DNA of 64,000 nt, from the NCBI RefSeq assembly GCF_008520305.1, contig NZ_ML703268.1:86424-150423 (forward strand). Direction: 5' to 3'. The DNA comes from Mesorhizobium sp. SARCC-RB16n. Its GTDB lineage: Bacteria > Pseudomonadota > Alphaproteobacteria > Rhizobiales > Rhizobiaceae. Below, piece after piece: positions 1 through 64,000 of the stretch (position 1 is its first letter; the number at the start of each line of letters is the position of its first letter). Made by a program: the position numbers and the translations under genes. The notes under the pieces were generated by a model, which did no database searches, was not told the DNA's origin, and saw nothing but the letters and a program-made list of their open reading frames with translations.

Positions 1-32
1 CAGCCCAAAATACATAGCATGGGAAGACCAGT

Positions 33-572
33 ATGTTCATTGACTTCTACGAAATGCTGGAAATCAGTCCGAATGCAAATTCGGAAACGATAGAACGCAT
101 TTTTCGTCATTTTGCCATGCGCTACCATCCCGACAACCAGGTCACCGGCGATGAGTCGCGCTTCAGTGATATCCTGGAGGCCCACAACACGCTCAAGGAT
201 CCGGTCAAGCGCGCACAGTACGACATTCAGTACAAGGCCCATTTGGACCTCCGGGCCGGGCTGACCGATGAGGCGAGCAACACCAAGAGCCTCGATCGAG
301 ATTCCGTCTTTCAGGCCAAAGTGCTCTCACTGCTTTATGTAAAACGCCGACAAGACGTCAACCATCCTGGCATCGGTGACGAAGAACTCGAACGAATGTC
401 AGGCTGTCCGCGTGAGCACCTCGAGTTTCACCTCTGGTATCTGAAAGCGAAGGGTTGGATAGCCAGAACAGAAAACGGCACGTTCGCCATCACCGTCGAA
501 GGCATCGATCGGGTTAATTCCGAACATCATCGTGACGCAGCCACCCCCCGACTGTTGGATCATGCAGGCTGA
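33..572 (+). CDS. J-domain protein with C-terminal winged-helix-like region
   Basis: The 179-residue protein begins with a J domain (about residues 4-66) carrying the HPD tripeptide at 32-34, which in this family stimulates an Hsp70 partner. There is no G/F region or zinc-finger domain as in true DnaJ. Residues about 93-165 look like a winged helix (LSLLYVKRR, then EFHLWYLKAKGWI and a short beta-type hairpin). ATG at 33 follows GGAAG at 6 nt. It stands alone before a convergent Nudix gene. The DnaK-partner role is family knowledge; the DNA-binding-like half is my reading of the sequence. Confidence 0.85.
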   Translation: MFIDFYEMLEISPNANSETIERIFRHFAMRYHPDNQVTGDESRFSDILEAHNTLKDPVKRAQYDIQYKAHLDLRAGLTDEASNTKSLDRDSVFQAKVLSLLYVKRRQDVNHPGIGDEELERMSGCPREHLEFHLWYLKAKGWIARTENGTFAITVEGIDRVNSEHHRDAATPRLLDHAG

Positions 573-594
573 ATTGGAATCCCTCGGTCTCTGA

Positions 595-1173
595 TCAAGT
601 CGAGATCGGGTTCAGCTTCAGATGCTGGATCAGGATGATGGTCTTGGCATCGACAATGCGGCCGTCGGCAATGCCGGCCAGCGCTTCGTCGAGCGGCATT
701 TCCAGGACCTCGATGTCCTCGCCCTCCTCCGGAGCGCCACCACCGGCCGAGATGCGGTCGGCGGGCGAATAGCGGGCGACGAAGAACCAGAGCCGCTCCG
801 TGACACTGCCCGGGCTCATGTAAGGCGAAAACAGCCGCTCGATCTTGTTCAACCGGTAACCCAGTTCTTCCTCGGCTTCCTTGCGGATGGCGGTCTCCGG
901 ATCGTTTTCATCCAGCAGCCCGGCGCAGGCCTCGATCAGTGGCTCGCGGTGGCCGGTGACATAGGCGGGATAGCGGAACTGGCGCACCAGCAGCACCGTC
1001 GAACGCTCGGGGTCGTAGGGCAGGATCACCGCGCCGTCGCCGCGATCATAGGTCTGGCGGATCTGCGTCTCCCATTGACCGTCACGCCGGCGATAGTCGA
1101 GCACGGTCTTCTTCAGGACCGCCCAGTCGTCGGAGAGAACCTCTTCCGAGCGGATACGAATGCGGTCTTCCAT
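595..1173 (-). CDS. nudK: NudK-type Nudix hydrolase (GDP-mannose/ADP-sugar pyrophosphatase family)
   Basis: The 192-residue length matches NudK (about 191). The signature block runs around residues 80-106 (ACAGLLDEN, then IRKEAEEELGY), followed by LFSPYMSPGSVTE, as in NudK-type sugar-nucleotide pyrophosphatases that split GDP-mannose into a sugar phosphate and GMP. I chose the ATG at 1173 because AGGTG sits 4-8 nt before it and the protein then starts like the family. A longer reading to 1263 would add 30 low-complexity residues. The exact substrate cannot be read from sequence. Confidence 0.86.
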   Translation of the reverse strand: MEDRIRIRSEEVLSDDWAVLKKTVLDYRRRDGQWETQIRQTYDRGDGAVILPYDPERSTVLLVRQFRYPAYVTGHREPLIEACAGLLDENDPETAIRKEAEEELGYRLNKIERLFSPYMSPGSVTERLWFFVARYSPADRISAGGGAPEEGEDIEVLEMPLDEALAGIADGRIVDAKTIILIQHLKLNPIST

Positions 1174-1329
1174 CTGACACCTCGTTGCTTGCTGGCGGAC
1201 GCAGGCGTAGCCGCGAACCGGCACAGGCGCAACCGGGCCAACGATTGGTCCAGCGCGCTTCACCGTCTCGTGTGTGGTATGGAAGGGTGCCGTCGCCTAA
1301 ATAGCGCATTCCCCTCCCGGAGTTTTTTC

Positions 1330-2433
1330 ATGACGACATCGCTTTTCCAGCCGATCACGCTCGATGGGCTCACCTTTCCCAACCGCATAGCCGTGGCGCC
1401 GATGTGCCAGTATTCCGCCGAGGACGGCTCGGCCAGCGACTGGCATCTCTACCACTGGATGAACCTGGCCATGTCCGGCGCCGGCATGGTGACGGTGGAG
1501 ATGACCGATGTCGAGCGGCGCGGACGCATCAGCCATGGCTGCCTCGGCCTCTATTCCGAAGACAATGAAGCAGCCGCGCGCCGCGCGCTGGACGCGGCCC
1601 GGCGTGTGGCTGCGCCCGGCACGAAGTTCGGCACGCAGCTGGCGCACGCCGGCCGCAAGGCCTCGAACCGCAAGCCCTGGGAAGGTGGCGGCCCATTGCG
1701 GCCAAACGAGGATCCCTGGCAGACCGTCTCGGCCTCGGCCATCGCCTACGACACCGGCTGGAACGTGCCGCACGCCCTGGAGAACGAGGAAATCCTGCAG
1801 CTGATCGAGCGGTTCGCGGAAGCCGCCAGGCGGGCCGAACGTGCCGGCTTCGACTTCATCGAACTGCACGCGGCGCATGGCTACCTGATCTTCCAGTTCC
1901 TGTCGCCGCTGTCCAACCAGCGCACGGACCGCTGGGGCGGCTCGCTGGAAAACCGGATGCGTCTTGTCGTCGAAATCGCCAGGGCGGTGAAGAAAGCGGC
2001 GCCAAGGCTGATGCTCGGCGCACGGCTGTCGGTGACGGACTGGGTCGACGGCGGCTTTGACGTCGAGGACGCGATCGAGGTGGCGAAAGCGCTGAAGGCC
2101 GAAGGCATCGCCTATCTCTGCTGCTCGAGCGGGGGCAATTCGCCATTGCAGAAATTGCCTACCGGGCCGGGATACCAGGTGCATCTGGCCGAAGCCGTGC
2201 GCAAGGGCGCCGGCATTCCGACCCGTGCGGTCGGCCTGATCGACGACCCGAAACAGGCCGAGGCTGTTATAGCCGAGGGTCGCGCCGACATGGTGGCGCT
2301 GGCGCGCGCCTTCCTCGCCGATCCGCGTTGGGGATGGCGTGCGGCCGCCACGTTCAGCGAAAAGATCCATCCGGCGCCTCAGCTCGCCCGCTCGGTGACG
2401 ACGATGGAACACTGGATGAAGGCGGCGAGCTGA
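1330..2433 (+). CDS. NADH:flavin oxidoreductase, old yellow enzyme family (YqjM-like)
   Basis: This 367-residue single TIM-barrel flavoenzyme carries the YqjM-subgroup markers. PMCQYS places Cys26 and Tyr28 near the N terminus, the substrate-anion histidine pair is in HAAHGYL (His180, His183), and the FMN-binding segment RWGGSLENR follows. The family reduces activated C=C bonds of enals, enones or electrophilic compounds with NAD(P)H, in the cytoplasm. The start at 1330 aligns with the typical family N terminus. It lies divergent from the Nudix gene. The natural substrate is unknown. Confidence 0.9.
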   Translation: MTTSLFQPITLDGLTFPNRIAVAPMCQYSAEDGSASDWHLYHWMNLAMSGAGMVTVEMTDVERRGRISHGCLGLYSEDNEAAARRALDAARRVAAPGTKFGTQLAHAGRKASNRKPWEGGGPLRPNEDPWQTVSASAIAYDTGWNVPHALENEEILQLIERFAEAARRAERAGFDFIELHAAHGYLIFQFLSPLSNQRTDRWGGSLENRMRLVVEIARAVKKAAPRLMLGARLSVTDWVDGGFDVEDAIEVAKALKAEGIAYLCCSSGGNSPLQKLPTGPGYQVHLAEAVRKGAGIPTRAVGLIDDPKQAEAVIAEGRADMVALARAFLADPRWGWRAAATFSEKIHPAPQLARSVTTMEHWMKAAS

Positions 2434-2532
2434 TCGCCTATCTTCCGATACCGGCGCCCATGGGTGACGCGACCTTTGGGCGCAGGCCAAGGGCCACTTT
2501 TGCAACCAAATTGGCTGCTTTGCGTTGCGGCC

Positions 2533-2814
2533 ATGATGATGGACAACAAACCGTTTGAAACGCCGGTCGTGGTCGAGCTTGGCCATGTGGGCAAATATCG
2601 CCATATCCGCTCGACCCAGGAGGCGGCGGAGTGCCTGATGACTGTGTGGCCGCTCAATCGCGGACCTCGTCATCGTGATGCCCTCGACACTTGCCTCAAA
2701 GTGCTGGAAGGTTATCGTTCGACAGCGGACGCGCGCAGGGCACTGATCGAGGCCGCCAGGGAATCGGAAGTGCTGGTGCCCGACGACAAGCTGCCCGACG
2801 ACCGGTTGCATTGA
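2533..2814 (+). CDS. DUF982 family protein
   Basis: A 93-residue protein with the DUF982 pattern common in rhizobia: an N-terminal strand region (FETPVVVELGHVGKYRHIRS), a helix with AAECLMTVWP, then a helix ending LIEAARES. The family has no established function. Three consecutive ATG codons (2533, 2536, 2539) make the start uncertain and none has a strong Shine-Dalgarno sequence. It precedes a small DUF2188 gene by 28 nt, so the two may be co-transcribed. Confidence 0.75.
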   Translation: MMMDNKPFETPVVVELGHVGKYRHIRSTQEAAECLMTVWPLNRGPRHRDALDTCLKVLEGYRSTADARRALIEAARESEVLVPDDKLPDDRLH

Positions 2815-2842
2815 GCAGGCGGACCTTTAACTGGAGGTTTTG

Positions 2843-3082
2843 ATGGCGAAGCTGACTTACAAGATCGTCGAGCATGACGGTGGCTGGGCCTACAAGGTCG
2901 GCGCAACCTTCTCGGAGACATTTCCCACCCATCAGGATGCGTTGCGCGCCGCAGAGATCGCTTCGGCCGAACAACAGGTGGCAGGTTCCACCGATGGCAT
3001 CCAGTATGAGGACGCCGAAGGCAAATGGCATGAGGAACTGGCCGACGGCCGCGACCGGCCTCAGACCGAAATCTCGGATTGA
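2843..3082 (+). CDS. DUF2188 family small protein
   Basis: A 79-residue protein resembling DUF2188: repeated short strand-forming segments (YKIVEHDGGWAYKVG, then FPTHQDALRAAEIAS and GIQYEDAEGKWHEE). Such proteins are small and soluble, of unknown role. The ATG at 2843 has GGAGG at 2833-2837. It is 28 nt downstream of the DUF982 gene on the same strand. An inverted repeat follows it and separates it from the convergent secreted-protein gene. Confidence 0.75.
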   Translation: MAKLTYKIVEHDGGWAYKVGATFSETFPTHQDALRAAEIASAEQQVAGSTDGIQYEDAEGKWHEELADGRDRPQTEISD

Positions 3083-3104
3083 TATCCAGCCATGCGCCAG
3101 CCGC

Positions 3105-3127
3105 GGACGCCGGGAGAGACGGCGTCC
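3105..3127. terminator. Inverted repeat between convergent genes
   Basis: GGACGCC (3105-3111) pairs with GGCGTCC (3121-3127) across a 9-nt loop, between two convergent genes. There is no T-run on either side, so it would at best be a weak or Rho-assisted bidirectional terminator. Confidence 0.35.
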
Positions 3128-3147
3128 GGCGGCAGGCTTGCGACTAG

Positions 3148-3432
3148 CTATTTACCGCAATACTGATCGTTGACGTTGCCTTGAGCATTCGCATCAGGAC
3201 CTGGCGTGCTTGAGGCACAAGGCCCCGCTGGGCCAGGATTGCCAAGGGTATTCAGTCCAGAACCATCGCCGTTGATGCTGCCGGTGGTGGTCTGGTCGAC
3301 GGCAGAGGAATCCTCATTGCCGAACAGCCACCAATTGTGATGGTTGGAGTAGGTGCCGTCCGACGATTGGGCCATCGCCGATGTGGCGAGACCGATCGTC
3401 AGGACGGATGCTGCGAAAAGTTTCCTGTACAT
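3148..3432 (-). CDS. Small secreted protein of unknown function
   Basis: The 94-residue product starts MYRKLFAASVLTIGLATSAMAQ, a clear Sec signal peptide cut after AMA. The mature part is about 72 residues, Gly/Asn/Pro/Ser-rich, with two cysteines (GPCASS and DQYCGK) that could form a disulphide in the periplasm. The start at 3432 has GGAG about 8 nt upstream. I do not recognise the family; similar short Asn/Gly-rich exported proteins are common in rhizobia. Confidence 0.7.
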   Translation of the reverse strand: MYRKLFAASVLTIGLATSAMAQSSDGTYSNHHNWWLFGNEDSSAVDQTTTGSINGDGSGLNTLGNPGPAGPCASSTPGPDANAQGNVNDQYCGK

Positions 3433-3741
3433 TGAATTACTCCGTGTCTTGGCCGCCTTGGGATGCGACACGGGGTAAACCCGGCAATCAGCCGAATGGT
3501 TCATTGAAATTGTTGTGAACCGGTGGTGATGCCACATCTGAAAACGCACGCGCCGCGATGCGCTCGATGAAGGCAACGACCCGCCGGATCGACAAGTTGC
3601 GGCTTGTTCCCATCTTGGTCAAACCATGCCAAGCACTGTAATCCAGACGATATCTCGTATGCCGGATCGTTCGCCGTTTGGGCGGCATTGCCGCCGCCCG
3701 TCGGTCGCGCTATTCAGACGGCCCGTCTGCCGGAGCCTTCC
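3433..3741. other. Divergent intergenic region, 309 nt
   Basis: This region separates the minus-strand secreted-protein gene from the plus-strand CinA-like gene and should hold both promoters. Besides the Shine-Dalgarno sites next to each gene I see no convincing operator, RNA gene or small coding sequence. Confidence 0.4.
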
Positions 3742-4485
3742 ATGCCTGAAATCGTCACTGCCGCCATGCTTGTCATCGGCGATGAGATTCTGTCCGGCCG
3801 CACCAAGGACAAGAACATCGGTCACCTCGCCGATATCATGACGGCGATCGGCATCGACCTGAAGGAGGTGCGCATCGTTCCCGACGAGGAAGACGAGATC
3901 GTCGCGGCGGTGAATGCCGTGCGCACGCGCTATACCTATGTGTTCACAACCGGTGGCATCGGCCCGACGCATGACGATATCACAGCCGATTCGATCGCCA
4001 AGGCGTTCGGCGTGCCTTGTGAATACGATGCCAAGGCCTATGCCTTGCTGGAGGCGAGTTATGCGGCGCGCGGGATCGAATACACGGAGGCGCGCAAGCG
4101 CATGGCGCGAATGCCGCGCGGCGCCGACCATATCGACAACCCGGTGTCCGTGGCGCCCGGTTTCCGCATCGGCAACGTCCATGTCATGGCCGGCGTGCCC
4201 TCGATCTTCCAGGCCATGCTCGACAATGTCGTCCCGACGCTGAGAGCCGGCACCAAAATGCTGTCGGCCACGGTGCACTGCCCGTTCGGCGAGGGCCTTG
4301 TCGGCGGGCCGTTGGGCGAGGTCCAAAAAGCGCATCCGGATACGATCATCGGCTCCTACCCCAAATATGGCGACGGCAAGTTCTGGACTGAACTGGTGGT
4401 TCGTGCCCGTAGCGCGGATGCGCTTGAAGCGGCGCGCGCTGACGTCGAAGCCATGGTGGCCGGCTTCGCCGGCAAGGCGAGCTGA
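3742..4485 (+). CDS. CinA N-terminal-type molybdopterin-binding protein
   Basis: The 247-residue protein consists of the MoaB/MogA-like molybdopterin-binding fold used as the N-terminal half of CinA: AAMLVIGDEILSGRTKDKN at the start, then FTTGGIGPTHDDITADS around residues 68-86. The C-terminal nicotinamide-nucleotide amidase domain of full CinA is absent, so this is the short form widespread in alphaproteobacteria. In full-length CinA the N-terminal domain hydrolyses ADP-ribose-type substrates; whether the short form does so is not visible. ATG at 3742 has GGAG 6 nt upstream. Confidence 0.85.
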   Translation: MPEIVTAAMLVIGDEILSGRTKDKNIGHLADIMTAIGIDLKEVRIVPDEEDEIVAAVNAVRTRYTYVFTTGGIGPTHDDITADSIAKAFGVPCEYDAKAYALLEASYAARGIEYTEARKRMARMPRGADHIDNPVSVAPGFRIGNVHVMAGVPSIFQAMLDNVVPTLRAGTKMLSATVHCPFGEGLVGGPLGEVQKAHPDTIIGSYPKYGDGKFWTELVVRARSADALEAARADVEAMVAGFAGKAS

Positions 4486-4567
4486 TCCGGCGCAAACCGG
4501 AACCAAGCACGACGCTGCAACGTTTTCCTGCCGCGAGGCCCGTCGCTCGCAAGATTGAGGGATCATC

Positions 4568-5401
4568 ATGCGTTTCAAGACCATCGTTGCCATTCTGCAG
4601 AACGAGCAGGACGCGGAGCGGGTACTCGACTGCGCCATTCCGCTTGCCAGCCGCTTCGAGAGCCATCTGATCGGCATCCATGCCGAGGCGCTGCCCGTGC
4701 CCTACACTTCGGCGACGGGCTTTCCCGACACGGAGTTCCTGCAGGTGTCGGCCGACATGAATCGGGAGCGGGCGGACAAACTCCAGGCTGTCTTCCTCAG
4801 GCGCATCGAGGATTCCGGCCTCTCCTTCGAATGGCGCAGCCTGGAGAGCTTCTCCGGCGACAGCGCGCTGACCGGCATTTCAAACGTGCGCGCCGCCGAT
4901 CTCATCATCGCCGCCCAACGCGAGACCGGCGGCGATCCGAGCGCGGACGTGGATACGCTGGTCTACGATGCCGGCCGGCCGGTGCTGGTGGTGCCGCATG
5001 CCGGTCCTCTCGTCACCACCTTCAAACACGTGCTGCTCGCCTGGAACGGCAGCAAGGAAGCGGCCCGCGCTGCCTTCGATGCCTTGCCCTTCATCATCGA
5101 GGCCGAGAAAACCGACATATTGGTCATCGATCCACCCGATACGCTCGACGAAAGCCCGGAGGCCGCGGGGGCCGAAATCGCGTCGGCCCTGTCGCGCCAC
5201 GGCGCCACCGTCAGTGTCTCGGTGCAGAAATCGGACGGCTCCTCGGTCGACGACATGATCCAGAACAGGATCGCGGAGACCGGTGCCGATCTCCTGGTGC
5301 TTGGCGCCTACAGCCACTCCTGGCTGCGCCAGCTTCTGTTCGGCGGGGTGACACGCACGGTGCTGCGCACGGCGCAGGTGGCGGCCTTCCTGTCGCGATA
5401 A
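4568..5401 (+). CDS. Tandem universal stress protein (UspA family)
   Basis: The 277-residue protein has two Usp-like halves. The first (about residues 1-145) starts RFKTIVAILQNEQDAERVLD and the second (about 150-277) starts FKHVLLAWNGSKEAARA. The second ends with LLVLGAYSHSWLRQLLFGG, a position equivalent to the ATP-binding loop, although the glycine pattern is imperfect. Tandem Usp proteins are cytoplasmic stress-response proteins. Start ATG at 4568 is preceded by GAGGGA. It stands alone between the CinA-like and gpt genes. Confidence 0.85.
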   Translation: MRFKTIVAILQNEQDAERVLDCAIPLASRFESHLIGIHAEALPVPYTSATGFPDTEFLQVSADMNRERADKLQAVFLRRIEDSGLSFEWRSLESFSGDSALTGISNVRAADLIIAAQRETGGDPSADVDTLVYDAGRPVLVVPHAGPLVTTFKHVLLAWNGSKEAARAAFDALPFIIEAEKTDILVIDPPDTLDESPEAAGAEIASALSRHGATVSVSVQKSDGSSVDDMIQNRIAETGADLLVLGAYSHSWLRQLLFGGVTRTVLRTAQVAAFLSR

Positions 5402-5515
5402 GTCACAGCGATCGCAACCAGCCACCTTGCCAAGCCCGGGGGTTTCCAGTTAATTCCGCGCGCATTCCCCTGTTTTCTTGCACGCGGCCGTCGCGTGCCG
5501 CGGAGTGCGCAAGAA

Positions 5516-6016
5516 ATGTCCCTTCCCGAAAAAGCCTTCCCGGTCTCCTGGGACCAGTTCCATCGCGATGCCCGCGCGCTTGCCTGGCGGCTTGCCGGCA
5601 CCAGCAAAGGCCAGTGGAAGGCTATCGTCTGCATCACGCGCGGTGGCCTTGTCCCGGCGGCGATCATCTCGCGCGAACTCGGCATCCGCATCATCGAGAC
5701 GGTCTGTGTCGCCTCCTATCACGACTATACCAGCCAGGGACAATTGCAGGTCCTGAAGGAAATCACGCCGACCTTGCTGGCCGACGACGGCGCCGGCGTG
5801 CTGATCATCGACGACCTGACCGACACCGGCAAGACTGCCGGCATCGTGCGGGCAATGATGCCCAAGGCCCATTTCGCGACCGTCTACGCCAAGCCCAAGG
5901 GCCGGCCGCTGGTCGATACTTTCGTCACCGAGGTCAGCCAGGACACCTGGATCTATTTCCCCTGGGACATGGGTTTCACCTATCAGAAGCCGATCGCCGA
6001 CGATCACGCCGGCTGA
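5516..6016 (+). CDS. gpt: Xanthine-guanine phosphoribosyltransferase
   Basis: The 166-residue enzyme matches Gpt, which salvages xanthine and guanine with PRPP to XMP and GMP. Visible features are [18 protein letters not shown] near the N terminus, the PRPP-binding loop [14 protein letters not shown] around residues 95-108, and the C-terminal DTWIYFPWD segment typical of Gpt. ATG at 5516 lies 10 nt after CGGAG; an in-frame GTG at 5495 is less well placed. It is monocistronic, with a hairpin just after the stop. Confidence 0.92.
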
Positions 6017-6019
6017 TTC

Positions 6020-6037
6020 GCGGCAAGCCGCATTTTT
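6020..6037 (+). terminator. Rho-independent terminator after gpt
   Basis: GCGG (6020-6023) pairs with CCGC (6028-6031) around CAAG and is followed by ATTTTT. The stem is short but GC-only and starts 4 nt after the gpt stop codon. Confidence 0.55.
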
Positions 6038-6226
6038 CCAATCAAGCCAGCGCCGACGACAATATTTGCTTGCGCGGAGTGCCCCGCCGACAGGATTTCC
6101 TGTGAAATCGACCCTTATTGACGGGAATCAGCCAGCGTGACCGAAGTTTTTACTTTTATTGGTCACAATTAGCCGTAAAATTCATGAGGCGGCAAACGAT
6201 TCTGGAGGCTGGGGCTAGCTTCTCCG

Positions 6227-6715
6227 ATGTTGACACGGGCGATGACGCACAACCACCTTGCTGACAGGGTCAAGCGACTCTTCGGCACTGCGCCGTGCCG
6301 TCTGCAGGTTGCCGCCCTGCCCTGGCGCGATGCCGGGAATGGCGTCGAAGTCATGCTGATCACCAGCCGCGATACTGGCCGCTGGGTGCTGCCGAAGGGC
6401 TGGCCGGAAGCCCGGGAGCCGCTCTGTGAAGCAGCAGCGCGCGAGGCCGCCGAGGAAGCCGGGTTGCGCGGAAACATCTCTCATCTCGAAGCTGGCCGCT
6501 ATTTCTATGCCAAGGTGCTGGCTTCGGGCGAAGAAGTGCCTTGCGAGGTGCTGGTGTTTCCACTGCACGTCGACAAGATCGCCGACCGCTGGAAGGAAAA
6601 GCATTCCCGCACCCGCAGATGGGTCAGTTCGAGCGAGGCCGTGCGCATGGTCAATGAGCCCGACCTTGGCCAGATCATCGCCTATTTCTGCGCCGACCCG
6701 CGCAGGTTCTCCTAG
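6227..6715 (+). CDS. Nudix hydrolase
   Basis: The 162-residue protein carries a perfect Nudix box (GX5EX7REXXEEXGX) from Gly58 to Leu80, preceded by WVLPKGWP. It resembles small diadenosine/diphosphoinositol polyphosphate-type (DIPP-like) Nudix hydrolases. In that family the box binds the metal ions that cleave pyrophosphate bonds; the substrate here is unknown. ATG at 6227 gives this length, but ATG at 6242 is an equally possible start because neither has a well-spaced ribosome-binding site. Confidence 0.87.
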   Translation: MLTRAMTHNHLADRVKRLFGTAPCRLQVAALPWRDAGNGVEVMLITSRDTGRWVLPKGWPEAREPLCEAAAREAAEEAGLRGNISHLEAGRYFYAKVLASGEEVPCEVLVFPLHVDKIADRWKEKHSRTRRWVSSSEAVRMVNEPDLGQIIAYFCADPRRFS

Positions 6716-6827
6716 GGCGCAGGCCATCCGCCCGCGCGCGCATCGGTGGATTCACAACCATGTGATGCATCGCGTGAATGGTTTGCTAATTTTTCTTCGC
6801 TAGAAATTGGCCAGTCTGGCGCGTTTC

Positions 6828-7142
6828 ATGATGGCGAACCCTGTAAACCCACTGCAGCAAGAGTCCACTGAGCCCCAGCGCGAGCATCGTCCGCGCGTGC
6901 TCAAAGGTGGAACGATCATCACCGGGATCCAGAATTCCGAAGTGAGTTGCACGGTGCGCAACCAGCATGCGGGCGGCGCCGAACTGAAAATACCGCTCGA
7001 GGCACGGGTTCCCGATCATTTCCTTCTCTATGTGCCGCTCGACAGCGTCGCCTATCGCTGCGAGGTCCGCTGGCGCCGCAACGACCGGATCGGCGTACGG
7101 TTCACCGGTACCGAACCCAAGCCGAAGCTGCACTACGGCTGA
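6828..7142 (+). CDS. PilZ domain protein
   Basis: The 104-residue single-domain protein has the PilZ pattern: an N-terminal arginine-rich segment (EPQREHRPRVLKGG), a strand, then HAGGAELKIPLE at the position of the DxSxxG motif, and VRWRRNDRIGVRF near the end. PilZ domains often bind cyclic di-GMP, but the second motif is altered (AGGAEL), so binding is uncertain. Start is the ATG pair at 6828/6831. A hairpin terminator follows at 7153. Confidence 0.78.
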   Translation: MMANPVNPLQQESTEPQREHRPRVLKGGTIITGIQNSEVSCTVRNQHAGGAELKIPLEARVPDHFLLYVPLDSVAYRCEVRWRRNDRIGVRFTGTEPKPKLHYG

Positions 7143-7152
7143 CTGCTGTTGC

Positions 7153-7171
7153 ACCGGCTTGCCGGTTTTTT
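7153..7171 (+). terminator. Rho-independent terminator after the PilZ gene
   Basis: ACCGG (7153-7157), loop CTTG, CCGGT (7162-7166), followed by five further T residues, 10 nt after the stop codon. Confidence 0.7.
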
Positions 7172-7333
7172 CCGAGCCCGCGGGACAGTATTTCCGCACC
7201 TCGCGTATCGCGGCCCGGTGATCGCGCATGCCTGCCGCCGGAAAATGGCCGCCATAGCGGTCAATTCTATCCCCGTTATCCACATGTGTGACACACAAGA
7301 TGTTGGGGTCACAAAAGCTACGCAAACGAATCC

Positions 7334-7417
7334 TTGACGGCTCGAAACGAGTCGCCTTTTATAGGCCATGCGCTCCTGTTGAGAGCGCGACCGGAAAGTT
7401 CTGAGCCCGGTCTTTTT
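7334..7417 (+). ncRNA. Candidate very short RNA: promoter, tandem hairpins, T-run
   Basis: TTGACG at 7334-7339 is followed after 17 nt by TTTTAT (7357-7362). About 7 nt further on, two adjacent perfect hairpins occur: GCGCTC (7370-7375) with GAGCGC (7383-7388), then GACCGG (7389-7394) with CCGGTC (7407-7412), ended by TTTTT. This is the form of a short terminated transcript of about 50 nt. It could instead be a leader attenuator or simply a second terminator for the PilZ gene. Confidence 0.35.
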
Positions 7418-7539
7418 CCCGAATTATGTGCGTTTTGCCCGCATTTCCGCCTGTTTACGAGGCCGGCGGAAGCGTTGGGATCGTGGGGTGGTGGGGCGAC
7501 GAAAGGGAGAATTGTCGGACTGGAATAAATTGTCTGTTA

Positions 7540-7586
7540 ACACTATATTTAGTGTTTGCAGGTAGGTTCGACGCTAGATAGTGTGA
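7540..7586 (+). promoter_or_regulatory. Tandem NrdR boxes upstream of nrdJ
   Basis: ACACTATATTTAGTGT (7540-7555) matches the published NrdR box consensus acaCwAtATaTwGtgt at 15 of 16 positions by my count. A second copy, ACGCTAGATAGTGTGA (7571-7586), matches at 12 of 16. The start-to-start distance is 31 bp, three helical turns, which is the usual arrangement for the ATP/dATP-sensing repressor NrdR at ribonucleotide reductase promoters. The downstream gene is nrdJ, which fits. Confidence 0.88.
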
Positions 7587-7710
7587 ATTTCCCTCAGGTG
7601 AGGAAATCGAAAATTTCAGTTTTGAGGGACCCGTGGGGTCGGTTGGCAGCCTCGGCAAACGCCCGGCAAGGCGTTTTGTCGCGTGCGTGGCAGCGCCTGC
7701 GAAGAGGAGA

Positions 7711-7736
7711 TGCCGGCATTGTTCGCAATGCCGGCA
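7711..7736 (+). promoter_or_regulatory. Perfect hairpin in the nrdJ leader
   Basis: TGCCGGCATTG (7711-7721) and CAATGCCGGCA (7726-7736) form an uninterrupted 11-bp stem around a TTCG loop, 82 nt before the nrdJ start. There is no T-run after it, so it is not a standard terminator. A second smaller hairpin (GGGG/CCCC, 7764-7779) follows. Confidence 0.5.
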
Positions 7737-7818
7737 AACGGCGGACTGCGCGTTTCGTCTTTTGGGGGCAGAAATCCCCTGATGAAAGCGCTATATATAG
7801 ACAAAAGGGACCGGACCA

Positions 7819-10800
7819 ATGCGCATCGAGCGTCGTTTCACCAAGCCAGGACATGCAGGTCAAGAAGGGGCCGCTTATGCGGAGATCGAATTCCGCAAGG
7901 CACTTTCCGAGATCAAGAATCCGGATGGCTCGGTGGTGTTCCGCTTGGACAACATCGATGTGCCGGCGCAGTTCTCCCAGGTCGCCGCCGACATCCTGGC
8001 CCAAAAATACTTCCGCAAGGCCGGTGTCCCCGCGCGCCTGAAGAAGGTCGAGGAGAACGACGTCCCCTCCTTCCTGTGGCGCTCCGTCGCCGATGAGGCC
8101 GAGCTCGCCAAGCTTCCCGAGGCCGAGCGCTATGGTTCCGAGATCGACGCCCGCCAGGTCTTCGACCGGCTGGCCGGCACCTGGACCTATTGGGGCTGGA
8201 AGGGCGGCTACTTCAAGGCATCGGAGGAAGACGCGCGCGCCTTTCGCGACGAGCTCGCCTATATGCTGGCGACCCAGCGCGTCGCGCCGAACTCGCCGCA
8301 ATGGTTCAACACCGGCCTGCACTGGGCCTATGGCATCGACGGCCCGAGCCAGGGTCACTTCTACGTCGACCCCTTCACCGGCAAGCTGACCAAGTCGAAA
8401 TCCTCCTACGAGCATCCGCAGCCGCATGCCTGCTTCATCCAGGGCGTGCAGGACGACCTCGTCAACGAGGGCGGCATCATGGATCTGTGGGTGCGCGAGG
8501 CGCGCCTGTTCAAGTATGGCTCCGGCACCGGCTCGAACTTCTCGCTGCTGCGCGGCGAAGGCGAAAAGCTGTCCGGCGGCGGCCGCTCCTCCGGCCTGAT
8601 GAGCTTCCTCAAGATCGGCGACCGTGCGGCGGGCGCCATCAAGTCGGGCGGCACGACGCGCCGCGCGGCAAAAATGGTCATCGTCGACGCCGACCACCCC
8701 GACATCGAGGAATTCATCGACTGGAAGGTCAATGAGGAGCAGAAGGTCGCCTCGCTGGTGACCGGTTCCAAGATCGTCAAGAAGCATCTCGAAGCGATCA
8801 TGAAGGCTTGCGTCAATTGCGAAGGCCATGACGACGACTGCTTCGATCCGGCCGTCAACACAGCTCTGAAGCGCGAAATCAAGGCGGCCAAGAAATCGGC
8901 GGTGCCGGAAAACTACATCTACCGCGTCATCCAGTTCGCCAAGCAGGGCTACAAGTCGATGTCGTTCAAGACCTACGACACCGACTGGGATTCTGACGCC
9001 TACCTCACCGTTTCGGGCCAGAACTCCAACAATTCGGTGTCGCTGAAGGACAATTTCCTGCGCGCCGTCGAGACCGACGCCGACTGGCACCTGACCGCCC
9101 GCAAGGACGGCAAGGTCTTGAAGACGCTGAAGGCGCGGGACCTCTGGGAAAAGATCGGCTACGCCGCCTGGGCGTCGGCCGATCCCGGCCTGCATTTCAA
9201 CACGACGATGAACGACTGGCACACCTGCGCCTCCGCCGGTGCGATCCGGGCCTCCAATCCGTGCTCGGAATACATGTTCCTCGACGACACGGCCTGCAAC
9301 CTCGCCTCGATCAATCTGCTCCCCTACCGCAACGCCGACGGCACGATCGATATCGCTGCCTACGAGCACACCGTGCGGCTGTGGACCATGGTTCTCGAAA
9401 TCTCGGTGATGATGGCGCAGTTCCCGTCGAAGGAGATCGCCAAGCTCTCCTACGACTACCGCACGCTGGGCCTCGGCTATGCCAATATCGGCGGCCTGCT
9501 GATGACTTCGGGCATTCCCTACGACTCCGACGAAGGCCGTGCCATCTGCGCCGCGCTGACCGCGATCATGACCGGCGTCGCCTACTCCACCTCGGCGGAA
9601 ATGGCTTCCGAACTCGGCGCCTTCCCCGACTATGACCGCAACGCCCAGAACATGCTGCGCGTCATGCGCAACCATCGTCGCGCCGCCTATGGCGACAAGG
9701 ACGGTTACGAGAAACTCGCCGTCAATCCGGTGCCTCTCGTCGCGTCGGACCTGAAGCAGCAGGATTTGGCGACCCACGCCAAAGCCGCCTGGGACCGCGC
9801 CATCGAGCTCGGCGAGGAGCATGGCTACCGCAACGCCCAGGCGACCGTGATCGCGCCGACCGGCACGATCGGCCTGGTCATGGATTGCGACACCACCGGC
9901 ATCGAGCCCGACTTCGCCCTGGTGAAGTTCAAGAAGCTCGCCGGCGGCGGCTACTTCAAGATCATCAACCGCGCCGTGCCGGAAGCGCTGCGCACGCTCG
10001 GCTATTCCGAGAGTCAGATCGCCGAGATCGAGGCCTATGCCGTCGGTCACGGCAATCTCAACCAGGCGCCGGCGGTCAACCCCGGCTCGCTCAAGGCCAA
10101 GGGCTTTACCGACGACAAGATCGCGGCGCTCAATGCCGCGCTGAAGTCGGCCTTCGACATCAAATTCGTCTTCAACCAGTGGACGCTCGGCGCCGACTGG
10201 GTGAAGGAGACCTTTGGCTTCACCGACGAGCAGCTCAACGACTTCTCGTTCGAAATGCTGCCGGCGCTGGGTTTCTCCCGGAAGGACATCGAGGCCGCCA
10301 ACATCCATGTCTGCGGTGCGATGACGCTGGAAGGCGCGCCGTTCCTCAAGGCCGAACACCTCGCCGTGTTCGACTGCGCCAGCCCCTGCGGCAAGATCGG
10401 CAAGCGCTCGCTTTCGATCAACAGCCACATCCAGATGATGGCGGCGGCACAGCCCTTCATCTCCGGCGCCATTTCCAAGACCATCAACATGCCGAATGAC
10501 GCGACGGTGGAGGATGCCAAGAGCGCTTACATGCTGTCGTGGAAGCTGGCGCTGAAGGCCAACGCGCTCTACCGCGACGGCTCGAAGCTGTCGCAGCCGC
10601 TCAATGCCTCGCTGCTCGCCGATGGCGAGGAGGATGAGGACGATGCGGTCGAGCAGCTGATCCAGGCACCGGCGGCGGCGCGCGCGGCGCAGATCACCGA
10701 GCGCATCGTCGAGCGCATCATCGAACGCGTGTCGCGCGAGCAGGAAAAGCTGCCCGGCCGCCGCAAGGGTTATACGCAGAAGGCCAAGATCGGCGGCAAC

Positions 10801-11616
10801 ACCATCTTCCTGCGTACCGGCGAATATGACGATGGCCGTCTGGGCGAGATCTTCATCGACATGAACAAGGAGGGTGCCACGCTGCGTGGCCTTCTCAACA
10901 ACTTCGCCATCGCGATCTCGCTCGGCCTGCAATATGGCGTGCCGCTCGACGAATATGTGCACGCCTTCACCTTCACCAAGTTCGAGCCGGCCGGCATGGT
11001 GATCGGCAACGATGCCATCAAGAGCGCGACGTCGATCCTCGACTACGTGTTCCGGGAACTCGCCATCTCCTATCTCGGCCGCAACGACCTCGCCCATGTC
11101 GACCAGTCGGACTTCTCCAACACCGCACTTGGCCGCGGCATCAGCGAAGGCAAGACCGACGCCGTCTCCAAGGGCCTGACCCGCGGCTCACCGGTGAAGC
11201 TGGTGTCGAGGGCGGGCGGCAGCGAGCCGAAGGGCTTTGCCGGTTCCTCCGGCACCCCTGCCCGCTCGGCGCCGACAGCCTTCTCCGGCTCCAACGTGCT
11301 GGCGTTGAAGCCGGCAAGCGACGAGGCGATCGCCTACAAGCGCGACTATGAGGAGCGGGCCAAGGAGTTGGCGGAAGACATCGCCTTCGAGGAGGCGGCC
11401 TCCGAAGCCTCGACCGATACCACCGCGGCGCTGTTTACCGATACGGCGGCCCATGAAGCTGCCGAGGCGAAGAAACTCGCCGCCGACCGCCGCGCCAAGT
11501 CGCTGCTGCAAGGCTACACCGGCAATTCCTGCTCCGAGTGCCAGAACTTTACCATGGTGAGGAATGGAACTTGCGAGAAGTGCGACACGTGCGGCGCCAC
11601 GAGCGGGTGCAGCTGA
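7819..11616 (+). CDS. nrdJ: Adenosylcobalamin-dependent (class II) ribonucleotide reductase
   Basis: The 1265-residue enzyme reduces ribonucleotides to deoxyribonucleotides using a cobalamin-generated thiyl radical. The N-terminal redox cysteine is Cys205 (HACFIQG). The finger-loop cysteine is Cys482 (NPCSE), with a partner cysteine at 493 ([10 protein letters not shown]). A nucleotide-binding-type segment [11 protein letters not shown] lies around residues 675-685. The C terminus is cysteine-rich ([18 protein letters not shown]) and probably relays electrons from thioredoxin. This length is usual for alphaproteobacterial NrdJ. ATG at 7819 has AAAGGGA 8 nt upstream. NrdR boxes upstream and a strong terminator downstream mark a single-gene unit. 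No class I genes (nrdA/B) are seen in this window. Confidence 0.96.
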
Positions 11617-11645
11617 GAACCAGCCGCTAAAACGCAATATCATCA

Positions 11646-11678
11646 TCGGCCCGGTCGTAAGATCGGGCCGAATTTTTT
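11646..11678 (+). terminator. Rho-independent terminator after nrdJ
   Basis: An 11-bp stem (11646-11656 with 11661-11671, one G-T pair) around GTAA is followed by six T residues. It sits 30 nt after the nrdJ stop and just before the convergent insert genes. Confidence 0.88.
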
Positions 11679-11684
11679 AAACCG

Positions 11685-12470
11685 TCAAAACAGCAATTGT
11701 TGTATTTCGTTTTCAACACCGTGATCGAGCCGGATAACACCATTGATCAGCCATTGCGGATAGGCTTTGTGCGTGCCCATTGCGAGAACGAAACCCTTCT
11801 TCGGATACTCAACCCCAAATCTTTCGGTCATTTTTCGAAGCGTTTCTGACTCACCATAAAGGCGTTTCCACTTGAGAAACGTCGCTTCTATCTCCCAATC
11901 CTGGCATGTTCCTTCGCGTGGTCCATCAATGGTTTCATATCTATATTTGAAAAGAAACGGAGATGGCTCGTAAGGAACCAAGTCCTTGCCCATGAAGCCA
12001 AATAGACTGTTGGCTTCTTGGTCGTGCCAAGAACGAAATCGCGTTTTCTCCTCGTCAAGCACAGCACGATCTTTTCTTTCAGCCACAAATTCAGCATTCC
12101 GAGGTCGAATGAGCGCCAAGCTTCGGCCCTGCTCCAGTTCGTCATTGAGACTGGAAACAACATGCCGGGCTAAGAATTGAGCTCGTGATTTTTCGACCAA
12201 ACTGCCTGTTATTACCAGAGATCTGTGCTCTAGCCTTCGACTCTCATGTCTGTGATCGCCCTTAGGAAGGCTCCAGCCATACTCTATGGTGTCCCATCTA
12301 CCAAACTTCTGAGAATCTTCTAGGGTTCTAAACGCGACGGGATACAGCCGAACCCAATTGCCGTTAAAATCCAATCCCGCACAACAGACCAGCTCCCCGT
12401 GAGTTTCACCAACTCTTGGCGCTGCCTTTACCAGGATTACTGCAGAGTCGCGCTGAGAAATAGATGCCAA
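11685..12470 (-). CDS. Unknown protein paired with DUF488
   Basis: A 261-residue soluble protein that I do not recognise. The N terminus (VILVKAAPRVGETHGELVCC, then WVRLYPVAFR) looks like a compact beta-rich domain and the rest is charged, with no membrane segment or signal peptide. Base composition is clearly richer in A and T than the flanking genes. The start is inferred as TTG at 12470, immediately after the TGA of the DUF488 gene (12471-12473), which suggests translation by re-initiation. The two genes form one unit of probably acquired DNA; a function cannot be assigned. Confidence 0.65.
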   Translation of the reverse strand: MASISQRDSAVILVKAAPRVGETHGELVCCAGLDFNGNWVRLYPVAFRTLEDSQKFGRWDTIEYGWSLPKGDHRHESRRLEHRSLVITGSLVEKSRAQFLARHVVSSLNDELEQGRSLALIRPRNAEFVAERKDRAVLDEEKTRFRSWHDQEANSLFGFMGKDLVPYEPSPFLFKYRYETIDGPREGTCQDWEIEATFLKWKRLYGESETLRKMTERFGVEYPKKGFVLAMGTHKAYPQWLINGVIRLDHGVENEIQQLLF

Positions 12471-12935
12471 TCAAGCAGCCTTTAAACAAAATCCTTTCGG
12501 CACTCCAAGATTCTTAACTGAAATATTTTTTATTTTCAACATCTCTTCACAAACAATAGATCGATGGCAGTCCTTATGGTCTCTTTCAAAACACATCAAA
12601 CAGATGTTTTTTGTTTCGGCTTGCAGGGCTAGCTCACGGATCGTTTTTTTTGCCGCCTCATTTGCGACGTGGCTTCTGAAAATTCGCTCGAACCGCTGAC
12701 GATCCCCGCTTCTGGCAGCCAGCCGACCCTCCTTCGGATCACCAAGAACTTTCGTGTGCAGATAGTCGATCGCAGAGCTTTCGAGGTGGCTCCTAAGTGA
12801 GTTTTTGGAGAAGCCAGGCTTCCTAGACAGAGGTAAATCTCTGACATCAACCAGCAATTCGACCTTTGCTGCCTTTAGTACGGATACGAAATCCTCAACG
12901 TCAGAGCCTTCGTAGCCAATCGTAAATAGCGCCAT
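12471..12935 (-). CDS. DUF488 domain protein
   Basis: The 154-residue protein matches DUF488: N-terminal LFTIGYEGSDVEDFV, a central VDVRDLPLSRKPGFSK, and the C-terminal cysteine motif CFERDHKDCHRSIV. The CHR motif is typical of the family, whose biochemical role is not established. Start is ATG at 12935, matching the usual family start; ATG at 12947 would add four residues. It is the upstream gene of a tightly coupled AT-rich pair inserted between nrdJ and a secreted-protein gene. Confidence 0.82.
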   Translation of the reverse strand: MALFTIGYEGSDVEDFVSVLKAAKVELLVDVRDLPLSRKPGFSKNSLRSHLESSAIDYLHTKVLGDPKEGRLAARSGDRQRFERIFRSHVANEAAKKTIRELALQAETKNICLMCFERDHKDCHRSIVCEEMLKIKNISVKNLGVPKGFCLKAA

Positions 12936-13033
12936 GGGACATCTCATTATCTGTTGTAATTGTCATAGCCGATCAAACTTGTCCGAAGCGTGACGCACGC
13001 CAAACGAGGCGGTCTCCGTCGGCTCGTCAGCCC

Positions 13034-13657
13034 CTACTCCGCAGCCAACACCCGCAGCGTCTGCTCATCGAACAACGACTCGTCCTGGCCGATATGCACG
13101 AACAGCACTTTCCGCCCCTCGTCCGCTGGCACCTCGAAATACTGGATGCCGTCGGGCATTTCGCCCCATTCGCCGCAGGGCGGCTCGGGAACCTCGTCAT
13201 CAGCGTGCGCCTTCAACTTCTTGGCGTAGGCAGCGTCGGGGCTGAATGTGTAGCGCTTGACTCCGGCGGGCACGGTTCCCTCTGTGTAACGCGTCAACGC
13301 GCAGCGTGCGCTGACAGCCTTGTCGGTCTTCTCCTGCAACAGACGCTGCACAGCAGCTTCGGAGGTTTCGCCTGATCTGATGTCGAAGACTTCGACAAGC
13401 GGATCGGCCGCACCACCATCACTGTATTTGATGGCGAGCCCGTTGCCGACGAATTCGAAATGAATCTGGCGGAAGCCGAAGTCGCAACGCTGCACCCAGG
13501 CGGCAAGCCCGACAGTGCTCTCTGTCAGTTTTTCCCAGATGCATTTGTCGATTGGCGGGCGCGATGGCGCGGGTTCGTCCGCGCGAGCTTTCGTAGGTAT
13601 CGTCACCGATACAAGCAAGGCGCAGGCCCAGACGCTGGACCTCATCGCGCTATTCAT
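13034..13657 (-). CDS. Exported protein of unknown function
   Basis: The 207-residue product has an N-terminal signal peptide (residues about 1-26, ending TKARA) and a mature part with four cysteines (CIWEK, QRCDFG, ARCALT, PPCGEW), consistent with a periplasmic disulphide-bonded protein. I do not recognise the family. Its ATG (13657) overlaps the end of the preceding small gene by 8 nt, so it is probably the last gene of the minus-strand operon that starts with the response regulator at 17018. A role with the binding protein or kinase is inference from position only. Confidence 0.7.
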   Translation of the reverse strand: MNSAMRSSVWACALLVSVTIPTKARADEPAPSRPPIDKCIWEKLTESTVGLAAWVQRCDFGFRQIHFEFVGNGLAIKYSDGGAADPLVEVFDIRSGETSEAAVQRLLQEKTDKAVSARCALTRYTEGTVPAGVKRYTFSPDAAYAKKLKAHADDEVPEPPCGEWGEMPDGIQYFEVPADEGRKVLFVHIGQDESLFDEQTLRVLAAE

Positions 13658-13883
13658 CGCTGCATCCCGTCAGCGTAAAGGCATCCCAGGCCGAGCCGTG
13701 GGGGTTGGCATTGGCGAAGTCGGGCCATTCGCTGAACGTCGCACCGAACGCCGGCAGCAACAGCCCTTTCGGCGCCGGTGTCGCTTCGCGCGAATTCAGC
13801 TGCTCGGCGCCGCCACCCGTCAGGGCGTAGATCTGCCCGTCCCATATCCTGCACAGCCCGCTGCCGTCCTGCAGACCCGGCAA
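13650..13883 (-). CDS. Small coupled protein, 77 aa, unknown
   Basis: This short reading frame fills exactly the gap between the binding-protein gene and the exported-protein gene. Its codons almost all end in G or C, as in real genes here, which an antisense or out-of-frame reading would not show consistently. The apparent start is TTG at 13883, directly after the upstream TGA, and the end overlaps the next ATG by 8 nt. The product has two cysteines and segments such as CRIWDGQIYALTGGG and GSAWDAFTLTGC. No signal peptide is seen in this reading. I recognise no family. Confidence 0.5.
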   Translation of the reverse strand: MPGLQDGSGLCRIWDGQIYALTGGGAEQLNSREATPAPKGLLLPAFGATFSEWPDFANANPHGSAWDAFTLTGCSDE

Positions 13884-14969
13884 TCAATTCAACGGCTTGG
13901 CAATCAAGCTCGCCCAGTCGGCGATGAAGCGCTCACGCAGAATCCTGTCCTGAGCGGCAAGCAAAGCGGGGCCGATGCGGATGGGCCGTCCTATGCCCGA
14001 TTCCATAAGTGCCGCCGGCCCGTCGACACCGTCGGGCAAGGGCGATTTCTCCGAGAAGAAAAACGCCTGCTCGCGGGCGACGCGCTGACCCCGCTCGGAC
14101 AGCAGATAGTCGAGAAACCGTGCCGCGAGATCGCGGTTGCCGGTGGTCGTTGGGATCATCACGCCCCTGGACAGGATCAGCGCGTAGTCGCGCGGCACGA
14201 CGATCTTCAGGTTGGGATTCTTGCGGTAGGCGGCATAGGCGTAGGACCCGAGAATGTTGTAGGCGATGCGAATGTTGCCGTTGGCGACTTCGCCGAGAAC
14301 CTCGGCGTTGCAGCAGCGTTTGACCGCTTCCGCTCGGCTGAAGCTTTCCAGCAGCCGCCCGTAGATCGTCGGCGCCTGGCGTGCATCGTTGAAGGCCAGC
14401 AGATAGCCGATGCCGGAGGCGGCGACATCGTAGGTGCCGATGCGACCGCGGTAGACCTCGGGCTCGCGGCGCAGAAGATTGGCGAGCTCGTCATGTGTAT
14501 GCGGGACGTCCCCGGGCGGTACTTTCGTGGAATCGTAGACGAAGACGGCCGGCTCGAAGGTGAAGCCGTATACCTCCTCGCGCCAGTCGGCCCAAGCCGG
14601 CGCTGATCGCGCTTCGGGCGAGACATGCTGCAGGGCGCAGCCGTCATTAGCCAGTTTCACCAGCTGATCCACCGATGACGACAAAAGGATGTCGCCCGGC
14701 CCGCTGCCTTGGCGGCACGCCTGCTCCGCCTCGCGGAACAGGTCGTTGGTGACATAGTCGGCGAACTCCACCGACACGCCGGGCGCAATTTGCTGAAAGT
14801 CGAGGACGAGCGGCCGCATGGCGTCGAGATCGGTCGCCGCATGGATGGTCAGCACGGCCGACTGCGCCTGTTTCGACTTGAAGAACACCCGGTCGCCTTC
14901 GACGGCGCTGGCGACGCCGGCAAACAGCAGCAGGGCCAGGGCGCACAGCGTGGCGAGGGTCGCTCTCAT
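13884..14969 (-). CDS. Periplasmic substrate-binding protein, iron/phosphosugar (AfuA/PgtC-like) type
   Basis: The 361-residue protein has a signal peptide (about residues 1-22, ending VASA) and the layout of an ABC-type class 2 binding protein (VLTIHAATDLDAMRPLVLDF; GDILLSSSVDQLVKLANDG; DLAARFLDYLLSERGQ). No permease or ATPase genes lie beside it. Instead its ATG overlaps the stop of the histidine kinase by 4 nt (ATGA), so it is translated with the kinase. Binding proteins in this arrangement often present a ligand to the sensor; that role is inferred. The ligand cannot be read from the sequence. Confidence 0.82.
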   Translation of the reverse strand: MRATLATLCALALLLFAGVASAVEGDRVFFKSKQAQSAVLTIHAATDLDAMRPLVLDFQQIAPGVSVEFADYVTNDLFREAEQACRQGSGPGDILLSSSVDQLVKLANDGCALQHVSPEARSAPAWADWREEVYGFTFEPAVFVYDSTKVPPGDVPHTHDELANLLRREPEVYRGRIGTYDVAASGIGYLLAFNDARQAPTIYGRLLESFSRAEAVKRCCNAEVLGEVANGNIRIAYNILGSYAYAAYRKNPNLKIVVPRDYALILSRGVMIPTTTGNRDLAARFLDYLLSERGQRVAREQAFFFSEKSPLPDGVDGPAALMESGIGRPIRIGPALLAAQDRILRERFIADWASLIAKPLN

Positions 14970-16357
14970 GACCTCTCCTGCGCATGAAGCGGCAATTCCA
15001 GCACCACGGTGAAACCGTGAGCACCGGTCTTCTCGCGAAACCGAAGCGCGCCGCCGAGAGCGGCCGCGACCTCGGAAGCGATGGCGAAGCCAAGTCCCGC
15101 GCTGCCCTCGCCGCTTTTGGTGGAGGTAAACCGCCTGGTCAGATGGTCGAAGTCCGCCGCCGAAAGGCCTGGACCGTCGTCCTCCACGTCGACCATCGCC
15201 AGCCCATCGCCAGTCGCGACGCGCACTTCGAGCCGGGAAATGGTCCCATGGCGCAAGGCATTGTCGATGACGTTGACGATTGCCTCGCGCAGGCTGAGCG
15301 CGTCGCCGAGAACGGTCACCTCGTCGTCCGGAGCCTCGAAGGAAACGACGATGTCCGGATCTATGGTGATCGGAACGGCGGCGCGAAAGGCCTTGCGCGC
15401 CGCCTCGGTGAGATTGACCGGCACCAGTTGCGCCGAATCAAACCGATGGATGACCATGGCATGGCTGAGCAGCTGATTGGTGAAACGCGACAGTTCCGCC
15501 GCGCGGTCGCGTACCCGTGTCAGATGGCGGCGGTCGCCGTCGGACAGGCTGTCGTCATTGATCAGGCTCACCTGCGCCGAAAGGGCGGTAAGCGGTGTGC
15601 GCAGCTGATGGGCACTGTCGGCGACGAAGCGCTGCAGCAGCTTCATCCGGCCGTCGAGCCGGTTCATGAAATGGTTGATGGAGGCGACGAAGGGCGATAG
15701 CTCGCGCGGCACCGCCACGGCAAGCGGCGTCAGGTCTTGCGGATCGCGCGAGCGCAGCGCCTCGCCAAGATCGGCCACCGGACGCAGGGAATAGCGCACC
15801 GCCAAGGCCGAGCCGGCCAGTGCCAGAACGCTCATGATGGCGACCAGCACGCTGGCCCGCAGCGTCAGTTGGGATGCCAGTTCCGCCCGCGCCTCGGTTG
15901 TCTGGGCGATGATGATGTGAGCCCATCCGGAAACCGCTGGATCGGACAGTGCGCGGCCCGTGACCGCCACGCGCACCGGCACGCCGCGATAGACGGCCGA
16001 ATGAAACACCGGGTTTGACCGCACCGCGCCGAGATCGATCCCGGGCGGAAGATCGTCATAGCCGGTCAGCGTCCGGCCCGACGGCGCCATCACCCGGTAG
16101 AAGATGCGGTCCCGCCCGGCCAGGCCGAGCAGTTCGAATGCGGACGGCGGCAGATCGAAGGTAAGCGTTCCCTCCTCGACCGTCAGGCTCTCGGTCATCT
16201 GAAACGCCGCGCCTTGCAGCAGGCGATCATAGGCATCGTCGGCGGCGGCACGCGCATAGTACCAGGCGGCGGTGACCAAAATGGCCGCACCCACCGCCAA
16301 CACCAGCGCGACGCGCAGCACCAGCCGCGAGAAGAGGGAGCGCTCAATGCTCTGCAT
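14966..16357 (-). CDS. TctE-like sensor histidine kinase
   Basis: The 463-residue membrane kinase has a first membrane helix (about residues 12-35), a periplasmic 2CSK-type domain, and a second helix (about 160-185). The HAMP/phosphoacceptor region follows with ADSAHQLRTPL (the His phosphorylation site), then NVIDNALRHG (N box) and DVEDDGPGLS (G1), the standard catalytic domain. ATG at 16357 lies inside the end of the response-regulator gene, a 14-nt overlap. It is related to TctE, the sensor for tricarboxylates. The divergent tctCBA transporter supports that stimulus, while the attached binding protein suggests a second or different ligand. Confidence 0.9.
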   Translation of the reverse strand: MQSIERSLFSRLVLRVALVLAVGAAILVTAAWYYARAAADDAYDRLLQGAAFQMTESLTVEEGTLTFDLPPSAFELLGLAGRDRIFYRVMAPSGRTLTGYDDLPPGIDLGAVRSNPVFHSAVYRGVPVRVAVTGRALSDPAVSGWAHIIIAQTTEARAELASQLTLRASVLVAIMSVLALAGSALAVRYSLRPVADLGEALRSRDPQDLTPLAVAVPRELSPFVASINHFMNRLDGRMKLLQRFVADSAHQLRTPLTALSAQVSLINDDSLSDGDRRHLTRVRDRAAELSRFTNQLLSHAMVIHRFDSAQLVPVNLTEAARKAFRAAVPITIDPDIVVSFEAPDDEVTVLGDALSLREAIVNVIDNALRHGTISRLEVRVATGDGLAMVDVEDDGPGLSAADFDHLTRRFTSTKSGEGSAGLGFAIASEVAAALGGALRFREKTGAHGFTVVLELPLHAQERS

Positions 16358-17018
16358 CGGAGACAAGCTTGTAGCCGATGTGCCGCACCGTGACGATGTG
16401 CGCCTTGGCGCCTTCCAGCTTTTTTCGCAGGCGGCCGATGTAGAGCTCGATCGCGTTGGCGCCTGCGGCTTCGTCGAACCCGAACAGTTGGTCCAGCAAT
16501 TCGTCCTTGCCGAAAACCCGGCCGGGTTTGCTCGCCAGAATCTCGAGAAGGCTGATCTCGCGCCGCTTCAACTGCACCTCGCGCTTGCCGACGCGCACAG
16601 TGCGATTGGCGCGGTCGAGCACGATGTCACCGCAGACGACCAGGTTCGTCGCCTCACCGCTGCGTCGGCGCATCAGCACCCTTGCGCGCGCTTCGAGCTC
16701 GCGAAAATCGAACGGTTTGATCAGGTAGTCGTCGGCGCCGAGATCCAGTGCGCTGACGCGGTCATCGACTTCCGAGCGCGCGGTCAGCATCAGCACAGGC
16801 ACGGCGTTGCTCCGCTGGCGAAGCCGCCGCAGGATCTCGAAGCCGTCGAGACCCGGCAGCATGACGTCGAGGATGACCAGGTCGAATTCGGTGAAGTCGA
16901 GAATCTCCGACGCCGCATCGCCATGCGGTTCCCAGTCGACGGTGTGTCCGACCGCCTCGAAGCGGCGGACGATCGCCTCGCCGACATCGTGGGTGTCTTC
17001 GACCAGCAGGATACGCAT
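16344..17018 (-). CDS. TctD-like response regulator, OmpR family
   Basis: The 224-residue protein has a receiver domain (RILLVEDTHDVG at the start, phospho-acceptor Asp in FDLVILDVMLPGLDG, Lys in YLIKPFDF) and a C-terminal OmpR-type winged helix (about residues 125-220, ending IVTVRHIGYKLV). The start is ATG at 17018, where the receiver domain begins. It is the first gene of the regulator-kinase-binding protein operon and is divergent from tctC, so tctCBA is its likely target. A direct repeat at 17075-17092 is a possible site for it or for PhoB. Confidence 0.92.
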   Translation of the reverse strand: MRILLVEDTHDVGEAIVRRFEAVGHTVDWEPHGDAASEILDFTEFDLVILDVMLPGLDGFEILRRLRQRSNAVPVLMLTARSEVDDRVSALDLGADDYLIKPFDFRELEARARVLMRRRSGEATNLVVCGDIVLDRANRTVRVGKREVQLKRREISLLEILASKPGRVFGKDELLDQLFGFDEAAGANAIELYIGRLRKKLEGAKAHIVTVRHIGYKLVSDAEH

Positions 17019-17074
17019 TCGCAACGTCTTGCACTGAACCCGGCGGCTTTCAAGCGCCAAAGCCGCCACCGGGC

Positions 17075-17092
17075 ATGACAGCATGGTGACAG
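17075..17092 (-). promoter_or_regulatory. PHO-box-like direct repeat before the response-regulator gene
   Basis: Read on the minus strand this is CTGTCACCATGCTGTCAT: two 7-mers, CTGTCAC and CTGTCAT, 11 bp apart. The PhoB site is CTGTCAT, four A/T-rich bases, CTGTCAT. The heptamers fit at 13 of 14 bases, but the spacer is CATG instead of A/T-rich. It lies 57 bp before the gene start. A 9-bp inverted repeat, GGCGGCTTT (17042-17050) and AAAGCCGCC (17059-17067), follows in the leader. Other OmpR-family regulators bind similar 11-bp direct repeats, so the owner is uncertain. Confidence 0.45.
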
Positions 17093-17288
17093 TTTTGAGG
17101 TGTATCAGAGCTGCGCCTGTCCGCGTCACGAGGAGTGTCCGGACATGCGCGGGGGAGGAGAGCCCCGAAACAGACGAGACGTTTGATCGAACGCGGCAAG
17201 CGCCGTGGCGATCGAAGGCTTCGTGCGCTCGCCCGCGCTGGCGGTTCGGTTTTCCGCCACGGCATTCCACGTCCATGAGGAGAAAACG

Positions 17289-18263
17289 ATGATCCGATTT
17301 CTAACGAAAATGGTGGCCGGTGCCGCCCTTGTGGCGATGGCCGCGGGCGGCGCGGCGCTGGCCCAGCCGGCAAAGCCGGAATGCCTCGCCGGTGCCAAGC
17401 CCGGCGGCGGCTTCGATCTCACCTGCCGCCTCGCCGCCAACGCATTGCTTGTCACCAAGCAGATTTCACAGCCGATGGCCGTGACCTACATGGAAGGCGG
17501 GGTCGGCGCGGTCGCCTACAACCATGTCATTGCCAAGCGCCCCAAGGACGGCAATCTCATCACCGCCGCTTCGTCGGGCTCGGCGCTGCTGATCGCCCAG
17601 GGCAAATTCGGCCAGTATGACGAGAATGCCGTACGGTGGCTCGGCGCGCTTGGCGCGGATTACGGGGTTCTCGTCGTGAATGCCGACTCGCCCTACAAGA
17701 CGCTCAAGGATCTCGTCGACGCCTACAAGGCCGATCCGTCTTCCTTTGCCATCGCCGGCGGTGGCGCCGTCGGTTCGCAGGACTGGATGAAGGCCTCGCT
17801 TCTCGCCAAGGCCGCCGGCCAGGAGCCCAAGCAGATGCACTACGCTGCCCTCGAAGGCGGTGGCGCCGTTCTGACGGCACTCGAAGGCGGGCACGTCCAG
17901 GTCGGATCGGGCGATGCCGCCGAAATGGTCAAGCACCATGTCGCCGGCAAGATCCGCATCCTTGCCGTCATGGCACCGCAGCGGCTGACGGGCGCATTGG
18001 CCGATGTTCCAACCGCGCACGAACAGGGCTTTGACATCGATTGGCCGATCTGGCGCGGTTACTACGTCGGCAAGGATGTCTCCGACGCCGATTTCGACTG
18101 GTGGGTGAAAGCCTTCGAGGCTGCCAGCAAGACCCCCGAATTCGCGAAGGAACGCGAGGAGCGCGGGCTGTTCGAATTCACCATGGTCGGCAAGCCCTTC
18201 GAGGAGCGCGTCAAGGCCGACGTCGTGCGCTTCAAGCAACTCGCCAAGGAAGCCGGAATGTAG
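17289..18263 (+). CDS. tctC: Tripartite tricarboxylate transporter binding protein TctC
   Basis: The 324-residue periplasmic protein has a signal peptide (about residues 1-25, ending ALAQ) and the TctC/Bug fold, seen in AKPGGGFDLTCRLAANAL, TYMEGGVGAVAYNH and the later AGGGAVGSQDWMKA. TctC proteins capture di- or tricarboxylates and deliver them to the TctAB permease. ATG at 17289 is preceded by GAGGAGA. It heads a tctC-tctB-tctA operon and is divergent from the two-component system. The ligand is likely a carboxylate; whether citrate is not decided by sequence. Confidence 0.9.
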   Translation: MIRFLTKMVAGAALVAMAAGGAALAQPAKPECLAGAKPGGGFDLTCRLAANALLVTKQISQPMAVTYMEGGVGAVAYNHVIAKRPKDGNLITAASSGSALLIAQGKFGQYDENAVRWLGALGADYGVLVVNADSPYKTLKDLVDAYKADPSSFAIAGGGAVGSQDWMKASLLAKAAGQEPKQMHYAALEGGGAVLTALEGGHVQVGSGDAAEMVKHHVAGKIRILAVMAPQRLTGALADVPTAHEQGFDIDWPIWRGYYVGKDVSDADFDWWVKAFEAASKTPEFAKEREERGLFEFTMVGKPFEERVKADVVRFKQLAKEAGM

Positions 18264-18273
18264 TCCCCAAAAA

Positions 18274-18313
18274 GGCAGCGGACCCTCCCCGACGATTGGA
18301 AGGTCCGCCTGCC
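18274..18313 (+). other. Intra-operon hairpin between tctC and tctB
   Basis: GGCAGCGGACC (18274-18284) pairs with GGTCCGCCTGCC (18302-18313), with one bulged base, across a 17-nt loop. No T-run follows. Such hairpins after a binding-protein gene commonly protect its message and leave more tctC than tctBA; this use is inferred. Confidence 0.55.
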
Positions 18314-18357
18314 GACTTCCGGACGAATGACTTCAAACGGACTGACGGAGGACCGCA

Positions 18358-18816
18358 ATGTCTGACAACGCCAGAACCACCTTACTGATTGGCCGCATCT
18401 CGGCATTGTGTCTGATCGGCCTGGCCGTTGCCTATGGTGTCGGCGGCGCCAGCATCGAGTACGCCTTCTCGTCCGACCCGCTCGGGCCTCGCGTGGTGCC
18501 GGTGGCCCTGGCCACCGTTCTGGGACTTCTGTGCCTGTTCTATCTGCGCTCGCCCGGCACTGCCGAGGCGTTTCCATCCGGACGGCTTTTGTGGCGCGTG
18601 CTCGCCATCCCTCTGTTGCTGGTCGTCTGCGTCGCGATCTTCGAGACGGTTGGTTTCGCTATGTGCATCTTCCTGCTGACCTTCGGCACGGGCCTGATCT
18701 TCGGCGCGCCGCTCGGTTACGCGGCAGCCGGCGCGGCCGGTCATGCGGCGTTGTGGTGGTTCATCTTCTCCTACCTGCTGCAAGTCTATCTGCCCACGGG
18801 CACACTGTTCGGCTGA
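18358..18816 (+). CDS. tctB: Tripartite tricarboxylate transporter small membrane subunit TctB
   Basis: A 152-residue hydrophobic protein with about four membrane segments (near residues 10-30, 38-60, 80-115 and 118-150), as expected for TctB, and sitting between tctC and tctA. It forms the permease with TctA in the inner membrane. ATG at 18358 is preceded by GGAGG. Sequence conservation in TctB is low, so the call rests on topology, size and gene order. Confidence 0.86.
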   Translation: MSDNARTTLLIGRISALCLIGLAVAYGVGGASIEYAFSSDPLGPRVVPVALATVLGLLCLFYLRSPGTAEAFPSGRLLWRVLAIPLLLVVCVAIFETVGFAMCIFLLTFGTGLIFGAPLGYAAAGAAGHAALWWFIFSYLLQVYLPTGTLFG

Positions 18817-18854
18817 CCGCGGGTCGGCCGCTCCTTGCGGGAAAGGCAAACATT

Positions 18855-20381
18855 ATGAATCTCGATTATCTCTGGCATGGGTTCGCCGTTGCCCTGACCG
18901 GCCAGAACCTTCTCGTCGGCCTGATCGGCTGCTTCATCGGCACACTGGTCGGCGCGCTTCCCGCCATCGGCCCCATCAACGGCATCGCCCTGTTGCTGCC
19001 GATCGCCTACACGATGGGCCTTCCCGCCGAAAGCACGATGATCCTGTTGTCGGCCATCTATTGCGGCGCCGAATATGGCGGTCGCATTTCGTCGATCCTG
19101 CTCAATGTGCCGGGCGATGCCGGCGCCGTGATGACGGCACTCGACGGCTATCCGATGGCGCGGCAGGGGCGGGCCGGCGAAGCCTTGACGCTGTCCGGCA
19201 TCTCGTCCTTCGTCGGCGGCATTCTCGGCTCCATCGGCCTGGCGCTGTTCGCGCCGGTGCTTGCCCGGCTGGCCATCGGCTTCGGCCCGGCCGAATATTT
19301 CGTGCTGATGGTCTTCGCTTTCGCCACTCTGGGCTCGATGGTCGGTAGCCAGCCCGTCAAGACGCTGATCGGCTGCACACTCGGCCTGATGCTCGCCACC
19401 GTCGGCCTCGACGCCACGTCGGGCGCCTACCGCTTCACTTTCAATCAGCCCGAACTCGGCGACGGCATCGAATTCGTGGTGCTGGTGATCGGCCTGTTTT
19501 CGATTTCGGAAGCGCTGGTCATCCTAGAGCACCAGGGCCGCGGCTTCACCGTGATCCGCGAACTCGGTCGCATGACCGTGCGCGCGGCCGATGTCGCAAG
19601 ATGCACGGGCACCATGCTGCGCAGCTCGGTTATCGGCTTCGTCGTCGGCGTGCTGCCTGGCACCGGCGCTTCCGTTTCCAGCGCTATCGCCTACACCACC
19701 GAAAAACGCTTGTCGGACACCGAGGACACCTTCGGCAAGGGCGACGTGCGCGGGTTGGCGGCGCCGGAAGCGGCCAACAACGCCACCGCCTGCGGCGCTT
19801 TCGTGCCGATGCTTACCCTCGGGATTCCAGGCTCCGGCACCACCGCCGTCATGCTTGGCGCCTTGATGCTCTATAACATCCAGCCGGGACCGATGCTGTT
19901 GACCGAGCGGCCGGAGATCGTCGGCGGCCTGGTCGCTTCGCTGTTCATCGGCAACTTTCTGCTGCTGCTGCTCAATCTTCCGCTGGTCAACATCTTCGCC
20001 CGCGTGCTGACCGTTCCGAACTGGCTTCTGGTTCCCGGCATTCTGGTCCTGTCGATCGTTGGCGTCTATTCGACCCACGCCTCCGTCTTCGCAATTTTCC
20101 TGATGCTCGGCATCGGCATGGCCGGCTGGCTGCTGCGTAAGGCGGGCTTCGACATGGCGCCGATCATCCTCGGCTTCGTGCTCGGCCATGTCATGGAAAT
20201 CAACCTGCGCAACGCGCTCGCGATCAGCGGCGGCGAATTGTCTATCCTCTTCTCCAGTGCCATCTGCATCGTGTTGTGGTTCATGGCGGCGGCGGTGGCG
20301 GTCCTGCCGACGATGCTGTCCTGGCGCTCGCGGCGATTGAAGGTGGCTCGCACCGCTGGGATGCCGGCGATCGACGGCTAG
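18855..20381 (+). CDS. tctA: Tripartite tricarboxylate transporter large permease TctA
   Basis: The 508-residue inner-membrane protein has about 11-12 hydrophobic segments and typical TctA motifs: GTLVGALPAIGPINGIALLLP near the N terminus, CGAEYGGRISSILLNVPGDA around residues 74-93, and LPGTGASVSSAIAYTTEKR plus LTLGIPGSGTTAVMLGA in the second half. It carries the sodium-coupled transport path. It is the last gene of the operon; the next recognisable coding sequence is a truncated minus-strand gene ending exactly at the tctA stop. Confidence 0.93.
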   Translation: MNLDYLWHGFAVALTGQNLLVGLIGCFIGTLVGALPAIGPINGIALLLPIAYTMGLPAESTMILLSAIYCGAEYGGRISSILLNVPGDAGAVMTALDGYPMARQGRAGEALTLSGISSFVGGILGSIGLALFAPVLARLAIGFGPAEYFVLMVFAFATLGSMVGSQPVKTLIGCTLGLMLATVGLDATSGAYRFTFNQPELGDGIEFVVLVIGLFSISEALVILEHQGRGFTVIRELGRMTVRAADVARCTGTMLRSSVIGFVVGVLPGTGASVSSAIAYTTEKRLSDTEDTFGKGDVRGLAAPEAANNATACGAFVPMLTLGIPGSGTTAVMLGALMLYNIQPGPMLLTERPEIVGGLVASLFIGNFLLLLLNLPLVNIFARVLTVPNWLLVPGILVLSIVGVYSTHASVFAIFLMLGIGMAGWLLRKAGFDMAPIILGFVLGHVMEINLRNALAISGGELSILFSSAICIVLWFMAAAVAVLPTMLSWRSRRLKVARTAGMPAIDG

Positions 20382-20615
20382 ACGCAGCAATGTCGCATAA
20401 GCGGCATTCATCCGGCGATCGTAGTCGCTTGATGCCGCCGTCTCGCAGTCGGTTTGACCAGCGGTAGAACCATTGGCCGCATCGTTCAGGCAGCGCTCGA
20501 GCGTATCGGCGGTGGCGTCTTTCAGACCTGCGGCCATCAGGCTCGCAGGCAATAGCAATGTCGGCAAGCAGACCAGTGCCCCACTGCGCCAAAGCCTCAT
20601 GCCAATGTTCTGCAT
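20376..20615 (-). pseudogene. Truncated LprI-like (DUF1311) exported protein
   Basis: A start with GGAGG before ATG at 20615 leads into a signal peptide (ALVCLPTLLLPASLMAAG) and the first part of an LprI-type domain (LERCLNDAANGSTAGQTDC, then YDRRMNAAYATLLRLA). At residue about 80 the similarity stops, exactly where the convergent tctA gene ends. The frame stays open beyond, but only as the antisense of tctA with biased, meaningless sequence. The usual C-terminal part (helix with Gln/Arg and the last cysteine) is missing. I read it as a gene cut by a rearrangement at the tctA 3' end. Confidence 0.6.
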
Positions 20616-20981
20616 CCTGCCTCCGAGGATGTTTCCAAGCGCGGTGAAACCGCGCCTGGACCTGGTGGCCAATGCGGCAGGTCATCCGCACGATGACGTG
20701 ATAAAAGGACCATTCAACGATCGATCCAATCGGATAAAATCCAGGAAGACAACAGCCGGGACGATGCGCATGAGCGACGAAGCCGATAACGACACCCATA
20801 TCGTGAACCGGCTCGCCTATGTCAGGGCCGATCCGACCAGCACGACACGCTGACGCTTCTCACCATGATCGATGCCGCGCATGGACCTGAGGACGCGGCT
20901 GCGGCTGAGCGAGGAAAAGAACGGCGGGAGCAATCAGTTCCAATAGGCTGGCAACGATCGTCCGTGGGCGGGCGGTATTTC
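20616..20981. other. Intergenic region, 366 nt
   Basis: Apart from the ribosome-binding site of the truncated gene at its left edge, I see no assignable gene or RNA. A 29-codon frame starting at ATG 20764 is possible but has no family match and little support. Confidence 0.3.
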
Positions 20982-22055
20982 CTAGTCCGAGTCAGCCATC
21001 ATCTGCCGGCCGCCACCGCCTGCCCAGGCACGCCATTGCCGCTCATCGCCATGGAAGACGTTGAGGTCGATGCGGCCGGTCACGCCATGCGACAGGCCGG
21101 AGCCGGAATATTGCCAGAACAGCCACTTGCGATCGGGATAGACCTTTGACGGATGCCGGGCCACGGCGCGCAGCCAGAAGGGGTAGTCTGGGAAGGCGCC
21201 CTGGAGGTTGTCACGATAGAAGTCGGGCGCCGTGTAGATGATCGGCCGCTGGCCATAGTGACGCTCCAGCTTGTCCATGAACACCTGCATCTTCTCAAGC
21301 ACCTTTTCGCGCGACGGCCGGCGCTGGCAGCTGGAGTCGCCGTTCCACTCGACGTCGATCACCGGCGGCAGCGCGCCCTCCACCTTCGGCACGTTGCGGA
21401 TGAACCAGTCGGCTTGCTCGCCGGCGGTGCGGCACCAGTAGAAGAAGTGATAGGCGCCGCGCTTCAGGCCCGCGGCGCCGGCGCCGCGCCAGTTCCTGGT
21501 GAACATCGGGTCGAGATGGTCGCCGCCGTCGGTCGCCTTGATGTAGGCGAAGTTGGCGCCCTGGGCGCGCAGCTTTTCCCAATTCACGTCACCCTGCCAG
21601 CGCGACACGTCGACACCGTGCACGGCAAGGTGACGGGGCGATGAGCGGCCGAAATTGATCGGCTTGGCATCGCGAAAACCGTATCGCGTGACCGGGCCTG
21701 CCAGCATGGGTGGTGCCGCCCGCGACAACAGCTTCGGCGGCGACACCAGGGCGGCCTCCTCGATCGGCGGCTCGACGCTGTCGGGCAGTTCGGGCGCCGG
21801 AAAAGCCACCGTCTCTTCCTCTGCTAGGCCAAAGGGCCGAGCGGTGTCGTCCTCGGACGCAACCTCAATCCGCTTGCGCGGCGCGTTTGCCCTGGCCACC
21901 GGAACGGACGCGATCGGCGCGCTTGGCCTCACAACCGAACTGGTCGTTTCATTGGATGGCTTCTGCATGTCGAGCGCATCCATGCCCGATGTCGACGAAC
22001 AGCCGGCAAGGCATAGCGATGCGATCACGAAACTGATGACGCCTGGTAACCGCAT
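20982..22055 (-). CDS. GH25-family muramidase lipoprotein
   Basis: The 357-residue protein has a lipoprotein signal (CLAGC lipobox, Cys19), a Pro/Ala/Glu-rich linker to about residue 145, and a glycoside hydrolase family 25 domain. The domain shows HGVDVSRWQGDVNW, the acidic DVEWNGD (Asp and Glu of the active site), YHFFYW and IDLNVFHGDE. GH25 enzymes cut the beta-1,4 bond between N-acetylmuramic acid and N-acetylglucosamine. It would act in the periplasm anchored to a membrane, in peptidoglycan remodelling. It is divergent from the DUF1402 gene. Confidence 0.9.
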   Translation of the reverse strand: MRLPGVISFVIASLCLAGCSSTSGMDALDMQKPSNETTSSVVRPSAPIASVPVARANAPRKRIEVASEDDTARPFGLAEEETVAFPAPELPDSVEPPIEEAALVSPPKLLSRAAPPMLAGPVTRYGFRDAKPINFGRSSPRHLAVHGVDVSRWQGDVNWEKLRAQGANFAYIKATDGGDHLDPMFTRNWRGAGAAGLKRGAYHFFYWCRTAGEQADWFIRNVPKVEGALPPVIDVEWNGDSSCQRRPSREKVLEKMQVFMDKLERHYGQRPIIYTAPDFYRDNLQGAFPDYPFWLRAVARHPSKVYPDRKWLFWQYSGSGLSHGVTGRIDLNVFHGDERQWRAWAGGGGRQMMADSD

Positions 22056-22291
22056 CTGGACCTGTACTCAAACACAACAGACCGAAGGCGACGGCCGACG
22101 GACAACCAGACGAGTTATGAACGAGAAATTACCAATAAAGTTTGAATCAAGTTTTTTACCATAGCTGTGGCCGCTATCAGACAGTCGCGGGCAGCGGCCC
22201 GGCCAAGCCTTGACAGCGCCATGATGTGGCTGTTGAGAACGATATGCGGCGTTTGTGCTGGCGTTCCAAAGAATCCTGAAAAGGCCCCCCG

Positions 22292-23260
22292 ATGACCGCG
22301 TTGCAGCGACTTCTCCTGGTCTTCCTGCTCGCCGTTCCCGGCGGAGGAGCTTTTTCGTTGCAGGCGGCGCATGCGAGCGGGCTGGTCGTCGTTCCCAAGG
22401 GGAACCGCTCCGTGACACAGCCGGCCATTCCGGAGGCATCGGCCACGCGAACCCGCGCCTTCAAGACCACCTACGATGAGAAGTACGAAAAGATCGTCGC
22501 ACTGTTGAAGCGCGAGAAGAAGCTCGTGGCGCACATCAAGCAGGCGGCGGCGGCCTACGACATCGACCCCATCCACATCGTCGGCGCGCTGGTCGGTGAG
22601 CATACTTACAACGTTACCGCCGTCGGCTCGGTGCAGACCTATTATGTGAAAGCGTTGTCCTATTCCGGCCTCGACTTTGCCTTCCGCTACAAGGGCGTGC
22701 CGGTGCAGACCTTTGTCCAGCGGCCGGAATTCGCCAGTTGCGCGGAGATCAAGGACAGCGCCTCCCTATGGAGCTGCCGCGACAGGGTCTGGGTCGAGCA
22801 TTTCCGCGGCAAGACCGTCGACGGCGTCACTTATGACGCCATGACCTTCCAGCAGGCGTTCTTCCAGCCCTTCTTCGCCGGCCAGACTTTCGGCCTCGGC
22901 CAGATCAGCCCGCTGACGGCGCTCGAAGTGACGGATCTGGTCAACAAGGTGAGCGGCTACGACAGGCTCACGCCGGATCATCCGCAGGCGATCTATCGCG
23001 ATGTCATGGATCCGGACCGCAGCATCGTCTACATCGCCGCGATCGTGCGCGACGCCATCGATGCCTACAAGGAACAGGGTTTCGACATCTCCGGCAATCC
23101 CGGCATCACGGCGACGCTCTACAATGTCGGCCAGCCACGGCATCGGGCAGCCGCCCTCGCCAGCGGCAAGGGCGGCAAGCTGCCGGTCGAGAATTATTAC
23201 GGCTGGCTCGTCAACGACAAGCTCGACGAACTCAGGAGCCTGCTCGACAGCGGCAGCTGA
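22292..23260 (+). CDS. DUF1402 family exported protein, lysozyme-like
   Basis: The 322-residue protein has a signal peptide (about residues 1-29, ending AAHA) and the DUF1402 domain, including DIDPIHIVGALVGEHTYNVT (a Glu in the position of a transglycosylase catalytic acid), FGLGQISPLTALEVTDLVN and GNPGITATLYNVGQP. This arrangement resembles lytic transglycosylases, where Glu, GLGQI and TLYN line the active site. The family is typical of Rhizobiales. Its position next to a GH25 gene supports a cell-wall role; enzymatic activity is inferred. Confidence 0.82.
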   Translation: MTALQRLLLVFLLAVPGGGAFSLQAAHASGLVVVPKGNRSVTQPAIPEASATRTRAFKTTYDEKYEKIVALLKREKKLVAHIKQAAAAYDIDPIHIVGALVGEHTYNVTAVGSVQTYYVKALSYSGLDFAFRYKGVPVQTFVQRPEFASCAEIKDSASLWSCRDRVWVEHFRGKTVDGVTYDAMTFQQAFFQPFFAGQTFGLGQISPLTALEVTDLVNKVSGYDRLTPDHPQAIYRDVMDPDRSIVYIAAIVRDAIDAYKEQGFDISGNPGITATLYNVGQPRHRAAALASGKGGKLPVENYYGWLVNDKLDELRSLLDSGS

Positions 23261-23286
23261 GGAACACTTTCAAAAAGGGAGCTTGC

Positions 23287-23919
23287 GTGCAGTCGTTCAT
23301 CGACCAGAGCGTTTGTTTCATCGAGAACCATCAGGCCTGGGCGGGCCTCGTGGTCGGATTGCTGGCCTTCGGCGAATCGCTGGTGCTGGTCGGCATCCTG
23401 TTGCCCGGCACGACCGTGCTGATCATCGTCGGCGGCCTGGTGGGCGCCGGTATCGTCCAGCCCCTGCCCGTTCTCCTTGCCGCGGTGATCGGCGCGGCAC
23501 TCGGCGACACCATCTCCTATTTTCTCGGCAAATGGCTTGGGCGCGGCGTCGTCCACAAATGGCCGCTCAACCGCTATCGCCGCGATATCGCCAGGGCGCG
23601 CCTGTTCTTCCATCGCTACGGTTTCGCCGCGGTTTTCGTCGGCCGCTTCTTCGGCCCGGTGCGTGCCACCGTGCCGCTGGTCGCGGGCATGATGGGCATG
23701 AACAGACGCCGCTTCCAGATCGCCAATATCCTGTCGGCGATCATCTGGGCGCCGGTCGTGCTGTCGCCGGGATGGCTGGTGGCGAAAGGGGCCGACAGTC
23801 TGCCCGAACCCGACGCGACCAGCCTGTTCGGCCTGGCGGTGATTGCAGCCATTGTAGCGGCGATCATCGTCGCCGTGGTCGTCATCAGACTGCGCGGCAG
23901 GCGCGACGCCCGGACTTAG
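23287..23919 (+). CDS. DedA family membrane protein
   Basis: The 210-residue inner-membrane protein shows the DedA/VTT pattern: FGESLVLVGILLPGTTVLI, then LGDTISYFLGKWLGRG, and FVGRFFGPVRATVPLVAGMMGM with the conserved arginines. DedA proteins help recycle undecaprenyl phosphate or other lipids across the membrane, dependent on the proton gradient. The start is GTG at 23287 after AAAAAGGGAG. It lies 26 nt behind the DUF1402 gene, so the two are probably co-transcribed. An UppP phosphatase gene 1.7 kb further on fits the same lipid cycle. Confidence 0.9.
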   Translation: MQSFIDQSVCFIENHQAWAGLVVGLLAFGESLVLVGILLPGTTVLIIVGGLVGAGIVQPLPVLLAAVIGAALGDTISYFLGKWLGRGVVHKWPLNRYRRDIARARLFFHRYGFAAVFVGRFFGPVRATVPLVAGMMGMNRRRFQIANILSAIIWAPVVLSPGWLVAKGADSLPEPDATSLFGLAVIAAIVAAIIVAVVVIRLRGRRDART

Positions 23920-23948
23920 GCGCGCGCCGCGATTGATGGCGCCAAGCA

Positions 23949-24740
23949 TCAACCGCGTTTCCTGAAGACGCCGATCATCGGCCCCAGGTTCCAGTAGTCG
24001 TCGTTGCGGCCGATGGCCGGAGCGAGCAGGCTCGATATCGTGCCGTCGAGAAAGAGTGCGTTGTCGCAGCCGAGCGCATCGCGAAACAGGCGGGCGAAGG
24101 CATGGAAGGTCACCGTGCCGTTCGAGATGGCGAAGACGGCAACCCCGTCCTTTCGCACCCCGACACCGTCGCGGCTCTTGCGCGAGGTGCCGTCGGCCTG
24201 GAATTTCGGGTGAAGCTGGCCGTCGATCACCAGCATTGGCCCTGATTGCGTCGCATAGTCGGTGGCTGGCCGCCGCTTGACGAAGTCCCTGGTCGCACGG
24301 ACCGCGGCCTGGCCGCCGCCAATGTAGAAGATGCCGTTCGGCTGCAGCGAAAAATTGCCGCTGCCCGATCCCGTCTTCACGCCGGCCATTTCCCGGCCGC
24401 GCTCGACATAGAGACCGACCGGCCTGAGGTCGGGATGATACATGCCGGCGTTGATGGCAAACAGCATGGTGCGGCCGGCCGTGCGCTGGGCGTTGTCGAG
24501 ATTGTGCAGCGATTGAAAAGGCTTGCCTGTCGGGTCTTTCCAGAATAGTTCGATCGAATACAGCTTCGGATCGACCTCGCAGACGAGAAAGCTGGCCGTC
24601 TCGAAGGCGACGTCACGGCACGGCGGCACCGCAGCGAACCACTGGCCGAATGCCACCGTCGTGGCGACTGCATGCGGCAGCGTGGCCTTGAGCAAGGTCA
24701 GCAGCAAGGGCGCCGAATGCAGGAGTGTCAAGAAATCCAT
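23949..24740 (-). CDS. Phosphodiester glycosidase (NAGPA-like) family protein
   Basis: The 263-residue protein has a hydrophobic N terminus (about residues 5-30, probable signal) and a NAGPA-type domain: MLFAINAGMYHPDLRPVGLYV, then FSLQPNGIFYIGGG, and CDNALFLDGTISSLLAP. The human homologue domain removes GlcNAc from phosphodiesters; bacterial members act on envelope glycans, generally without a known substrate. Start ATG at 24740 is chosen because the hydrophobic segment follows directly. It converges with the DedA gene. Confidence 0.82.
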   Translation of the reverse strand: MDFLTLLHSAPLLLTLLKATLPHAVATTVAFGQWFAAVPPCRDVAFETASFLVCEVDPKLYSIELFWKDPTGKPFQSLHNLDNAQRTAGRTMLFAINAGMYHPDLRPVGLYVERGREMAGVKTGSGSGNFSLQPNGIFYIGGGQAAVRATRDFVKRRPATDYATQSGPMLVIDGQLHPKFQADGTSRKSRDGVGVRKDGVAVFAISNGTVTFHAFARLFRDALGCDNALFLDGTISSLLAPAIGRNDDYWNLGPMIGVFRKRG

Positions 24741-24854
24741 GCGCGTTCCGGATTGTCGGTTCCAACGAACTGTCGTGGATAGCACCGCTTGCCGGCAGGA
24801 TGAAGGATTTGCTCAGGGAGAAGCTTGGATGACGACCGGGATGCCCGGCCGTGG

Positions 24855-25484
24855 CTATTTGACGGCGCTGACCAGCTTCTCTTCTTCGCCGCCAAGAATG
24901 GAGACCCAGTGCCCGGTGTTGTCGCTCGCCTGTCTTTTCAGATAGCGATACGGCGTTTGGTTCCAGAGGCGAACCTTGTCGACGAGATTATCGAGGATGA
25001 AGTCGCCCTTGTCGGTACGCACCGTCAGCACGGCATGGCCTTCGCCGTCCGGCTTGCGAACCACCGTCATCAGGAGATTCGCTATGGCGATGCCCAGACT
25101 GTTGAGCTCACGCCGCTTTTCCAGCGCGTAATCCTCGCAATCGCCGAAGCCATTGTCCGGATAGGCCCACCATTCCTCCTTGCCGTAATTGTCCAGATCG
25201 CTCATCGGCTTGACGCGCGCGTTGACCGAAAGGTTTACGGCGCTGATCTCCCGCGACAGCTTGGCGGTCATGCGTTCCGGCTCGCTGTCGGGTGAACGGA
25301 TCGAGCATTCGGCGGAATGGATCTTGCAGAAATCATAATGGCCGATCGGCTGGGAGGTCGAGCCGCCGATAATCATGGAAACGGGAGCCGTGTAGGCGGA
25401 ATTCGCCGCCGAACAGAAAGCAATCAGGGCAATCGTAAGCCCCAGCCCCTTCGCCTTCCGGCGCCAACCCATCGAGGATGCCAT
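24855..25484 (-). CDS. Bacterial transglutaminase-like cysteine proteinase (BTLCP)
   Basis: The 209-residue exported protein has a signal peptide (about residues 1-33) and the BTLCP catalytic triad motifs: Cys in FGDCEDYALEKRR, His in GHAVLTVRTDKG and Asp in FILDNL. LapG, which cleaves surface adhesins, belongs to this superfamily, but rhizobial copies are numerous and mostly unstudied. It is periplasmic by prediction. The LapD-type partner is not seen nearby. Confidence 0.87.
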   Translation of the reverse strand: MASSMGWRRKAKGLGLTIALIAFCSAANSAYTAPVSMIIGGSTSQPIGHYDFCKIHSAECSIRSPDSEPERMTAKLSREISAVNLSVNARVKPMSDLDNYGKEEWWAYPDNGFGDCEDYALEKRRELNSLGIAIANLLMTVVRKPDGEGHAVLTVRTDKGDFILDNLVDKVRLWNQTPYRYLKRQASDNTGHWVSILGGEEEKLVSAVK

Positions 25485-25630
25485 CCGGCCCCGCCCACCT
25501 GTTTTGTTAACAGAACGTTAAGGGCTGTTATATCCCGAAGTCAATCAAACCGGCCGATCACATCTTTGAGGGGCGCCGCATGTCCGTTCGGGGGTTGCAG
25601 CAGCGCAACACCCAAGTTCAGGTTACGGAG

Positions 25631-26503
25631 CTAGACAAGCCACCCCATCGCCACGCCCAGCAGCAGGACGACGCCGAGAAGGCCACGGTAGATGACGAAG
25701 GGCCAAGCGGAGAAGCGTTCCAGCACACGCATCAGGCCCCAGATGGCGAAAAAGGCGGAGATCGAGGCGACGACCAGTCCCACGCCGAGAACCGACCAGC
25801 CATGGGCATCGAGGTGAACCTTATGCAGTTCCCAGAGCTCCTTGAGGCCGGCGAGCGCGATCGCCGGCAACCCAAGCAGGAACGAGAAGCGTGCCGCCTC
25901 CGCCCGCTTGAAGCCGAGCCCAAGTGCCGCCGTCAGGGTCGAGCCCGAGCGTGAGACGCCGGGGATCAGCGCGCCGACCTGGGCGACACCGACAAGAAGC
26001 GCGTCGGCCAGCGACGCTTCGCCGATCGTACGCTTGTGACGGGCGAAAATCTCGGCAAGCGCAAGCAGAATCGCCATGGCGATGCAGGCCCAGCCGATCA
26101 CGCTCAAGCTGCGCAGCGGCGAATTGCAGGCGTTCAGAACGCCCGAGAGCGCCACGCCGGCGATCACAATTGGAATTGTCGCCAGCACGATCCAGGAGGC
26201 CAGCTGGAAATGCCGGTCAGCGAAATCGCGCCGTGTGAGAGCGTCGATCGAGCCGAACAGGAGATCCCGGACATCGCCCCAGAAATAGCTGACCACGGCG
26301 GCAAGAGCTGCAAGCTGCATGGCGGCGGAGAAGGCGGAACCCGGATCTTGCCAGCCAAGCACCGCCGGCACGATGCGCATATGGGCGGTCGAGGAAATCG
26401 GCAGCAATTCAGTGATGCCCTGCACCAGGCCGAGAAAGGCGACCTTGGCAAATCCAAGGCCAACAAAGCCCGTATCCACGCCCTGAGTGCAGATGTCAGC
26501 CAT
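25631..26503 (-). CDS. uppP: Undecaprenyl-diphosphatase (BacA/UppP family)
   Basis: The 290-residue polytopic membrane protein carries the UppP signatures: LGLVQGITELLPISSTAHM near the N terminus and the phosphatase motif IPGVSRSGSTLTAALG around residues 180-195. UppP dephosphorylates undecaprenyl diphosphate to recycle the lipid carrier for peptidoglycan and other surface glycans. I chose ATG at 26503; upstream codons add residues with no family match. It stands alone on the minus strand. Confidence 0.92.
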   Translation of the reverse strand: MADICTQGVDTGFVGLGFAKVAFLGLVQGITELLPISSTAHMRIVPAVLGWQDPGSAFSAAMQLAALAAVVSYFWGDVRDLLFGSIDALTRRDFADRHFQLASWIVLATIPIVIAGVALSGVLNACNSPLRSLSVIGWACIAMAILLALAEIFARHKRTIGEASLADALLVGVAQVGALIPGVSRSGSTLTAALGLGFKRAEAARFSFLLGLPAIALAGLKELWELHKVHLDAHGWSVLGVGLVVASISAFFAIWGLMRVLERFSAWPFVIYRGLLGVVLLLGVAMGWLV

Positions 26504-26701
26504 TTCGGGTTCCGTATGTGAGAGATCGAAGTTGCGCTGAACTGACTGGTGGCGGTCAGTCCGGAGCAAGCCTTACCGTCACGGATCGTATAATCAATTT
26601 ACGGATTTGTAAGCTGGCGCCGCCGCGCCGAATGCGCACAGCTCGAAACCGCCCCAAAAGGGGCCGGGCCGTGTTCCCATAGGGGTAAATCATCAAAGCA
26701 G

Positions 26702-26899
26702 TTACGGACACAGCCACAGTTTCTGGCAGGTCCTGGCGATCACATGCGCCGGGGGAACAACCGGTTCCTCCGGGGAAGGCCGGCGAGCCCGCTCAAGCAG
26801 CATGCGCACCTGTTCGGGGCGCACACGGTCGCGCTCCATCACAAGCAGGACCATCGGATCGCTCAAAAGCTCGTCCAGGGTTCTGATGCTGTCGTTCAT
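26702..26899 (-). CDS. Small hypothetical protein, 65 aa
   Basis: A short protein rich in charged residues: an N-terminal helix (IRTLDELLSDPMVLLVMERD), then RPEQVRMLLERARR, a proline-rich stretch and a C-terminal CQKLWLCP with two cysteines. ATG at 26899 has a strong GAGGAG site about 7 nt before it, which supports translation. I recognise no function. Similar small proteins appear in rhizobial genomes next to unrelated genes. Confidence 0.65.
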   Translation of the reverse strand: MNDSIRTLDELLSDPMVLLVMERDRVRPEQVRMLLERARRPSPEEPVVPPAHVIARTCQKLWLCP

Positions 26900-27051
26900 C
26901 CGTCGTCTCCTCGAATGCCGGGCCCGCGACGCTTAGATTGGGTGACAAAGATGGCCCGCCAATGACGCTTTGCCGGCTATCGCGTGTCTCTTTGGATCAA
27001 TTTTTGGTCATCCTGTGGCACGTCCTCTCCTGTCGATGGGAATGAGGAAAG

Positions 27052-27447
27052 CTAGGCCGGCGGAGCGCCTTCATATTGTGGCAGGCCGTCATCCAGCATT
27101 ACCCAGCGTTGTTTCGAGACGGTCCAGATATGCATCTGGGGCCTGAAGAGCGACGGGTCGTCGAGCGAACCGGTCGTCACGCCGATGATGCCGGCGGATT
27201 CGCGCCGCGAAAACATCGTCGTGCCGCAGCTCGGGCAAAAACCACGCTCGAGGTCCGGTGAGGTGTTGACCGTGGCCAAAGGCCCCTCGACCGTCACATC
27301 GTCGATGCGGAACAGAACGCGCGCATTGAAGGCCGCGCCGATCGCCTTCTGGCAGAGCCGGCAATGACAGATGCGCTCGTTGATGGGCGCGGCCTCGGTG
27401 CGATAGCGCACCGCCCTGCACAGGCATCCGCCCTCATATTTTGCCAT
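27052..27447 (-). CDS. GFA (CENP-V) family zinc-binding protein
   Basis: The 131-residue protein shows the GFA fold pattern of zinc cysteines: GGCLCRAVRY at the N terminus, ICHCRLCQKAIG around residues 26-37 and GFCPSCGTTMF around 69-79. The founder, glutathione-dependent formaldehyde-activating enzyme, was proposed to bind S-hydroxymethyl-glutathione; most members are uncharacterised. Start ATG at 27447 matches the family. It is divergent from the 2-oxoacid oxygenase-type gene. Confidence 0.88.
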   Translation of the reverse strand: MAKYEGGCLCRAVRYRTEAAPINERICHCRLCQKAIGAAFNARVLFRIDDVTVEGPLATVNTSPDLERGFCPSCGTTMFSRRESAGIIGVTTGSLDDPSLFRPQMHIWTVSKQRWVMLDDGLPQYEGAPPA

Positions 27448-27559
27448 CGCCTGGGTCCATTGGTGGATTGAACAGGCGGCAAGTTACCGGCGAGGCCGGT
27501 TGGGTCAATTGAAAAGCTTTGATACAAGGTCATCGATTATCGTGATGTGGCAGGACCTC

Positions 27560-28633
27560 ATGACACCGGACATCGAAACAATCGGCATTGCAGACCTGTT
27601 CGGACCGCCCTCGCCCGCCCGCGACCGCGCCGACGCCAGGATCATGGCCGCCGCATCCGGCATCGGCTTCATGGCGGTCCGGGATTTTCCCGGCGATGAC
27701 TGGCTGACGCCGGACAAGCGCGCGCAATTGCTGCGCATCTTCGCGCTTCCCGATGCCGGCAAGCAGGAACTGCTGCGCTGGAATTTCGATCATACGAAGA
27801 AGAATTTCTACCGCGGCTGGTTTCCGTTGCAGCCGCAAGCCGTTTCTTACAAGGAAGGCATCGACATGGGGCCAGACCTTGCCGATGCGGCGCGAGTTTC
27901 AGATTCCGACGATCCCTTGTGCGAGCCGACACCATTGCCGGGCGAAAATGCGCTGCCCGGCTGGCGTACCGCCGCAGCTGACTACTATCGCGCGATGGAG
28001 ACGGTCGGCACCATGCTGATGCGGTCCATCGCCCGCGGGCTTGGCCTGCCTGAACTGATCTTCGATTCCTATTTCGACGGTGGCATCTCGACGTTGCGCC
28101 TGATCCGCTATCCCTTGCGCGACGCCAATGCCGGCGTCGACACCAGCGGGCCGGAGTTTTCGGTGATCCACAAGGGCGAGACACGCACCATCATCGGCCG
28201 CGAACATGCCGATTCAGGCTTCGTCACTTTACTGGCGCAGGATGGCGTAGAGGGGTTGCAGGCAAAGAACCTCGTCGGCGAATGGGTCGACGTGCCTCCA
28301 GCCAATGGCACACTGGCGGTCAATTTCGGCCAGTTGCTGGAACGTTGGACCGGCGGCCGCGTGCGGGCGACACGGCACCGGGTCATTGCGCCAAAAACGG
28401 TGCGGTTCTCGATCCCGTTCTTCTACGAGCCGCGCGTCGACGCGGAAATCTCGCCCCTGCCATTGGAGGGCGCCGAACCGTTCGAGCCGTTTCTCTACGG
28501 CGACTATCTCTGGGAGTCGGCGACGAATTTCGTCGAGATGAGCGGCATCAAGCATCTGAGGCAGCCGCGCCGCGCCAAGGCTCCTAAGCAGCACGACGGC
28601 CGTCTCGCTGGAGATGGCCGGCGGAGACTATGA
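27560..28633 (+). CDS. Isopenicillin N synthase-like Fe(II) dioxygenase
   Basis: The 357-residue protein has an N-terminal DIOX_N-type region (TIGIADLFGPPSPARDRADARI) and a C-terminal double-stranded beta-helix with Fe ligands His216 and Asp218 (REHADSGFVTLL), His273 (RATRHRVI) and the 2-oxoglutarate-type Arg in RFSIPFF. Members hydroxylate, desaturate or cyclise small molecules with iron and usually 2-oxoglutarate. Start ATG at 27560 has AGGA 5 nt upstream; ATG at 27545 is possible. It lies 0.5 kb before the thioesterase of the degradation locus and may belong to it. Confidence 0.85.
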   Translation: MTPDIETIGIADLFGPPSPARDRADARIMAAASGIGFMAVRDFPGDDWLTPDKRAQLLRIFALPDAGKQELLRWNFDHTKKNFYRGWFPLQPQAVSYKEGIDMGPDLADAARVSDSDDPLCEPTPLPGENALPGWRTAAADYYRAMETVGTMLMRSIARGLGLPELIFDSYFDGGISTLRLIRYPLRDANAGVDTSGPEFSVIHKGETRTIIGREHADSGFVTLLAQDGVEGLQAKNLVGEWVDVPPANGTLAVNFGQLLERWTGGRVRATRHRVIAPKTVRFSIPFFYEPRVDAEISPLPLEGAEPFEPFLYGDYLWESATNFVEMSGIKHLRQPRRAKAPKQHDGRLAGDGRRRL

Positions 28634-28658
28634 GTGCTGCAGGCGAAGGAGGCGTGTG

Positions 28659-28907
28659 TCAATGGCGCTTGGCTTGCACCAGATAGGCGTCGATCTCTGA
28701 TTCGCCAAGCCATCTTGCGGCTTCGAGCCGATGCAGGCCTTCAACGAGGATATGGCGCTTGCCGTCGTGGCGGACCTGGATCGGCGTCTTCATGCCGTTC
28801 TCCAATATATCCTCGGCCAGATGCCGGACGGTCTCGGGGTGCAGCGTCTTCTTGCGCGCGGTGGGCACGTAGATGTCGTCGACCTTGACCTTTTGCACCC
28901 TGAGCAT
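28659..28907 (-). CDS. Single ParB/sulfiredoxin-like domain protein
   Basis: The 82-residue protein consists only of a ParB N-terminal-like domain: VDDIYVPTARKKTLHPETVRHLAEDI, then PIQVRHDGKRHILVEGLHRLEAARWLG, where GLHRLEAAR equals the nucleotide-binding box of ParB/Srx proteins. ParB domains bind CTP and some relatives act as nucleases or kinases. There is no DNA-binding half, so it is not a chromosome partition protein. It points against the neighbouring oxygenase gene (convergent, 25-nt gap). Confidence 0.8.
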   Translation of the reverse strand: MLRVQKVKVDDIYVPTARKKTLHPETVRHLAEDILENGMKTPIQVRHDGKRHILVEGLHRLEAARWLGESEIDAYLVQAKRH

Positions 28908-29093
28908 GGCTGTCCCCGTGGCGGAACTGCCGCCGTCTTCCTGAGATAGTCGGTTTGTTCGGGAGGGCCAAGGGCTCGGCTAACGAATGTCGGCTCAATC
29001 GGAAACCACCGGCCAAATCGTCAGCTGTTTGCCTGTCGCAGCGCGTTTCGATATGGGGTCTGGCAGTCTTCAATGAAGGTCGGAACGGATCCC

Positions 29094-29510
29094 ATGAGCA
29101 AATCCCTCGTCACCTTCGTGGGCGTCGCGCATCCCTGGATGTGCGATGTGATGGGGCACATGAATGTGCGCCATTACGCGGCGATGTTCGACGATGCCAG
29201 TTTCCAGCTGCTCGGCCATATCGCGGGACAGGACGGCAGCCAGGCATCACAAACCGGATGGGCCGACGTGCGCACCGAAATCGACTATCGCCACGAGACG
29301 AAGGCCGGCTCGCTGATCACAATCCGCTCGCATGTAGTGAAAATCGGCCGTACCTCCGTCAGCTTCGAACAGGTGATGTCCGGATCGATCGATGGCATCG
29401 TCCATGCATCGAGTCGGACCACAACCGTGTGCTTCGATCTTGGCGCGCGCGCCGCGGTGGCGCTGGACGAGCCGATGCGCAACCGAGCTTCGGCCTTACT
29501 CATCGAATAG
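29094..29510 (+). CDS. Hotdog-fold acyl-CoA thioesterase
   Basis: The 138-residue protein shows the 4HBT-type hotdog signature: PWMCDVMGHMNVRHYAAMFDDA near the N terminus and TEIDYRHETKAGSLITIRSHVVKIG in the middle, including the catalytic-helix region. Such enzymes release CoA from acyl-CoA esters. It converges with the LysR gene of the ABC/aminotransferase locus. In dehydrocarnitine degradation, a similar thioesterase (for betainyl-CoA) works with a BKACE enzyme, which is also present 7.5 kb downstream; that parallel is inference. ATG at 29094 is chosen over 29073. Confidence 0.82.
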   Translation: MSKSLVTFVGVAHPWMCDVMGHMNVRHYAAMFDDASFQLLGHIAGQDGSQASQTGWADVRTEIDYRHETKAGSLITIRSHVVKIGRTSVSFEQVMSGSIDGIVHASSRTTTVCFDLGARAAVALDEPMRNRASALLIE

Positions 29511-29523
29511 ACCCGCGTCGGCC

Positions 29524-30483
29524 TCAATCGCCGTAGATGCGATCCTGCAACGGCGTTTTGGCGATCAGGGCCTGAATTCCGGACAGTAGCGCCTGCTCGG
29601 CGCGATTCATCGCCTTGTCGGGATTGGTCAGCAGGAAGATGTCGATCGCCGGCGGCGCATCGTAAGGCGGCAGCCGCCACAGCACGCCATCGGCCACGTC
29701 GCGCCGCGCGACATGCAGCGGCAGCGGACCGATGCCGAGCCCGGCGACGATCATGCGTCGCACCTCCTCCAAGCTCGAAGACACGCCGACGACGTCGGCA
29801 TTCAGCTTGGCCTCGCTGCGCAGCAACGCCACGGGCCGCAAGGCGTCCGAAATGTGGTCAGTCTGGAAGGATACGGATGGCTCGCCCCGCAGATCGGCAA
29901 GCGTCAGCCCAGTTTTTCCGTAGAGCCTGTGTTGCGGGCCGCAGAAAAAACCGAAGAACTCGCGATAAACCATCGCGTAGTCCAGTGCCTGATCGCGCTG
30001 GCTGACGAGGCAGATGCCGAAAGAGGCGCGACGCTCCCGCACCTGCTTGGCGACTTCCGTGCTTGCCGCGACCGAGATAGTGATGGAGGCGCGCGGGTAG
30101 TTGCGGTGAAACTCCGCCAGCGCCCGGTCGAAGAGTGGCGAGACCACATGGCTGGCGGTCGCGACCATGACGTGGCCGGTGACGTCGTCGCTGATCCCAC
30201 GCATCAGCAGCGGCAGTTGCGATATGGTGCCGAACACCTCCACGCTCTGCTCATAGATCAGGCGCCCGACCTCGGTGAGTTCGAAGCGTGTCGCATCGCG
30301 CTCGACCAAGCGTCGGCCAACGCGGTCTTCCAGGCGCCTCAGCGCATTGCTGACGCTGGGTTGCTTGAGGTTGAGGCGCTCGGCGGCGCGCGTGATGCTC
30401 TTCACTTCGGCGATGACGACGAATGTGCGCAACAGGTTCCAGTCGAGGTCCCAGACCAGACGTTCGGGGCGCGGCAATGCCAT
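29524..30483 (-). CDS. LysR family transcriptional regulator
   Basis: The 319-residue protein has the N-terminal LysR helix-turn-helix (residues about 15-75, with TRAAERLNLKQPSVSNALRRLED) and a substrate-binding co-inducer domain (about 100-310). It is transcribed away from the ABC transporter/aminotransferase operon, the standard arrangement in which LysR controls the divergent genes. The inducer is presumably the imported compound. Candidate binding repeats lie in the 136-nt gap. Confidence 0.93.
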   Translation of the reverse strand: MALPRPERLVWDLDWNLLRTFVVIAEVKSITRAAERLNLKQPSVSNALRRLEDRVGRRLVERDATRFELTEVGRLIYEQSVEVFGTISQLPLLMRGISDDVTGHVMVATASHVVSPLFDRALAEFHRNYPRASITISVAASTEVAKQVRERRASFGICLVSQRDQALDYAMVYREFFGFFCGPQHRLYGKTGLTLADLRGEPSVSFQTDHISDALRPVALLRSEAKLNADVVGVSSSLEEVRRMIVAGLGIGPLPLHVARRDVADGVLWRLPPYDAPPAIDIFLLTNPDKAMNRAEQALLSGIQALIAKTPLQDRIYGD

Positions 30484-30490
30484 TCCTGAT

Positions 30491-30518
30491 ATCTATGCTC
30501 CCTATTCCCATTATCTAT
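30491..30518. promoter_or_regulatory. Possible LysR site: repeated ATCTAT
   Basis: ATCTAT occurs at 30491-30496 and again at 30513-30518, 22 bp apart (two turns), in the gap between LysR and the ABC operon. No clear T-N11-A dyad is seen, so this is only a candidate. Confidence 0.22.
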
Positions 30519-30619
30519 TTGCGCAATGCTTGGGCAAAGGCAATCATTGACATCAGGAGAGCGCCCCAACGCCTCCCAAGAACAGGCCATCGCGCTCCAT
30601 CCAGAGGACAGAAATTCAG

Positions 30620-31402
30620 ATGAACAAGGTATTTTCCGGCATCGCGGTTGCCGCGCTGCTGCTTGCGTCGACCTTCACGGCCGTTTCGTCCAGAGCCGAC
30701 GATCTCGAAAAGATCAAGGCGGCGGGCGAACTGAAGATTTCCATGAGCGGGCAGTATCCGCCCTTCAACTTCGTCAACGACCAGAACGAGGTCGTCGGCT
30801 TCGACGCCGACATCGGCAAGGCCATCGCCGAACGCATCGGCGTCAAGGGCATCATCATCACCGCCGCCTGGGATGGCATCATCGCCGGCCTGCTCGCCAA
30901 CAAATACGACACCGTCGTCGGCTCGATGACGGTCACGCCGGAGCGTGAGAAGGTGGTCGATTTCGTCGGCCCCTACTATCACGCCGGCCGCGCGGTCTTC
31001 GTGAACCGGGATTCCAAGGTGCAGAGCCTGGACGACCTCAAGGGCAAGACGCTTGGCGTGACGCTGGGCGAGACGCACGAGAAATGGGCGCGCGCGCAAG
31101 GTGGCTGGGACGTCCGCACCTATAAGGGCTTGCCGGAATTGTTGCTGGAATTGAAGGCGGGCCGTGTCGATGCCATCGTCGTCGACAACATTCCGGTCAT
31201 GGTCGCCGTCAAGGAAACCGGCGAGAAGGTGCGCAAGCTCGACACGCCTGACATCGAAGGCGGCAGCGTCGCCATCGGCATCGCCATCCGCAAGGACAAT
31301 CCGGAGCTCAAGGCCGCCATGCAGAAGGCATTGGACGGGATGATGGCCGACGGCACTTACGAGAAGATCTCCAAGCGGTGGGTCGGCAGCGACATTCGCT
31401 GA
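30620..31402 (+). CDS. Amino-acid-type ABC transporter binding protein
   Basis: The 260-residue periplasmic protein has a signal peptide (about residues 1-27) and the SBP_bac_3 fold: GELKISMSGQYPPFNFVNDQ, then VGFDADIGKAIAERIG, TVVGSMTVTPEREKVVDF and the C-terminal ISKRWVGSDIR. Such proteins bind polar amino acids, opines or related amines. It is the first gene of a run of nine genes ending at 39071. The ligand is unknown; the downstream enzymes suggest an amine or beta-amino acid. Confidence 0.92.
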   Translation: MNKVFSGIAVAALLLASTFTAVSSRADDLEKIKAAGELKISMSGQYPPFNFVNDQNEVVGFDADIGKAIAERIGVKGIIITAAWDGIIAGLLANKYDTVVGSMTVTPEREKVVDFVGPYYHAGRAVFVNRDSKVQSLDDLKGKTLGVTLGETHEKWARAQGGWDVRTYKGLPELLLELKAGRVDAIVVDNIPVMVAVKETGEKVRKLDTPDIEGGSVAIGIAIRKDNPELKAAMQKALDGMMADGTYEKISKRWVGSDIR

Positions 31403-31466
31403 TCCCTTCCGGTTTCAGGCGGCCGGGTCGCCTGAAAACCAAACGACATTCCTTCTGGGCCAACCC

Positions 31467-32114
31467 ATGGATTTCTCCTTGATGAGCCGTGTCTTCCCGT
31501 TCTTCGTGGAAGCGGCGTTCGTGACGCTGGAACTTACGGTGCTGGCCCTGGTTCTGGGGCTAGTTGCCGCCGCGCCGGCCGCAACCGCTCGGATGTCGAG
31601 ATCGGCAATCCTGCGGACCATCGGCACCGTCTATGTCAGCCTGTTTCGCGGTACACCCTGCCTGATCCAGCTGTTCGTGCTCTATTTCGGCGGGCCGCAG
31701 ATCGGCATCAACCTGGACCCGTTCGGGGCTGGCGTGATCGGCCTTGGCCTCAACATCGGTGCCTATATGGCGGAATCGATCCGAGGTGCGGTGATGGCGG
31801 TCGATCGCGGCCAGACTGAGGCTGCCCGCACGATCGGATTCAGCCGTTTCCAGACCTTGCGCAAAGTCGTACTGCCGCAGGCCGCTAGGCTGATGATCCG
31901 GCCGCTCGGCGTCAACACGGTCGCCTTACTGAAGGGTTCCGCGCTGGTGTCCACCATTTCGGTGGTGGAGCTGACCTATACGGCGCAGCGTTTCATCGGC
32001 TCGACCTACAAGCCATTCGAGATTTTCGGCGTCGCGGCCCTGCTTTACATGATCATGGTCTACGCCGTCGCCCGCATCGTCGACTTGCTCGACAAGCGCT
32101 TTGCCATCATCTGA
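31467..32114 (+). CDS. ABC permease, HisM/HisQ family (first)
   Basis: The 215-residue inner-membrane protein has about five hydrophobic segments. It carries the HisMQ-family markers LFRGTPCLIQLFVLYFGGPQIG and the EAA-type loop QTEAARTIGFSRFQTLRKVVLPQAARLMI, which contacts the ATPase. It forms the transmembrane channel with the next permease. The start at 31467 lacks an obvious ribosome-binding site; ATG at 31488 is an alternative. Confidence 0.92.
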   Translation: MDFSLMSRVFPFFVEAAFVTLELTVLALVLGLVAAAPAATARMSRSAILRTIGTVYVSLFRGTPCLIQLFVLYFGGPQIGINLDPFGAGVIGLGLNIGAYMAESIRGAVMAVDRGQTEAARTIGFSRFQTLRKVVLPQAARLMIRPLGVNTVALLKGSALVSTISVVELTYTAQRFIGSTYKPFEIFGVAALLYMIMVYAVARIVDLLDKRFAII

Positions 32115-32126
32115 CCGGGGAGCGTG

Positions 32127-32786
32127 ATGCAAGGTCTCGATTTCAGCGTTGTCGTGCCCTACTGGGACCTTCTTCTGACCGGCGCCTGGTGGACAGCCGT
32201 GCTGACGGTCTCGGCTGGAGCCCTCAGTTTCGTCTTCGGCATCCTGTTTGCCGTCATCGTGCTCTATGCGCCGGCGATCATTGCCTATCCCGTACGCGCC
32301 TTCATGTGGGTATTCATGGGTACGCCGCTGCTGCTGCAGCTTTTCCTGATCTATTTCGGACTGGTGCAGATCGGCATCGATATCCCTGCCCTTGTCGCAG
32401 GCATTGTCGGACTTGGCTTCCACTTTGCCGTCTATAACGCTGACGTCATCCGCGCGGGCATCGTCGCGGTCGATGTCGGCCAGACGGAGGGCGCGCGCAG
32501 CATCGGCTTCGGCAAATGGCAGGCGCTGCACTATGTCGTGATACCGCAAGCCGTCCGTAACACGGCGCCGCCGATCGGCAGCAACCTGATCGCGTTGTTG
32601 AAGGAGTCTTCCATCGTCTCGGTCATCGGCATCGCGGAACTCGTTCACTCGGCGCAACTGGCGATCAGCGAAACGTTCCGCCCGTTCGAATTCTACATCA
32701 CGGCCGCCGCGCTCTATTACATCTTGAACCTTGTGCTGGAAGCGGCCTTGCATCGGTTTGAACGGCACGTGGAGGTTTCTCGATGA
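32127..32786 (+). CDS. ABC permease, HisM/HisQ family (second)
   Basis: A 219-residue partner permease with five hydrophobic segments, [20 protein letters not shown] and the EAA loop [29 protein letters not shown] at 32127 follows GGGGAG. The stop codon overlaps the ATPase start (ATGA), so the two are translationally coupled. Together with the other permease it forms a heterodimeric importer for polar amino acids or similar compounds. Confidence 0.92.
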
Positions 32787-33547
32787 GCACGCAGTGGCCA
32801 ATGGTGGAGGTTCGCGGCGCACGCAAAGCTTTCGGCGCGGTCGAGGTTCTCAGAGGCATCGACCTGTCGGTCCAGCGCGGGCAGATCGTGGCGATCATCG
32901 GGCCGAGCGGTTCCGGCAAGAGCACGCTGCTGCGCTCTATCAACCATCTCGAGACGTTGAACGGCGGTGAAGTCTGGCTGGATGGCGTGCAGGTCAACCA
33001 GAAGCTGCACGGCCAGGCCTTCGAGCGGCACATCAACAAGGTGCGCCAGCAGATGGGCATGGTGTTCCAGCACTTCAATCTGTTCCCGCACCTGACGGTG
33101 ATCCAGAACATCACCATGGGGCCGGTGATCCTGAAAGGCATGCCCAAAGCCGATGCCAAGGCGTTCGCGCAGAGCCTGCTGTCCAAGGTTGGGCTTGCCG
33201 ACAAGATCGACGCCTACCCCTCGCGGCTTTCGGGCGGCCAGAAGCAGCGTGTGGCGATAGCGCGGGCTCTGGCCATGCAGCCCAAGGTGATGCTGTTCGA
33301 CGAGGCCACCTCGGCGCTCGACCCGGAGTTGGTCGACGAGGTCAACGCGGTGATGAAACAGCTTGCCGCCGAACACATGACCATGCTCATCGTAACACAT
33401 GAGATGCGCTTTGCCGGCGAAGTCGCCGACCGTGTGCTGTTCATGGATGGCGGCGTGGTGGTGGAAGAAGGCCCGCCGGCCGACATCTTTCGCGCGCCGC
33501 GGAAGGAACGCACGCGCACCTTCCTCAAGAAATATCTTTCCGCCTGA
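32783..33547 (+). CDS. ABC transporter ATPase, polar amino acid type
   Basis: The 254-residue ATPase has all motifs: Walker [10 protein letters not shown] (about residues 40-48), Q-loop [14 protein letters not shown], signature [15 protein letters not shown] and Walker [15 protein letters not shown], then the H-loop VTHEM. It closely resembles GlnQ/HisP-type subunits. It completes a full importer (binding protein, two permeases, one ATPase). Nine nt later the dimethylformamidase-like gene begins, so the importer and enzymes share an operon. Confidence 0.95.
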
Positions 33548-33555
33548 GCAAGATG

Positions 33556-35196
33556 ATGACCAGATTGATCACTGAATTTCCCGATTTCGGACTGACGCCC
33601 GAGCAGCGCCGTCATGCCGTGCGCGGCCACTATTACGAATGGCCAGGCATGGATGGCGAGCGCGGCGAGATCTGGTGCTATAGCGACCGGTTTTCGTACC
33701 GTACCGGTGAGACAGTTACACTGCACATCAGCTCGACCGCTCCGTCCTTCGGCATGACGATCGTTCGGGACGGCGGCACCGAGACGAAAGTGTTCGAGAA
33801 GTCGGGCATCGCATCGCTCTGGCAGGACAGTCCGGACCAATGCTCGGCCGAAGGCTGCGGCTGGGAAGCCTCCTTCGAGTTTCGCGTGGGAAGTGACTGG
33901 CCGTCCGGCGCCTACCGCGTGACGCTGACCGCGGACGGACGCGACGGCAAGCCGATCCAATCCCACCATCTGTTCATCGTCAGCCCGCAGTCTGGCAAGA
34001 AACCCGGCCGTGTGCTGCAGGTGGCGGCGACGGGCACCTGGCTTGCCTACAACACCTGGGGCGGTTCCAACCATTATCAGGGCATCACCGGACCCGACCG
34101 GGACCAGTATTCGCCCATCGTGTCGACGCAGCGCCCCTGGTGCCGCGGCTTCGTCGTGCTGCCCGGGGATGCGCCGCGCGTGCCGCTGGAGGTCGCGGTG
34201 CTGCCGAAGACCGTGCCGCGCTACCCGCACATGGAATGGGCGCTCGCCACCGGCCATTCGAAGAAATACGCCTCGTCGGGCTGGGCCAGCTACGACAGCC
34301 ATTTTTTTCGCTTTGCCGAGCGGGCTGGTTATGATGTCGACCTGACAAGCCAGCATGATCTGCATTTCTCGCCTGAGATTCTCGACGGCTACGATTGCGC
34401 GGTCTTTGTCGGCCATGACGAATACTGGACCTGGGAAATGCGCGATGCAGTCGACAACTATGTCGAGCGCGGCGGCCATGCGGCGCGCTTTGCCGGCAAT
34501 TTCATGTGGCAGACGCGGCTCGAGGACGAGGGCCGTCGGCAGGTCTGCTACAAATACCGCGCCCGGGCCGAGGATCCCGCCTATCACGGCGGCGACGTGA
34601 CACGCGCCACCAATTCCTGGGAAGCGCCCGAAATCGGCCGGCCGGGTTCAGCCACCTTCGGGCTCAATGCCACCCGTGGCCTTTACGCGGGCTGGGGCGG
34701 CTGTGCGCCGCGCGGCATCCGCGGTTTTCCAGTCTACCGGCCCGAGCATTGGGCCTTCGCCGGCACCGGCATCTATTACGGTGACCTGCTCGGCGCCGAC
34801 AGCCATGTCTATGGTTATGAGGTCGACGGGCTCGAATTCGAGCTACGCGGTGGCCTGCCCTACCCGACCGCGTCCAGCGGTGCGCCCGATGGCTTGCAGG
34901 TGCTGGCCGTCGGCATGGCAAGCCAAGTCGAAGAGAGCGCCGACATTCCGGTCGAGGACCAGTTCCTCACCGACGAGGATGGCCGCTTCAGCGCCGAGAC
35001 GCTGTTTGGCGACAGAAGCAACGCCAATCTCGAAAAGGTCAAACGCAGCAATGGCATGATCGTCAATTTTCCACGCGGCAAGGGCGAAGTGTTTCACGCC
35101 GGAAGCTGCGAATGGGTTGCCGGCCTGCTAAGACAAGACCCGATGGTCGAACGGGTTACCCAGAATGTCCTCGATCGCTATCTTGGAAAGTCCTGA
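33556..35196 (+). CDS. N,N-dimethylformamidase large-subunit-like protein
   Basis: The 546-residue protein is like the C-terminal part of the DmfA2 large subunit of dimethylformamidase, a mononuclear-iron amidohydrolase. Recognisable blocks are WLAYNTWGGSNHYQG, the VGHDEYWTWEMRDAVDNYVE segment, and FAGNFMWQTR. No small DmfA1 subunit gene is found next to it, so the reaction may differ. The family fits hydrolysis of an amide C-N bond in an N-substituted amide. It lies between the importer and the aminotransferase, 9 nt after the ATPase gene. Substrate unknown. Confidence 0.75.
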   Translation: MTRLITEFPDFGLTPEQRRHAVRGHYYEWPGMDGERGEIWCYSDRFSYRTGETVTLHISSTAPSFGMTIVRDGGTETKVFEKSGIASLWQDSPDQCSAEGCGWEASFEFRVGSDWPSGAYRVTLTADGRDGKPIQSHHLFIVSPQSGKKPGRVLQVAATGTWLAYNTWGGSNHYQGITGPDRDQYSPIVSTQRPWCRGFVVLPGDAPRVPLEVAVLPKTVPRYPHMEWALATGHSKKYASSGWASYDSHFFRFAERAGYDVDLTSQHDLHFSPEILDGYDCAVFVGHDEYWTWEMRDAVDNYVERGGHAARFAGNFMWQTRLEDEGRRQVCYKYRARAEDPAYHGGDVTRATNSWEAPEIGRPGSATFGLNATRGLYAGWGGCAPRGIRGFPVYRPEHWAFAGTGIYYGDLLGADSHVYGYEVDGLEFELRGGLPYPTASSGAPDGLQVLAVGMASQVEESADIPVEDQFLTDEDGRFSAETLFGDRSNANLEKVKRSNGMIVNFPRGKGEVFHAGSCEWVAGLLRQDPMVERVTQNVLDRYLGKS

Positions 35197-35197
35197 C

Positions 35198-36583
35198 ATG
35201 TCGAAAGTCCAGCCTGCCATTCAAGACACCGACGCCCGCCGCCAATCGCATTTGTTCTACCTATCCAGCCTGCGCCGGCCGCTGATCGACCGCGCCGAAG
35301 GCATCTATATGTGGACGCAGGATGGCCGCCGTTTCATCGACGGATCGAGCGGTCCGATGGTCGCCAATATCGGCCATTCCAACCGTAATGTGCTCGATGC
35401 GATGAAGCGGCAGATGGACCGCGCCACCTTCGCCTACCGACTGCATTTCGAAAACGAGCCGGCCGAGGAGCTGGCGCGTGAACTTGCCGGTAAGCTGCCG
35501 GAAGGCATGGACCGCATCTTCTTCGTCTCCGGCGGGTCGGAGGCTACGGAATCCTGCATCAAGCTGGCGCGGCAATGGGCGGTGGCCACCGGCCAGGCGA
35601 GCCGCTGGAAGGTCATCACGCGCTTCCCTTCCTATCATGGCGGCACGCTGGGTTCGCTTTCGATCACCGGCGACGACGCACTGGCCGAAAGTTTTACACC
35701 GATGATGCGGGTGATGCCGACCGTGCCGGCACCGACCGCCTGGCGCGACCGCGACAATCTCTCGATGGAGCAGCGCGGCATCCGTTACGCCGACATGCTG
35801 GAGGAAAAGATCCTCGCCGAAGGTGCCGAAAGCGTCGTCGCCTTCATCATGGAGCCGATCGGCGGCGCAGCGACCGCAGCGCTTGTCGCGCCAGACAGCT
35901 ACTACGCGCGCATCCGCGAGATCTGCGATCGCTACGGCATCCTGCTGATCCATGACGAAGTGATGAGCGGGGCCGGCCGCACCGGCAAATTCCTCGGCGG
36001 CGACCACTGGAACTGCAAGCCTGATATCGTCGCGCTGTCGAAGGGGCTGGGATCGGGCTATGCGCCGCTCGGGGCATTGGCGGCGCCGATGCGGCTGGTC
36101 GAGCCACTGCTCGCCTCCGGCGGCTTCCAGCACGGCCACACCTATGCCGGCAACCCGCTCGCCTGCGCCGCCGGGCTTGCCGTGCTTGGCGAAATGGACC
36201 GGCTCGACCTGATCGCCAATGCAGCTGCCATGGGCGACGTGCTGATGGACGGATTGAAGGGTCTGGCGAAGCGCTTCCCGTTCATTGCCGATGTGCGCGG
36301 CAAGGGCCTGCTGACAGGCGCCGAAATGGTCGCCGATCCCGATACGCTAAAGCCGATCGACCAGAGCAAGAAAGCGACGCAACGGCTGCTCGACCTCGCC
36401 TATGAGCGCGGGCTGATCATCTATGGACGGAGGGTCAAGGGCGGCGTCGACGGCGACAATTTCATGGTCGCGCCGCCGATGATCGTCACCAGCGAACAGG
36501 TCGGCGAGATCATCTCGATCATCGGCGATTCGCTTGAGGTCCTGGCCTCCGAGCTCGACCTGCCAGTTGAAGGCCGGGGGTAG
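35198..36583 (+). CDS. Class III PLP-dependent aminotransferase
   Basis: The 461-residue enzyme is a class III (omega-amino acid/diamine type) transaminase: FVSGGSEATESCIKLARQ (cofactor phosphate), IMEPIGGAATAAL, LLIHDEVMSGAGRTGKFL (Asp of the cofactor ring) and the PLP lysine Lys282 in ALSKGLGSGYAPLGA. It transfers an amino group to or from a keto or aldehyde group, usually on an omega- or beta-amino substrate. ATG at 35198 follows the previous stop by 1 nt and has GGAAAG upstream. It directly precedes the BKACE gene, so its product may be the beta-keto acid that BKACE cleaves. Confidence 0.92.
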   Translation: MSKVQPAIQDTDARRQSHLFYLSSLRRPLIDRAEGIYMWTQDGRRFIDGSSGPMVANIGHSNRNVLDAMKRQMDRATFAYRLHFENEPAEELARELAGKLPEGMDRIFFVSGGSEATESCIKLARQWAVATGQASRWKVITRFPSYHGGTLGSLSITGDDALAESFTPMMRVMPTVPAPTAWRDRDNLSMEQRGIRYADMLEEKILAEGAESVVAFIMEPIGGAATAALVAPDSYYARIREICDRYGILLIHDEVMSGAGRTGKFLGGDHWNCKPDIVALSKGLGSGYAPLGALAAPMRLVEPLLASGGFQHGHTYAGNPLACAAGLAVLGEMDRLDLIANAAAMGDVLMDGLKGLAKRFPFIADVRGKGLLTGAEMVADPDTLKPIDQSKKATQRLLDLAYERGLIIYGRRVKGGVDGDNFMVAPPMIVTSEQVGEIISIIGDSLEVLASELDLPVEGRG

Positions 36584-36588
36584 AGGAA

Positions 36589-37518
36589 ATGGCGCCGCGA
36601 AAAGTCATCATCACTTGCGCCGTCACAGGCTCGGTGCACACGCCGTCGATGTCGCCCTATCTGCCGGTGACGCCGGACCAGATTGCCGCGAACGCCATCG
36701 CGGCGGCCGAGGCCGGCGCCTCGATCCTGCATCTGCATGCCCGCGACCCCAAAGACGGACGGCCAACGGCCGATCCGGATGTCTACATGCAATTCCTGCC
36801 GCGCATCAAGCAGGCGACGTCTGCGGTCATCAACATCACCACCGGCGGCTCCTCGCTGATGACACTGGACCAGCGGCTTGCTGCACCGCTGCGCGCCGAG
36901 CCCGAAATGTGCTCGCTCAACATGGGCTCGATGAATTTCGCGCTGTTCCCGATGCTGGACAAGCCGCGGGAATGGCAGCACGAATGGGAACCGAAGCTGC
37001 TGGAAGCCACCCGCGACACCATTTTCAAGAACACCTTCGCCGACATGGAGGGTGTGCTTGAGAGGCTGGGCAAGGGTTGCGGCACCCGCTTCGAATTCGA
37101 GTGCTACGACGTCGGCCACCTCTATTCGCTGGCGCATTTCCGAGACCGTGGCCTGGTGTCGGGGCCGCTGTTCATCCAATTCGTGCTTGGCATTCTGGGC
37201 GGCATCGGCGCCGATCCCGACAATCTCATCCACATGAAGCGCATCGCCGACAAATTGTTCGGCGACAGCTATCAGTTCTCGGTGCTGGCCGCGGGCCGCA
37301 ACCAGATGCCGTTGATCTCCATCGCTGCGGCCATGGGCGGCAACGTGCGTGTCGGTCTGGAAGACAGCCTCTACGATGGCCGCCAGTTGGCGAAGTCCAA
37401 CGCTGACCAAGTGCGCCGCATCCGTGGCATTCTCGATGGGCTGTCGCTGGAGGTTGCCACGCCGGCCGAAGCGCGCGACATGCTGGCGCTCAAGGGCGGC
37501 GACCGGGTGGCTTTTTGA
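36589..37518 (+). CDS. BKACE (DUF849) family beta-keto acid cleavage enzyme
   Basis: The 309-residue enzyme has the BKACE signature: KVIITCAVTGSVHTPSMSP, the zinc motif ILHLHARD (His48, His50), NITTGG, and EFECYDVGHLYSLAHF. BKACE enzymes split a beta-keto acid with acetyl-CoA into acetoacetate and a new acyl-CoA. Characterised substrates of the family include 3-keto-5-aminohexanoate and dehydrocarnitine. Five nt separate it from the aminotransferase gene. The substrate cannot be read off; the gene context (aminotransferase, acetyltransferase, deacetylase) suggests an amino-beta-keto acid. Confidence 0.93.
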   Translation: MAPRKVIITCAVTGSVHTPSMSPYLPVTPDQIAANAIAAAEAGASILHLHARDPKDGRPTADPDVYMQFLPRIKQATSAVINITTGGSSLMTLDQRLAAPLRAEPEMCSLNMGSMNFALFPMLDKPREWQHEWEPKLLEATRDTIFKNTFADMEGVLERLGKGCGTRFEFECYDVGHLYSLAHFRDRGLVSGPLFIQFVLGILGGIGADPDNLIHMKRIADKLFGDSYQFSVLAAGRNQMPLISIAAAMGGNVRVGLEDSLYDGRQLAKSNADQVRRIRGILDGLSLEVATPAEARDMLALKGGDRVAF

Positions 37519-37527
37519 GACAAGACC

Positions 37528-38046
37528 GTGACTAATCCAGCCTCCAATGATGTCATCCTCCGCCCCGGCACCATCGATGACGTCGAAACCATCCACGGGG
37601 CGATCCTGAAGCTCGGCACCCATATCGGCGCGCCCGAGGAAATCATCTCGACGGCCGACGATCTCAGGACCTGGGGCTTTGGCGCAAAGCCCGCCTTCTC
37701 GACCCTGATTGCCGAAGTCGATGGCGAATTCGCCGGGCTTTGCCTGCATTTTCCGATCTTCTCGACCTGGATGGGGCGGCCTGGCGTCTATGTGCAGGAC
37801 CTTTACGTCGAGGACCGGTTTCGTGGCCGCAAGGTCGGCGAACGCCTGCTGCGGCGCGTGGCGGCCGAGTGCCGTAGGGATGGCGGCGTGTATCTGAGAC
37901 TGTCCGTCGACACCGACAATGAGGGCGCCAAGGCCTTTTACGAGAGGCTGGGCATTGCCTGGTCGAGCTACGAGCAGACGCAGAAAATCATTGGCGAGGC
38001 TTTTTTCGCCTTCGGCGACGCGCCGGAAAATGGAGAGCAGGAATGA
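37528..38046 (+). CDS. GNAT N-acetyltransferase, diamine (SSAT)-like
   Basis: The 172-residue protein has the GNAT core: IRP-like LRPGTIDDVETIHGAIL at the start, GVYVQDLYVEDRFRGRKVGERLLRRV (acetyl-CoA pyrophosphate loop, RGRKVG) and LSVDTDNEGAKAFYERLGI. The PGVYVQDLYV segment resembles spermidine/thialysine acetyltransferases, so a diamine or amino acid side-chain amine is a fair guess. The start is GTG at 37528. Its stop overlaps the ATG of the deacetylase gene by 4 nt, which couples the two opposing activities. Confidence 0.85.
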   Translation: MTNPASNDVILRPGTIDDVETIHGAILKLGTHIGAPEEIISTADDLRTWGFGAKPAFSTLIAEVDGEFAGLCLHFPIFSTWMGRPGVYVQDLYVEDRFRGRKVGERLLRRVAAECRRDGGVYLRLSVDTDNEGAKAFYERLGIAWSSYEQTQKIIGEAFFAFGDAPENGEQE

Positions 38047-39071
38047 AAGCCTTCTATGCGCCGGAGCAGAAGCGGCACGATCCCAGGGCCTTTCTTTCCA
38101 GCGGTGCGGCGCAGCCCAACCCTGAAAAACCGGAACGCGTCGAAAGATTATTAGCCGGCGCAAGATCGGCCGGCTACACGATCGAGCGACCGCGCAGTCA
38201 TGGGCTTGGCCCGGTCTCCGCCGTGCATACGCCCGAATATCTCGACTTCCTCGAACATATTTTCGAACGCTGGCAGCGCATCGATGGGGCTTCGGCCGAG
38301 GTCATTCCCAATATCCACCCGATCGCCCGCAACGGCTCCTATCCGGCCTCCGCCGTCGGTCAGGCCGGATACCACATGGCCGACACCGCTTGCCCGATCT
38401 CGGGCGAGACATGGCAGAGCGCGCTGTGGAGCGCCTGGAGCGCGGTTGAGGCGGCGGAAACGGTGATGGCCGGCGCTTCCGGCGCCTATGCGCTGTGCCG
38501 ACCGCCTGGCCATCACGCCTTTGCCGATGTCGCCGGCGGCTTCTGCTTTATCAACAATTCGGCCGTCGCGGCACAAATGCTGCGCAGACAGGCGGCCCGC
38601 GTAGCGATTCTCGATGTCGACCTGCATCACGGCAACGGGACGCAAGGCATCTTCTACGCGCGGCCTGATGTGCTGACTGTCTCGCTGCATGCCGATCCGG
38701 TGCGCTTCTACCCGTTCTTCTGGGGCCATGCCGACGAGCGCGGTGAAGGTCCGGGACTTGGCTACAATTTTAACCTGCCGCTGCCGCGCAAATCCGCGAA
38801 TGCTGCGTTTCTCGAAGCGCTCGGCGTGGCGTTCCAGCGTATCCGCGCCTTCTCGCCTGACGCGCTGGTGGTGGCACTCGGCCTCGACGCCTTCGAGGGC
38901 GATCCGTTCGGCGGGCTTTCGGTGACGACGCCAGGCTTCTCACGTATCGGGGAGGCCATCGCCAGTCTCGGCCTGCCGACGGTCATCGTCCAGGAAGGCG
39001 GCTATCTCTGCGACGAACTCGGCGACAATCTCACCGCCTTCCTCACCGGTTTTGGCGGCAAGGCGCGGTGA
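38043..39071 (+). CDS. Histone deacetylase-like acetylpolyamine amidohydrolase
   Basis: The 342-residue zinc amidohydrolase has the class II deacetylase layout: RPPGHHAF with the catalytic histidines 157-158, VDLHHGNGTQGIFY with zinc ligands Asp193 (DVD) and His195, and ALGLDAFEGDPFGGL with the third ligand Asp. Bacterial relatives deacetylate N-acetylpolyamines or similar. It overlaps the acetyltransferase gene (ATGA), so both enzymes appear together. It ends the nine-gene operon and converges with the class V PLP gene. Confidence 0.9.
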   Translation: MKAFYAPEQKRHDPRAFLSSGAAQPNPEKPERVERLLAGARSAGYTIERPRSHGLGPVSAVHTPEYLDFLEHIFERWQRIDGASAEVIPNIHPIARNGSYPASAVGQAGYHMADTACPISGETWQSALWSAWSAVEAAETVMAGASGAYALCRPPGHHAFADVAGGFCFINNSAVAAQMLRRQAARVAILDVDLHHGNGTQGIFYARPDVLTVSLHADPVRFYPFFWGHADERGEGPGLGYNFNLPLPRKSANAAFLEALGVAFQRIRAFSPDALVVALGLDAFEGDPFGGLSVTTPGFSRIGEAIASLGLPTVIVQEGGYLCDELGDNLTAFLTGFGGKAR

Positions 39072-39086
39072 CAATTCAAACTCGCG

Positions 39087-40355
39087 TCAGGAGCGTTGCT
39101 GCCTGAGCATGGCAATCACCCGGTGCACGCTCTCCAGCGTTTCGTCGATTTCGGACGCCGTATTGTAGTGCGCGATGCCGATGCGCACGACACCTTGCTC
39201 GGCCGGAATGCCGAGTTGGTGGACGATCTCCCAGGCATAGTTGTGGCCCGACCACAGGAAGATGTTTTCGGCGTTCATTTGCCGCACAATGGTCTCGGGA
39301 ACGATGCCATCGACGGTGAAGGAGACTGTCGGAACACGATCGACGAGGCGTTTCGGATCGGTGATGCCATGGATGGTCAACCCCGAAATATCGGACAGGC
39401 CATCGATCAACCTTTGCGCCAGCGGATTTTCGTAGGCGATGGAAATTTCGAACGCCTTGGCAATCCTGCGCCTTCTTGACCCACCCTCGCCGGCCGAGGC
39501 GCCGAGATCGGCAAAATAGTCGACAGCGGCGGTGAGCCCGGCCATCAGTTCGATCTGCGGCGTGCCGAGTTCGAAGCGCTCCGGCAATCCATCGGACGAG
39601 CAGCGGCATTTATAGGCTTTCAGACCTTCGATGACCTCGCGCCGGCCCCACAATATGCCCATATGCGGACCGAAGAATTTGTAGGCCGAGCAAATCAGGA
39701 AATCGCAGCCGAGTTCCTGCACATCGATCAGGCCATGCGGCGCGAATTGCACGGCATCGACATAAACCAGCGCGCCGGCCTGTTTTGCAATTTGGGTCAA
39801 GGACTTGACGCGATTGATCGAGCCGGTGAGATTGCTGGCGTAGTTCAGCGCCACCAGCCGTGTCTTCCCGGACAGCAGACCTGCCAGCGTTGCCTCCTCG
39901 ACCTGCCAGGTCCTTTCGTCGAACGGCAGCCAGCGCACGACGAGGCCAAGATCCTCGGCCAGTTGCAGCCAGGGCGACACGTTGCCCTCGTGGTCCATGC
40001 GGGTGAGGATGATCTCGTCGCCTGGCTTCATCGTGCGGCCGAGCGTTCGCGACATGTGGTAGGTCAGCGTCGTCATGTTGGCGCCGATGACGATCTCCTG
40101 GGGGCTCGCCGCGCCAAGGAAATCGGCCATCGCCTGATGCGCATCATCAACGACCTGCTGCGCCGCGATCGTCGTTTCAAAATAGCCGCCAAGATTAGCG
40201 TTAGTCGTCAACAGGCAGCGCGAGACCGCATCGGCCACCGCCTGAGGCACCTGCGTGCCGGCAGGATTGTCGAGATAGATACGCCGGCGTCCTTTGTCGG
40301 TCAGCGAGAGAGCGGGAAATTTTCCACGCACGGCCTCGATCGAAAAATCCACCAT
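39087..40355 (-). CDS. Class V PLP enzyme, cysteine desulfurase-like subfamily
   Basis: The 422-residue protein has the class V fold with YLDNPAGTQVPQAVADAV, GANMTTLTYHMSRTLG, LTRMDHEGNVSPWLQLAED and the PLP lysine in ICSAYKFFGPHMGILWG. The C-terminal cysteine loop typical of true desulfurases (IscS/SufS) is not evident, so a racemase, lyase or aminotransferase role is as likely. ATG at 40355 is chosen because GGAG lies 5 nt upstream. The gene converges with the deacetylase gene. The downstream aldo/keto reductase is transcribed in the same direction and could share its regulation. Confidence 0.82.
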   Translation of the reverse strand: MVDFSIEAVRGKFPALSLTDKGRRRIYLDNPAGTQVPQAVADAVSRCLLTTNANLGGYFETTIAAQQVVDDAHQAMADFLGAASPQEIVIGANMTTLTYHMSRTLGRTMKPGDEIILTRMDHEGNVSPWLQLAEDLGLVVRWLPFDERTWQVEEATLAGLLSGKTRLVALNYASNLTGSINRVKSLTQIAKQAGALVYVDAVQFAPHGLIDVQELGCDFLICSAYKFFGPHMGILWGRREVIEGLKAYKCRCSSDGLPERFELGTPQIELMAGLTAAVDYFADLGASAGEGGSRRRRIAKAFEISIAYENPLAQRLIDGLSDISGLTIHGITDPKRLVDRVPTVSFTVDGIVPETIVRQMNAENIFLWSGHNYAWEIVHQLGIPAEQGVVRIGIAHYNTASEIDETLESVHRVIAMLRQQRS

Positions 40356-40403
40356 TGTCTCCATCCCTTTACTGTTGCTCGACAATTCCGCAGCTAGGCC
40401 CGG

Positions 40404-41471
40404 TCAAGGACAGGGATTGCCGACCCTCTGGTGAACCGCATCCACCGCCTTTTGCATCTCTTCAGTCCAGATGATATCAACAGAAGACAGCGCCATATCG
40501 AGCTGTGCAACCGATGTCGCGCCGACAATGTTCGACGTGACAAAAGGCCGGCTTGAGACATAGGCATTGGCAAACAGCGCCGGCTCCAGGCCGAAAGAGC
40601 GCGCCAGTTGATTGTATTCGAGCTGCGCTTCAGCGGCATTGGGCGTCTCATAACGCTGACCGCGATTGAACAGCTGCGAGCGCGAACCTTGCGGGCGGGC
40701 GCCATGATCGTATTTGCCGGTCAGATAACCTTGCGCCAGTGGCGAATAGGCGAGCAGCGATACCTCTTCGCGCTCGCAGACCTCCGCGAGGTTCACCTCG
40801 AAGGTACGGTTGACGAGGTTGTAGGCGTTCTGGATCGAGGCGACGTGCGGACCGATCCCCTTGTCGGCCTCTGCAAGGAAGCGCATCAGGCCCCACGAAC
40901 TCTCGTTCGAAAGGCCGAAATGGCGGATTTTTCCTGCCTTCACCAGTTCCTCGAACACCGCAAGCGTCTCGGCGATCGGCGTCTCGCCGGCCGGCGCGCC
41001 GACAGAATCGGCACGCCGCGCCACCGCGCCAACGCGCGTCGGGTTGGCGCCCCAGGGAATGTCTCGTTCCGGCCAGTGGATTTGATAAAGGTCGAGATAG
41101 TCCGTGCCGAGCTTGGCCAGCGACTTGTCGATGGCATCAAAGATATCGGCCCGCACCAAATGCGAGGACCGGTCGCCGCGAAACCATGCATTGGCCGTGC
41201 GGCCGACGACCTTCGATGCAAGGATCACCTTATCGCGATTGCCCTTGGCCTTCATCCAACTGCCGATGATCTTCTCGGTCCGCCCTTGCGTCTCCGCCTT
41301 GGGCGGGATCGGATAGAGTTCGGCGGTGTCGATGAAATTGACTCCGCGCGAGAAGGCCAGGTCCATCTGGGCATGGCCTTCGGCCTCGGTGTTCTGCTGC
41401 CCCCAGGTCATCGAACCAAGGCAAATCTGGGTAACAAGAAGATCGGTCCGACCGAGACGGCGTTTGTGCAT
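40404..41471 (-). CDS. Aldo/keto reductase, Tas-like
   Basis: The 355-residue NADPH-dependent oxidoreductase shows KRRLGRTDLLVTQICLGSMTWG, the catalytic residues in NFIDTAELYP (Asp, Tyr) and YLDLYQIHWPERD (His), and C-terminal VTSNIVGATSVAQLDMAL. The family reduces aldehydes and ketones; Tas-type members are often found with unknown substrate. It is upstream of the class V PLP gene on the minus strand (48-nt gap), so they may be co-transcribed and belong to the same degradation locus. Confidence 0.9.
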   Translation of the reverse strand: MHKRRLGRTDLLVTQICLGSMTWGQQNTEAEGHAQMDLAFSRGVNFIDTAELYPIPPKAETQGRTEKIIGSWMKAKGNRDKVILASKVVGRTANAWFRGDRSSHLVRADIFDAIDKSLAKLGTDYLDLYQIHWPERDIPWGANPTRVGAVARRADSVGAPAGETPIAETLAVFEELVKAGKIRHFGLSNESSWGLMRFLAEADKGIGPHVASIQNAYNLVNRTFEVNLAEVCEREEVSLLAYSPLAQGYLTGKYDHGARPQGSRSQLFNRGQRYETPNAAEAQLEYNQLARSFGLEPALFANAYVSSRPFVTSNIVGATSVAQLDMALSSVDIIWTEEMQKAVDAVHQRVGNPCP

Positions 41472-41589
41472 GGAATTCTGCTCCGGGGGGAGAGTATGCG
41501 CGGCTGCGCCCGAGGAAATCGCATCTTATAGGAAAAGCAGGCGCGCTCTCCAAGCCTTGCCAGGCCGACTTTTGCGTGAGCAGGGACGG

Positions 41590-42084
41590 TTAGCGGCGTG
41601 CGGCGACCACGGCGCGGCGCTTGGCCTCGTCGATCAGCATGTTGGCCACCTGCATGCGGATCATCGCGCGCTGGCGCAAATGCGGGGCAACGCGATCGGG
41701 ATGGTTGGCGAAAGCGAAGCTGCGGCGCATGCGACCGAAATCGGCAACGCCTTTGGACTGATTCAGTCCCAGTTCGACTGCAATCGATTCAGGATCGATT
41801 GGCGGCAATTTTTCTTCCGGCTTCGGCTCTTCGCCAGCCAGGGCCAGCCTAGCCTGTTCAAGCAAGGCGGCAAATTCGCTGGCCAGATCAGCACCGGCCT
41901 CGCGATATTCCGCGGCGGATACCTTGATGCGGCCGGAATAGAGTTCATCGGCGACCGAGAGATAGTCGAACGGGATGGATGGGCGCGCGCCAGTCTCCGC
42001 GCCCTCGATGCAGTCGTCTTTGTCGGAGGCAACGAAGAGGTCCTCGAGCAGCGACGCGAAATCGCGCTTGGCGCTGGTAACGAT
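41590..42084 (-). CDS. J-domain-like protein, probable ATC start
   Basis: The 164-residue reading has a J-domain-like C terminus: RMRRSFAFANHPDRVAP with the HPD tripeptide, followed by a helix IRMQVANMLIDEAKRRAVVAARR. The coding frame stays well biased upstream to about 42084, but contains no ATG, GTG or TTG before TTG 41865. The best-placed initiation is ATC at 42084, with GGGAGG about 5 nt upstream, giving a protein starting (M)VTSAKRDFASLLEDLF. A stop in frame lies at 42115. If ATC is not used, translation would begin at TTG 41865 (91 residues) or the gene is damaged. Confidence 0.6.
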   Translation of the reverse strand: MVTSAKRDFASLLEDLFVASDKDDCIEGAETGARPSIPFDYLSVADELYSGRIKVSAAEYREAGADLASEFAALLEQARLALAGEEPKPEEKLPPIDPESIAVELGLNQSKGVADFGRMRRSFAFANHPDRVAPHLRQRAMIRMQVANMLIDEAKRRAVVAARR

Positions 42085-42446
42085 GTCAGCCTCCCGCTTG
42101 CCTGACTGTCTGAATTACCGAGCATAGAACCGGCTCGTTAAAAATACATGCCGCCGGTCTTAAAGAATTTAGCCGTCGCGAGGATTGCTATCGAGAATCA
42201 ACACTCCTCAACAAAAAGCCGGACTGCACGAAAGTGCAGTCCGGAAATTCGCCAGGAGTGGCGAGGAAAAACCGGCCATGTGCCAGCGTCCAAGCCTACG
42301 GTTCGCGCTGCGTGAAAGTTTCACGGGGCCGCAAAAAAATTTCATGAAAATCATCCCGACATGGCAGGTATGCAAATGCTGCACTGCACAATCGTCACGA
42401 TTCAGCTATATTGTGTGACGTGGAGGACCAATCAGGAGCCTGAATC
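42085..42446. other. Intergenic region, 362 nt
   Basis: It holds the promoter of the minus-strand J-domain-like gene and of the plus-strand 54-residue gene, plus a minus-strand terminator at 42212-42244. A perfect 7-bp inverted repeat (CGTGAAA/TTTCACG) lies near 42311. A plus-strand open frame here is AT-biased and has no recognisable product. Confidence 0.5.
42212..42244 (-). terminator. Strong minus-strand terminator with no gene before it
   Basis: CCGGACTGCAC (42219-42229) pairs with GTGCAGTCCGG (42234-42244) around GAAA, a perfect 11-bp stem. On the minus strand the stem is followed by CTTTTTG (complement of 42212-42218). No minus-strand gene lies directly upstream; the nearest has its own terminator at 42618-42653. 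Confidence 0.8.
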
Positions 42447-42611
42447 ATGGGTTTCTTCACTGAAATGTTCGCCCGGCCGCGCCCGCAGGAACATCAGAGA
42501 TATCGCGCGGCGCTCGCGCTGCTCCATTCCATGAGCAATGCCGAGCGCGCCGACGTCGGCATCAAGCCTGCCGATTTCCCGCGCATCGCCCGCGAAATGT
42601 CTATCCGCTAA
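42447..42611 (+). CDS. Small DUF1127-like protein, 54 aa
   Basis: ATG at 42447, with AGGAG 8 nt upstream, opens a 54-residue frame ending at 42611. The product starts MGFFTEMFARPRPQEHQRYR, then a helix RAALALLHSMSNAERADVG, and ends IKPADFPRIAREMSIR. The ERADVGIKPADFPRIA part is reminiscent of the DUF1127 C-terminal motif (LxDIGLxRxxI). Such proteins are 40-80 residues long and arginine-rich and are widespread in rhizobia. Function unknown. Confidence 0.7.
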   Translation: MGFFTEMFARPRPQEHQRYRAALALLHSMSNAERADVGIKPADFPRIAREMSIR

Positions 42612-42617
42612 AAATCC

Positions 42618-42653
42618 TGCGAGATGTCCTGGATCGATCCAGGACATCTCGCA
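42618..42653 (-). terminator. 36-bp perfect palindrome, terminator of the DUF1993 gene
   Basis: The sequence from 42618 to 42653 reads the same on both strands (arms of 18 bp, no unpaired base required except the turn). It lies between the convergent 54-residue and DUF1993 genes. On the minus strand it is followed by GGATTTTTAG, so it can terminate transcription of the DUF1993 gene, 10 nt past its stop. Confidence 0.75.
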
Positions 42654-42663
42654 CGTCAACTCC

Positions 42664-43170
42664 TCAACGCGATCCCAGGAACGTCGCCTTGCCCAGCGGC
42701 ACGCCATTGTGGCGAAGGATGTCGTAGGCGGTGGTGAGGTGGAAATAGAAATTGGGCATGGCCAGATGCAGCAGATACTGCATGCCACTCAATGTGGTGT
42801 CCCGGCCCCCCAGCTTCAACTCGATCATCCTTTCATCCGACCCGTCGATATCGGCGGCCGAAAAGGTCGCCAGATGGGTCAATGTCTTGGCGATCCTTGC
42901 CTCGAGATCGGCAAAGCTCGCCTCATTGTCTTCGTATTTCGGCACTTCGCGGCCGGCCAGCCGTGAAGGCGCACCCTTGGCATGGTCGGTTGCGATCTGC
43001 ACCTGCCTGGCGAGGGCGAACATGTCGGGCGCAAGCCGCGCCGTCAAAAACACCTGCGGATCGATCTTGCGGTCAAGCGCATTTTGTTCGGCTGCCGCCA
43101 AAACGCTGGAAAGTGCTTTCAGCCTGGCTGAAAACACGGGCACGGATGCCTCATACATCGATATCGTCAC
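42664..43170 (-). CDS. DUF1993 family protein
   Basis: The 168-residue protein matches DUF1993 (DinB-like fold): MYEASVPVFSARLKALSSVL at the N terminus, FTA-like LTARLAPDMFALARQVQIATDH, and the C-terminal FYFHLTTAYDILRHNGVPLGKATFLG. The DinB-like histidines (residue of DHAK and YFHLTTAYDILRHNG) suggest metal binding. Function is not established. GTG at 43170 is preceded by AGGAG at 7 nt; ATG at 43158 is the alternative start. Confidence 0.88.
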   Translation of the reverse strand: MTISMYEASVPVFSARLKALSSVLAAAEQNALDRKIDPQVFLTARLAPDMFALARQVQIATDHAKGAPSRLAGREVPKYEDNEASFADLEARIAKTLTHLATFSAADIDGSDERMIELKLGGRDTTLSGMQYLLHLAMPNFYFHLTTAYDILRHNGVPLGKATFLGSR

Positions 43171-43311
43171 GTCAGATCTCCTGTCCGGTCTGAGCGCCGG
43201 CGGGAGGGAGGTAGCGCCTCTGCGCACGATTCTTCAAGCGCGGCAGACACCGCGTCACCACGTCGCCGCAATCGCCATGGTAGAATCTTCGTTATCGAGC
43301 GGAGATTCCCG

Positions 43312-44364
43312 ATGAGACGCGTCCTTCTCGCAGCGACTGCCCTTCTCTCCCTTGCCACGACAGGCCAAACGGCTTTGGCCGCCAGCGATACGCCCGAAGC
43401 GCCTTACGTCGATGATCGGTCGAGCGCGGATGCGGTCGTTCGCTCTCTCTACAGCGCCATCAACCGGCATGAATTTGCCCGCGCCTGGGGATACTATGGC
43501 GATACAAAGCCGACTAAAGACTTTGACAGTTTCGTCAAGGGCTATGACGGCACCGACAAGGTCGAGGTCGCGACCGGTGCGGTTTCAGACGAAGGGGCCG
43601 CCGGCAGTATCTACTACAACGTGCCCGTCGCCATCCGTGCCACCGACAAGAACGGCGGCGAAAAGGTCTTTGCCGGCTGCTATACGCTGCGCCAGGTGAA
43701 CGGCCAAATTCAGGCGGCACCGCCTTTCGATCCGATTCACATCGAAAAAGGCGCACTGAAACCTTCCACCGCGGGTTTCGAAGAGGCGCTGCCGCCGAGC
43801 TGCGGCGAAGGGCCGCCGCCGCCGAAGAAGGATGCGGCGCTGGAGCAGGCCAAGAAGGCCTTTCTGGCTGGCTATGCCGACCAGTGTGACAAGAACCTTC
43901 TAGCCAACGAGCCGGAAAGTTTTTCGATCAAATACAGGGACAAGGACGCGGCCGCGAGCGATCCCGACCGGGAAACGCGGCTTTTCCATTTCGCCTGCTC
44001 TGCCGCGGCCTACAATGAAAACTCCATCTACTACATGAGCGATGATGTATCTGGTGTGAGGCAGTTGCAGTTCACCGAGCCTGAGATGGATATCCGCTAC
44101 GTGAACAACGACAGCGAGGGCAAGGTCGAATCCATGCATATTGTCGGCTTCCGGACGACAGGCTGGGCGACCAATTCCGACTATGACAAGGATGCCCACA
44201 CGATCAACACCTTCAACAAATGGCGTGGCGCCGGCGATGCCTCGTCGTCGGGCACCTATCTGTTCCGCAACGGCGATTTCTCGCTGGTCCAGTATGATGT
44301 CGATGCGTCCTATGACGGCGAGCAGAACCCTGAGACAGTTGTCGACTACAACACTGCGCCCTGA
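43312..44364 (+). CDS. Exported DUF1176-like protein
   Basis: The 350-residue protein has a signal peptide (about residues 1-23, ending TALA). The N-terminal half (about 35-165) looks like a small domain with cysteines (FAGCYTLRQ, PPSCGEG). The C-terminal half (about 175-350) resembles DUF1176, with AYNENSIYYMSDD and GTYLFRNGDFSLVQYDVDASYDG. Periplasmic location is predicted; function is unknown. It converges with the hydrolase gene at 44392. Confidence 0.78.
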   Translation: MRRVLLAATALLSLATTGQTALAASDTPEAPYVDDRSSADAVVRSLYSAINRHEFARAWGYYGDTKPTKDFDSFVKGYDGTDKVEVATGAVSDEGAAGSIYYNVPVAIRATDKNGGEKVFAGCYTLRQVNGQIQAAPPFDPIHIEKGALKPSTAGFEEALPPSCGEGPPPPKKDAALEQAKKAFLAGYADQCDKNLLANEPESFSIKYRDKDAAASDPDRETRLFHFACSAAAYNENSIYYMSDDVSGVRQLQFTEPEMDIRYVNNDSEGKVESMHIVGFRTTGWATNSDYDKDAHTINTFNKWRGAGDASSSGTYLFRNGDFSLVQYDVDASYDGEQNPETVVDYNTAP

Positions 44365-44391
44365 AATCCCCCGGCTTCCAGCCAGCGTCGA

Positions 44392-45300
44392 TCAAGGCGC
44401 CTTCGACAGCATCCAGTTGAGCGTTCCACGCCAGTCGGCCATGCGGATCGGCGTGCCGTGCGTGCCGGTTTCGAAGCGGACGAAGCGGGTCGGATAGGTC
44501 TTCGACTTGGCCAGGATCGAGCGGAAGAAGGCTTCCTGGTTGGCGACGGGAAAGACCACGTCATGGCTGCCCTGGCCGAAGAAGACCGGCACACGGCGTT
44601 TGAAGGCGGGGCTGGCGAAAAAGCTCTCATCCCATAGCGAACCCAACAGCAGCAAGCCGTTGATGCGGCTGCCGGTGTCCTTTCGTCCCGCAAGTTTCCA
44701 GCACAGCGCACCGCCCATGGAGCCGCAGGCGACGAAGATTTTCGCGCCCGGGGACTGTTCGGCATAGTGGTCGATCAGGGCCGCGATCAGCGCTGCGCCC
44801 TTGTCGCCGAAATCAGGAAAATCCGGAGAGATATAGAGCCCGCCATTGCCGGCCATCAGGTTCTTGAGGCGGTTGAAATTGCCGCCGAAGGTGAAGTCGT
44901 CGACGCCTTGCTTGCGGCTGCCGCCTTGCCCGTGCAGATAGAGCACGATGACGGCGGCGCCTTGCGTCTTGCCGACGGCGACATGCCTGACATCGCCAGC
45001 ATCCGTCTTCAGCATCAGATCCTGCTGCACTTTGCGCACGCCGGTGTCGGTATATTGCGGATGCACGCGCTTTTCCGGCACCTCGTCGCGTTGGTTGATG
45101 TCGCGCATCTCATGGTAGTCGAGGACCGTGTAGGCGCCATTGGCGTCGGATGAGAGCGTCGCCGGATAGGCGAAGAGATCGTCCTTGAAGGGTTTTAGCG
45201 TGAGAACATCAGCGTAGGCTGCGATCGGAAATATGATTGCAGCCAGAAAGGCCGGGAAAGCGCGAGGTAAGCGGCGGCGAAGCAAGAAAGGGAATGCCAT
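44392..45300 (-). CDS. Exported alpha/beta hydrolase-like protein
   Basis: The 302-residue protein has a membrane-spanning/signal N terminus (LLRRRLPRAFPAFLAAIIF, then IAAYAD) and an alpha/beta hydrolase fold: VIVLYLHGQGGSRKQG (oxyanion-hole His-Gly), FVACGSMGGALCWKLAG with the nucleophile serine in GSMGG, and VFFGQGSHDVVFP with the acid, ending FETGTHGTPI (His). Substrate unknown; ATG at 45300 begins just before the hydrophobic stretch. It lies between the DUF1176 and the molybdopterin fusion genes but is not clearly part of the following operon. Confidence 0.78.
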   Translation of the reverse strand: MAFPFLLRRRLPRAFPAFLAAIIFPIAAYADVLTLKPFKDDLFAYPATLSSDANGAYTVLDYHEMRDINQRDEVPEKRVHPQYTDTGVRKVQQDLMLKTDAGDVRHVAVGKTQGAAVIVLYLHGQGGSRKQGVDDFTFGGNFNRLKNLMAGNGGLYISPDFPDFGDKGAALIAALIDHYAEQSPGAKIFVACGSMGGALCWKLAGRKDTGSRINGLLLLGSLWDESFFASPAFKRRVPVFFGQGSHDVVFPVANQEAFFRSILAKSKTYPTRFVRFETGTHGTPIRMADWRGTLNWMLSKAP

Positions 45301-45332
45301 ACCAAAGGCATGCGGAATACAGGCCGGGTTTG

Positions 45333-46943
45333 TCAATCCTGCAGGACGCCGCCGGCGCCTTCCAGCGCCTCGCGGGTGTCGACATCGACCGACGCGCCCT
45401 CGCCGATCTCGACATCGATGACATCGAGCCCTTCGGCCTCGACCAGATGGCGTGCGCCGGTGTCGCCTTCGAGATGGGCGATGGCCGCGAACAGCGAGCG
45501 GGGCAGGAGCACCGGATTGCCGCGTTTGCCTTCATGCGAGGCACGAACCACGGAATTGCCTCCGGCCTTGCGGAACGCATCGACCAGCCGGTCGAGGTCG
45601 CCAGTTTCCACGCCCGGCATGTCTCCAAGAACGATCATTGCTCCGGCGACGTCTTGCGGCAGATAGGCAATTCCGGCCTTCAAGGACGTGGACAGGCCAT
45701 CGGCAAAGTCGGGATTGTCGGCGAAGGTAACGTCGAGACCCGACAATGCCGCGCGCACCCGCTCGCGCTGATGGCCGGTGACGACGATCGTGCCCGAAGC
45801 CTTCGAGGCGAGGGCGCGTTCGGTGGTGCGGCGCACCAGCGGTTGGCCGTCGAACAGCGCCATCAGCTTGTTCGGTCCGCCCATGCGGCTCGACCGCCCC
45901 GCCGCCAGAAGCACGATCCCGACCTTGAGCCGGTTTCTGGCCGGCAGCGGCTCGCGCGGCTGCGGCCGCGTCGGTATCTCCATCAGCAGGCCGCCGACGC
46001 CCATGCCGGCGATGTCGCCCGCCGTGACATCGAGGCCTGCAATCAACCGGTCGAGCACCCAGTCGAAGCCGTTCTCCTTGGGGCTGCGGGCGCAGCCGGG
46101 AGCGCCGATGACGCGCTTGCCGCCGAGCGTACCGAGCACCAGCAGATTGCCGGGATCGACCGGCATGCCCGCGCGGATGACTGTACCGCCCGCCCTCTCG
46201 ATGGCCGCAGGAACGACATCGGCGAAATCGCTCATGGCGGAAGCCCCGAAGATCACCACCATGTCATTGTCGCGCGCAAGCGCGATGGCGGCCTCGGCGA
46301 CAGGGGCGATCTCATGCGGCGTGCGGCGCTCCGCCGTCAGCCTGCCGCCCGAGCGAGTCAGCCGTGCTTCGGTGACGCGCAACGTCTTGTCGAGCACACC
46401 GGGTTTGATGCCCGGCAGCACCGTCTGGATGACGCCGATACGCACCGGCTTATAGGCGTTGACGGCAAAGATTTCGCCGCCGGCGCAGATTTTCGTCACG
46501 ACCTCGACCAGCGCAGAAGACACCGCGAAGGGAATGATCTTTACCGTCGCGACCATCTGGCCCTTCTCGACCGGCGCGTGCTGAGCCAGCGTGGCGATGG
46601 TGATGGCGGGATCGACGGCATTGATGGCGTCGATGACAGCTGCATTGACCGTGAAGATGCCAGCCGCCCTGGCGTGGAGATTGACCCGACCGGTGGCGGC
46701 GGGCCGCGCTTCGATGCCGCCAAAGGTCATGCTCTCGGTAATTCTTTGCGCCGCGGCATCCTCGCCCAGATCATCCGGGGCCAGAACGGCCGCGACGACC
46801 TGCGAGATGCCCGCCTCTTTGAGTATGCAGACATCTTCGGCGCTCAGCCTGTGTGCCTTGCGAAACCGCTTTTCGCCGGCAGTAGTGGCATGCGCCAGCA
46901 CCGCCCCCTCGGCCGCTTCGATCGGTATCGGACCGAATTTCAC
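45333..46943 (-). CDS. Molybdopterin-binding domain fused to MobA/MocA-like nucleotidyltransferase
   Basis: The 536-residue protein is a fusion. Residues about 1-335 form a MoeA/MogA-like molybdopterin-binding region (VVIFGASAMSDFADVVPAA, GGKRVIGAPGCARSPKENG). Residues about 340-536 form an NTP_transf_3 domain with GIVLLAAGRSSRMGGPNKLM (nucleotide-binding loop) and VLGDMPGVETGDLD, like MocA, which attaches CMP to molybdopterin for xanthine-dehydrogenase-type enzymes. Both steps act on the cofactor. It is the last gene of the maturation operon; its ATG overlaps the XdhC gene stop (ATGA). Confidence 0.88.
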   Translation of the reverse strand: MKFGPIPIEAAEGAVLAHATTAGEKRFRKAHRLSAEDVCILKEAGISQVVAAVLAPDDLGEDAAAQRITESMTFGGIEARPAATGRVNLHARAAGIFTVNAAVIDAINAVDPAITIATLAQHAPVEKGQMVATVKIIPFAVSSALVEVVTKICAGGEIFAVNAYKPVRIGVIQTVLPGIKPGVLDKTLRVTEARLTRSGGRLTAERRTPHEIAPVAEAAIALARDNDMVVIFGASAMSDFADVVPAAIERAGGTVIRAGMPVDPGNLLVLGTLGGKRVIGAPGCARSPKENGFDWVLDRLIAGLDVTAGDIAGMGVGGLLMEIPTRPQPREPLPARNRLKVGIVLLAAGRSSRMGGPNKLMALFDGQPLVRRTTERALASKASGTIVVTGHQRERVRAALSGLDVTFADNPDFADGLSTSLKAGIAYLPQDVAGAMIVLGDMPGVETGDLDRLVDAFRKAGGNSVVRASHEGKRGNPVLLPRSLFAAIAHLEGDTGARHLVEAEGLDVIDVEIGEGASVDVDTREALEGAGGVLQD

Positions 46944-47644
46944 GCCGCCGCGCCTTTCGCATCAAGGCCGCGCGAGCGAAAGGCAAGGATGGTCTGCGCG
47001 AGAATGGCGACGGCGATCTCGGCGGGGCTTGCCGCCCCGATGTCCAGCCCGATCGGCGCGTGGATGCGCGCAATCTGGTCGGCACTCGCGCCCAGCGCCA
47101 GCAGACGCTCGACGCGCTTGGCATGCGTCTTGCGGCTGCCGAGCGCCCCGATATAGAAACAATTGGCGTCGAGTGCCGCCTTCAGCGCGAAATCATCGAT
47201 CTTCGGATCATGGGTGACGGCGGCGAGCGCGGTGTAGCTATCGAGCGGCTGACGCTCCAGCACATCCTGCGGCCATTCGGCATGCAAGGCGACATCGGGA
47301 AAACGGTCCGGTGTGGCGAAGGCGGTGCGCGGATCGATGATCTCCAGGGGATAGCCGGCGATCCGGGCCATAGGCGCGAGCGCCTGGCTGATATGGACGG
47401 CGCCGATCACCACCAGGCGCGGCTGCGGCAGATGCGCATTGAGAAAGAAGGTCCTTCCTTCCGCCTCGACGGAGCCGGAATTGCCGGATCGAAACGCTTT
47501 GGCGATCGCCGCTCCGAGGTCTCCGGCGACCTGATCGCCCTCGCGCACGATTCGATCGCGACCATCACCGAGATCGGTGACGAGGATCGCCGCGCGGCGG
47601 GCGCGTCGTTCGGCATTGAGCGTTTTCAGCGCATAGGGATCCAT
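46940..47644 (-). CDS. XdhC-like protein, C-terminal (Rossmann) type
   Basis: The 234-residue protein has the XdhC C-terminal Rossmann domain: RLVVIGAVHISQALAPMARIAGY, then FYIGALGSRKTHAKRVERL and IGLDIGAASPAEIAVAILA. XdhC binds the molybdenum cofactor and inserts it, after sulfuration, into xanthine dehydrogenase-type enzymes. The N-terminal half of XdhC is supplied by the preceding 112-residue gene, 6 nt upstream, so the two make a split XdhC. Confidence 0.9.
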   Translation of the reverse strand: MDPYALKTLNAERRARRAAILVTDLGDGRDRIVREGDQVAGDLGAAIAKAFRSGNSGSVEAEGRTFFLNAHLPQPRLVVIGAVHISQALAPMARIAGYPLEIIDPRTAFATPDRFPDVALHAEWPQDVLERQPLDSYTALAAVTHDPKIDDFALKAALDANCFYIGALGSRKTHAKRVERLLALGASADQIARIHAPIGLDIGAASPAEIAVAILAQTILAFRSRGLDAKGAAA

Positions 47645-47650
47645 CCGAGG

Positions 47651-47989
47651 TCAGCCCAATCGCTCAACATAAACCTTGATGCGGCCGCCACAGGACAAGC
47701 CCACCTGCCAGGCCGTCTCATCGGCAACACCGAACTCGAGCATCCTGGCCTTGCCGGAGCCGATGATGTCGACCGCCTCGGTCACCACGGCGCCCTCGAC
47801 GCAGCCGCCTGAAACGGAACCGTGGAAATTGCCATCGGCATCGATGACAAGGTGGCTGCCGACCGGACGCGGCGCCGAACCCCAGGTCTCGACCACCGTC
47901 GCGATCGCGACATCCTTGCCGTCCTTCATCCAGGCTTCCGCGATGATCAGCGGGTCGCGGGCCTCATCGAGATAAATGCTGTCGCTCAT
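47651..47989 (-). CDS. XdhC/CoxI-like protein, N-terminal part
   Basis: The 112-residue protein carries the XdhC/CoxI N-terminal domain: ATVVETWGSAPRPVGSHLVID, then GSVSGGCVEGAVV with the conserved cysteine, and GLSCGGRIKVYVERLG. In CO dehydrogenase maturation, CoxF/CoxI proteins of this type are needed for the active Mo site. ATG at 47989 has GAGAGA upstream. It precedes the C-terminal-type XdhC gene. Confidence 0.9.
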   Translation of the reverse strand: MSDSIYLDEARDPLIIAEAWMKDGKDVAIATVVETWGSAPRPVGSHLVIDADGNFHGSVSGGCVEGAVVTEAVDIIGSGKARMLEFGVADETAWQVGLSCGGRIKVYVERLG

Positions 47990-48037
47990 CGTTGCTTCTC
48001 TCAGGGTCTGTTTTTCCAGGAGCCGGGACACATATGG

Positions 48038-49288
48038 CTATGCGGCGCGCCTCGCGCCAGCATCCATCCACCGCCGTGGATCGACCGAAGGCGCCGATTT
48101 CCTGTCCAGCGAGGCGCAGAGATCGGCGAGCGCGTCGAGATTGTGCACCGAGCGGAATTCGTCGACATGGGGCAGCATCGCCTTCACACCGCGGGGACGC
48201 GCCTGAAAACCGTCGAAGCGCAGCAACGGGTTCAGCCAGATCAGCCGCCGGCAGGATTTGTGCAGCCGCTCCATCTCTTCCGACAAGCCCACGACGTCGT
48301 CGCGCTCCAGTCCGTCGGTGATCAGAAGCACCACCGCGCCCTGTCCCAGCACGCGCCGCGACCATGTCAGGTTGAATTCCGCCAGCGTATCGCCGATGCG
48401 GGTACCGCCCGACCAGTCCTTGACCGCCGCCGAGCAATCGGCAAGGGCGGCATCGGGATCACGGTGGCGCATCTGCCGGGTCAGATTGGTCAGCCGCGTG
48501 CCGAAGACGAAGGTGTGCACGCGCCGACGCTTTTCCGTCAGCGCATGCAAGAAATGCAGGAAGATGCGCGTGTACTGGCTCATTGAACCAGAGATATCGG
48601 CCAGTACCACCAGGGGCGGGTGAACTTCGCGGACCGAGCGGAATTTCGGCAGGATCAACTCACCGCCGGTGCGCGCGGCCGCGCGCATCATAGCGCGCGG
48701 ATCAATGCGGCGGCCGTGCGCATCGGCCTTGAACCGCCTTGTCCGTACCATGTCGAACGGCAATCGCAGCTCGGCGATAGCCTTCTTGGCATCGGCCATC
48801 TCGGCGGCGTTCATCTGCGCGAAATCCTTGGCCCGCAACACCTCGTTGCCGGAAAAGGTGAAGCGGGCATCAACCTCGACCTCCGGGATTTCCTGAGGCG
48901 TCTGGTTCTTCTGGTGGCCTTCGAACATCGCCTGGCTGACGCGGTTTTCAGCCGCGCGCGGCTTCTGCTTCTGCCTGACATCAGGGGCAACCGGCGAAAA
49001 CATCGCCAGCAGCTTCTCGATCAGTTCGCGCGATTTCCAGAACAGCCTGAAGGCTTCGTCGAAGGTCGGGTGATCCTCGTGCCTGGACACCAGAACGGCG
49101 TGCAGCGTCCAGTAGAAATCATCGCGCGAGCCGATGCCGGCGACGAGCACAGCCTCGATCGCGTCCTTGACCGAGGCCGGCCCGACCCGCATGCCGGCCT
49201 TGCGCAAGGTGCGGGCGAAATAGACGATGTTGTCGGCGATCCGCCCGTCCTCGGTCGCCTCTCTGGGGTCGGGACGCGATGCCGTCAT
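48038..49288 (-). CDS. coxE: CoxE-type VWA domain protein
   Basis: The 416-residue protein has a C-terminal von Willebrand A domain with the MIDAS motif DISGSMSQYTRIFLHFLHAL and VLLITDGLERDD. The preceding part is CoxE-like (about residues 1-215, with FARTLRKAGMRVGPASVKDAIEAV at the start). CoxE works with the MoxR-type ATPase CoxD in assembling the sulfurated copper-molybdenum site of CO dehydrogenase and similar enzymes. It directly follows the MoxR gene (5-nt gap). The assigned symbol is by similarity of family and order. Confidence 0.85.
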   Translation of the reverse strand: MTASRPDPREATEDGRIADNIVYFARTLRKAGMRVGPASVKDAIEAVLVAGIGSRDDFYWTLHAVLVSRHEDHPTFDEAFRLFWKSRELIEKLLAMFSPVAPDVRQKQKPRAAENRVSQAMFEGHQKNQTPQEIPEVEVDARFTFSGNEVLRAKDFAQMNAAEMADAKKAIAELRLPFDMVRTRRFKADAHGRRIDPRAMMRAAARTGGELILPKFRSVREVHPPLVVLADISGSMSQYTRIFLHFLHALTEKRRRVHTFVFGTRLTNLTRQMRHRDPDAALADCSAAVKDWSGGTRIGDTLAEFNLTWSRRVLGQGAVVLLITDGLERDDVVGLSEEMERLHKSCRRLIWLNPLLRFDGFQARPRGVKAMLPHVDEFRSVHNLDALADLCASLDRKSAPSVDPRRWMDAGARRAA

Positions 49289-49293
49289 TCCCC

Positions 49294-50223
49294 CTACTCC
49301 GCCGCCGCGAGCTCGGCCTTGACCTCGTCGAGGATGCGCCGGCCCTCGCCCGCACCGATGCGGGCAATGTCGTCCTGGTATTTTAGCAGCACGCCGATGG
49401 TGTCGGACACGGTCTCCGGATCGAGTGACACCTTGTCGAGTTCGGTCAGCGCCCCGGCCCAGTCAATGGTCTCGGCGACTCCCGGCACCTTGAACAGCTC
49501 GATCTGGCGCAGCTTCTGGATAAAAGACACCACTTCGGCCGAAAGCCGCTGGTTGGCCCGAGGCACCTTGCGGCGCACGATCTCAAGTTCGCGCTCGGCG
49601 TTGGGATAATCGACCCAGTGATAGAGGCAGCGCCGCTTCAGCGCGTCGTGGATCTCGCGTGTGCGGTTGGTGGTGATGATGACGATCGGCGGCTCTTCCG
49701 CCTTGATCGTGCCCAGCTCTGGCACCGTCACCTGGAAGTCGGAGAGGATTTCGAGCAGGAAGGCTTCGAAGGCCTCGTCGGTGCGGTCGAGTTCGTCGAT
49801 CAGGAAGACCGGGGCCGCATCTGTCTTGCCGGTCAGCGCATCGAGCACCGGCCGGCGGATCAGGTATTTTTCGGAGAAAACGTTACGCTCCATGGCGGAG
49901 CGATCGACCTTGCCAGCCGCTTCCTCCATGCGGATTTCGATCATCTGCGCGGCGTAATTCCACTCATAGACGGCCGAGGAGACGTCGAGCCCTTCATAGC
50001 ATTGCAGGCGGATGAGCCGGCGGCCAAGCGCCTCGGCCAACACCTTGGCGATCTCGGTCTTGCCGACGCCGGCCTCGCCCTCGAGGAAAAGCGGCCGTTT
50101 CATGCGCAGCGACAGGAAAAGCACCGTTGCCAGCGACCGGTCCGCGACATAGTCCGCGCCGGTCAGCAGATCGAGCGTCTCGTCGATCGTCCGCGGCACG
50201 GGGCGCGGTTTCAAGTCGCTCAT
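49294..50223 (-). CDS. coxD: MoxR-type AAA+ ATPase (CoxD-like)
   Basis: The 309-residue ATPase has Walker A (LEGEAGVGKTEIAKVLAEAL) around residues 40-59, the MoxR-type segment EWNYAAQMIEI, Walker B PVFLIDELDRTDEAFEAFLLE, and the sensor segment IVIITTNRTREIHDALKRRCLYHW. MoxR ATPases act as chaperones with a VWA partner, here the CoxE-like protein. Its ATG overlaps the flavin-reductase stop (ATGA). The CoxD assignment is by similarity and context. Confidence 0.88.
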   Translation of the reverse strand: MSDLKPRPVPRTIDETLDLLTGADYVADRSLATVLFLSLRMKRPLFLEGEAGVGKTEIAKVLAEALGRRLIRLQCYEGLDVSSAVYEWNYAAQMIEIRMEEAAGKVDRSAMERNVFSEKYLIRRPVLDALTGKTDAAPVFLIDELDRTDEAFEAFLLEILSDFQVTVPELGTIKAEEPPIVIITTNRTREIHDALKRRCLYHWVDYPNAERELEIVRRKVPRANQRLSAEVVSFIQKLRQIELFKVPGVAETIDWAGALTELDKVSLDPETVSDTIGVLLKYQDDIARIGAGEGRRILDEVKAELAAAE

Positions 50224-50747
50224 TCTTTCTCCGTGGGTGCGTCTGCCCCACTTTCCAGGACGTGGTAGCCGCGCGCGTGGTAGATCAGCGGCCGTAAATT
50301 ATCGCCCATGCGCAGGCCTGTCACCTTGCCAAAAAGCACACGATGGGTAGCCAGGTCCTTGGTGTCGATCAGCTCGCAGTCGAACACGGCGAGCGCGCCC
50401 TTCAGCGTCGGCGCGCCGGTGGAAATCACGTCCCATTCACCAAGCGCAAAGCGCTCCTCGACCGGCAAGCCGGTCATGCCGGAAAATCCAACCGAGAGCG
50501 GCTCCTGGTGCGAGGCAAGCGTGTTCAAGGCAAATCTGCCGTTCTTCACGAACGGCTCGTTCTTGGGGTTTTCACGGTTGAGACAGACCAGGATGGTCGG
50601 CGGCGTGTCCGACACAGAACAAGCCGCGATCACCGTCGCCCCACGCTTGCCGGCGGGTCCGTCGGTGGTCACCACATGAACGTGACCGGCAAAATGGCTC
50701 ATCGCGTCGCGATAGGCCTGCGGTCCAATATCGTTTATCTTCAACAC
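50220..50747 (-). CDS. Flavin reductase family protein
   Basis: The 175-residue protein has the flavin reductase-like FMN-binding fold: RDAMSHFAGHVHVVTTDGPAGKRGATVIAACSVSDTPPTILVCLNREN, then RFALNTLASHQE and GKVTGLRMGDNLRPLIYHARGYHVL. Such proteins reduce free FMN or supply flavin to partner monooxygenases. It is the first gene of the minus-strand molybdenum-enzyme maturation operon, where its role is unclear; a link as an electron or flavin supplier is inference. Confidence 0.88.
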   Translation of the reverse strand: MLKINDIGPQAYRDAMSHFAGHVHVVTTDGPAGKRGATVIAACSVSDTPPTILVCLNRENPKNEPFVKNGRFALNTLASHQEPLSVGFSGMTGLPVEERFALGEWDVISTGAPTLKGALAVFDCELIDTKDLATHRVLFGKVTGLRMGDNLRPLIYHARGYHVLESGADAPTEKE

Positions 50748-50927
50748 CGGAGACTTCCACAGCCAAAATTTGAACTGTTATATATGGCCAGACATCACAT
50801 GCCACAAGCGAAGTGCTTGGCCCATATCCCGAATTCGCGTGTTGCACCAAGACCGGACAGCCTTTAGGTCTTGGCGGGAATTGGTGTCCGCGCGCGCGTC
50901 GCGGGCTTGGAGGGACAGTTCGGCAGG

Positions 50928-52001
50928 ATGCGATCCGGGGCAACGATATCCATCGCGCTGGCCTGGCTGTTGCTGACCGGTGCCGCCGGCGCGCAGACGC
51001 TCACGATCGGCGTCGCCGCGCCCCTGTCGGGACCATCGGCCATCCTCGGCAAGCAGATCGAAGCCGGCGCCGGGATCGCGGCAGAGGCGAACGGCATCCA
51101 GCTCAAGACCGTGGATGACGCCTGTACCGGCGACGGCGGCGCAGCAGCGGCCAGGGAGTTCGTGTCAGCCAAGGTCGATGTCGTGATCGGCTTCCTCTGC
51201 ACGGAGGCGATCGAAGCGGCGATGCCTGTCCTGAAGAACGCCGATATCCCGGTCATCACCGTCGGTGTGCGAACCGAAAGCCTGACCGACCGCCGCGCCA
51301 AGACCGGCTGGCCAGTCTATCGCCTCGGGCCGCGTGGCGATGACGAGCGCAACGCCGTTGCCTCCAACCTCACCCGGCTGTGGCGTGACGAACTGTTCGC
51401 CATCATCGATGACGGCACCATCTACGGCCGCGAGATCGCCGAGACATTTCGCGCCGCGGCAGAGCAGGCAGCGCTGAAACCGGTCTTCGTCGACACGTTC
51501 CGGCCGCAGCTCGACAACCAGATCGGTTTGGTCGGACGGCTAAAAAAGGCCGGCGCCACGCATGTCTTTGCCGGCGGTGACGGCGACGACATCGCCATCA
51601 TGGGGCGTGATGCCGCCCAGCTCCAGGCGGGCATCGTCCTAGCCGGAGGCGAAAATCTGCGCACGCCGCCGGGCGACGTTCCTTATGCTACGGGCACGCT
51701 GATGATCGCGCCGCCCGAATGGACCGATGTCGCGGACCCGAAAGTGCTGGAAAGCTTCTCCGCGCACAAGATCGTGCCGGACGGCTACACCTTGCCGGCC
51801 TATGCCGCCGTCGAGATCGCCAAGGCGGCGACGGCGGACGCCGCAAGCTCCGGCAAGCCGCTGACCGAGGCGCTCACCGGGCATGATTTCACCACGGCGA
51901 TCGGGTCGGTCCGCTTCGACGCCAAGGGCGACCTCAGCCAGAGCCCCTACCATGTCTTCCGCTTCGACGGCACACGCTTCGTACCCTTGGAAAGCAACTG
52001 A
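50928..52001 (+). CDS. Leu/Ile/Val-type ABC binding protein
   Basis: The 357-residue periplasmic protein has a signal peptide (about residues 1-22, ending GAAGAQ) and the type I binding-protein fold: LTIGVAAPLSGPSAILGKQIEAG, VIGFLCTEAIEAAMPVLKNADIPVITVG, and DGYTLPAYAAVEIAKAA. The family binds branched-chain amino acids or amides and aromatic compounds. No permease or ATPase genes lie next to it. The stop overlaps the start of the P1-peptidase gene by 1 nt (TGATG), suggesting a joint role. Start ATG 50928 follows GGAGGG (13-nt gap). Confidence 0.87.
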   Translation: MRSGATISIALAWLLLTGAAGAQTLTIGVAAPLSGPSAILGKQIEAGAGIAAEANGIQLKTVDDACTGDGGAAAAREFVSAKVDVVIGFLCTEAIEAAMPVLKNADIPVITVGVRTESLTDRRAKTGWPVYRLGPRGDDERNAVASNLTRLWRDELFAIIDDGTIYGREIAETFRAAAEQAALKPVFVDTFRPQLDNQIGLVGRLKKAGATHVFAGGDGDDIAIMGRDAAQLQAGIVLAGGENLRTPPGDVPYATGTLMIAPPEWTDVADPKVLESFSAHKIVPDGYTLPAYAAVEIAKAATADAASSGKPLTEALTGHDFTTAIGSVRFDAKGDLSQSPYHVFRFDGTRFVPLESN

Positions 52002-53020
52002 TGTTCCTCACCGGCCCGCGCAACCTCATATCGGACGTTGCCGGCCTGCGCGTTGGCAATGCTGCCGATGCCAGGCTGAAGTCCGGCGTGACGACTGTCC
52101 TTTGCGACGAGCCGGCGGTGGCGGGGGTCCAGATTCTTGGCGGCGCGCCGGGCACTCGCGAGACGGATTTGCTGGAACCGCACAATTCTATCGAGACAAT
52201 CCATGCCGTTGTGCTGTCAGGCGGCTCGGCTTTCGGCCTCGATGCCGCGTCCGGCGTGCAGGCCGCGCTGCGCGAACGCGGGATCGGCTTCGAGGTGGGC
52301 GGCTTCCGGGTGCCAATCGTGCCGGCGGCAATCCTGTTCGACCTGCGCAATGGCGGCGACAAGGATTGGGGCCGTTATCCGCCCTATCGCGACCTCGGCT
52401 ACGAGTCGGTGCAGGCTGCCGCCGTCGATTTCCAGCTTGGCACGGCCGGCGCCGGTACCGGCGCGCTGACTTCGGGGCTGAAGGGCGGCCTGGGTTCCGC
52501 CTCGACGCTGCTGGACAATGGCGTCACCATCGGCGCGCTGGCCGCCGTCAACCCGACCGGCTCGGTGACCGTCGGGCCCACCCGCCATTTCTGGGCAGCA
52601 CCGTTCGAGATCGGCGATGAATTCGGCGGGCTCGGTTATCCCTCGCCCATGCCCGAAAACGCCACGCGGATTTTGCTGAAATACCGCGACAAGGATCACG
52701 GGCGGATGGAAACCGGCGGCAACACGACCATTGCGGTCATTGCCACGGACGCGGTCCTTACCAAGGCCGCCGCGAAACGCCTGGCGATTTCGGCGCATGA
52801 CGGCTTCGTGCGTGCCATCTGGCCGACCCATACGCCGGCCGACGGCGACCTGGTGTTCGCGCTGGCCACCGGCAGGAGCGGGATCGAACTGAGCGCCGAC
52901 GCGGCAGTCGACCTCTATGCCGCGGCCGGCGCCACCATGGCGCGCGCCATCAGCCGCGGCGTGTTTGCCGCGACGCCAGCCGGCAACGATCTGTTTCCCG
53001 TCTGGTCGTCGCGTCGCTAG
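52001..53020 (+). CDS. P1-family (DmpA/S58) N-terminal nucleophile peptidase
   Basis: The 339-residue protein shows the P1 family pattern: DVAGLRVGNAADARLKSGVTTVL at the start, AVVLSGGSAFGLDAASGVQAAL, and GGNTTIAVIATDAVLTKAAAKRLA, where a Thr (or Ser) after GGN is the residue for self-cleavage and catalysis in the family. DmpA relatives release N-terminal residues from peptides or beta-peptides and also act on amides. It is translationally coupled to the binding-protein gene. Together they might serve uptake and hydrolysis of a peptide or amide. Confidence 0.87.
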   Translation: MFLTGPRNLISDVAGLRVGNAADARLKSGVTTVLCDEPAVAGVQILGGAPGTRETDLLEPHNSIETIHAVVLSGGSAFGLDAASGVQAALRERGIGFEVGGFRVPIVPAAILFDLRNGGDKDWGRYPPYRDLGYESVQAAAVDFQLGTAGAGTGALTSGLKGGLGSASTLLDNGVTIGALAAVNPTGSVTVGPTRHFWAAPFEIGDEFGGLGYPSPMPENATRILLKYRDKDHGRMETGGNTTIAVIATDAVLTKAAAKRLAISAHDGFVRAIWPTHTPADGDLVFALATGRSGIELSADAAVDLYAAAGATMARAISRGVFAATPAGNDLFPVWSSRR

Positions 53021-53038
53021 TCTGGCTAAGGCCTTCGA

Positions 53039-53293
53039 TCAAACCGGATCGGATTTTTCTTCCTCGAACGTCACCGCGACATCGGAATTCGCGGACAGCC
53101 ACACCTTCTTGCCATCGACCTCGGCAACCAGGGCTAGGGAAATATAGTGGTGATGGCCCTTGTGAGCGCCCTCGCCGCTGTCGGCCTTGGTCAGCTTGAT
53201 GCGCTGGCCATCGACCTTGTCGACGGTGCCGATATGCACGCCGTCGGCGCCGACGACTTCCATGTGCTCACGAATTTTGCTGGTGTCGGTCAT
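53039..53293 (-). CDS. DUF2171 family protein
   Basis: The 84-residue soluble protein has the DUF2171 pattern: IREHMEVVGADGVHIGTVDKVDGQRIKLTKAD, then HKGHHHYISLALVAEVDGKKVWLS, similar to a PRC-barrel-like small beta fold. Function unknown. ATG at 53293 has GGAGA about 7 nt upstream. It converges with the P1 peptidase gene. Confidence 0.82.
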   Translation of the reverse strand: MTDTSKIREHMEVVGADGVHIGTVDKVDGQRIKLTKADSGEGAHKGHHHYISLALVAEVDGKKVWLSANSDVAVTFEEEKSDPV

Positions 53294-53568
53294 GTCAGGT
53301 TCTCCATTGGGGTGGTTGCCATCGGGATTGCCGACAATAACAAATGGCGAGCGGATTGGATGCATCGGCTTTGGTTCGCACGACGTTTCATCTGGCGGTC
53401 AACCGCGTCTAATCTCCGCTCATATCCATGCACTCGCCTTCACTCGCCTATGGAATCCGGCTCCATTTCCGCTTGGCCAGCCTCTGTTTGCGCGGCAGCA
53501 ACGTTGAGCATTTTGCCCGCCTCTGTTAGGACGCGGCCAACGCAACGCGAAGCTGGAAATCAATCCGT

Positions 53569-54876
53569 ATGATCCCTCGCTACTCCCGGCCGGAAATGGT
53601 CGCCATCTGGTCGCCCGAAACCCGGTTTCGCATCTGGTTCGAAATCGAGGCCCATGCCTGCGACGCGCTGGCCGAACTGGGCGTCATCCCCAAGGAAGCG
53701 GCCAAAACCATCTGGGAAAAGGGAAGCGCGGCGGAATTCGACGTCGAGAAGATCGACGCGATCGAGCGCGTCACCAAGCATGACGTCATCGCCTTCCTCA
53801 CCCATCTTGCCGAATTCGTCGGGCCCGACGCGCGCTTCATCCATCAGGGCATGACGTCTTCGGACGTGCTCGACACCTGCTTTGCGGTGCAGCTCACCCG
53901 CGCCAGCGACATCCTGCTCGCCGACATCGATGCGTTGCTTGCAGCGCTCAAGCGCCGCGCCTTCGAGCACAAAGACACCGTCACCATCGGCCGCAGCCAC
54001 GGCATCCATGCCGAGCCGACCACCTTCGGCATCAAGCTGGCGCAGGCCTATGCCGAATTCTCGCGCTGCCGCGAGCGGCTGGTGCACGCGCGCGAGGATA
54101 TCGCGACCTGCGCAATCTCCGGGGCTGTCGGCACCTTCGCCAACATCGAGCCCTATGTCGAGGAGCATGTTGCCCAAAAGCTGGGCCTGAAGCCGGAACC
54201 AGTATCGACGCAAGTGATCCCGCGCGACCGCCACGCCATGTTCTTCGCCACGCTCGGCGTCATCGCCTCCTCGATCGAGAGGCTGGCGATCGAGGTCCGG
54301 CATCTGCAGCGCACCGAAGTGCTGGAAGCGGAAGAGTATTTTTCGCCGGGTCAGAAAGGCTCTTCGGCGATGCCGCACAAGCGCAATCCGGTGCTGACGG
54401 AAAACCTCACTGGCCTAGCCCGCATGGTGCGTTCCATGGCGTTGCCGGCGATGGAGAACGTGGCGCTCTGGCACGAGCGCGACATCTCACACTCCTCGGT
54501 CGAACGCATGATCGGCCCAGACGCCACCGTGACGCTCGATTTCGCGCTGTCACGTCTGACCAGCGTCATCGACAAGCTCGTCGTCTATCCCGAGAACATG
54601 CTGAACAACATGAACAAGTTCCGCGGCCTGGTGCATTCCCAACGCGTGATGCTTGCGCTTACGCAGGCCGGCTTGTCGCGCGAGGACTCCTACCGGCTGG
54701 TGCAGCGCAATGCCATGAAAGTGTGGGAACAAGGCGCTGATTTCCTTGAGGAACTTCTGGCCGACAAGGAAGTGACCGCAGCGCTGCCGGAGGCGCAAAT
54801 CCGCGAGAAATTCGACCTTGGTTATCACACCAAGCACGTCGACACGATCTTCAAGCGGGTGTTCGGAGAGGCGTGA
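53569..54876 (+). CDS. purB: Adenylosuccinate lyase
   Basis: The 435-residue enzyme has the lyase signatures: MVAIWSPETRFRIWFEIEAHACDALA near the N terminus, IHQGMTSSDVLDTCF, TVTIGRSHGIHAEPTTFG (catalytic His) and GSSAMPHKRNP (mobile loop with the catalytic Ser) around residues 263-273. PurB splits succinyl-AICAR to AICAR and adenylosuccinate to AMP, plus fumarate. ATG at 53569 has GGAAA upstream. It is the first of the purine genes in this window. Confidence 0.96.
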   Translation: MIPRYSRPEMVAIWSPETRFRIWFEIEAHACDALAELGVIPKEAAKTIWEKGSAAEFDVEKIDAIERVTKHDVIAFLTHLAEFVGPDARFIHQGMTSSDVLDTCFAVQLTRASDILLADIDALLAALKRRAFEHKDTVTIGRSHGIHAEPTTFGIKLAQAYAEFSRCRERLVHAREDIATCAISGAVGTFANIEPYVEEHVAQKLGLKPEPVSTQVIPRDRHAMFFATLGVIASSIERLAIEVRHLQRTEVLEAEEYFSPGQKGSSAMPHKRNPVLTENLTGLARMVRSMALPAMENVALWHERDISHSSVERMIGPDATVTLDFALSRLTSVIDKLVVYPENMLNNMNKFRGLVHSQRVMLALTQAGLSREDSYRLVQRNAMKVWEQGADFLEELLADKEVTAALPEAQIREKFDLGYHTKHVDTIFKRVFGEA

Positions 54877-54880
54877 GGAT

Positions 54881-54920
54881 AGCGTCTTTGTCCCCGTATA
54901 GTGACGGGGACAAAGACGCT
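54881..54920. terminator. Perfect 17-bp inverted repeat between purB and the VOC gene
   Basis: AGCGTCTTTGTCCCCGT (54881-54897) pairs with its exact complement at 54904-54920 across a 6-nt loop. It lies between convergent genes 4 nt after the purB stop. There is no T-run on either strand, so it is a structural or Rho-assisted bidirectional terminator. Confidence 0.6.
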
Positions 54921-54941
54921 CGCGCCGACGGCTTTCGCCAA

Positions 54942-55754
54942 TCAAGCCTTGCCAGGCACGGTCCTGATCACCGTGCCCCAGGGGTCCTCACGGATTGTTT
55001 CGCCGCTCACATTGTCCGAACGCATCTCTACCCAGGCAAGCCCCGAGCGGGACAGATCGCGGCGACCGGCGCCGGCGCTCTGCCAGGCATTGGCGCCGAT
55101 GTGGTGGTGGTAATGGCCGGACGACAGGAACACCGCCTGGCCGCCATATTTGGCGACCGTGTCGAAGCCGAATTCCTGGTTCCACCAGGCTTCGGCCTCT
55201 TCCGGCCTGCCGACGCGCAGATGGACATGGCCGACAATGCTGTTTTCCGGCGCGCCCTGCCAGCCCGCATCGCCGGCCGGCACTTCGGCAACGACAGAAG
55301 GAATGTTCATCCGCTCGGTCGCCATGGCGATCTTGTCGCCGTTCCATTTCCAGTCCTGCGGTCGGCGGTCGGCATAAATCTCGATGCCGTTGCCCTCCGG
55401 ATCGGTCATGTAGAGTGCTTCGCTGACCAGATGGTCCGAAGCACCCTCGATGGCAATCTTGTCTGCGATGGCGTGGTTGATCCAGCGGCCGAGATCGGCG
55501 CGGCTGGGCAGCAGGAAGGCCGTGTGGAAGAGGCCGGCACTGCGCGGATCGTCCGGCTTGGCGGACACGTCCGGTTCAAGCACCAGTAGCGGACGCTCGG
55601 CAGCGCCCAAGGTGATCGCGCCATCTGCGCGGCTCAGTTCCTGCAAGCCGACCACCCGGCGGTAGTAGGCCGCGAGGCTCTCGGCATCACGCGCCTTCAG
55701 CCCAACCCGGGCGACGCTCACCGGCGTGGTGGCGGCAAATGGCAGTTCGCTCAT
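54942..55754 (-). CDS. VOC family protein, CatE-like (catechol-2,3-dioxygenase type)
   Basis: The 270-residue protein has two VOC modules: SVARVGLKARDAESLAAYYRRVVGL with HTAFLLPSRADL, and VGHVHLRVGRPEEAEAWWNQEFGFD with GHYHHHIGANAW. Metal ligands would be His in FHTAFLL/GHVHLRV and Glu in IEIYADRRP. Similar proteins are annotated as catechol-2,3-dioxygenase-like; the ring-cleaving activity is not proven for this set. It converges with purB. The first ATG (55757) is also possible. Confidence 0.85.
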   Translation of the reverse strand: MSELPFAATTPVSVARVGLKARDAESLAAYYRRVVGLQELSRADGAITLGAAERPLLVLEPDVSAKPDDPRSAGLFHTAFLLPSRADLGRWINHAIADKIAIEGASDHLVSEALYMTDPEGNGIEIYADRRPQDWKWNGDKIAMATERMNIPSVVAEVPAGDAGWQGAPENSIVGHVHLRVGRPEEAEAWWNQEFGFDTVAKYGGQAVFLSSGHYHHHIGANAWQSAGAGRRDLSRSGLAWVEMRSDNVSGETIREDPWGTVIRTVPGKA

Positions 55755-55996
55755 CATTGTCTCCGTTGCGGCGACGCTCGATGAAACCCCAAAGCCAGGA
55801 GCCCCGTGCCGCCGATCATTATACGTCGTGTCAGCGCCAAAATCCGGTCTTCCACGGCTGTTTCGTTCCTGACAGACATCGTCGATCGCTATCGTTCACA
55901 CAAGACGGCGAAAAGCGAACATGGTGTTCACCATTGCGAGCGTAAGCGCGTCCATCAACGGTTGCATGAGACAATCGCGCTCGCTATCTCAGCGCC

Positions 55997-56551
55997 ATGA
56001 AAGTCAAGGACGCAGATATTCTGATCATTCCCGGATACACCAATTCCGGGCCCGAGCATTGGCAGACGCGCTGGCAATCGAAACTGTCGACGGCGCGTCG
56101 TGTGGAGCAGGCCGAATGGTCGAAGCCGGTGCGCGAGGACTGGACGGCGAGCGTGGCCAAAGCGGTCAACGAGGCCGAGAGACCTGTTGTTCTCGTCGCC
56201 CATTCGCTTGGAGTGGCCGCGGCCGTACAAGCCATACCGCAATTTCAGAAGCCGGTCGCCGGCGCCTTCTTCGTGGCACCGCCCGACGTCGCCAATCCCA
56301 CGATCAAACCGAAGCATCTGATGACCTTCGGCCCTTATCCGCGTGAGCCGCTGCCGTTTCCCTCCATCGTGATCGCCAGCCGCAACGATCCCTTCTGCCC
56401 CTTCGATGTCGCCGAGGACATCGCGGGCGCTTGGGGCTCGCTGTTCATAGACGCCGGCGAGACCGGCCATCTCAGCGAGGATTCGGGCTTTGGCCCCTGG
56501 CCCGAGGGATCGATGACCTTCGCCAAATTCCTGACGGACCTGAAGGCTTAG
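55997..56551 (+). CDS. RBBP9/YdeN-type serine hydrolase
   Basis: The 184-residue protein has the RBBP9-like alpha/beta hydrolase fold: DILIIPGYTNSGPEHWQTRWQ, the nucleophile in VLVAHSLGVAAA, FFVAPPDV, and the acid/His pair in IASRNDPFCPF and DAGETGHLSED. Such small hydrolases act on esters of unknown identity in the cytoplasm. The start ATG at 55997 lacks a strong ribosome-binding site. It converges with the HpcH/HpaI-type aldolase gene. Confidence 0.88.
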   Translation: MKVKDADILIIPGYTNSGPEHWQTRWQSKLSTARRVEQAEWSKPVREDWTASVAKAVNEAERPVVLVAHSLGVAAAVQAIPQFQKPVAGAFFVAPPDVANPTIKPKHLMTFGPYPREPLPFPSIVIASRNDPFCPFDVAEDIAGAWGSLFIDAGETGHLSEDSGFGPWPEGSMTFAKFLTDLKA

Positions 56552-56570
56552 CGTCCGTGGTCGCGGCGCG

Positions 56571-57344
56571 TCAGGCGCCGATGGAATCCTTGATGCCCTT
56601 GAGCAGGGTCTTCGCGCCCAACGAAATCAGCGCATGTTCGGAGCCCGTGGCGAGCAGGCGGTAGCCCATCGACACGACGCGGCCGGCGATAGCCGGTTCG
56701 ACGACGTAGATCGCCGCATGCTTGCCGGCCTTGCGGGTGCGCTCGGCAACCGAGGCCACGGTCTCCATCATGCTTTCGAGCGTCGAATTGACCGTGGCGC
56801 CGTTCGTCCAGGCGATCGAGAAATCCGATGGGCCGAGGAAGATGCCGTCGATGCCGGGCGTGTCCAGGATGCCGTCAAGCGCATCGAGCGCGGGGCGCGT
56901 CTCGACCATAGCAAAGGCCATGGTGCGCTGATTGGTGTCACGCAGCCATTCGGCATAGTCGCCCTTGCCATGGCGGGGGAAGGCATAGGTCGGGCCCCAC
57001 GAGCGCTCGCCGACCGGGGGATATTTCATGGCCGCGGCGAACAGCTTTGCATCGGCCACCGAGTTGACCATCGGCGCAATGACCGCTTCGGCGCCGAAAT
57101 CGAGAGCCCGGCTGGCCATGTCGAAACGGCCAACGGGTATGCGCACCAGTGCCGGCTTGCCCAGAGCCAGCACCGGCGCCAGGCCGCGCAGGACGCTGTC
57201 CTCGTGATGGCCGCCATGCTGCATGTCGAGCGTGACGGCATCGAAGTCTTGCCTGGCGAGGATTTCCACGGTCAGGGCGTCCGGCACGCCCGACCAGGCA
57301 GTGACCAGCGTTTCATCTGCGGCAAGGCGGGACTTCAGGGACAT
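56571..57344 (-). CDS. HpcH/HpaI family aldolase
   Basis: The 257-residue protein is a class II pyruvate-type aldolase: AWSGVPDALTVEILARQDFDAVTLDMQHG at the N terminus (metal/Arg region), PVGRFDMASRALDFGAEAVIAPMVNS, GERSWGPTYAFPRHG, and VETRPALDALDGILDTPGIDGIFLGPSDFS with the metal-binding Glu and Asp. The family cleaves 4-hydroxy-2-ketoacids to pyruvate and an aldehyde. It stands alone. A terminator of the neighbouring gene lies at 57402. Confidence 0.9.
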   Translation of the reverse strand: MSLKSRLAADETLVTAWSGVPDALTVEILARQDFDAVTLDMQHGGHHEDSVLRGLAPVLALGKPALVRIPVGRFDMASRALDFGAEAVIAPMVNSVADAKLFAAAMKYPPVGERSWGPTYAFPRHGKGDYAEWLRDTNQRTMAFAMVETRPALDALDGILDTPGIDGIFLGPSDFSIAWTNGATVNSTLESMMETVASVAERTRKAGKHAAIYVVEPAIAGRVVSMGYRLLATGSEHALISLGAKTLLKGIKDSIGA

Positions 57345-57401
57345 CTAATCTTTTTCCTTGTTAGGATCGCATTTTCAGCCGGAAACCGCCGCAAAGGCAA
57401 A

Positions 57402-57429
57402 GAAAAACCGCCCGGCTTGGCCGGGCGGT
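57402..57429 (-). terminator. Terminator after the ATPase zeta gene
   Basis: ACCGCCCGGC (57407-57416) and GCCGGGCGGT (57420-57429) form a 10-bp stem around TTG. On the minus strand it is followed by TTTTTC, 24 nt beyond the DUF1476 stop. It ends transcription of that gene before the aldolase gene start. Confidence 0.88.
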
Positions 57430-57453
57430 CGATTGGTCCAGTAAGGCGCCGTA

Positions 57454-57774
57454 TCAGGTGTTCTTGATATGCTCGATCGCCTGCGCCATCATTTCGTCCA
57501 TGGTGCGGCGGATCTGATGATCGGACTGCTCGACGCCGGCAGCATCGAAATCCCTGCGGATCTTGCGGAACACATCGTGGTCGCCGGCTTCCTCAATGTC
57601 GGAAACAACGACTTCCTTGGCGTAGGCGTCGGCGTCAGCACCGGATTTTCCGAGCTTTTCGGCGGCCCACAGACCAAGCGCCTTGTTGCGCCGCGCCGAA
57701 GCCTTGAACCGAAGCTCCTCGTCGAATGCAAATTTGCGCTCGAAGCCCTCTTCGCGGTCTTTCATGCTGCTCAT
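57454..57774 (-). CDS. F1-ATPase inhibitor zeta subunit (DUF1476)
   Basis: The 106-residue protein matches DUF1476, known as the zeta inhibitor of the F1Fo-ATPase in Paracoccus and relatives: SSMKDREEGFERKFAFDEEL (N-terminal inhibitory helix), RFKASARRNKALGLWAAEKLG, and a C-terminal helix ending RTMDEMMAQAIEHI. It blocks ATP hydrolysis in the reverse direction. ATG at 57774 has GGAGGG 5 nt upstream. It is monocistronic with a clear terminator and is divergent from purC. Confidence 0.9.
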   Translation of the reverse strand: MSSMKDREEGFERKFAFDEELRFKASARRNKALGLWAAEKLGKSGADADAYAKEVVVSDIEEAGDHDVFRKIRRDFDAAGVEQSDHQIRRTMDEMMAQAIEHIKNT

Positions 57775-58050
57775 GGCGTCCCTCCGGGTCAAATCCGATT
57801 CGTTGGCGGTGGATATGTGTGTTGCCGAAGCACAAACCAAAAGCTCGCGGGCCGGTCAATATGCTTCGTCATATGCTGCGCTGCGGCATTTCAGTCTCGA
57901 AAGCGGTTGATTGGAAGGATTTGCCGATTGAGCAAACGATGTGATTGGGATAGACCCGGCATTGAACGTCACCGTCGCCAAAACTAATTTAGGCGGACGG
58001 ACAGGAAGTGGTCGCTTGCCGCCTGCCCGCAAATCCAGAGAAAAATTCAA

Positions 58051-58845
58051 ATGAAAAATCGCCGCCGCATTTATGAAGGCAAGGCCAAGATCCTCTATGA
58101 GGGGCCGGAACCGGGCACGCTGATCCAGTTCTTCAAGGACGACGCAACCGCGTTCAACAAGAAGAAGCACGAGGTCATCGACGGCAAGGGCGTGCTCAAC
58201 AACCGCATTTCCGAGTACATCTTCAATCATTTGAACCGCATGGGCATTCCGACCCACTTCATCCGCCGGCTCAACATGCGCGAGCAGCTGATCAAGGAAG
58301 TCGAGATCATCCCGCTCGAAGTGGTGGTGCGCAATGTCGCCGCCGGTTCGCTGTCCAAGCGCCTCGGCATCGAGGAAGGCACCGTTTTGCCGCGCTCGAT
58401 CATCGAATTCTACTACAAGGCCGACGCGCTGGACGATCCCATGGTTTCGGAAGAGCATGTCACGGCGTTCGGCTGGGCAAGCCCGCAGGAGATCGACGAC
58501 ATCATGGCGCTGGCCATCCGCGTCAACGATTTCCTCTCCGGCCTGTTCATGGGCGTCGGCATCCAACTCGTCGACTTCAAGATCGAGTGCGGTCGCCTGT
58601 TCGAGGGCGACATGATGCGCATCGTCGTGGCCGACGAGATTTCGCCGGACTCTTGCCGCCTGTGGGACGTGGCGACGCAGGACAAGCTCGACAAGGACCG
58701 TTTCCGCCGCGACATGGGCGGCCTCGTCGAGGCCTATCAGGAAGTCGCACGCCGCCTCGGCATCATGAACGAGAACGAGCCGCCGCGCCCGACCGGCCCG
58801 GTGCTCGTCGCCTCGACCGACGGCCTCAAAGGCAAGCCGCACTGA
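58051..58845 (+). CDS. purC: Phosphoribosylaminoimidazole-succinocarboxamide synthase
   Basis: The 264-residue enzyme has the PurC features: [20 protein letters not shown] (ATP loop), FKDDATAFN, ligand-binding [20 protein letters not shown], and [32 protein letters not shown] near the C-terminal third. PurC joins CAIR with aspartate to SAICAR. It is the first gene of the purC-purS-purQ run. Size is normal for alphaproteobacteria. Confidence 0.96.
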
Positions 58846-58888
58846 TAGCGGCTTGCGCCCCAACATTCAGAACAGGAGCATGTCCAGC

Positions 58889-59131
58889 GTGATCAAGGCC
58901 CGCATTACCGTCACCCTCAAGAACGGCGTTCTGGACCCCCAAGGCAAGGCAATCGAACATGCGCTGTCGGGGTTAGGCTTCGATGGCGTCGGCGCGGTGC
59001 GGCAGGGCAAGGTGTTCGACGTCGAACTGGCGGAAAGCGACAAGGCCAAGGCCGAAGCCGACCTCAAGGCCATGTGCGACAAGCTGCTGGCGAACACGGT
59101 GATCGAGAATTATAGTGTGACACTTACCTGA
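58889..59131 (+). CDS. purS: Phosphoribosylformylglycinamidine synthase subunit PurS
   Basis: The 80-residue protein is PurS, the small subunit that bridges PurL and PurQ in the split FGAM synthase: KARITVTLKNGVLDPQGKAIEHAL and GFDGVGAVRQGKVFDVEL. I prefer GTG at 58889, giving a family-typical start and leaving AGGAG 10 nt upstream; the ATG at 58880 is only 1 nt from AGGAG. It lies between purC and purQ; purL is not in the window. Confidence 0.9.
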   Translation: MIKARITVTLKNGVLDPQGKAIEHALSGLGFDGVGAVRQGKVFDVELAESDKAKAEADLKAMCDKLLANTVIENYSVTLT

Positions 59132-59149
59132 GGTTGTGTCGGAGGCAGT

Positions 59150-59405
59150 ATGCCGGAAGTCACGAATGAGTTGATGTTTGAGTTGCTGAAGCGCGTGCAT
59201 CACGAAATTGGTGAGCTTTCGTCAGGATGTTTCCGAGACGAAACGGGAATTGAATGTTATGCGGGGTCACATGGTGGCAACGCAAAGTGACATCCATAAC
59301 ATCTATGGCATTCTCGCCCGCCAGGATGATCGACTTGAACGCATAGAACGCCGTCTCGACCTGCGCGAACTTGCCGAAGCTCAGAGGCCTTACGAACCAA
59401 AATGA
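59150..59405 (+). pseudogene. Frameshifted small coiled-coil-type protein between purS and purQ
   Basis: ATG at 59150 has GGAGG upstream and opens a frame encoding MPEVTNELMFELLKRVHHEI, which then goes out of register near 59208. From there the next frame codes FRQDVSETKRELNVMRGHMV, then [20 protein letters not shown], to a stop at 59405. The two parts read as one heptad-rich protein of about 85 residues with a one-base shift between them. The last codons overlap the purQ ATG (ATGA). A sequencing error or a genuine frameshift would look the same here. Confidence 0.7.
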
Positions 59406-60070
59406 AATCAGCCGTCGTCCTTCTCCCTGGCCTCAATCGCGACCGCGACATGATTGCCGCGCTGACCAAGATTTCCGGACAGGCTCCCGCAACCGTCTGG
59501 CAGACCGACACCGAAATCCCCGATGTCGACCTGATCACCATCCCCGGCGGCTTTTCTTTCGGTGACTATCTGCGCTGCGGCGCGATCGCGGCGCGCATGC
59601 CGGTAATGCGGGCGGTCGCCGAAAAGGCGGCCAAGGGCGTCATGGTCATCGGCGTCTGCAACGGGTTCCAGATCCTGGTCGAGGCCGGACTGCTGCCGGG
59701 CGCCTTGATGCGGAACTCCTCGCTGAAATTCGTTTGCCGGCAGGTGAAACTGCAGATCACCAACGCCAACACCATGTTCACCCGCCGCTATCAGCCGGGC
59801 CAGATCATCCGCTCGCCAGTGGCGCATCATGACGGCAATTACTTTGCCGACGCCGACACGCTTGCCCGTCTCGAAGGCGAAGGCCAGGTGGTGTTCCGTT
59901 ATGCGGAAGGCACCAATCCGAACGGCTCGATCAACGACATTGCCGGCATCGTCAGTAAACAAGGCAATGTGCTTGGCTTGATGCCGCATCCGGAGAACCT
60001 GATAGAAGCAGCGCATGGTGGCAATGACGGCCGGGCGCTGTTCGAAGGTGCCTTGGGCATTGCCGCTTGA
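59402..60070 (+). CDS. purQ: Phosphoribosylformylglycinamidine synthase subunit PurQ
   Basis: The 222-residue class I glutamine amidotransferase has the catalytic Cys in [11 protein letters not shown] (around residue 86), [17 protein letters not shown], and the His/Glu pair in [12 protein letters not shown] near the C terminus. PurQ supplies ammonia from glutamine to PurL in FGAM synthesis. ATG at 59402 overlaps the TGA of the frameshifted upstream gene by 4 nt, so it was co-translated in the intact form. Confidence 0.96.
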
Positions 60071-60134
60071 AGTTTGCAACCGCAACCTTGAGAATTGCGG
60101 CAATTCAAAATCATAGCGTGAGGGAGAGACGGTC

Positions 60135-60800
60135 ATGAAACTCTATTCGCGGCCGTTGTCGCCCTACTCTTCGATCGTGCGGGCACTAGCCTATATCAAG
60201 GACGTGCCGCTCAAGATCATCGCGCCGCCGCCGGGTTTTCCGATCCCCGAAGAGTTTCGCGCCATCTCGCCGATGAACCGGATTCCGGTTCTGATCACCG
60301 GCTCGGGCGAAACGATCGTCGAATCGGTTGTCATCGCCGAATATCTCGAGGAGCGGTTTCCCGAACCGGCACTGTTGCCGCCCGATTCGAAGGACCGCGC
60401 GCTGGTGCGCATGTTCGCCCGCATCACCGATCTCGATGTGCTCACACCGACAATGAAGCTTTTCGAGTTGCATTTCGTGCCGAAGCGCAACAATGCCGAG
60501 ATCGACGCCCAATTCGCCCGGCTCCACCATGGGCTGGCTGCTGTCGAGGCGCGCATGGCGCAAGGCCCCTTCGCGCTCGGTAGCGCCATCAGCTTTGCCG
60601 ATGCCTGGCTGACGCCGACGCGGTTCATCTTCAACAATTTCCGCGCCATGACCGGCCGGCACGACCTGCTCGACGCCTATCCCAAATTTGATGCCTACGA
60701 GCAGATCGCCTCGCAGCATCCTGCATTGTCCAGGGTATGGGGCGAGATGACCGACGGCCTGAAGATATTCCTGTCCGAACTCGAAATGGGTGCCGCTTGA
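60135..60800 (+). CDS. Glutathione S-transferase family protein
   Basis: The 221-residue protein has an N-terminal thioredoxin-fold GST domain (KLYSRPLSPYSSIVRALAYI, AISPMNRIPVLITGSGETIVESVVIAEYLEE with the SxE glutathione motif) and a C-terminal helical domain (about residues 88-215). The catalytic Ser/Tyr is in SPYSS. Cytoplasmic. It is separate from the purine genes by 64 nt and overlaps the next gene by 4 nt. Confidence 0.9.
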   Translation: MKLYSRPLSPYSSIVRALAYIKDVPLKIIAPPPGFPIPEEFRAISPMNRIPVLITGSGETIVESVVIAEYLEERFPEPALLPPDSKDRALVRMFARITDLDVLTPTMKLFELHFVPKRNNAEIDAQFARLHHGLAAVEARMAQGPFALGSAISFADAWLTPTRFIFNNFRAMTGRHDLLDAYPKFDAYEQIASQHPALSRVWGEMTDGLKIFLSELEMGAA

Positions 60801-61204
60801 TCAAGACGAAGACGATCGCCATCGTCGCCGCGGCGGGGTTTGCGCTGGCATCGTGCCAGTCGAGCCCCAAGAGCACGCCCGTGCCGTCGGGCAAAAGCGC
60901 AGCGCTGCTGGCCATGGAACAGGTGGCGATATCGGCCCACAAATGCTGGATCGCCAGCAAGGACCCGGCCTTCAAGCAGTATCAGATGGCTAATGAGCTG
61001 AACTCGTTCAGCGGCACGCCGCGCTTCCTTCTGGTGCCGGCCAAGCACTATGGCGGCAAACCGTTGCTGGTCGTGCAGGCGCAAGGGAGTTCAAGCCGCG
61101 TCGACGTCTTCGGACCGTTGATGAACGACCCGCTTGGCGCACGCATCAGCTCGGATGTCGCGCGCTGGCAGGCGGGCAATCCGGCCTGCGCAGCCACCGC
61201 CTGA
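60797..61204 (+). CDS. Small lipoprotein of unknown function
   Basis: The 135-residue product starts (M)IKTKTIAIVAAAGFALASC, a lipoprotein signal with lipobox ALASC (Cys20), followed by a Ser/Pro/Lys-rich stretch and a domain with two cysteines (HKCWIAS, NPACAA). It has no recognised family. The apparent start is TTG at 60797 overlapping the preceding TGA, so translation would depend on re-initiation after the GST gene. No good alternative ATG exists upstream of the signal. Confidence 0.72.
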   Translation: MIKTKTIAIVAAAGFALASCQSSPKSTPVPSGKSAALLAMEQVAISAHKCWIASKDPAFKQYQMANELNSFSGTPRFLLVPAKHYGGKPLLVVQAQGSSSRVDVFGPLMNDPLGARISSDVARWQAGNPACAATA

Positions 61205-61210
61205 GCCGCC

Positions 61211-61852
61211 ATGGGCCGGTTCCTGCAGATCGCGGGATTGGTTGCCGGCCTGATAGCGCTCGTCCTGCAGTTTTCGATCACCATTCCAGCGTCGATGGAA
61301 GCGGGCCGCGGCCTGCTCGGCTCGATCGTGTTCTATTTCAGCTTCTTCACCATCCTGACCAACATTGGCGCCGTGCTGGTCCACACCTCGCTGTTGTCAT
61401 CCAGCGGCTATGCGTGGCTGCCGGCCTTTGCCGGACCGCGGATGTGCGCGGGCGTCGCGGTTTCGATCACCCTGGTCTTCATCGTCTATGCCGCCGTGCT
61501 GGCGCGGCTCTGGCAGCCACAGGGCCTGTTCCTGCTTTGCGACGTCCTGCTGCACTACGTGACGCCGGCGCTGTTCGTGCTGTGGTGGCTGATATCGGGC
61601 GCCGACGGCAGAACGAGATGGAGCGACATCTCCTGGTGGGTTGTCTATCCCATCGCCTATCTGGCTTATGCGCTGGCCCGGGCGCCGCTGGCGGGCGAAG
61701 TGCCCTACCCCTTCCTCGATATCGCCAAGAACGGCGTCGAGAGCGTCGCAGTGGCGGCGCTCGCCATCACCGCGCTGTTCCTGGTGATATGCGTCGTCGC
61801 CGTTTTCGTCGATCACGGTATCAAGCGCCTCAGGAGCAAAGGCGCCCGATAG
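61211..61852 (+). CDS. Pr6Pr family membrane protein
   Basis: The 213-residue protein has six hydrophobic segments (near residues 8-28, 36-60, 72-100, 106-125, 137-155, 172-200) and the Pr6Pr/FAR-17a-type pattern, including FYFSFFTILTNIGAVLVH and DVLLHYVTPALFVLWWL. Function is unknown in bacteria. It lies 6 nt after the lipoprotein gene, so GST, lipoprotein and this gene form one short operon. Confidence 0.85.
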   Translation: MGRFLQIAGLVAGLIALVLQFSITIPASMEAGRGLLGSIVFYFSFFTILTNIGAVLVHTSLLSSSGYAWLPAFAGPRMCAGVAVSITLVFIVYAAVLARLWQPQGLFLLCDVLLHYVTPALFVLWWLISGADGRTRWSDISWWVVYPIAYLAYALARAPLAGEVPYPFLDIAKNGVESVAVAALAITALFLVICVVAVFVDHGIKRLRSKGAR

Positions 61853-61860
61853 GCCGGGCG

Positions 61861-62112
61861 CTATTCCCAGAGCGGCTTGATGCCCTCGCGATGTGCGTCG
61901 CAGCGCGAGATGCCGATGTCCTTGAGTTGATCGTCGGTCATCTCCAGCAGCGCCAGCCGGCCGCGCCGGCGCTCCAGCAGACGGTCGATCCATTGCGCCA
62001 GCGACCTGATCACTTGCACCAGTTGGCCGGCGAAGCCGCGCTGCCCGGACGGGCGAGCAGGCTGGCCGAGCAATTCGGTTCTCGAGTGGGCGAATGTTCC
62101 GATTGTACCCAT
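61861..62112 (-). CDS. DUF1127 family small protein
   Basis: The 83-residue protein has the DUF1127 C-terminal motif LERRRGRLALLEMTDDQLKDIGISRCDA, here preceded by a long N-terminal part (MGTIGTFAHSRTELLGQ). DUF1127 proteins in other alphaproteobacteria affect phosphate/carbon metabolism and RNA turnover; the role here is not known. ATG at 62112. It is divergent from the MocR-type regulator gene, a pairing that suggests regulation by it. Confidence 0.85.
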   Translation of the reverse strand: MGTIGTFAHSRTELLGQPARPSGQRGFAGQLVQVIRSLAQWIDRLLERRRGRLALLEMTDDQLKDIGISRCDAHREGIKPLWE

Positions 62113-62135
62113 TTTCTTTTCTGCCGAAATTGTCA

Positions 62136-62190
62136 ATTGCACCCTTTTTAGTGCACCAGTGATATGCATTGACTCTTGAAACGGTGCAAT
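62136..62190. promoter_or_regulatory. Operator repeats between DUF1127 and MocR genes
   Basis: ATTGCACC (62136-62143), AGTGCACC (62150-62157) and GGTGCAAT (62183-62190, exact reverse complement of the first) occur in the divergent promoter gap. The third lies just downstream of a TTGACT element (62169-62174). The layout (two direct plus one inverted copy) is typical of MocR-type regulators. Confidence 0.6.
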
Positions 62191-62206
62191 ATAGAGAATT
62201 GTCACC

Positions 62207-63616
62207 ATGACAAATTGGATTCCAGATCTCACGGGCTCAGGCCCGCTGTATCAGCGCCTCGCGGATTCCATCGAGGCGGATATCGACCGGGGGGTGATCG
62301 GTGCAGGGGCGAAACTGCCGCCACAGCGTGACCTCGCCTACGATATCGGCGCCACGGTCGGCACGGTCGGGCGAGCCTATCAATTGCTGCGCGAGCGTGG
62401 CCTGGTCAGTGGCGAGGTCGGACGGGGCACCTATGTGCTTGGCGAGAATATAGGCGTTGTAAAGCCGGAGGCACCCGACACTAGTGTCGAAGGCACGCGA
62501 TATGTCGATGCTCCCAAGGACAAGCTGCGTTTCGACAGCACGGCAGCCCCTGACATCGGCCAGGGCACCATTGTCGCCGACGTCCTGTCGCGCGCCGCAC
62601 AGGACCATCCGCATGAGATTTCGAGCTACACGCGCGATTTCCCGGATCGCTGGTACGAAGCCGGCGCCCAGTGGCTGTCACGGAACGCCTTCCGGCCAAC
62701 GACCGATACAATCGTCCCAACTCTCGGCACTCATGCCGCGGTGATGGCTGCGATCGCGGCCCTGACGATGCCCGGCGATTATGTCGCCTTCGAGCACCTC
62801 ACCTACTCGCAGATTTCTCGCAGCGCCGGCCTGATCGGCCGGCGCACCGCGCTGGTGGCATCGGACGATGAAGGCCTCGATCTGGCGGATTTCGAACGCG
62901 TCTGCGCGCAAAAGCACCCCAGGATGATATTTCTGATGCCAACGGCGCAGAATCCGACCTTGGTGACCTTGTCCTCGGCGCGCCGCGAGGCGATCGCGCG
63001 TATCGCCCGTGAATACAACGTCATCCTGATCGAGGATGACCTCTACGGCCATCTGACCGACGACCCGACACCGCTGCTTGCCGAATTTGCGCCCGAACGC
63101 ACCATCATTGCCGGCGGCCTGTCGAAATCGGTCGCGGCCGGTCTGCGCGGTGGCTGGCTCTCCTGCCCGCCCGCCTATCGCCATCGCATCCGTGTCGCCC
63201 ATAAGATGATGACCGGCGGTATGCCATTCCTGTTGGCGGAGGTGAACGCCCGGCTGGTGCTTTCCGGTCAGGCCGGCGAAATCCGCAAGCGCAGCATCGC
63301 GGAGATCAGCGCCCGCATGGCCATAGTGCGCGAAACTCTGGCAGGCTTCTCGTTCAAGTCGCACGACAAAGTGCCGTTCGTCTGGCTCACCCTGCCCGAT
63401 CCCTGGCTTTCCGGCACGTTCAAGAATGCTTGCCTGGAGCAGGGCTTGCTGATCGACGATGAAGATGAGTTCAAGGCGGGGCGCTCGGAGCGGGTTTTCC
63501 ATGGCGCGCGCTTCGGCGTCTCGCAGCCGAGACGGCGTGAGGATATTGCCGACGGCGTCGCGGTGATCAGGCGGCTGCTGGACGAAGGCCGCGCGGGCTA
63601 CGACAGTTTTTCCTGA
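62207..63616 (+). CDS. MocR-type GntR/aminotransferase transcriptional regulator
   Basis: The 469-residue protein has an N-terminal GntR winged helix (about residues 12-80, LYQRLADSIEADIDRGVIGAGAKLPPQRDLAYDIG, with GTVGRAYQLLRERGLV) and a C-terminal fold-type I aminotransferase-like domain with the PLP lysine in AGGLSKSVAAGLRGGW. MocR proteins sense a PLP adduct or other ligand and regulate a divergent gene. Here the target is probably the DUF1127 gene and itself, through the TGCACC repeats. Confidence 0.92.
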   Translation: MTNWIPDLTGSGPLYQRLADSIEADIDRGVIGAGAKLPPQRDLAYDIGATVGTVGRAYQLLRERGLVSGEVGRGTYVLGENIGVVKPEAPDTSVEGTRYVDAPKDKLRFDSTAAPDIGQGTIVADVLSRAAQDHPHEISSYTRDFPDRWYEAGAQWLSRNAFRPTTDTIVPTLGTHAAVMAAIAALTMPGDYVAFEHLTYSQISRSAGLIGRRTALVASDDEGLDLADFERVCAQKHPRMIFLMPTAQNPTLVTLSSARREAIARIAREYNVILIEDDLYGHLTDDPTPLLAEFAPERTIIAGGLSKSVAAGLRGGWLSCPPAYRHRIRVAHKMMTGGMPFLLAEVNARLVLSGQAGEIRKRSIAEISARMAIVRETLAGFSFKSHDKVPFVWLTLPDPWLSGTFKNACLEQGLLIDDEDEFKAGRSERVFHGARFGVSQPRRREDIADGVAVIRRLLDEGRAGYDSFS

Positions 63617-63676
63617 GCCATTCGCGGCCCCGCCCTGCTTGCCTCGATACGTCACTTTGCATCCCCCGGATTGGGG

Positions 63677-63841
63677 TCAGCCCTCGGCCTTGAAGTTCTT
63701 GGCTTCCTTCTCGGCCTTGTCCTTGCCGTGCTTCTCGGCCAGTTCCTTGGCCTGCCGGGGCGAAACGTCGGTGGTCTCCGCGATATGGAGAGCTTCCTTG
63801 TCCGAAATGCGATTATCGTTCTTGCCTTGCTTGGTAGCCAT
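63677..63841 (-). CDS. Small hydrophilic protein, 54 aa
   Basis: The 54-residue product starts MATKQGKNDNRISDKEALH and is Lys/Glu-rich with no membrane segment. ATG at 63841 has AGGAGA upstream. It resembles short hydrophilic stress-linked proteins such as DUF3606-type members, but the match is loose. It converges with the MocR-type gene. Confidence 0.6.
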   Translation of the reverse strand: MATKQGKNDNRISDKEALHIAETTDVSPRQAKELAEKHGKDKAEKEAKNFKAEG

Positions 63842-63957
63842 GATCCTGTCTCCTGAGTGATAGGAACCTAACGGCCGGGGCATCATGGCGTTCCCACTTG
63901 GCTTTGCGGGAGTCCGATAGTTGGCCGGGCTCCTTTCGTCGCTTACGGGAAGAGCCT

Positions 63958-64000
63958 AATGCATGTCGCCCGGAAGTGTCCTCGGTTCCGGGATAACGAC
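63958..64000. repeat. Palindromic repeat element cut by the window edge
   Basis: After AATGCATGTCG the sequence CCCGGAA (63969-63975) pairs with TTCCGGG (63986-63992), and GTCG (63965-63968) with CGAC (63997-64000) at the last base of the window. This looks like the left part of an intergenic palindromic repeat whose outer arm (ATGCAT) would follow. I recall similar elements in Mesorhizobium; this is from memory. Confidence 0.5.

Follow-up and report, generated by a model that had tools for sequence, protein, structure and literature searches.

A conserved Mesorhizobium operon that probably imports and degrades beta-lysine or an acylated form of it

Aerobic degradation of beta-lysine was reportedly worked out in Pseudomonas sp. 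B4 by the Barker laboratory (∼1979-1981) through enzymology, at the level of enzymes and not of genes. In that organism beta-lysine is said to be acetylated at N6 and transaminated to 3-keto-6-acetamidohexanoate, with a subsequent acetyl-CoA-dependent cleavage to acetoacetate and 4-acetamidobutyryl-CoA and hydrolysis of the thioester and amide bonds leading to GABA; the deacetylase and thiolesterase were reportedly one and the same protein. Carnitine degradation by dehydrocarnitine cleavage uses a BKACE together with a 4HBT thioesterase. A lysine-derived beta-amino acid and a cleavage by a BKACE-superfamily enzyme are also combined in anaerobic lysine fermentation (KamA, KamDE, Kdd, Kce), as outlined in the available portion of PMC3149608, and excerpts of PMC6365646 place a BKACE beside transporter genes in the catabolic operon for deoxyribonate, a sugar acid that is oxidized by a dehydrogenase.

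The locus studied here lies in a window of 64,000 nucleotides from Mesorhizobium sp. SARCC-RB16n, by which we mean the whole stretch of DNA that was analysed. Open reading frames and profile scans establish nine tightly packed plus-strand genes at 30620-39071, with a divergent LysR gene and a thioesterase gene upstream. The coordinates bear out a preliminary description of the locus, which had listed importer genes followed by enzyme genes with short gaps or overlaps, and the LysR, thioesterase, dioxygenase, class V and aldo/keto reductase genes all lie at or near the places it gave. The window permeases and ATPase were identified by homology to amino-acid ABC genes of one related locus (L092). 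The features are:

27500-28633, flanking 2OG-Fe(II) dioxygenase, family by profile scan
29073..29510, plus strand, hotdog (4HBT_2) thioesterase, Pfam 4HBT_2, 60.8 bits, above cut-off
29524..30483, minus strand (divergent), LysR-type regulator, Pfam LysR domains
30509..30522, plus strand, candidate LysR operator CATTATCTATTTGC, located between the divergent LysR and SBP genes, conserved across genera in alignment
30620..31402, plus strand, solute-binding protein (SBP), family 3, polar/cationic amino acid type, SBP_bac_3, 141 bits
31467..32114, plus strand, ABC permease 1, 66% homologue in L092 annotated amino-acid ABC permease
32124..32786, plus strand, ABC permease 2, 72% homologue in L092 annotated amino-acid ABC permease
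32783..33547, plus strand, ABC ATPase, 78% homologue in L092 annotated amino-acid ABC ATPase
33553..35196, plus strand, DMFA2_C-family amidohydrolase (DMFA), PF20254, 237.8 bits, above cut-off
35165..36583 (ORF), plus strand, class III aminotransferase (AMT3), PF00202, 307 bits; a start at 35198, directly after the DMFA stop, is likelier than the ORF start at 35165
36589..37518, plus strand, BKACE, PF05853, 355.4 bits (cut-off 24.8), and NF053538, 520.4 (cut-off 430)
37528..38046, plus strand, SSAT2/thialysine-type GNAT, best solved relative 12jc, 63 bits
38043..39071, plus strand, HDAC-like acetylpolyamine amidohydrolase, PF00850, 250.7 bits
39087-40385, minus strand, flanking class V enzyme, family by profile scan
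40404-41471, minus strand, flanking aldo/keto reductase, best model scores below curated cut-off

Judged from sequence, the operon probably serves to import and degrade beta-lysine (3,6-diaminohexanoate) or an N-acyl or peptidyl form of it. Gene content, protein families, conserved order, co-inheritance, module swaps and the presence of an aminomutase-like gene alongside a thiolase variant are observed, and from them we infer what the substrate is, each of the reactions, and the order in which amide hydrolysis and acetylation occur. Beta-lysine or a derivative would be taken up by the amino-acid ABC importer, the DMFA2_C enzyme would hydrolyse the amide at the beta-amine of N-acyl(peptidyl)-beta-lysine to release free beta-lysine, and the GNAT would acetylate the distal (N6) amine, giving N6-acetyl-beta-lysine, so that the later ketone could not cyclise. 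The class III aminotransferase, acting as N6-acetyl-beta-lysine transaminase, would then produce 6-acetamido-3-oxohexanoate, which BKACE and acetyl-CoA would cut to acetoacetate and 4-acetamidobutyryl-CoA. The thioesterase may act on the latter to give 4-acetamidobutyrate, from which the HDAC-like enzyme would remove the acetyl group, yielding GABA and from it succinate. LysR would control the operon, with the conserved site at 30509 as its possible target. The order proposed earlier (import, amide hydrolysis, acetylation, transamination, BKACE cleavage, thioester hydrolysis) fits this evidence well, and two of its elements are revised: the 'acetyl cycle' is best understood as protection of the distal amine, the group being put on before transamination and taken off after cleavage, and the 'amine or amide' can be specified as a diamino beta-amino acid, with beta-lysine or its acyl or peptidyl derivative as the likeliest candidate.

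Each enzyme family carries its own indications. The DMFA profile matches structures of dimethylformamidase (DMFase) and of N-acetyl-(R)-beta-phenylalanine acylase, and DMFA residues H288, E290, N316 and Y166 align with DMFase H519, E521, N547 and Y399; the positions of DMFase Y440 and E657 fall outside the aligned stretches. Mutants of DMFase at H519, E521 and N547 are inactive according to the accessible text of PMC7686228. Among the operon reading frames there is no gene for a DMFase-type small subunit between the abutting or overlapping ATPase, DMFA and aminotransferase genes. The class III aminotransferase adjoins the BKACE; kinship to solved beta-transaminases was seen not for the window enzyme but only for the thiolase-type clusters described below, whose sole tested aminotransferase is closest to them (421 bits). 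The GNAT resembles thialysine N-epsilon-acetyltransferases; it has as its best solved match the thialysine acetyltransferase 12jc, followed by SSAT2, SSAT1 and ornithine N5-acetyltransferase, and its STW.GR motif is the form found in thialysine acetyltransferase and SSAT2, where the polyamine enzyme SSAT1 has DPWIGK instead. F-S-(T/S)-W is present in 52/52 GNAT homologues and STW.G(R/K) in 43/52. Excerpts of PMC3543422 give thialysine as the preferred substrate of SSAT2 and SSAT-like enzymes. Solo GNATs of the window type occur as well, in 7 of 18 places without any partner gene, one of them (L128) 54% identical. By motif (PPGHH in 62/62 homologues) and closest solved kin (acetylpolyamine aminohydrolase 3men, 351 bits) the HDAC-like protein is of the acetylpolyamine amidohydrolase type. 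The thioesterase weakly matches carnitine 3-dehydrogenase fusions at their thioesterase end (26.6 bits, cut-off 592).

The LHLHAR motif occurs in 75 of the 80 called BKACE homologues. The name of the BKACE family model (NF053538), 3,5-dioxohexanoate, suggests a substrate with no amine and counts against beta-lysine; in the part of PMC11961710 that was available BKACE15 acts on uncharged acids, beta-ketohexanoate and 3,5-dioxohexanoate among them, and an acetamido substrate is not named there. Relatives of the window BKACE carry the annotation '3-keto-5-aminohexanoate cleavage protein'.

Comparison with 80 related BKACE loci establishes that the enzymes travel together. At least one of the four partner enzymes lies near the BKACE in 65/80, with HDAC in 62, AMT3 in 60, GNAT in 52 and DMFA in 50, AMT3, HDAC and GNAT jointly in 48 and all four in 43, numbers that are lower bounds because contig ends clip some of the loci. 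Spacing is at most 100 bp in 50/50 same-strand GNAT-HDAC pairs (median overlap 4 bp), in 57/60 AMT3-BKACE pairs and in 45/46 DMFA-AMT3 pairs. On the BKACE tree a single branch sets the partner-linked enzymes (64 loci plus the window) apart from the rest, so that partner-gene presence needs 1 change, against a mean of 14 for shuffled labels, with 0/500 shuffles as low. The set is not invariant: DMFA is absent from 30/80 loci, and within the BKACE group GNAT is absent from 7 Thalassospira loci and some others and AMT3 from L026, L027, L040, L045 and L072. One locus (L143) has DMFA-AMT3-GNAT-HDAC without space for a BKACE, and CB3171 retains BKACE only as a remnant.

The surroundings behave differently from this core. 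The window-type SBP is present in just 14/80 loci and the thioesterase in 19/80, of which 18 have it next to LysR or HDAC. The dioxygenase (9 loci) and the class V enzyme and aldo/keto reductase (26 loci each) all occur within the 27 closest Mesorhizobium-type loci and in 0/53 BKACE loci outside them and are therefore lineage neighbours, not pathway genes, a correction to the preliminary description, which had them flanking the operon. Among the 27, the SBP is absent from 23 and LysR from 22 in the flanks examined. Conservation in Rhizobiales, the check proposed earlier, holds for the enzyme core. The patchy presence of the importer and of the three flanking enzymes across the 80 loci shows that they are not fixed parts of the module.

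Related clusters swap unrelated genes, BKACE for CoA-transferase plus thiolase and HDAC-like for ArgE-like. The Parasedimentitalea cluster contains importer, AMT, BKACE, HDAC, amidohydrolase and alr genes; where it has BKACE and HDAC, Alisedimentitalea has CoA-transferase A/B, ArgE and thiolase, the identities of the remainder being 73-83% (importer), 62% (AMT), 64% (amidohydrolase) and 51% (alr). In Zavarzinia the HDAC position is occupied by an M20 enzyme. Thiolase-type plasmid clusters retain GNAT (40-41%) and LysR (46-49%), and in S. medicae a 74% DMFA homologue lies beside such a cluster. These exchanges suggest that BKACE plus HDAC-like, and CoA-transferase plus thiolase plus ArgE, are two interchangeable cuts of an N-acetyl-capped beta-keto acid. 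The nine plasmid records with a thiolase of at least 79% identity are related and non-independent plasmids, and every one of them belongs to the 13 records that carry a lysine-2,3-aminomutase-like gene of at least 80%. In Rhizobium C104 that gene ends ∼435 bp before the same-strand CoA-transferase gene, and its distance to the thiolase is ∼3 kb in C104, 9 kb in R. bangladeshense, 19-27 kb in others and 119 kb in S. medicae. Lysine 2,3-aminomutase is present in 0/80 BKACE-type loci in the flanks examined; the link to beta-lysine rests on the thiolase-type clusters and not on the BKACE-type loci, and such an enzyme in the cluster is dispensable if beta-lysine is imported.

Among the solved relatives of the SBP are binding proteins for glutamine, for cationic amino acids, for nopaline and for Lys/Arg/Orn, and ATPase homologues 76-93% identical precede DMFA in related loci. 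Cluster-linked LysR relatives are 46-97% identical to the window LysR (43% in Alisedimentitalea), six other LysRs from the examined loci show 23-26%, and S. meliloti pSymB has a LysR 40% identical without the cluster. An automatic label, 'beside a BKACE-type cluster', gave 5 changes on the LysR tree (shuffled mean 5.8, 92/500 as low), unclustered because it also caught unrelated LysRs nearby. The candidate operator has a single match in the window at up to 2 mismatches, with 0.12 expected and 9/100 shuffles giving at least one; its exact 13-mer occurs in 18/170 loci, two of the 18 being repeats of the same place, and it is absent from loci with more distant LysRs.

The same logic of capping, transamination, cleavage and uncapping could serve another diamino beta-amino acid (3,5-diaminopentanoate, hydroxylated beta-lysine and a homologue are examples), a possibility that we rate as real but rather unlikely. 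The enzyme classes imply a beta-amine and a distal amine and leave chain length unfixed, and the importers before the core vary, including amino-acid, spermidine/putrescine and, in Phyllobacterium, sugar-type ABC systems (the last two assigned by eye); the aminomutase-like gene in 9/9 close thiolase-type plasmid records and the preference of SSAT2-like GNATs for lysine-like substrates, in the portion of the literature at hand, nevertheless argue for beta-lysine itself.

Polyamine catabolism, with GNAT and HDAC working on spermidine or putrescine and beta-alanine turned by the aminotransferase into malonate semialdehyde, from which BKACE would form formyl-CoA and acetoacetate, is distinctly improbable. 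The acetylpolyamine amidohydrolase type of the HDAC, spermidine/putrescine-type importers in several loci (by eye) and the use of malonate semialdehyde in vitro by several BKACEs, as stated in the part of PMC11961710 available, are consistent with it, but the GNAT motif is not that of SSAT1, the replacement of BKACE by thiolase plus CoA-transferase is easier to reconcile with an ordinary beta-ketoacyl-CoA than with malonate semialdehyde, and the thiolase-type clusters come with a relative of beta-transaminases as well as a lysine-aminomutase-like gene. We consider a variant of anaerobic-type lysine fermentation, with 3-keto-5-aminohexanoate as the BKACE substrate, highly implausible: superfamily membership and the annotation of relatives agree with it, yet the window BKACE scores 221.3 bits against the Kce model NF052387, under the cut-off of 382, lysine 5,6-aminomutase and 3,5-diaminohexanoate dehydrogenase are absent among the operon genes scanned, and the acetyl-capping pair would be left without a role.

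Degradation of beta-lysine, if true, would put genes to a route reportedly known solely from enzymology, together with a regulator and an operon that could serve as its marker, and the label on annotated BKACE relatives would need correcting. In several genera, nodule isolates carry plasmids on which lysine 2,3-aminomutases adjoin ATP-grasp amino-acid ligases; exporters, genes of lysine biosynthesis and a gene for aspartate decarboxylase or ectoine synthase accompany them in places. Very tentatively, and we think it doubtful, the substrate might be a rhizopine-like beta-lysine peptide made by rhizobia in nodules, with the window operon as the utilisation half; were this so, whether bacteroids benefit their own kin by making such a peptide would become a testable question.

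In relation to the described systems, DMFA shows remote homology to N-acetyl-(R)-beta-phenylalanine acylase and N,N-dimethylformamidase, with the catalytic H, E and N of DMFase aligned, but it is far shorter (547 vs ∼775 residues), there is no space for a small-subunit gene and the operon differs. Deoxyribonate catabolism resembles the window operon in its BKACE and transporters and has no nitrogen chemistry. Relative to anaerobic lysine fermentation the operon is without a 5,6-aminomutase or dehydrogenase and its BKACE falls below the Kce cut-off. Carnitine degradation likewise has a BKACE acting on a beta-keto acid, and its thioesterase is related to that of the operon (a weak match to the fusion model), whereas here the beta-keto acid would be made by an aminotransferase and not by carnitine 3-dehydrogenase, none of which was found among the operon genes scanned by profiles, and an acetyl cap would be added and removed. 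No gene-level account of the aerobic beta-lysine route was found in the literature searched; the chemistry that the preliminary description took to be undescribed thus probably has been described, reportedly in the Pseudomonas enzymology, and it is the gene set that seems to be missing. With respect to the Pseudomonas sp. B4 route the operon offers one plausible gene per step, its deacetylase and thioesterase being two genes, and it adds an importer and the DMFA2_C amidase.

The nine-gene operon, the divergent LysR gene and the hotdog thioesterase gene noted in the preliminary description are all present in the window as open reading frames, most of them with profile matches:

29073-29510, hotdog thioesterase gene
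29524-30483, LysR gene, divergent from the operon
30509-30522, candidate operator CATTATCTATTTGC, in the gap between LysR gene and operon
30620-39071, + strand, operon of nine genes

The operon products are a family 3 solute-binding protein (SBP), two permeases and an ATPase, the permease and ATPase identities having been assigned via annotated homologues, followed by a DMFA2_C-family amidohydrolase (DMFA), a class III aminotransferase (AMT3), a BKACE, a GNAT and an HDAC-like amidohydrolase. The BKACE scores above the cut-off of model NF053538 (520 vs 430 bits) and below that of the Kce model NF052387 (221 vs 382 bits), and its nearest homologues among the matches listed are from Mesorhizobium, with 98-99% identity. 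Outside the operon, positions 52001-53020 of the window encode a peptidase family S58 protein (183 bits).

Neighbourhoods were examined for 80 BKACE loci, the best 80 of a longer, likewise length-limited list from one genome scan. The HDAC-like gene is found in 62 of these, AMT3 in 60, GNAT in 52 and DMFA in 50, with tight contacts between the cluster genes; AMT3, GNAT and HDAC occur jointly in 48/80 and together with DMFA in 43/80, while all four are absent in 15/80. In a tree of the window BKACE and 79 loci (without L050, whose sequence is short) the label 'one or more of the four partners nearby' requires a single change, against a mean of 14 after shuffling, with 0/500 shuffles as low. The enzyme core of the proposed pathway recurs, and the importer and the three outer enzymes are not constant companions of it: the window-type SBP accompanies only 14/80 loci, and the outer enzymes are confined to the 27 closest, Mesorhizobium-type loci (dioxygenase in 9, class V enzyme in 26, aldo/keto reductase in 26). 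Even in the fetched flanks of these 27, that of L008 being incomplete, SBP is absent in 23 and LysR in 22. At L001:6604-6966 only the terminal part of the ATPase gene is left between LysR and DMFA, the importer having probably been lost by deletion with retention of the candidate operator. At L042:4535-8485 (Phyllobacterium) an apparent sugar-type ABC importer directly precedes AMT3-BKACE-GNAT-HDAC, replacing the amino-acid importer, and a Rhizobium CB3171 plasmid has, between AMT3 and GNAT (L087:8597-8998), a 133-residue BKACE remnant with an internal deletion, labelled 'hypothetical protein', next to AMT3, GNAT and HDAC genes that are annotated as full length.

The strongest argument is the exchange of unrelated genes in one setting. 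Two marine plasmids share a unit of LysR, amino-acid importer, aminotransferase, cleavage-deacylation block, amidohydrolase and alanine racemase, with identities of 73-83% for the importer proteins, 62% for the aminotransferase, 64% for the amidohydrolase, 51% for the racemase and 41% for LysR. The block consists of BKACE and HDAC in Parasedimentitalea and of CoA-transferase A/B, an ArgE/DapE deacylase and a thiolase in Alisedimentitalea. From this swap BKACE appears to do the combined work of activating a beta-keto acid and cleaving it by thiolysis, and HDAC that of an N-deacylase. Zavarzinia has an M20 peptidase-family protein at the HDAC position after GNAT.

A search of plasmids with GNAT located another type of cluster, in Rhizobium and Sinorhizobium, comprising LysR, CoA-transferase A/B, ArgE, thiolase, a GNAT that is 40-41% identical to that of the window and a class III aminotransferase; in C104, one of the regions carrying it, the LysR and aminotransferase genes lie more distant from the cluster. 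Directly upstream of the thiolase-type cluster of S. medicae SU277 are an importer and a DMFA with 74% identity to that of the window. For the R. leguminosarum Norway aminotransferase the best solved match is a beta-transaminase from Mesorhizobium (421 bits), followed by beta-phenylalanine aminotransferase (393 bits). Aminotransferases resembling the solved beta-transaminase are encoded at:

L090:8630-9937, aminotransferase of the thiolase-type cluster
L094:29053-30360, aminotransferase of the thiolase-type cluster

The natural substrates of this beta-transaminase group may be beta-lysine derivatives. All nine plasmid records with the thiolase at at least 79% identity are among the 13 records with a lysine-2,3-aminomutase-like gene at at least 80% (family TIGR03822, 559 bits). 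The two genes are separated by ∼3 kb in C104, where the aminomutase gene shares the strand of the CoA-transferase gene and ends ∼435 bp ahead of it, by ∼9 kb in R. bangladeshense, by 19-27 kb in further records and by 119 kb in S. medicae. This co-occurrence supports the link to beta-lysine, short of proof as the nine records are related to one another. No lysine 2,3-aminomutase gene was found in the fetched flanks of any of the best 80 BKACE-type loci, as expected if beta-lysine is imported, yet a gap in the argument. In a search for lysine 2,3-aminomutase near the BKACE-type clusters a KamA-family gene is present in 12 of 20 genomes; none of six examined has a cluster gene within ∼1.5 kb or less on either side. 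An apparent EpmA-like gene adjoins three of the six (L084-L086) and is absent from the other three, and EF-P is in view in L085 and L086, neighbours that point to EF-P beta-lysylation in these Rhizobiales.

The remaining enzymes carry clues to the substrate. The named solved proteins nearest to the window GNAT are thialysine acetyltransferase, SSAT2, SSAT1 and ornithine N5-acetyltransferases; it shares the motif STW.GR with thialysine acetyltransferase and SSAT2, and the polyamine enzyme SSAT1 has DPWIGK at the same place. Thialysine is given as the preferred substrate of SSAT2 and SSAT-like enzymes in PMC3543422. The HDAC-like protein has acetylpolyamine amidohydrolases as closest kin, with PPGHH retained in 62/62 homologues. 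The SBP is of the amino-acid type, its solved relatives including cationic and opine binders. AMT3 has matches to numerous class III aminotransferases, which do not narrow the substrate further. We assign a low probability to a polyamine or malonate-semialdehyde reading of the operon. The DMFA profile matches the structures of dimethylformamidase (DMFase, 51.9 bits) and of an N-acetyl-(R)-beta-phenylalanine acylase (50.2 bits), and the presence in this family of an enzyme that deacylates beta-amino acids hints at a substrate of that kind for DMFA. Residues H288, E290, N316 and Y166 of DMFA align with H519, E521, N547 and Y399 of DMFase, the last of which is an iron ligand; DMFase Y440 and E657 fall beyond the aligned stretches. 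Mutants of DMFase H519, E521 and N547 are described as inactive in PMC7686228. Nine further regions with DMFA paralogues (40-72% identical) have no shared gene setting that would serve as a substrate clue; in one, L166, a beta-transaminase-like gene (52%) lies ∼6 kb off. GNAT by itself does not mark the cluster: among 199 genomes drawn from across the order it has matches at 1e-15 in 54 (62 places), and among 18 places picked by score AMT3-BKACE-GNAT-HDAC is complete in seven, partial in four (L138, L140, L141, L143) and without any partner in seven, one of which holds a GNAT 54% identical to that of the window.

LysRs of thiolase-type clusters are 46-49% identical to that of the window; in a tree the cluster-linked LysRs span 46-97% and six others 23-26%, and both thiolase-type LysRs included nest within BKACE-type ones (90/87 support). 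An automatic BKACE-type-locus label does not cluster on this tree (5 changes, 92/500 shuffles as low) because it caught three unrelated neighbouring LysRs. Kinship of LysR alone is no proof, since S. meliloti pSymB has a LysR 40% identical to that of the window and lacks the cluster. The intergenic alignment shows CATTATCTATTTGC conserved between Mesorhizobium and the genera Ensifer, Nitratireductor and Ciceribacter, including loci whose operon starts with AMT3 or DMFA. An exact copy of the 13-mer is present in 18/170 loci, two of the 18 being repeats of places already counted, and with up to 2 mismatches 0.12 chance matches are expected in the window. Loci with a LysR of only ∼45-56% identity, Thalassospira among them, gave no match, so that the site may mark only closer relatives, and a scan of the LysR-operon intergenic region for near-perfect 15-base palindromes returned none.

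Transamination of beta-lysine at C3 is troublesome, as its uncapped 6-amine would cyclise onto the ketone formed. In the route that we propose this distal amine would be capped first, the chain then cleaved and the cap removed, which would explain an acetyltransferase and a deacetylase in one operon; the end products, acetoacetate and GABA, would feed central metabolism. GNAT is absent from the Thalassospira loci, which may import a substrate that is already acetylated. BKACE-type clusters L136, L137, L139 and L144 have an added FAD oxidoreductase, and a RidA-family gene (PF01042) is next in L136 and, by eye, also present in Thalassospira L060; loci with both may use oxidation alongside transamination.

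A possible origin of the substrate lies in nodules. Lysine 2,3-aminomutase of a second kind is present, at at least 73% identity, in 28 plasmid records; all are from rhizobial genera, and nodules are the stated source of many. ATP-grasp genes are near the aminomutase gene in 7/7 plasmid regions examined that hold one of either kind, and one of them has an L-amino-acid-ligase domain, and the pair recurs on Rhizobium, Sinorhizobium, Mesorhizobium and Bradyrhizobium plasmids (L093-L096, L168-L170), possibly specifying a family of nodule metabolites. On S. meliloti pSymA the aminomutase has nearby aspartate-semialdehyde dehydrogenase, dapA and an aspartokinase-like gene (below model cut-offs). According to PMC7950203, lysine 2,3-aminomutase is among the abundant proteins of R. 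leguminosarum UPM791 pea bacteroids and undetected in vegetative cells, and symbiotic-plasmid ligase-like proteins are present in its pea-versus-lentil tables; from the locus number we infer that the aminomutase gene, too, sits on the symbiotic plasmid. No account of a rhizobial or bacteroid beta-lysine product was found in the literature searched, which covered papers free of subscription. A beta-lysine peptide made in nodules and consumed by rhizobia would explain both halves. This reading is unproven: in five genomes that carry the gene set of BKACE-type or DMFA loci, three of them Mesorhizobium, the relatives of the plasmid aminomutase are only 34-35% identical.

The steps of the proposed route match those of a beta-lysine route reportedly worked out by enzymology in Pseudomonas B4 around 1980, in papers by Barker. 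A gene-level account was not found in the same subscription-free literature. Relative to the Pseudomonas B4 route, novelty hence lies in the genes as a set, in the importer and amidase, and in the swap.
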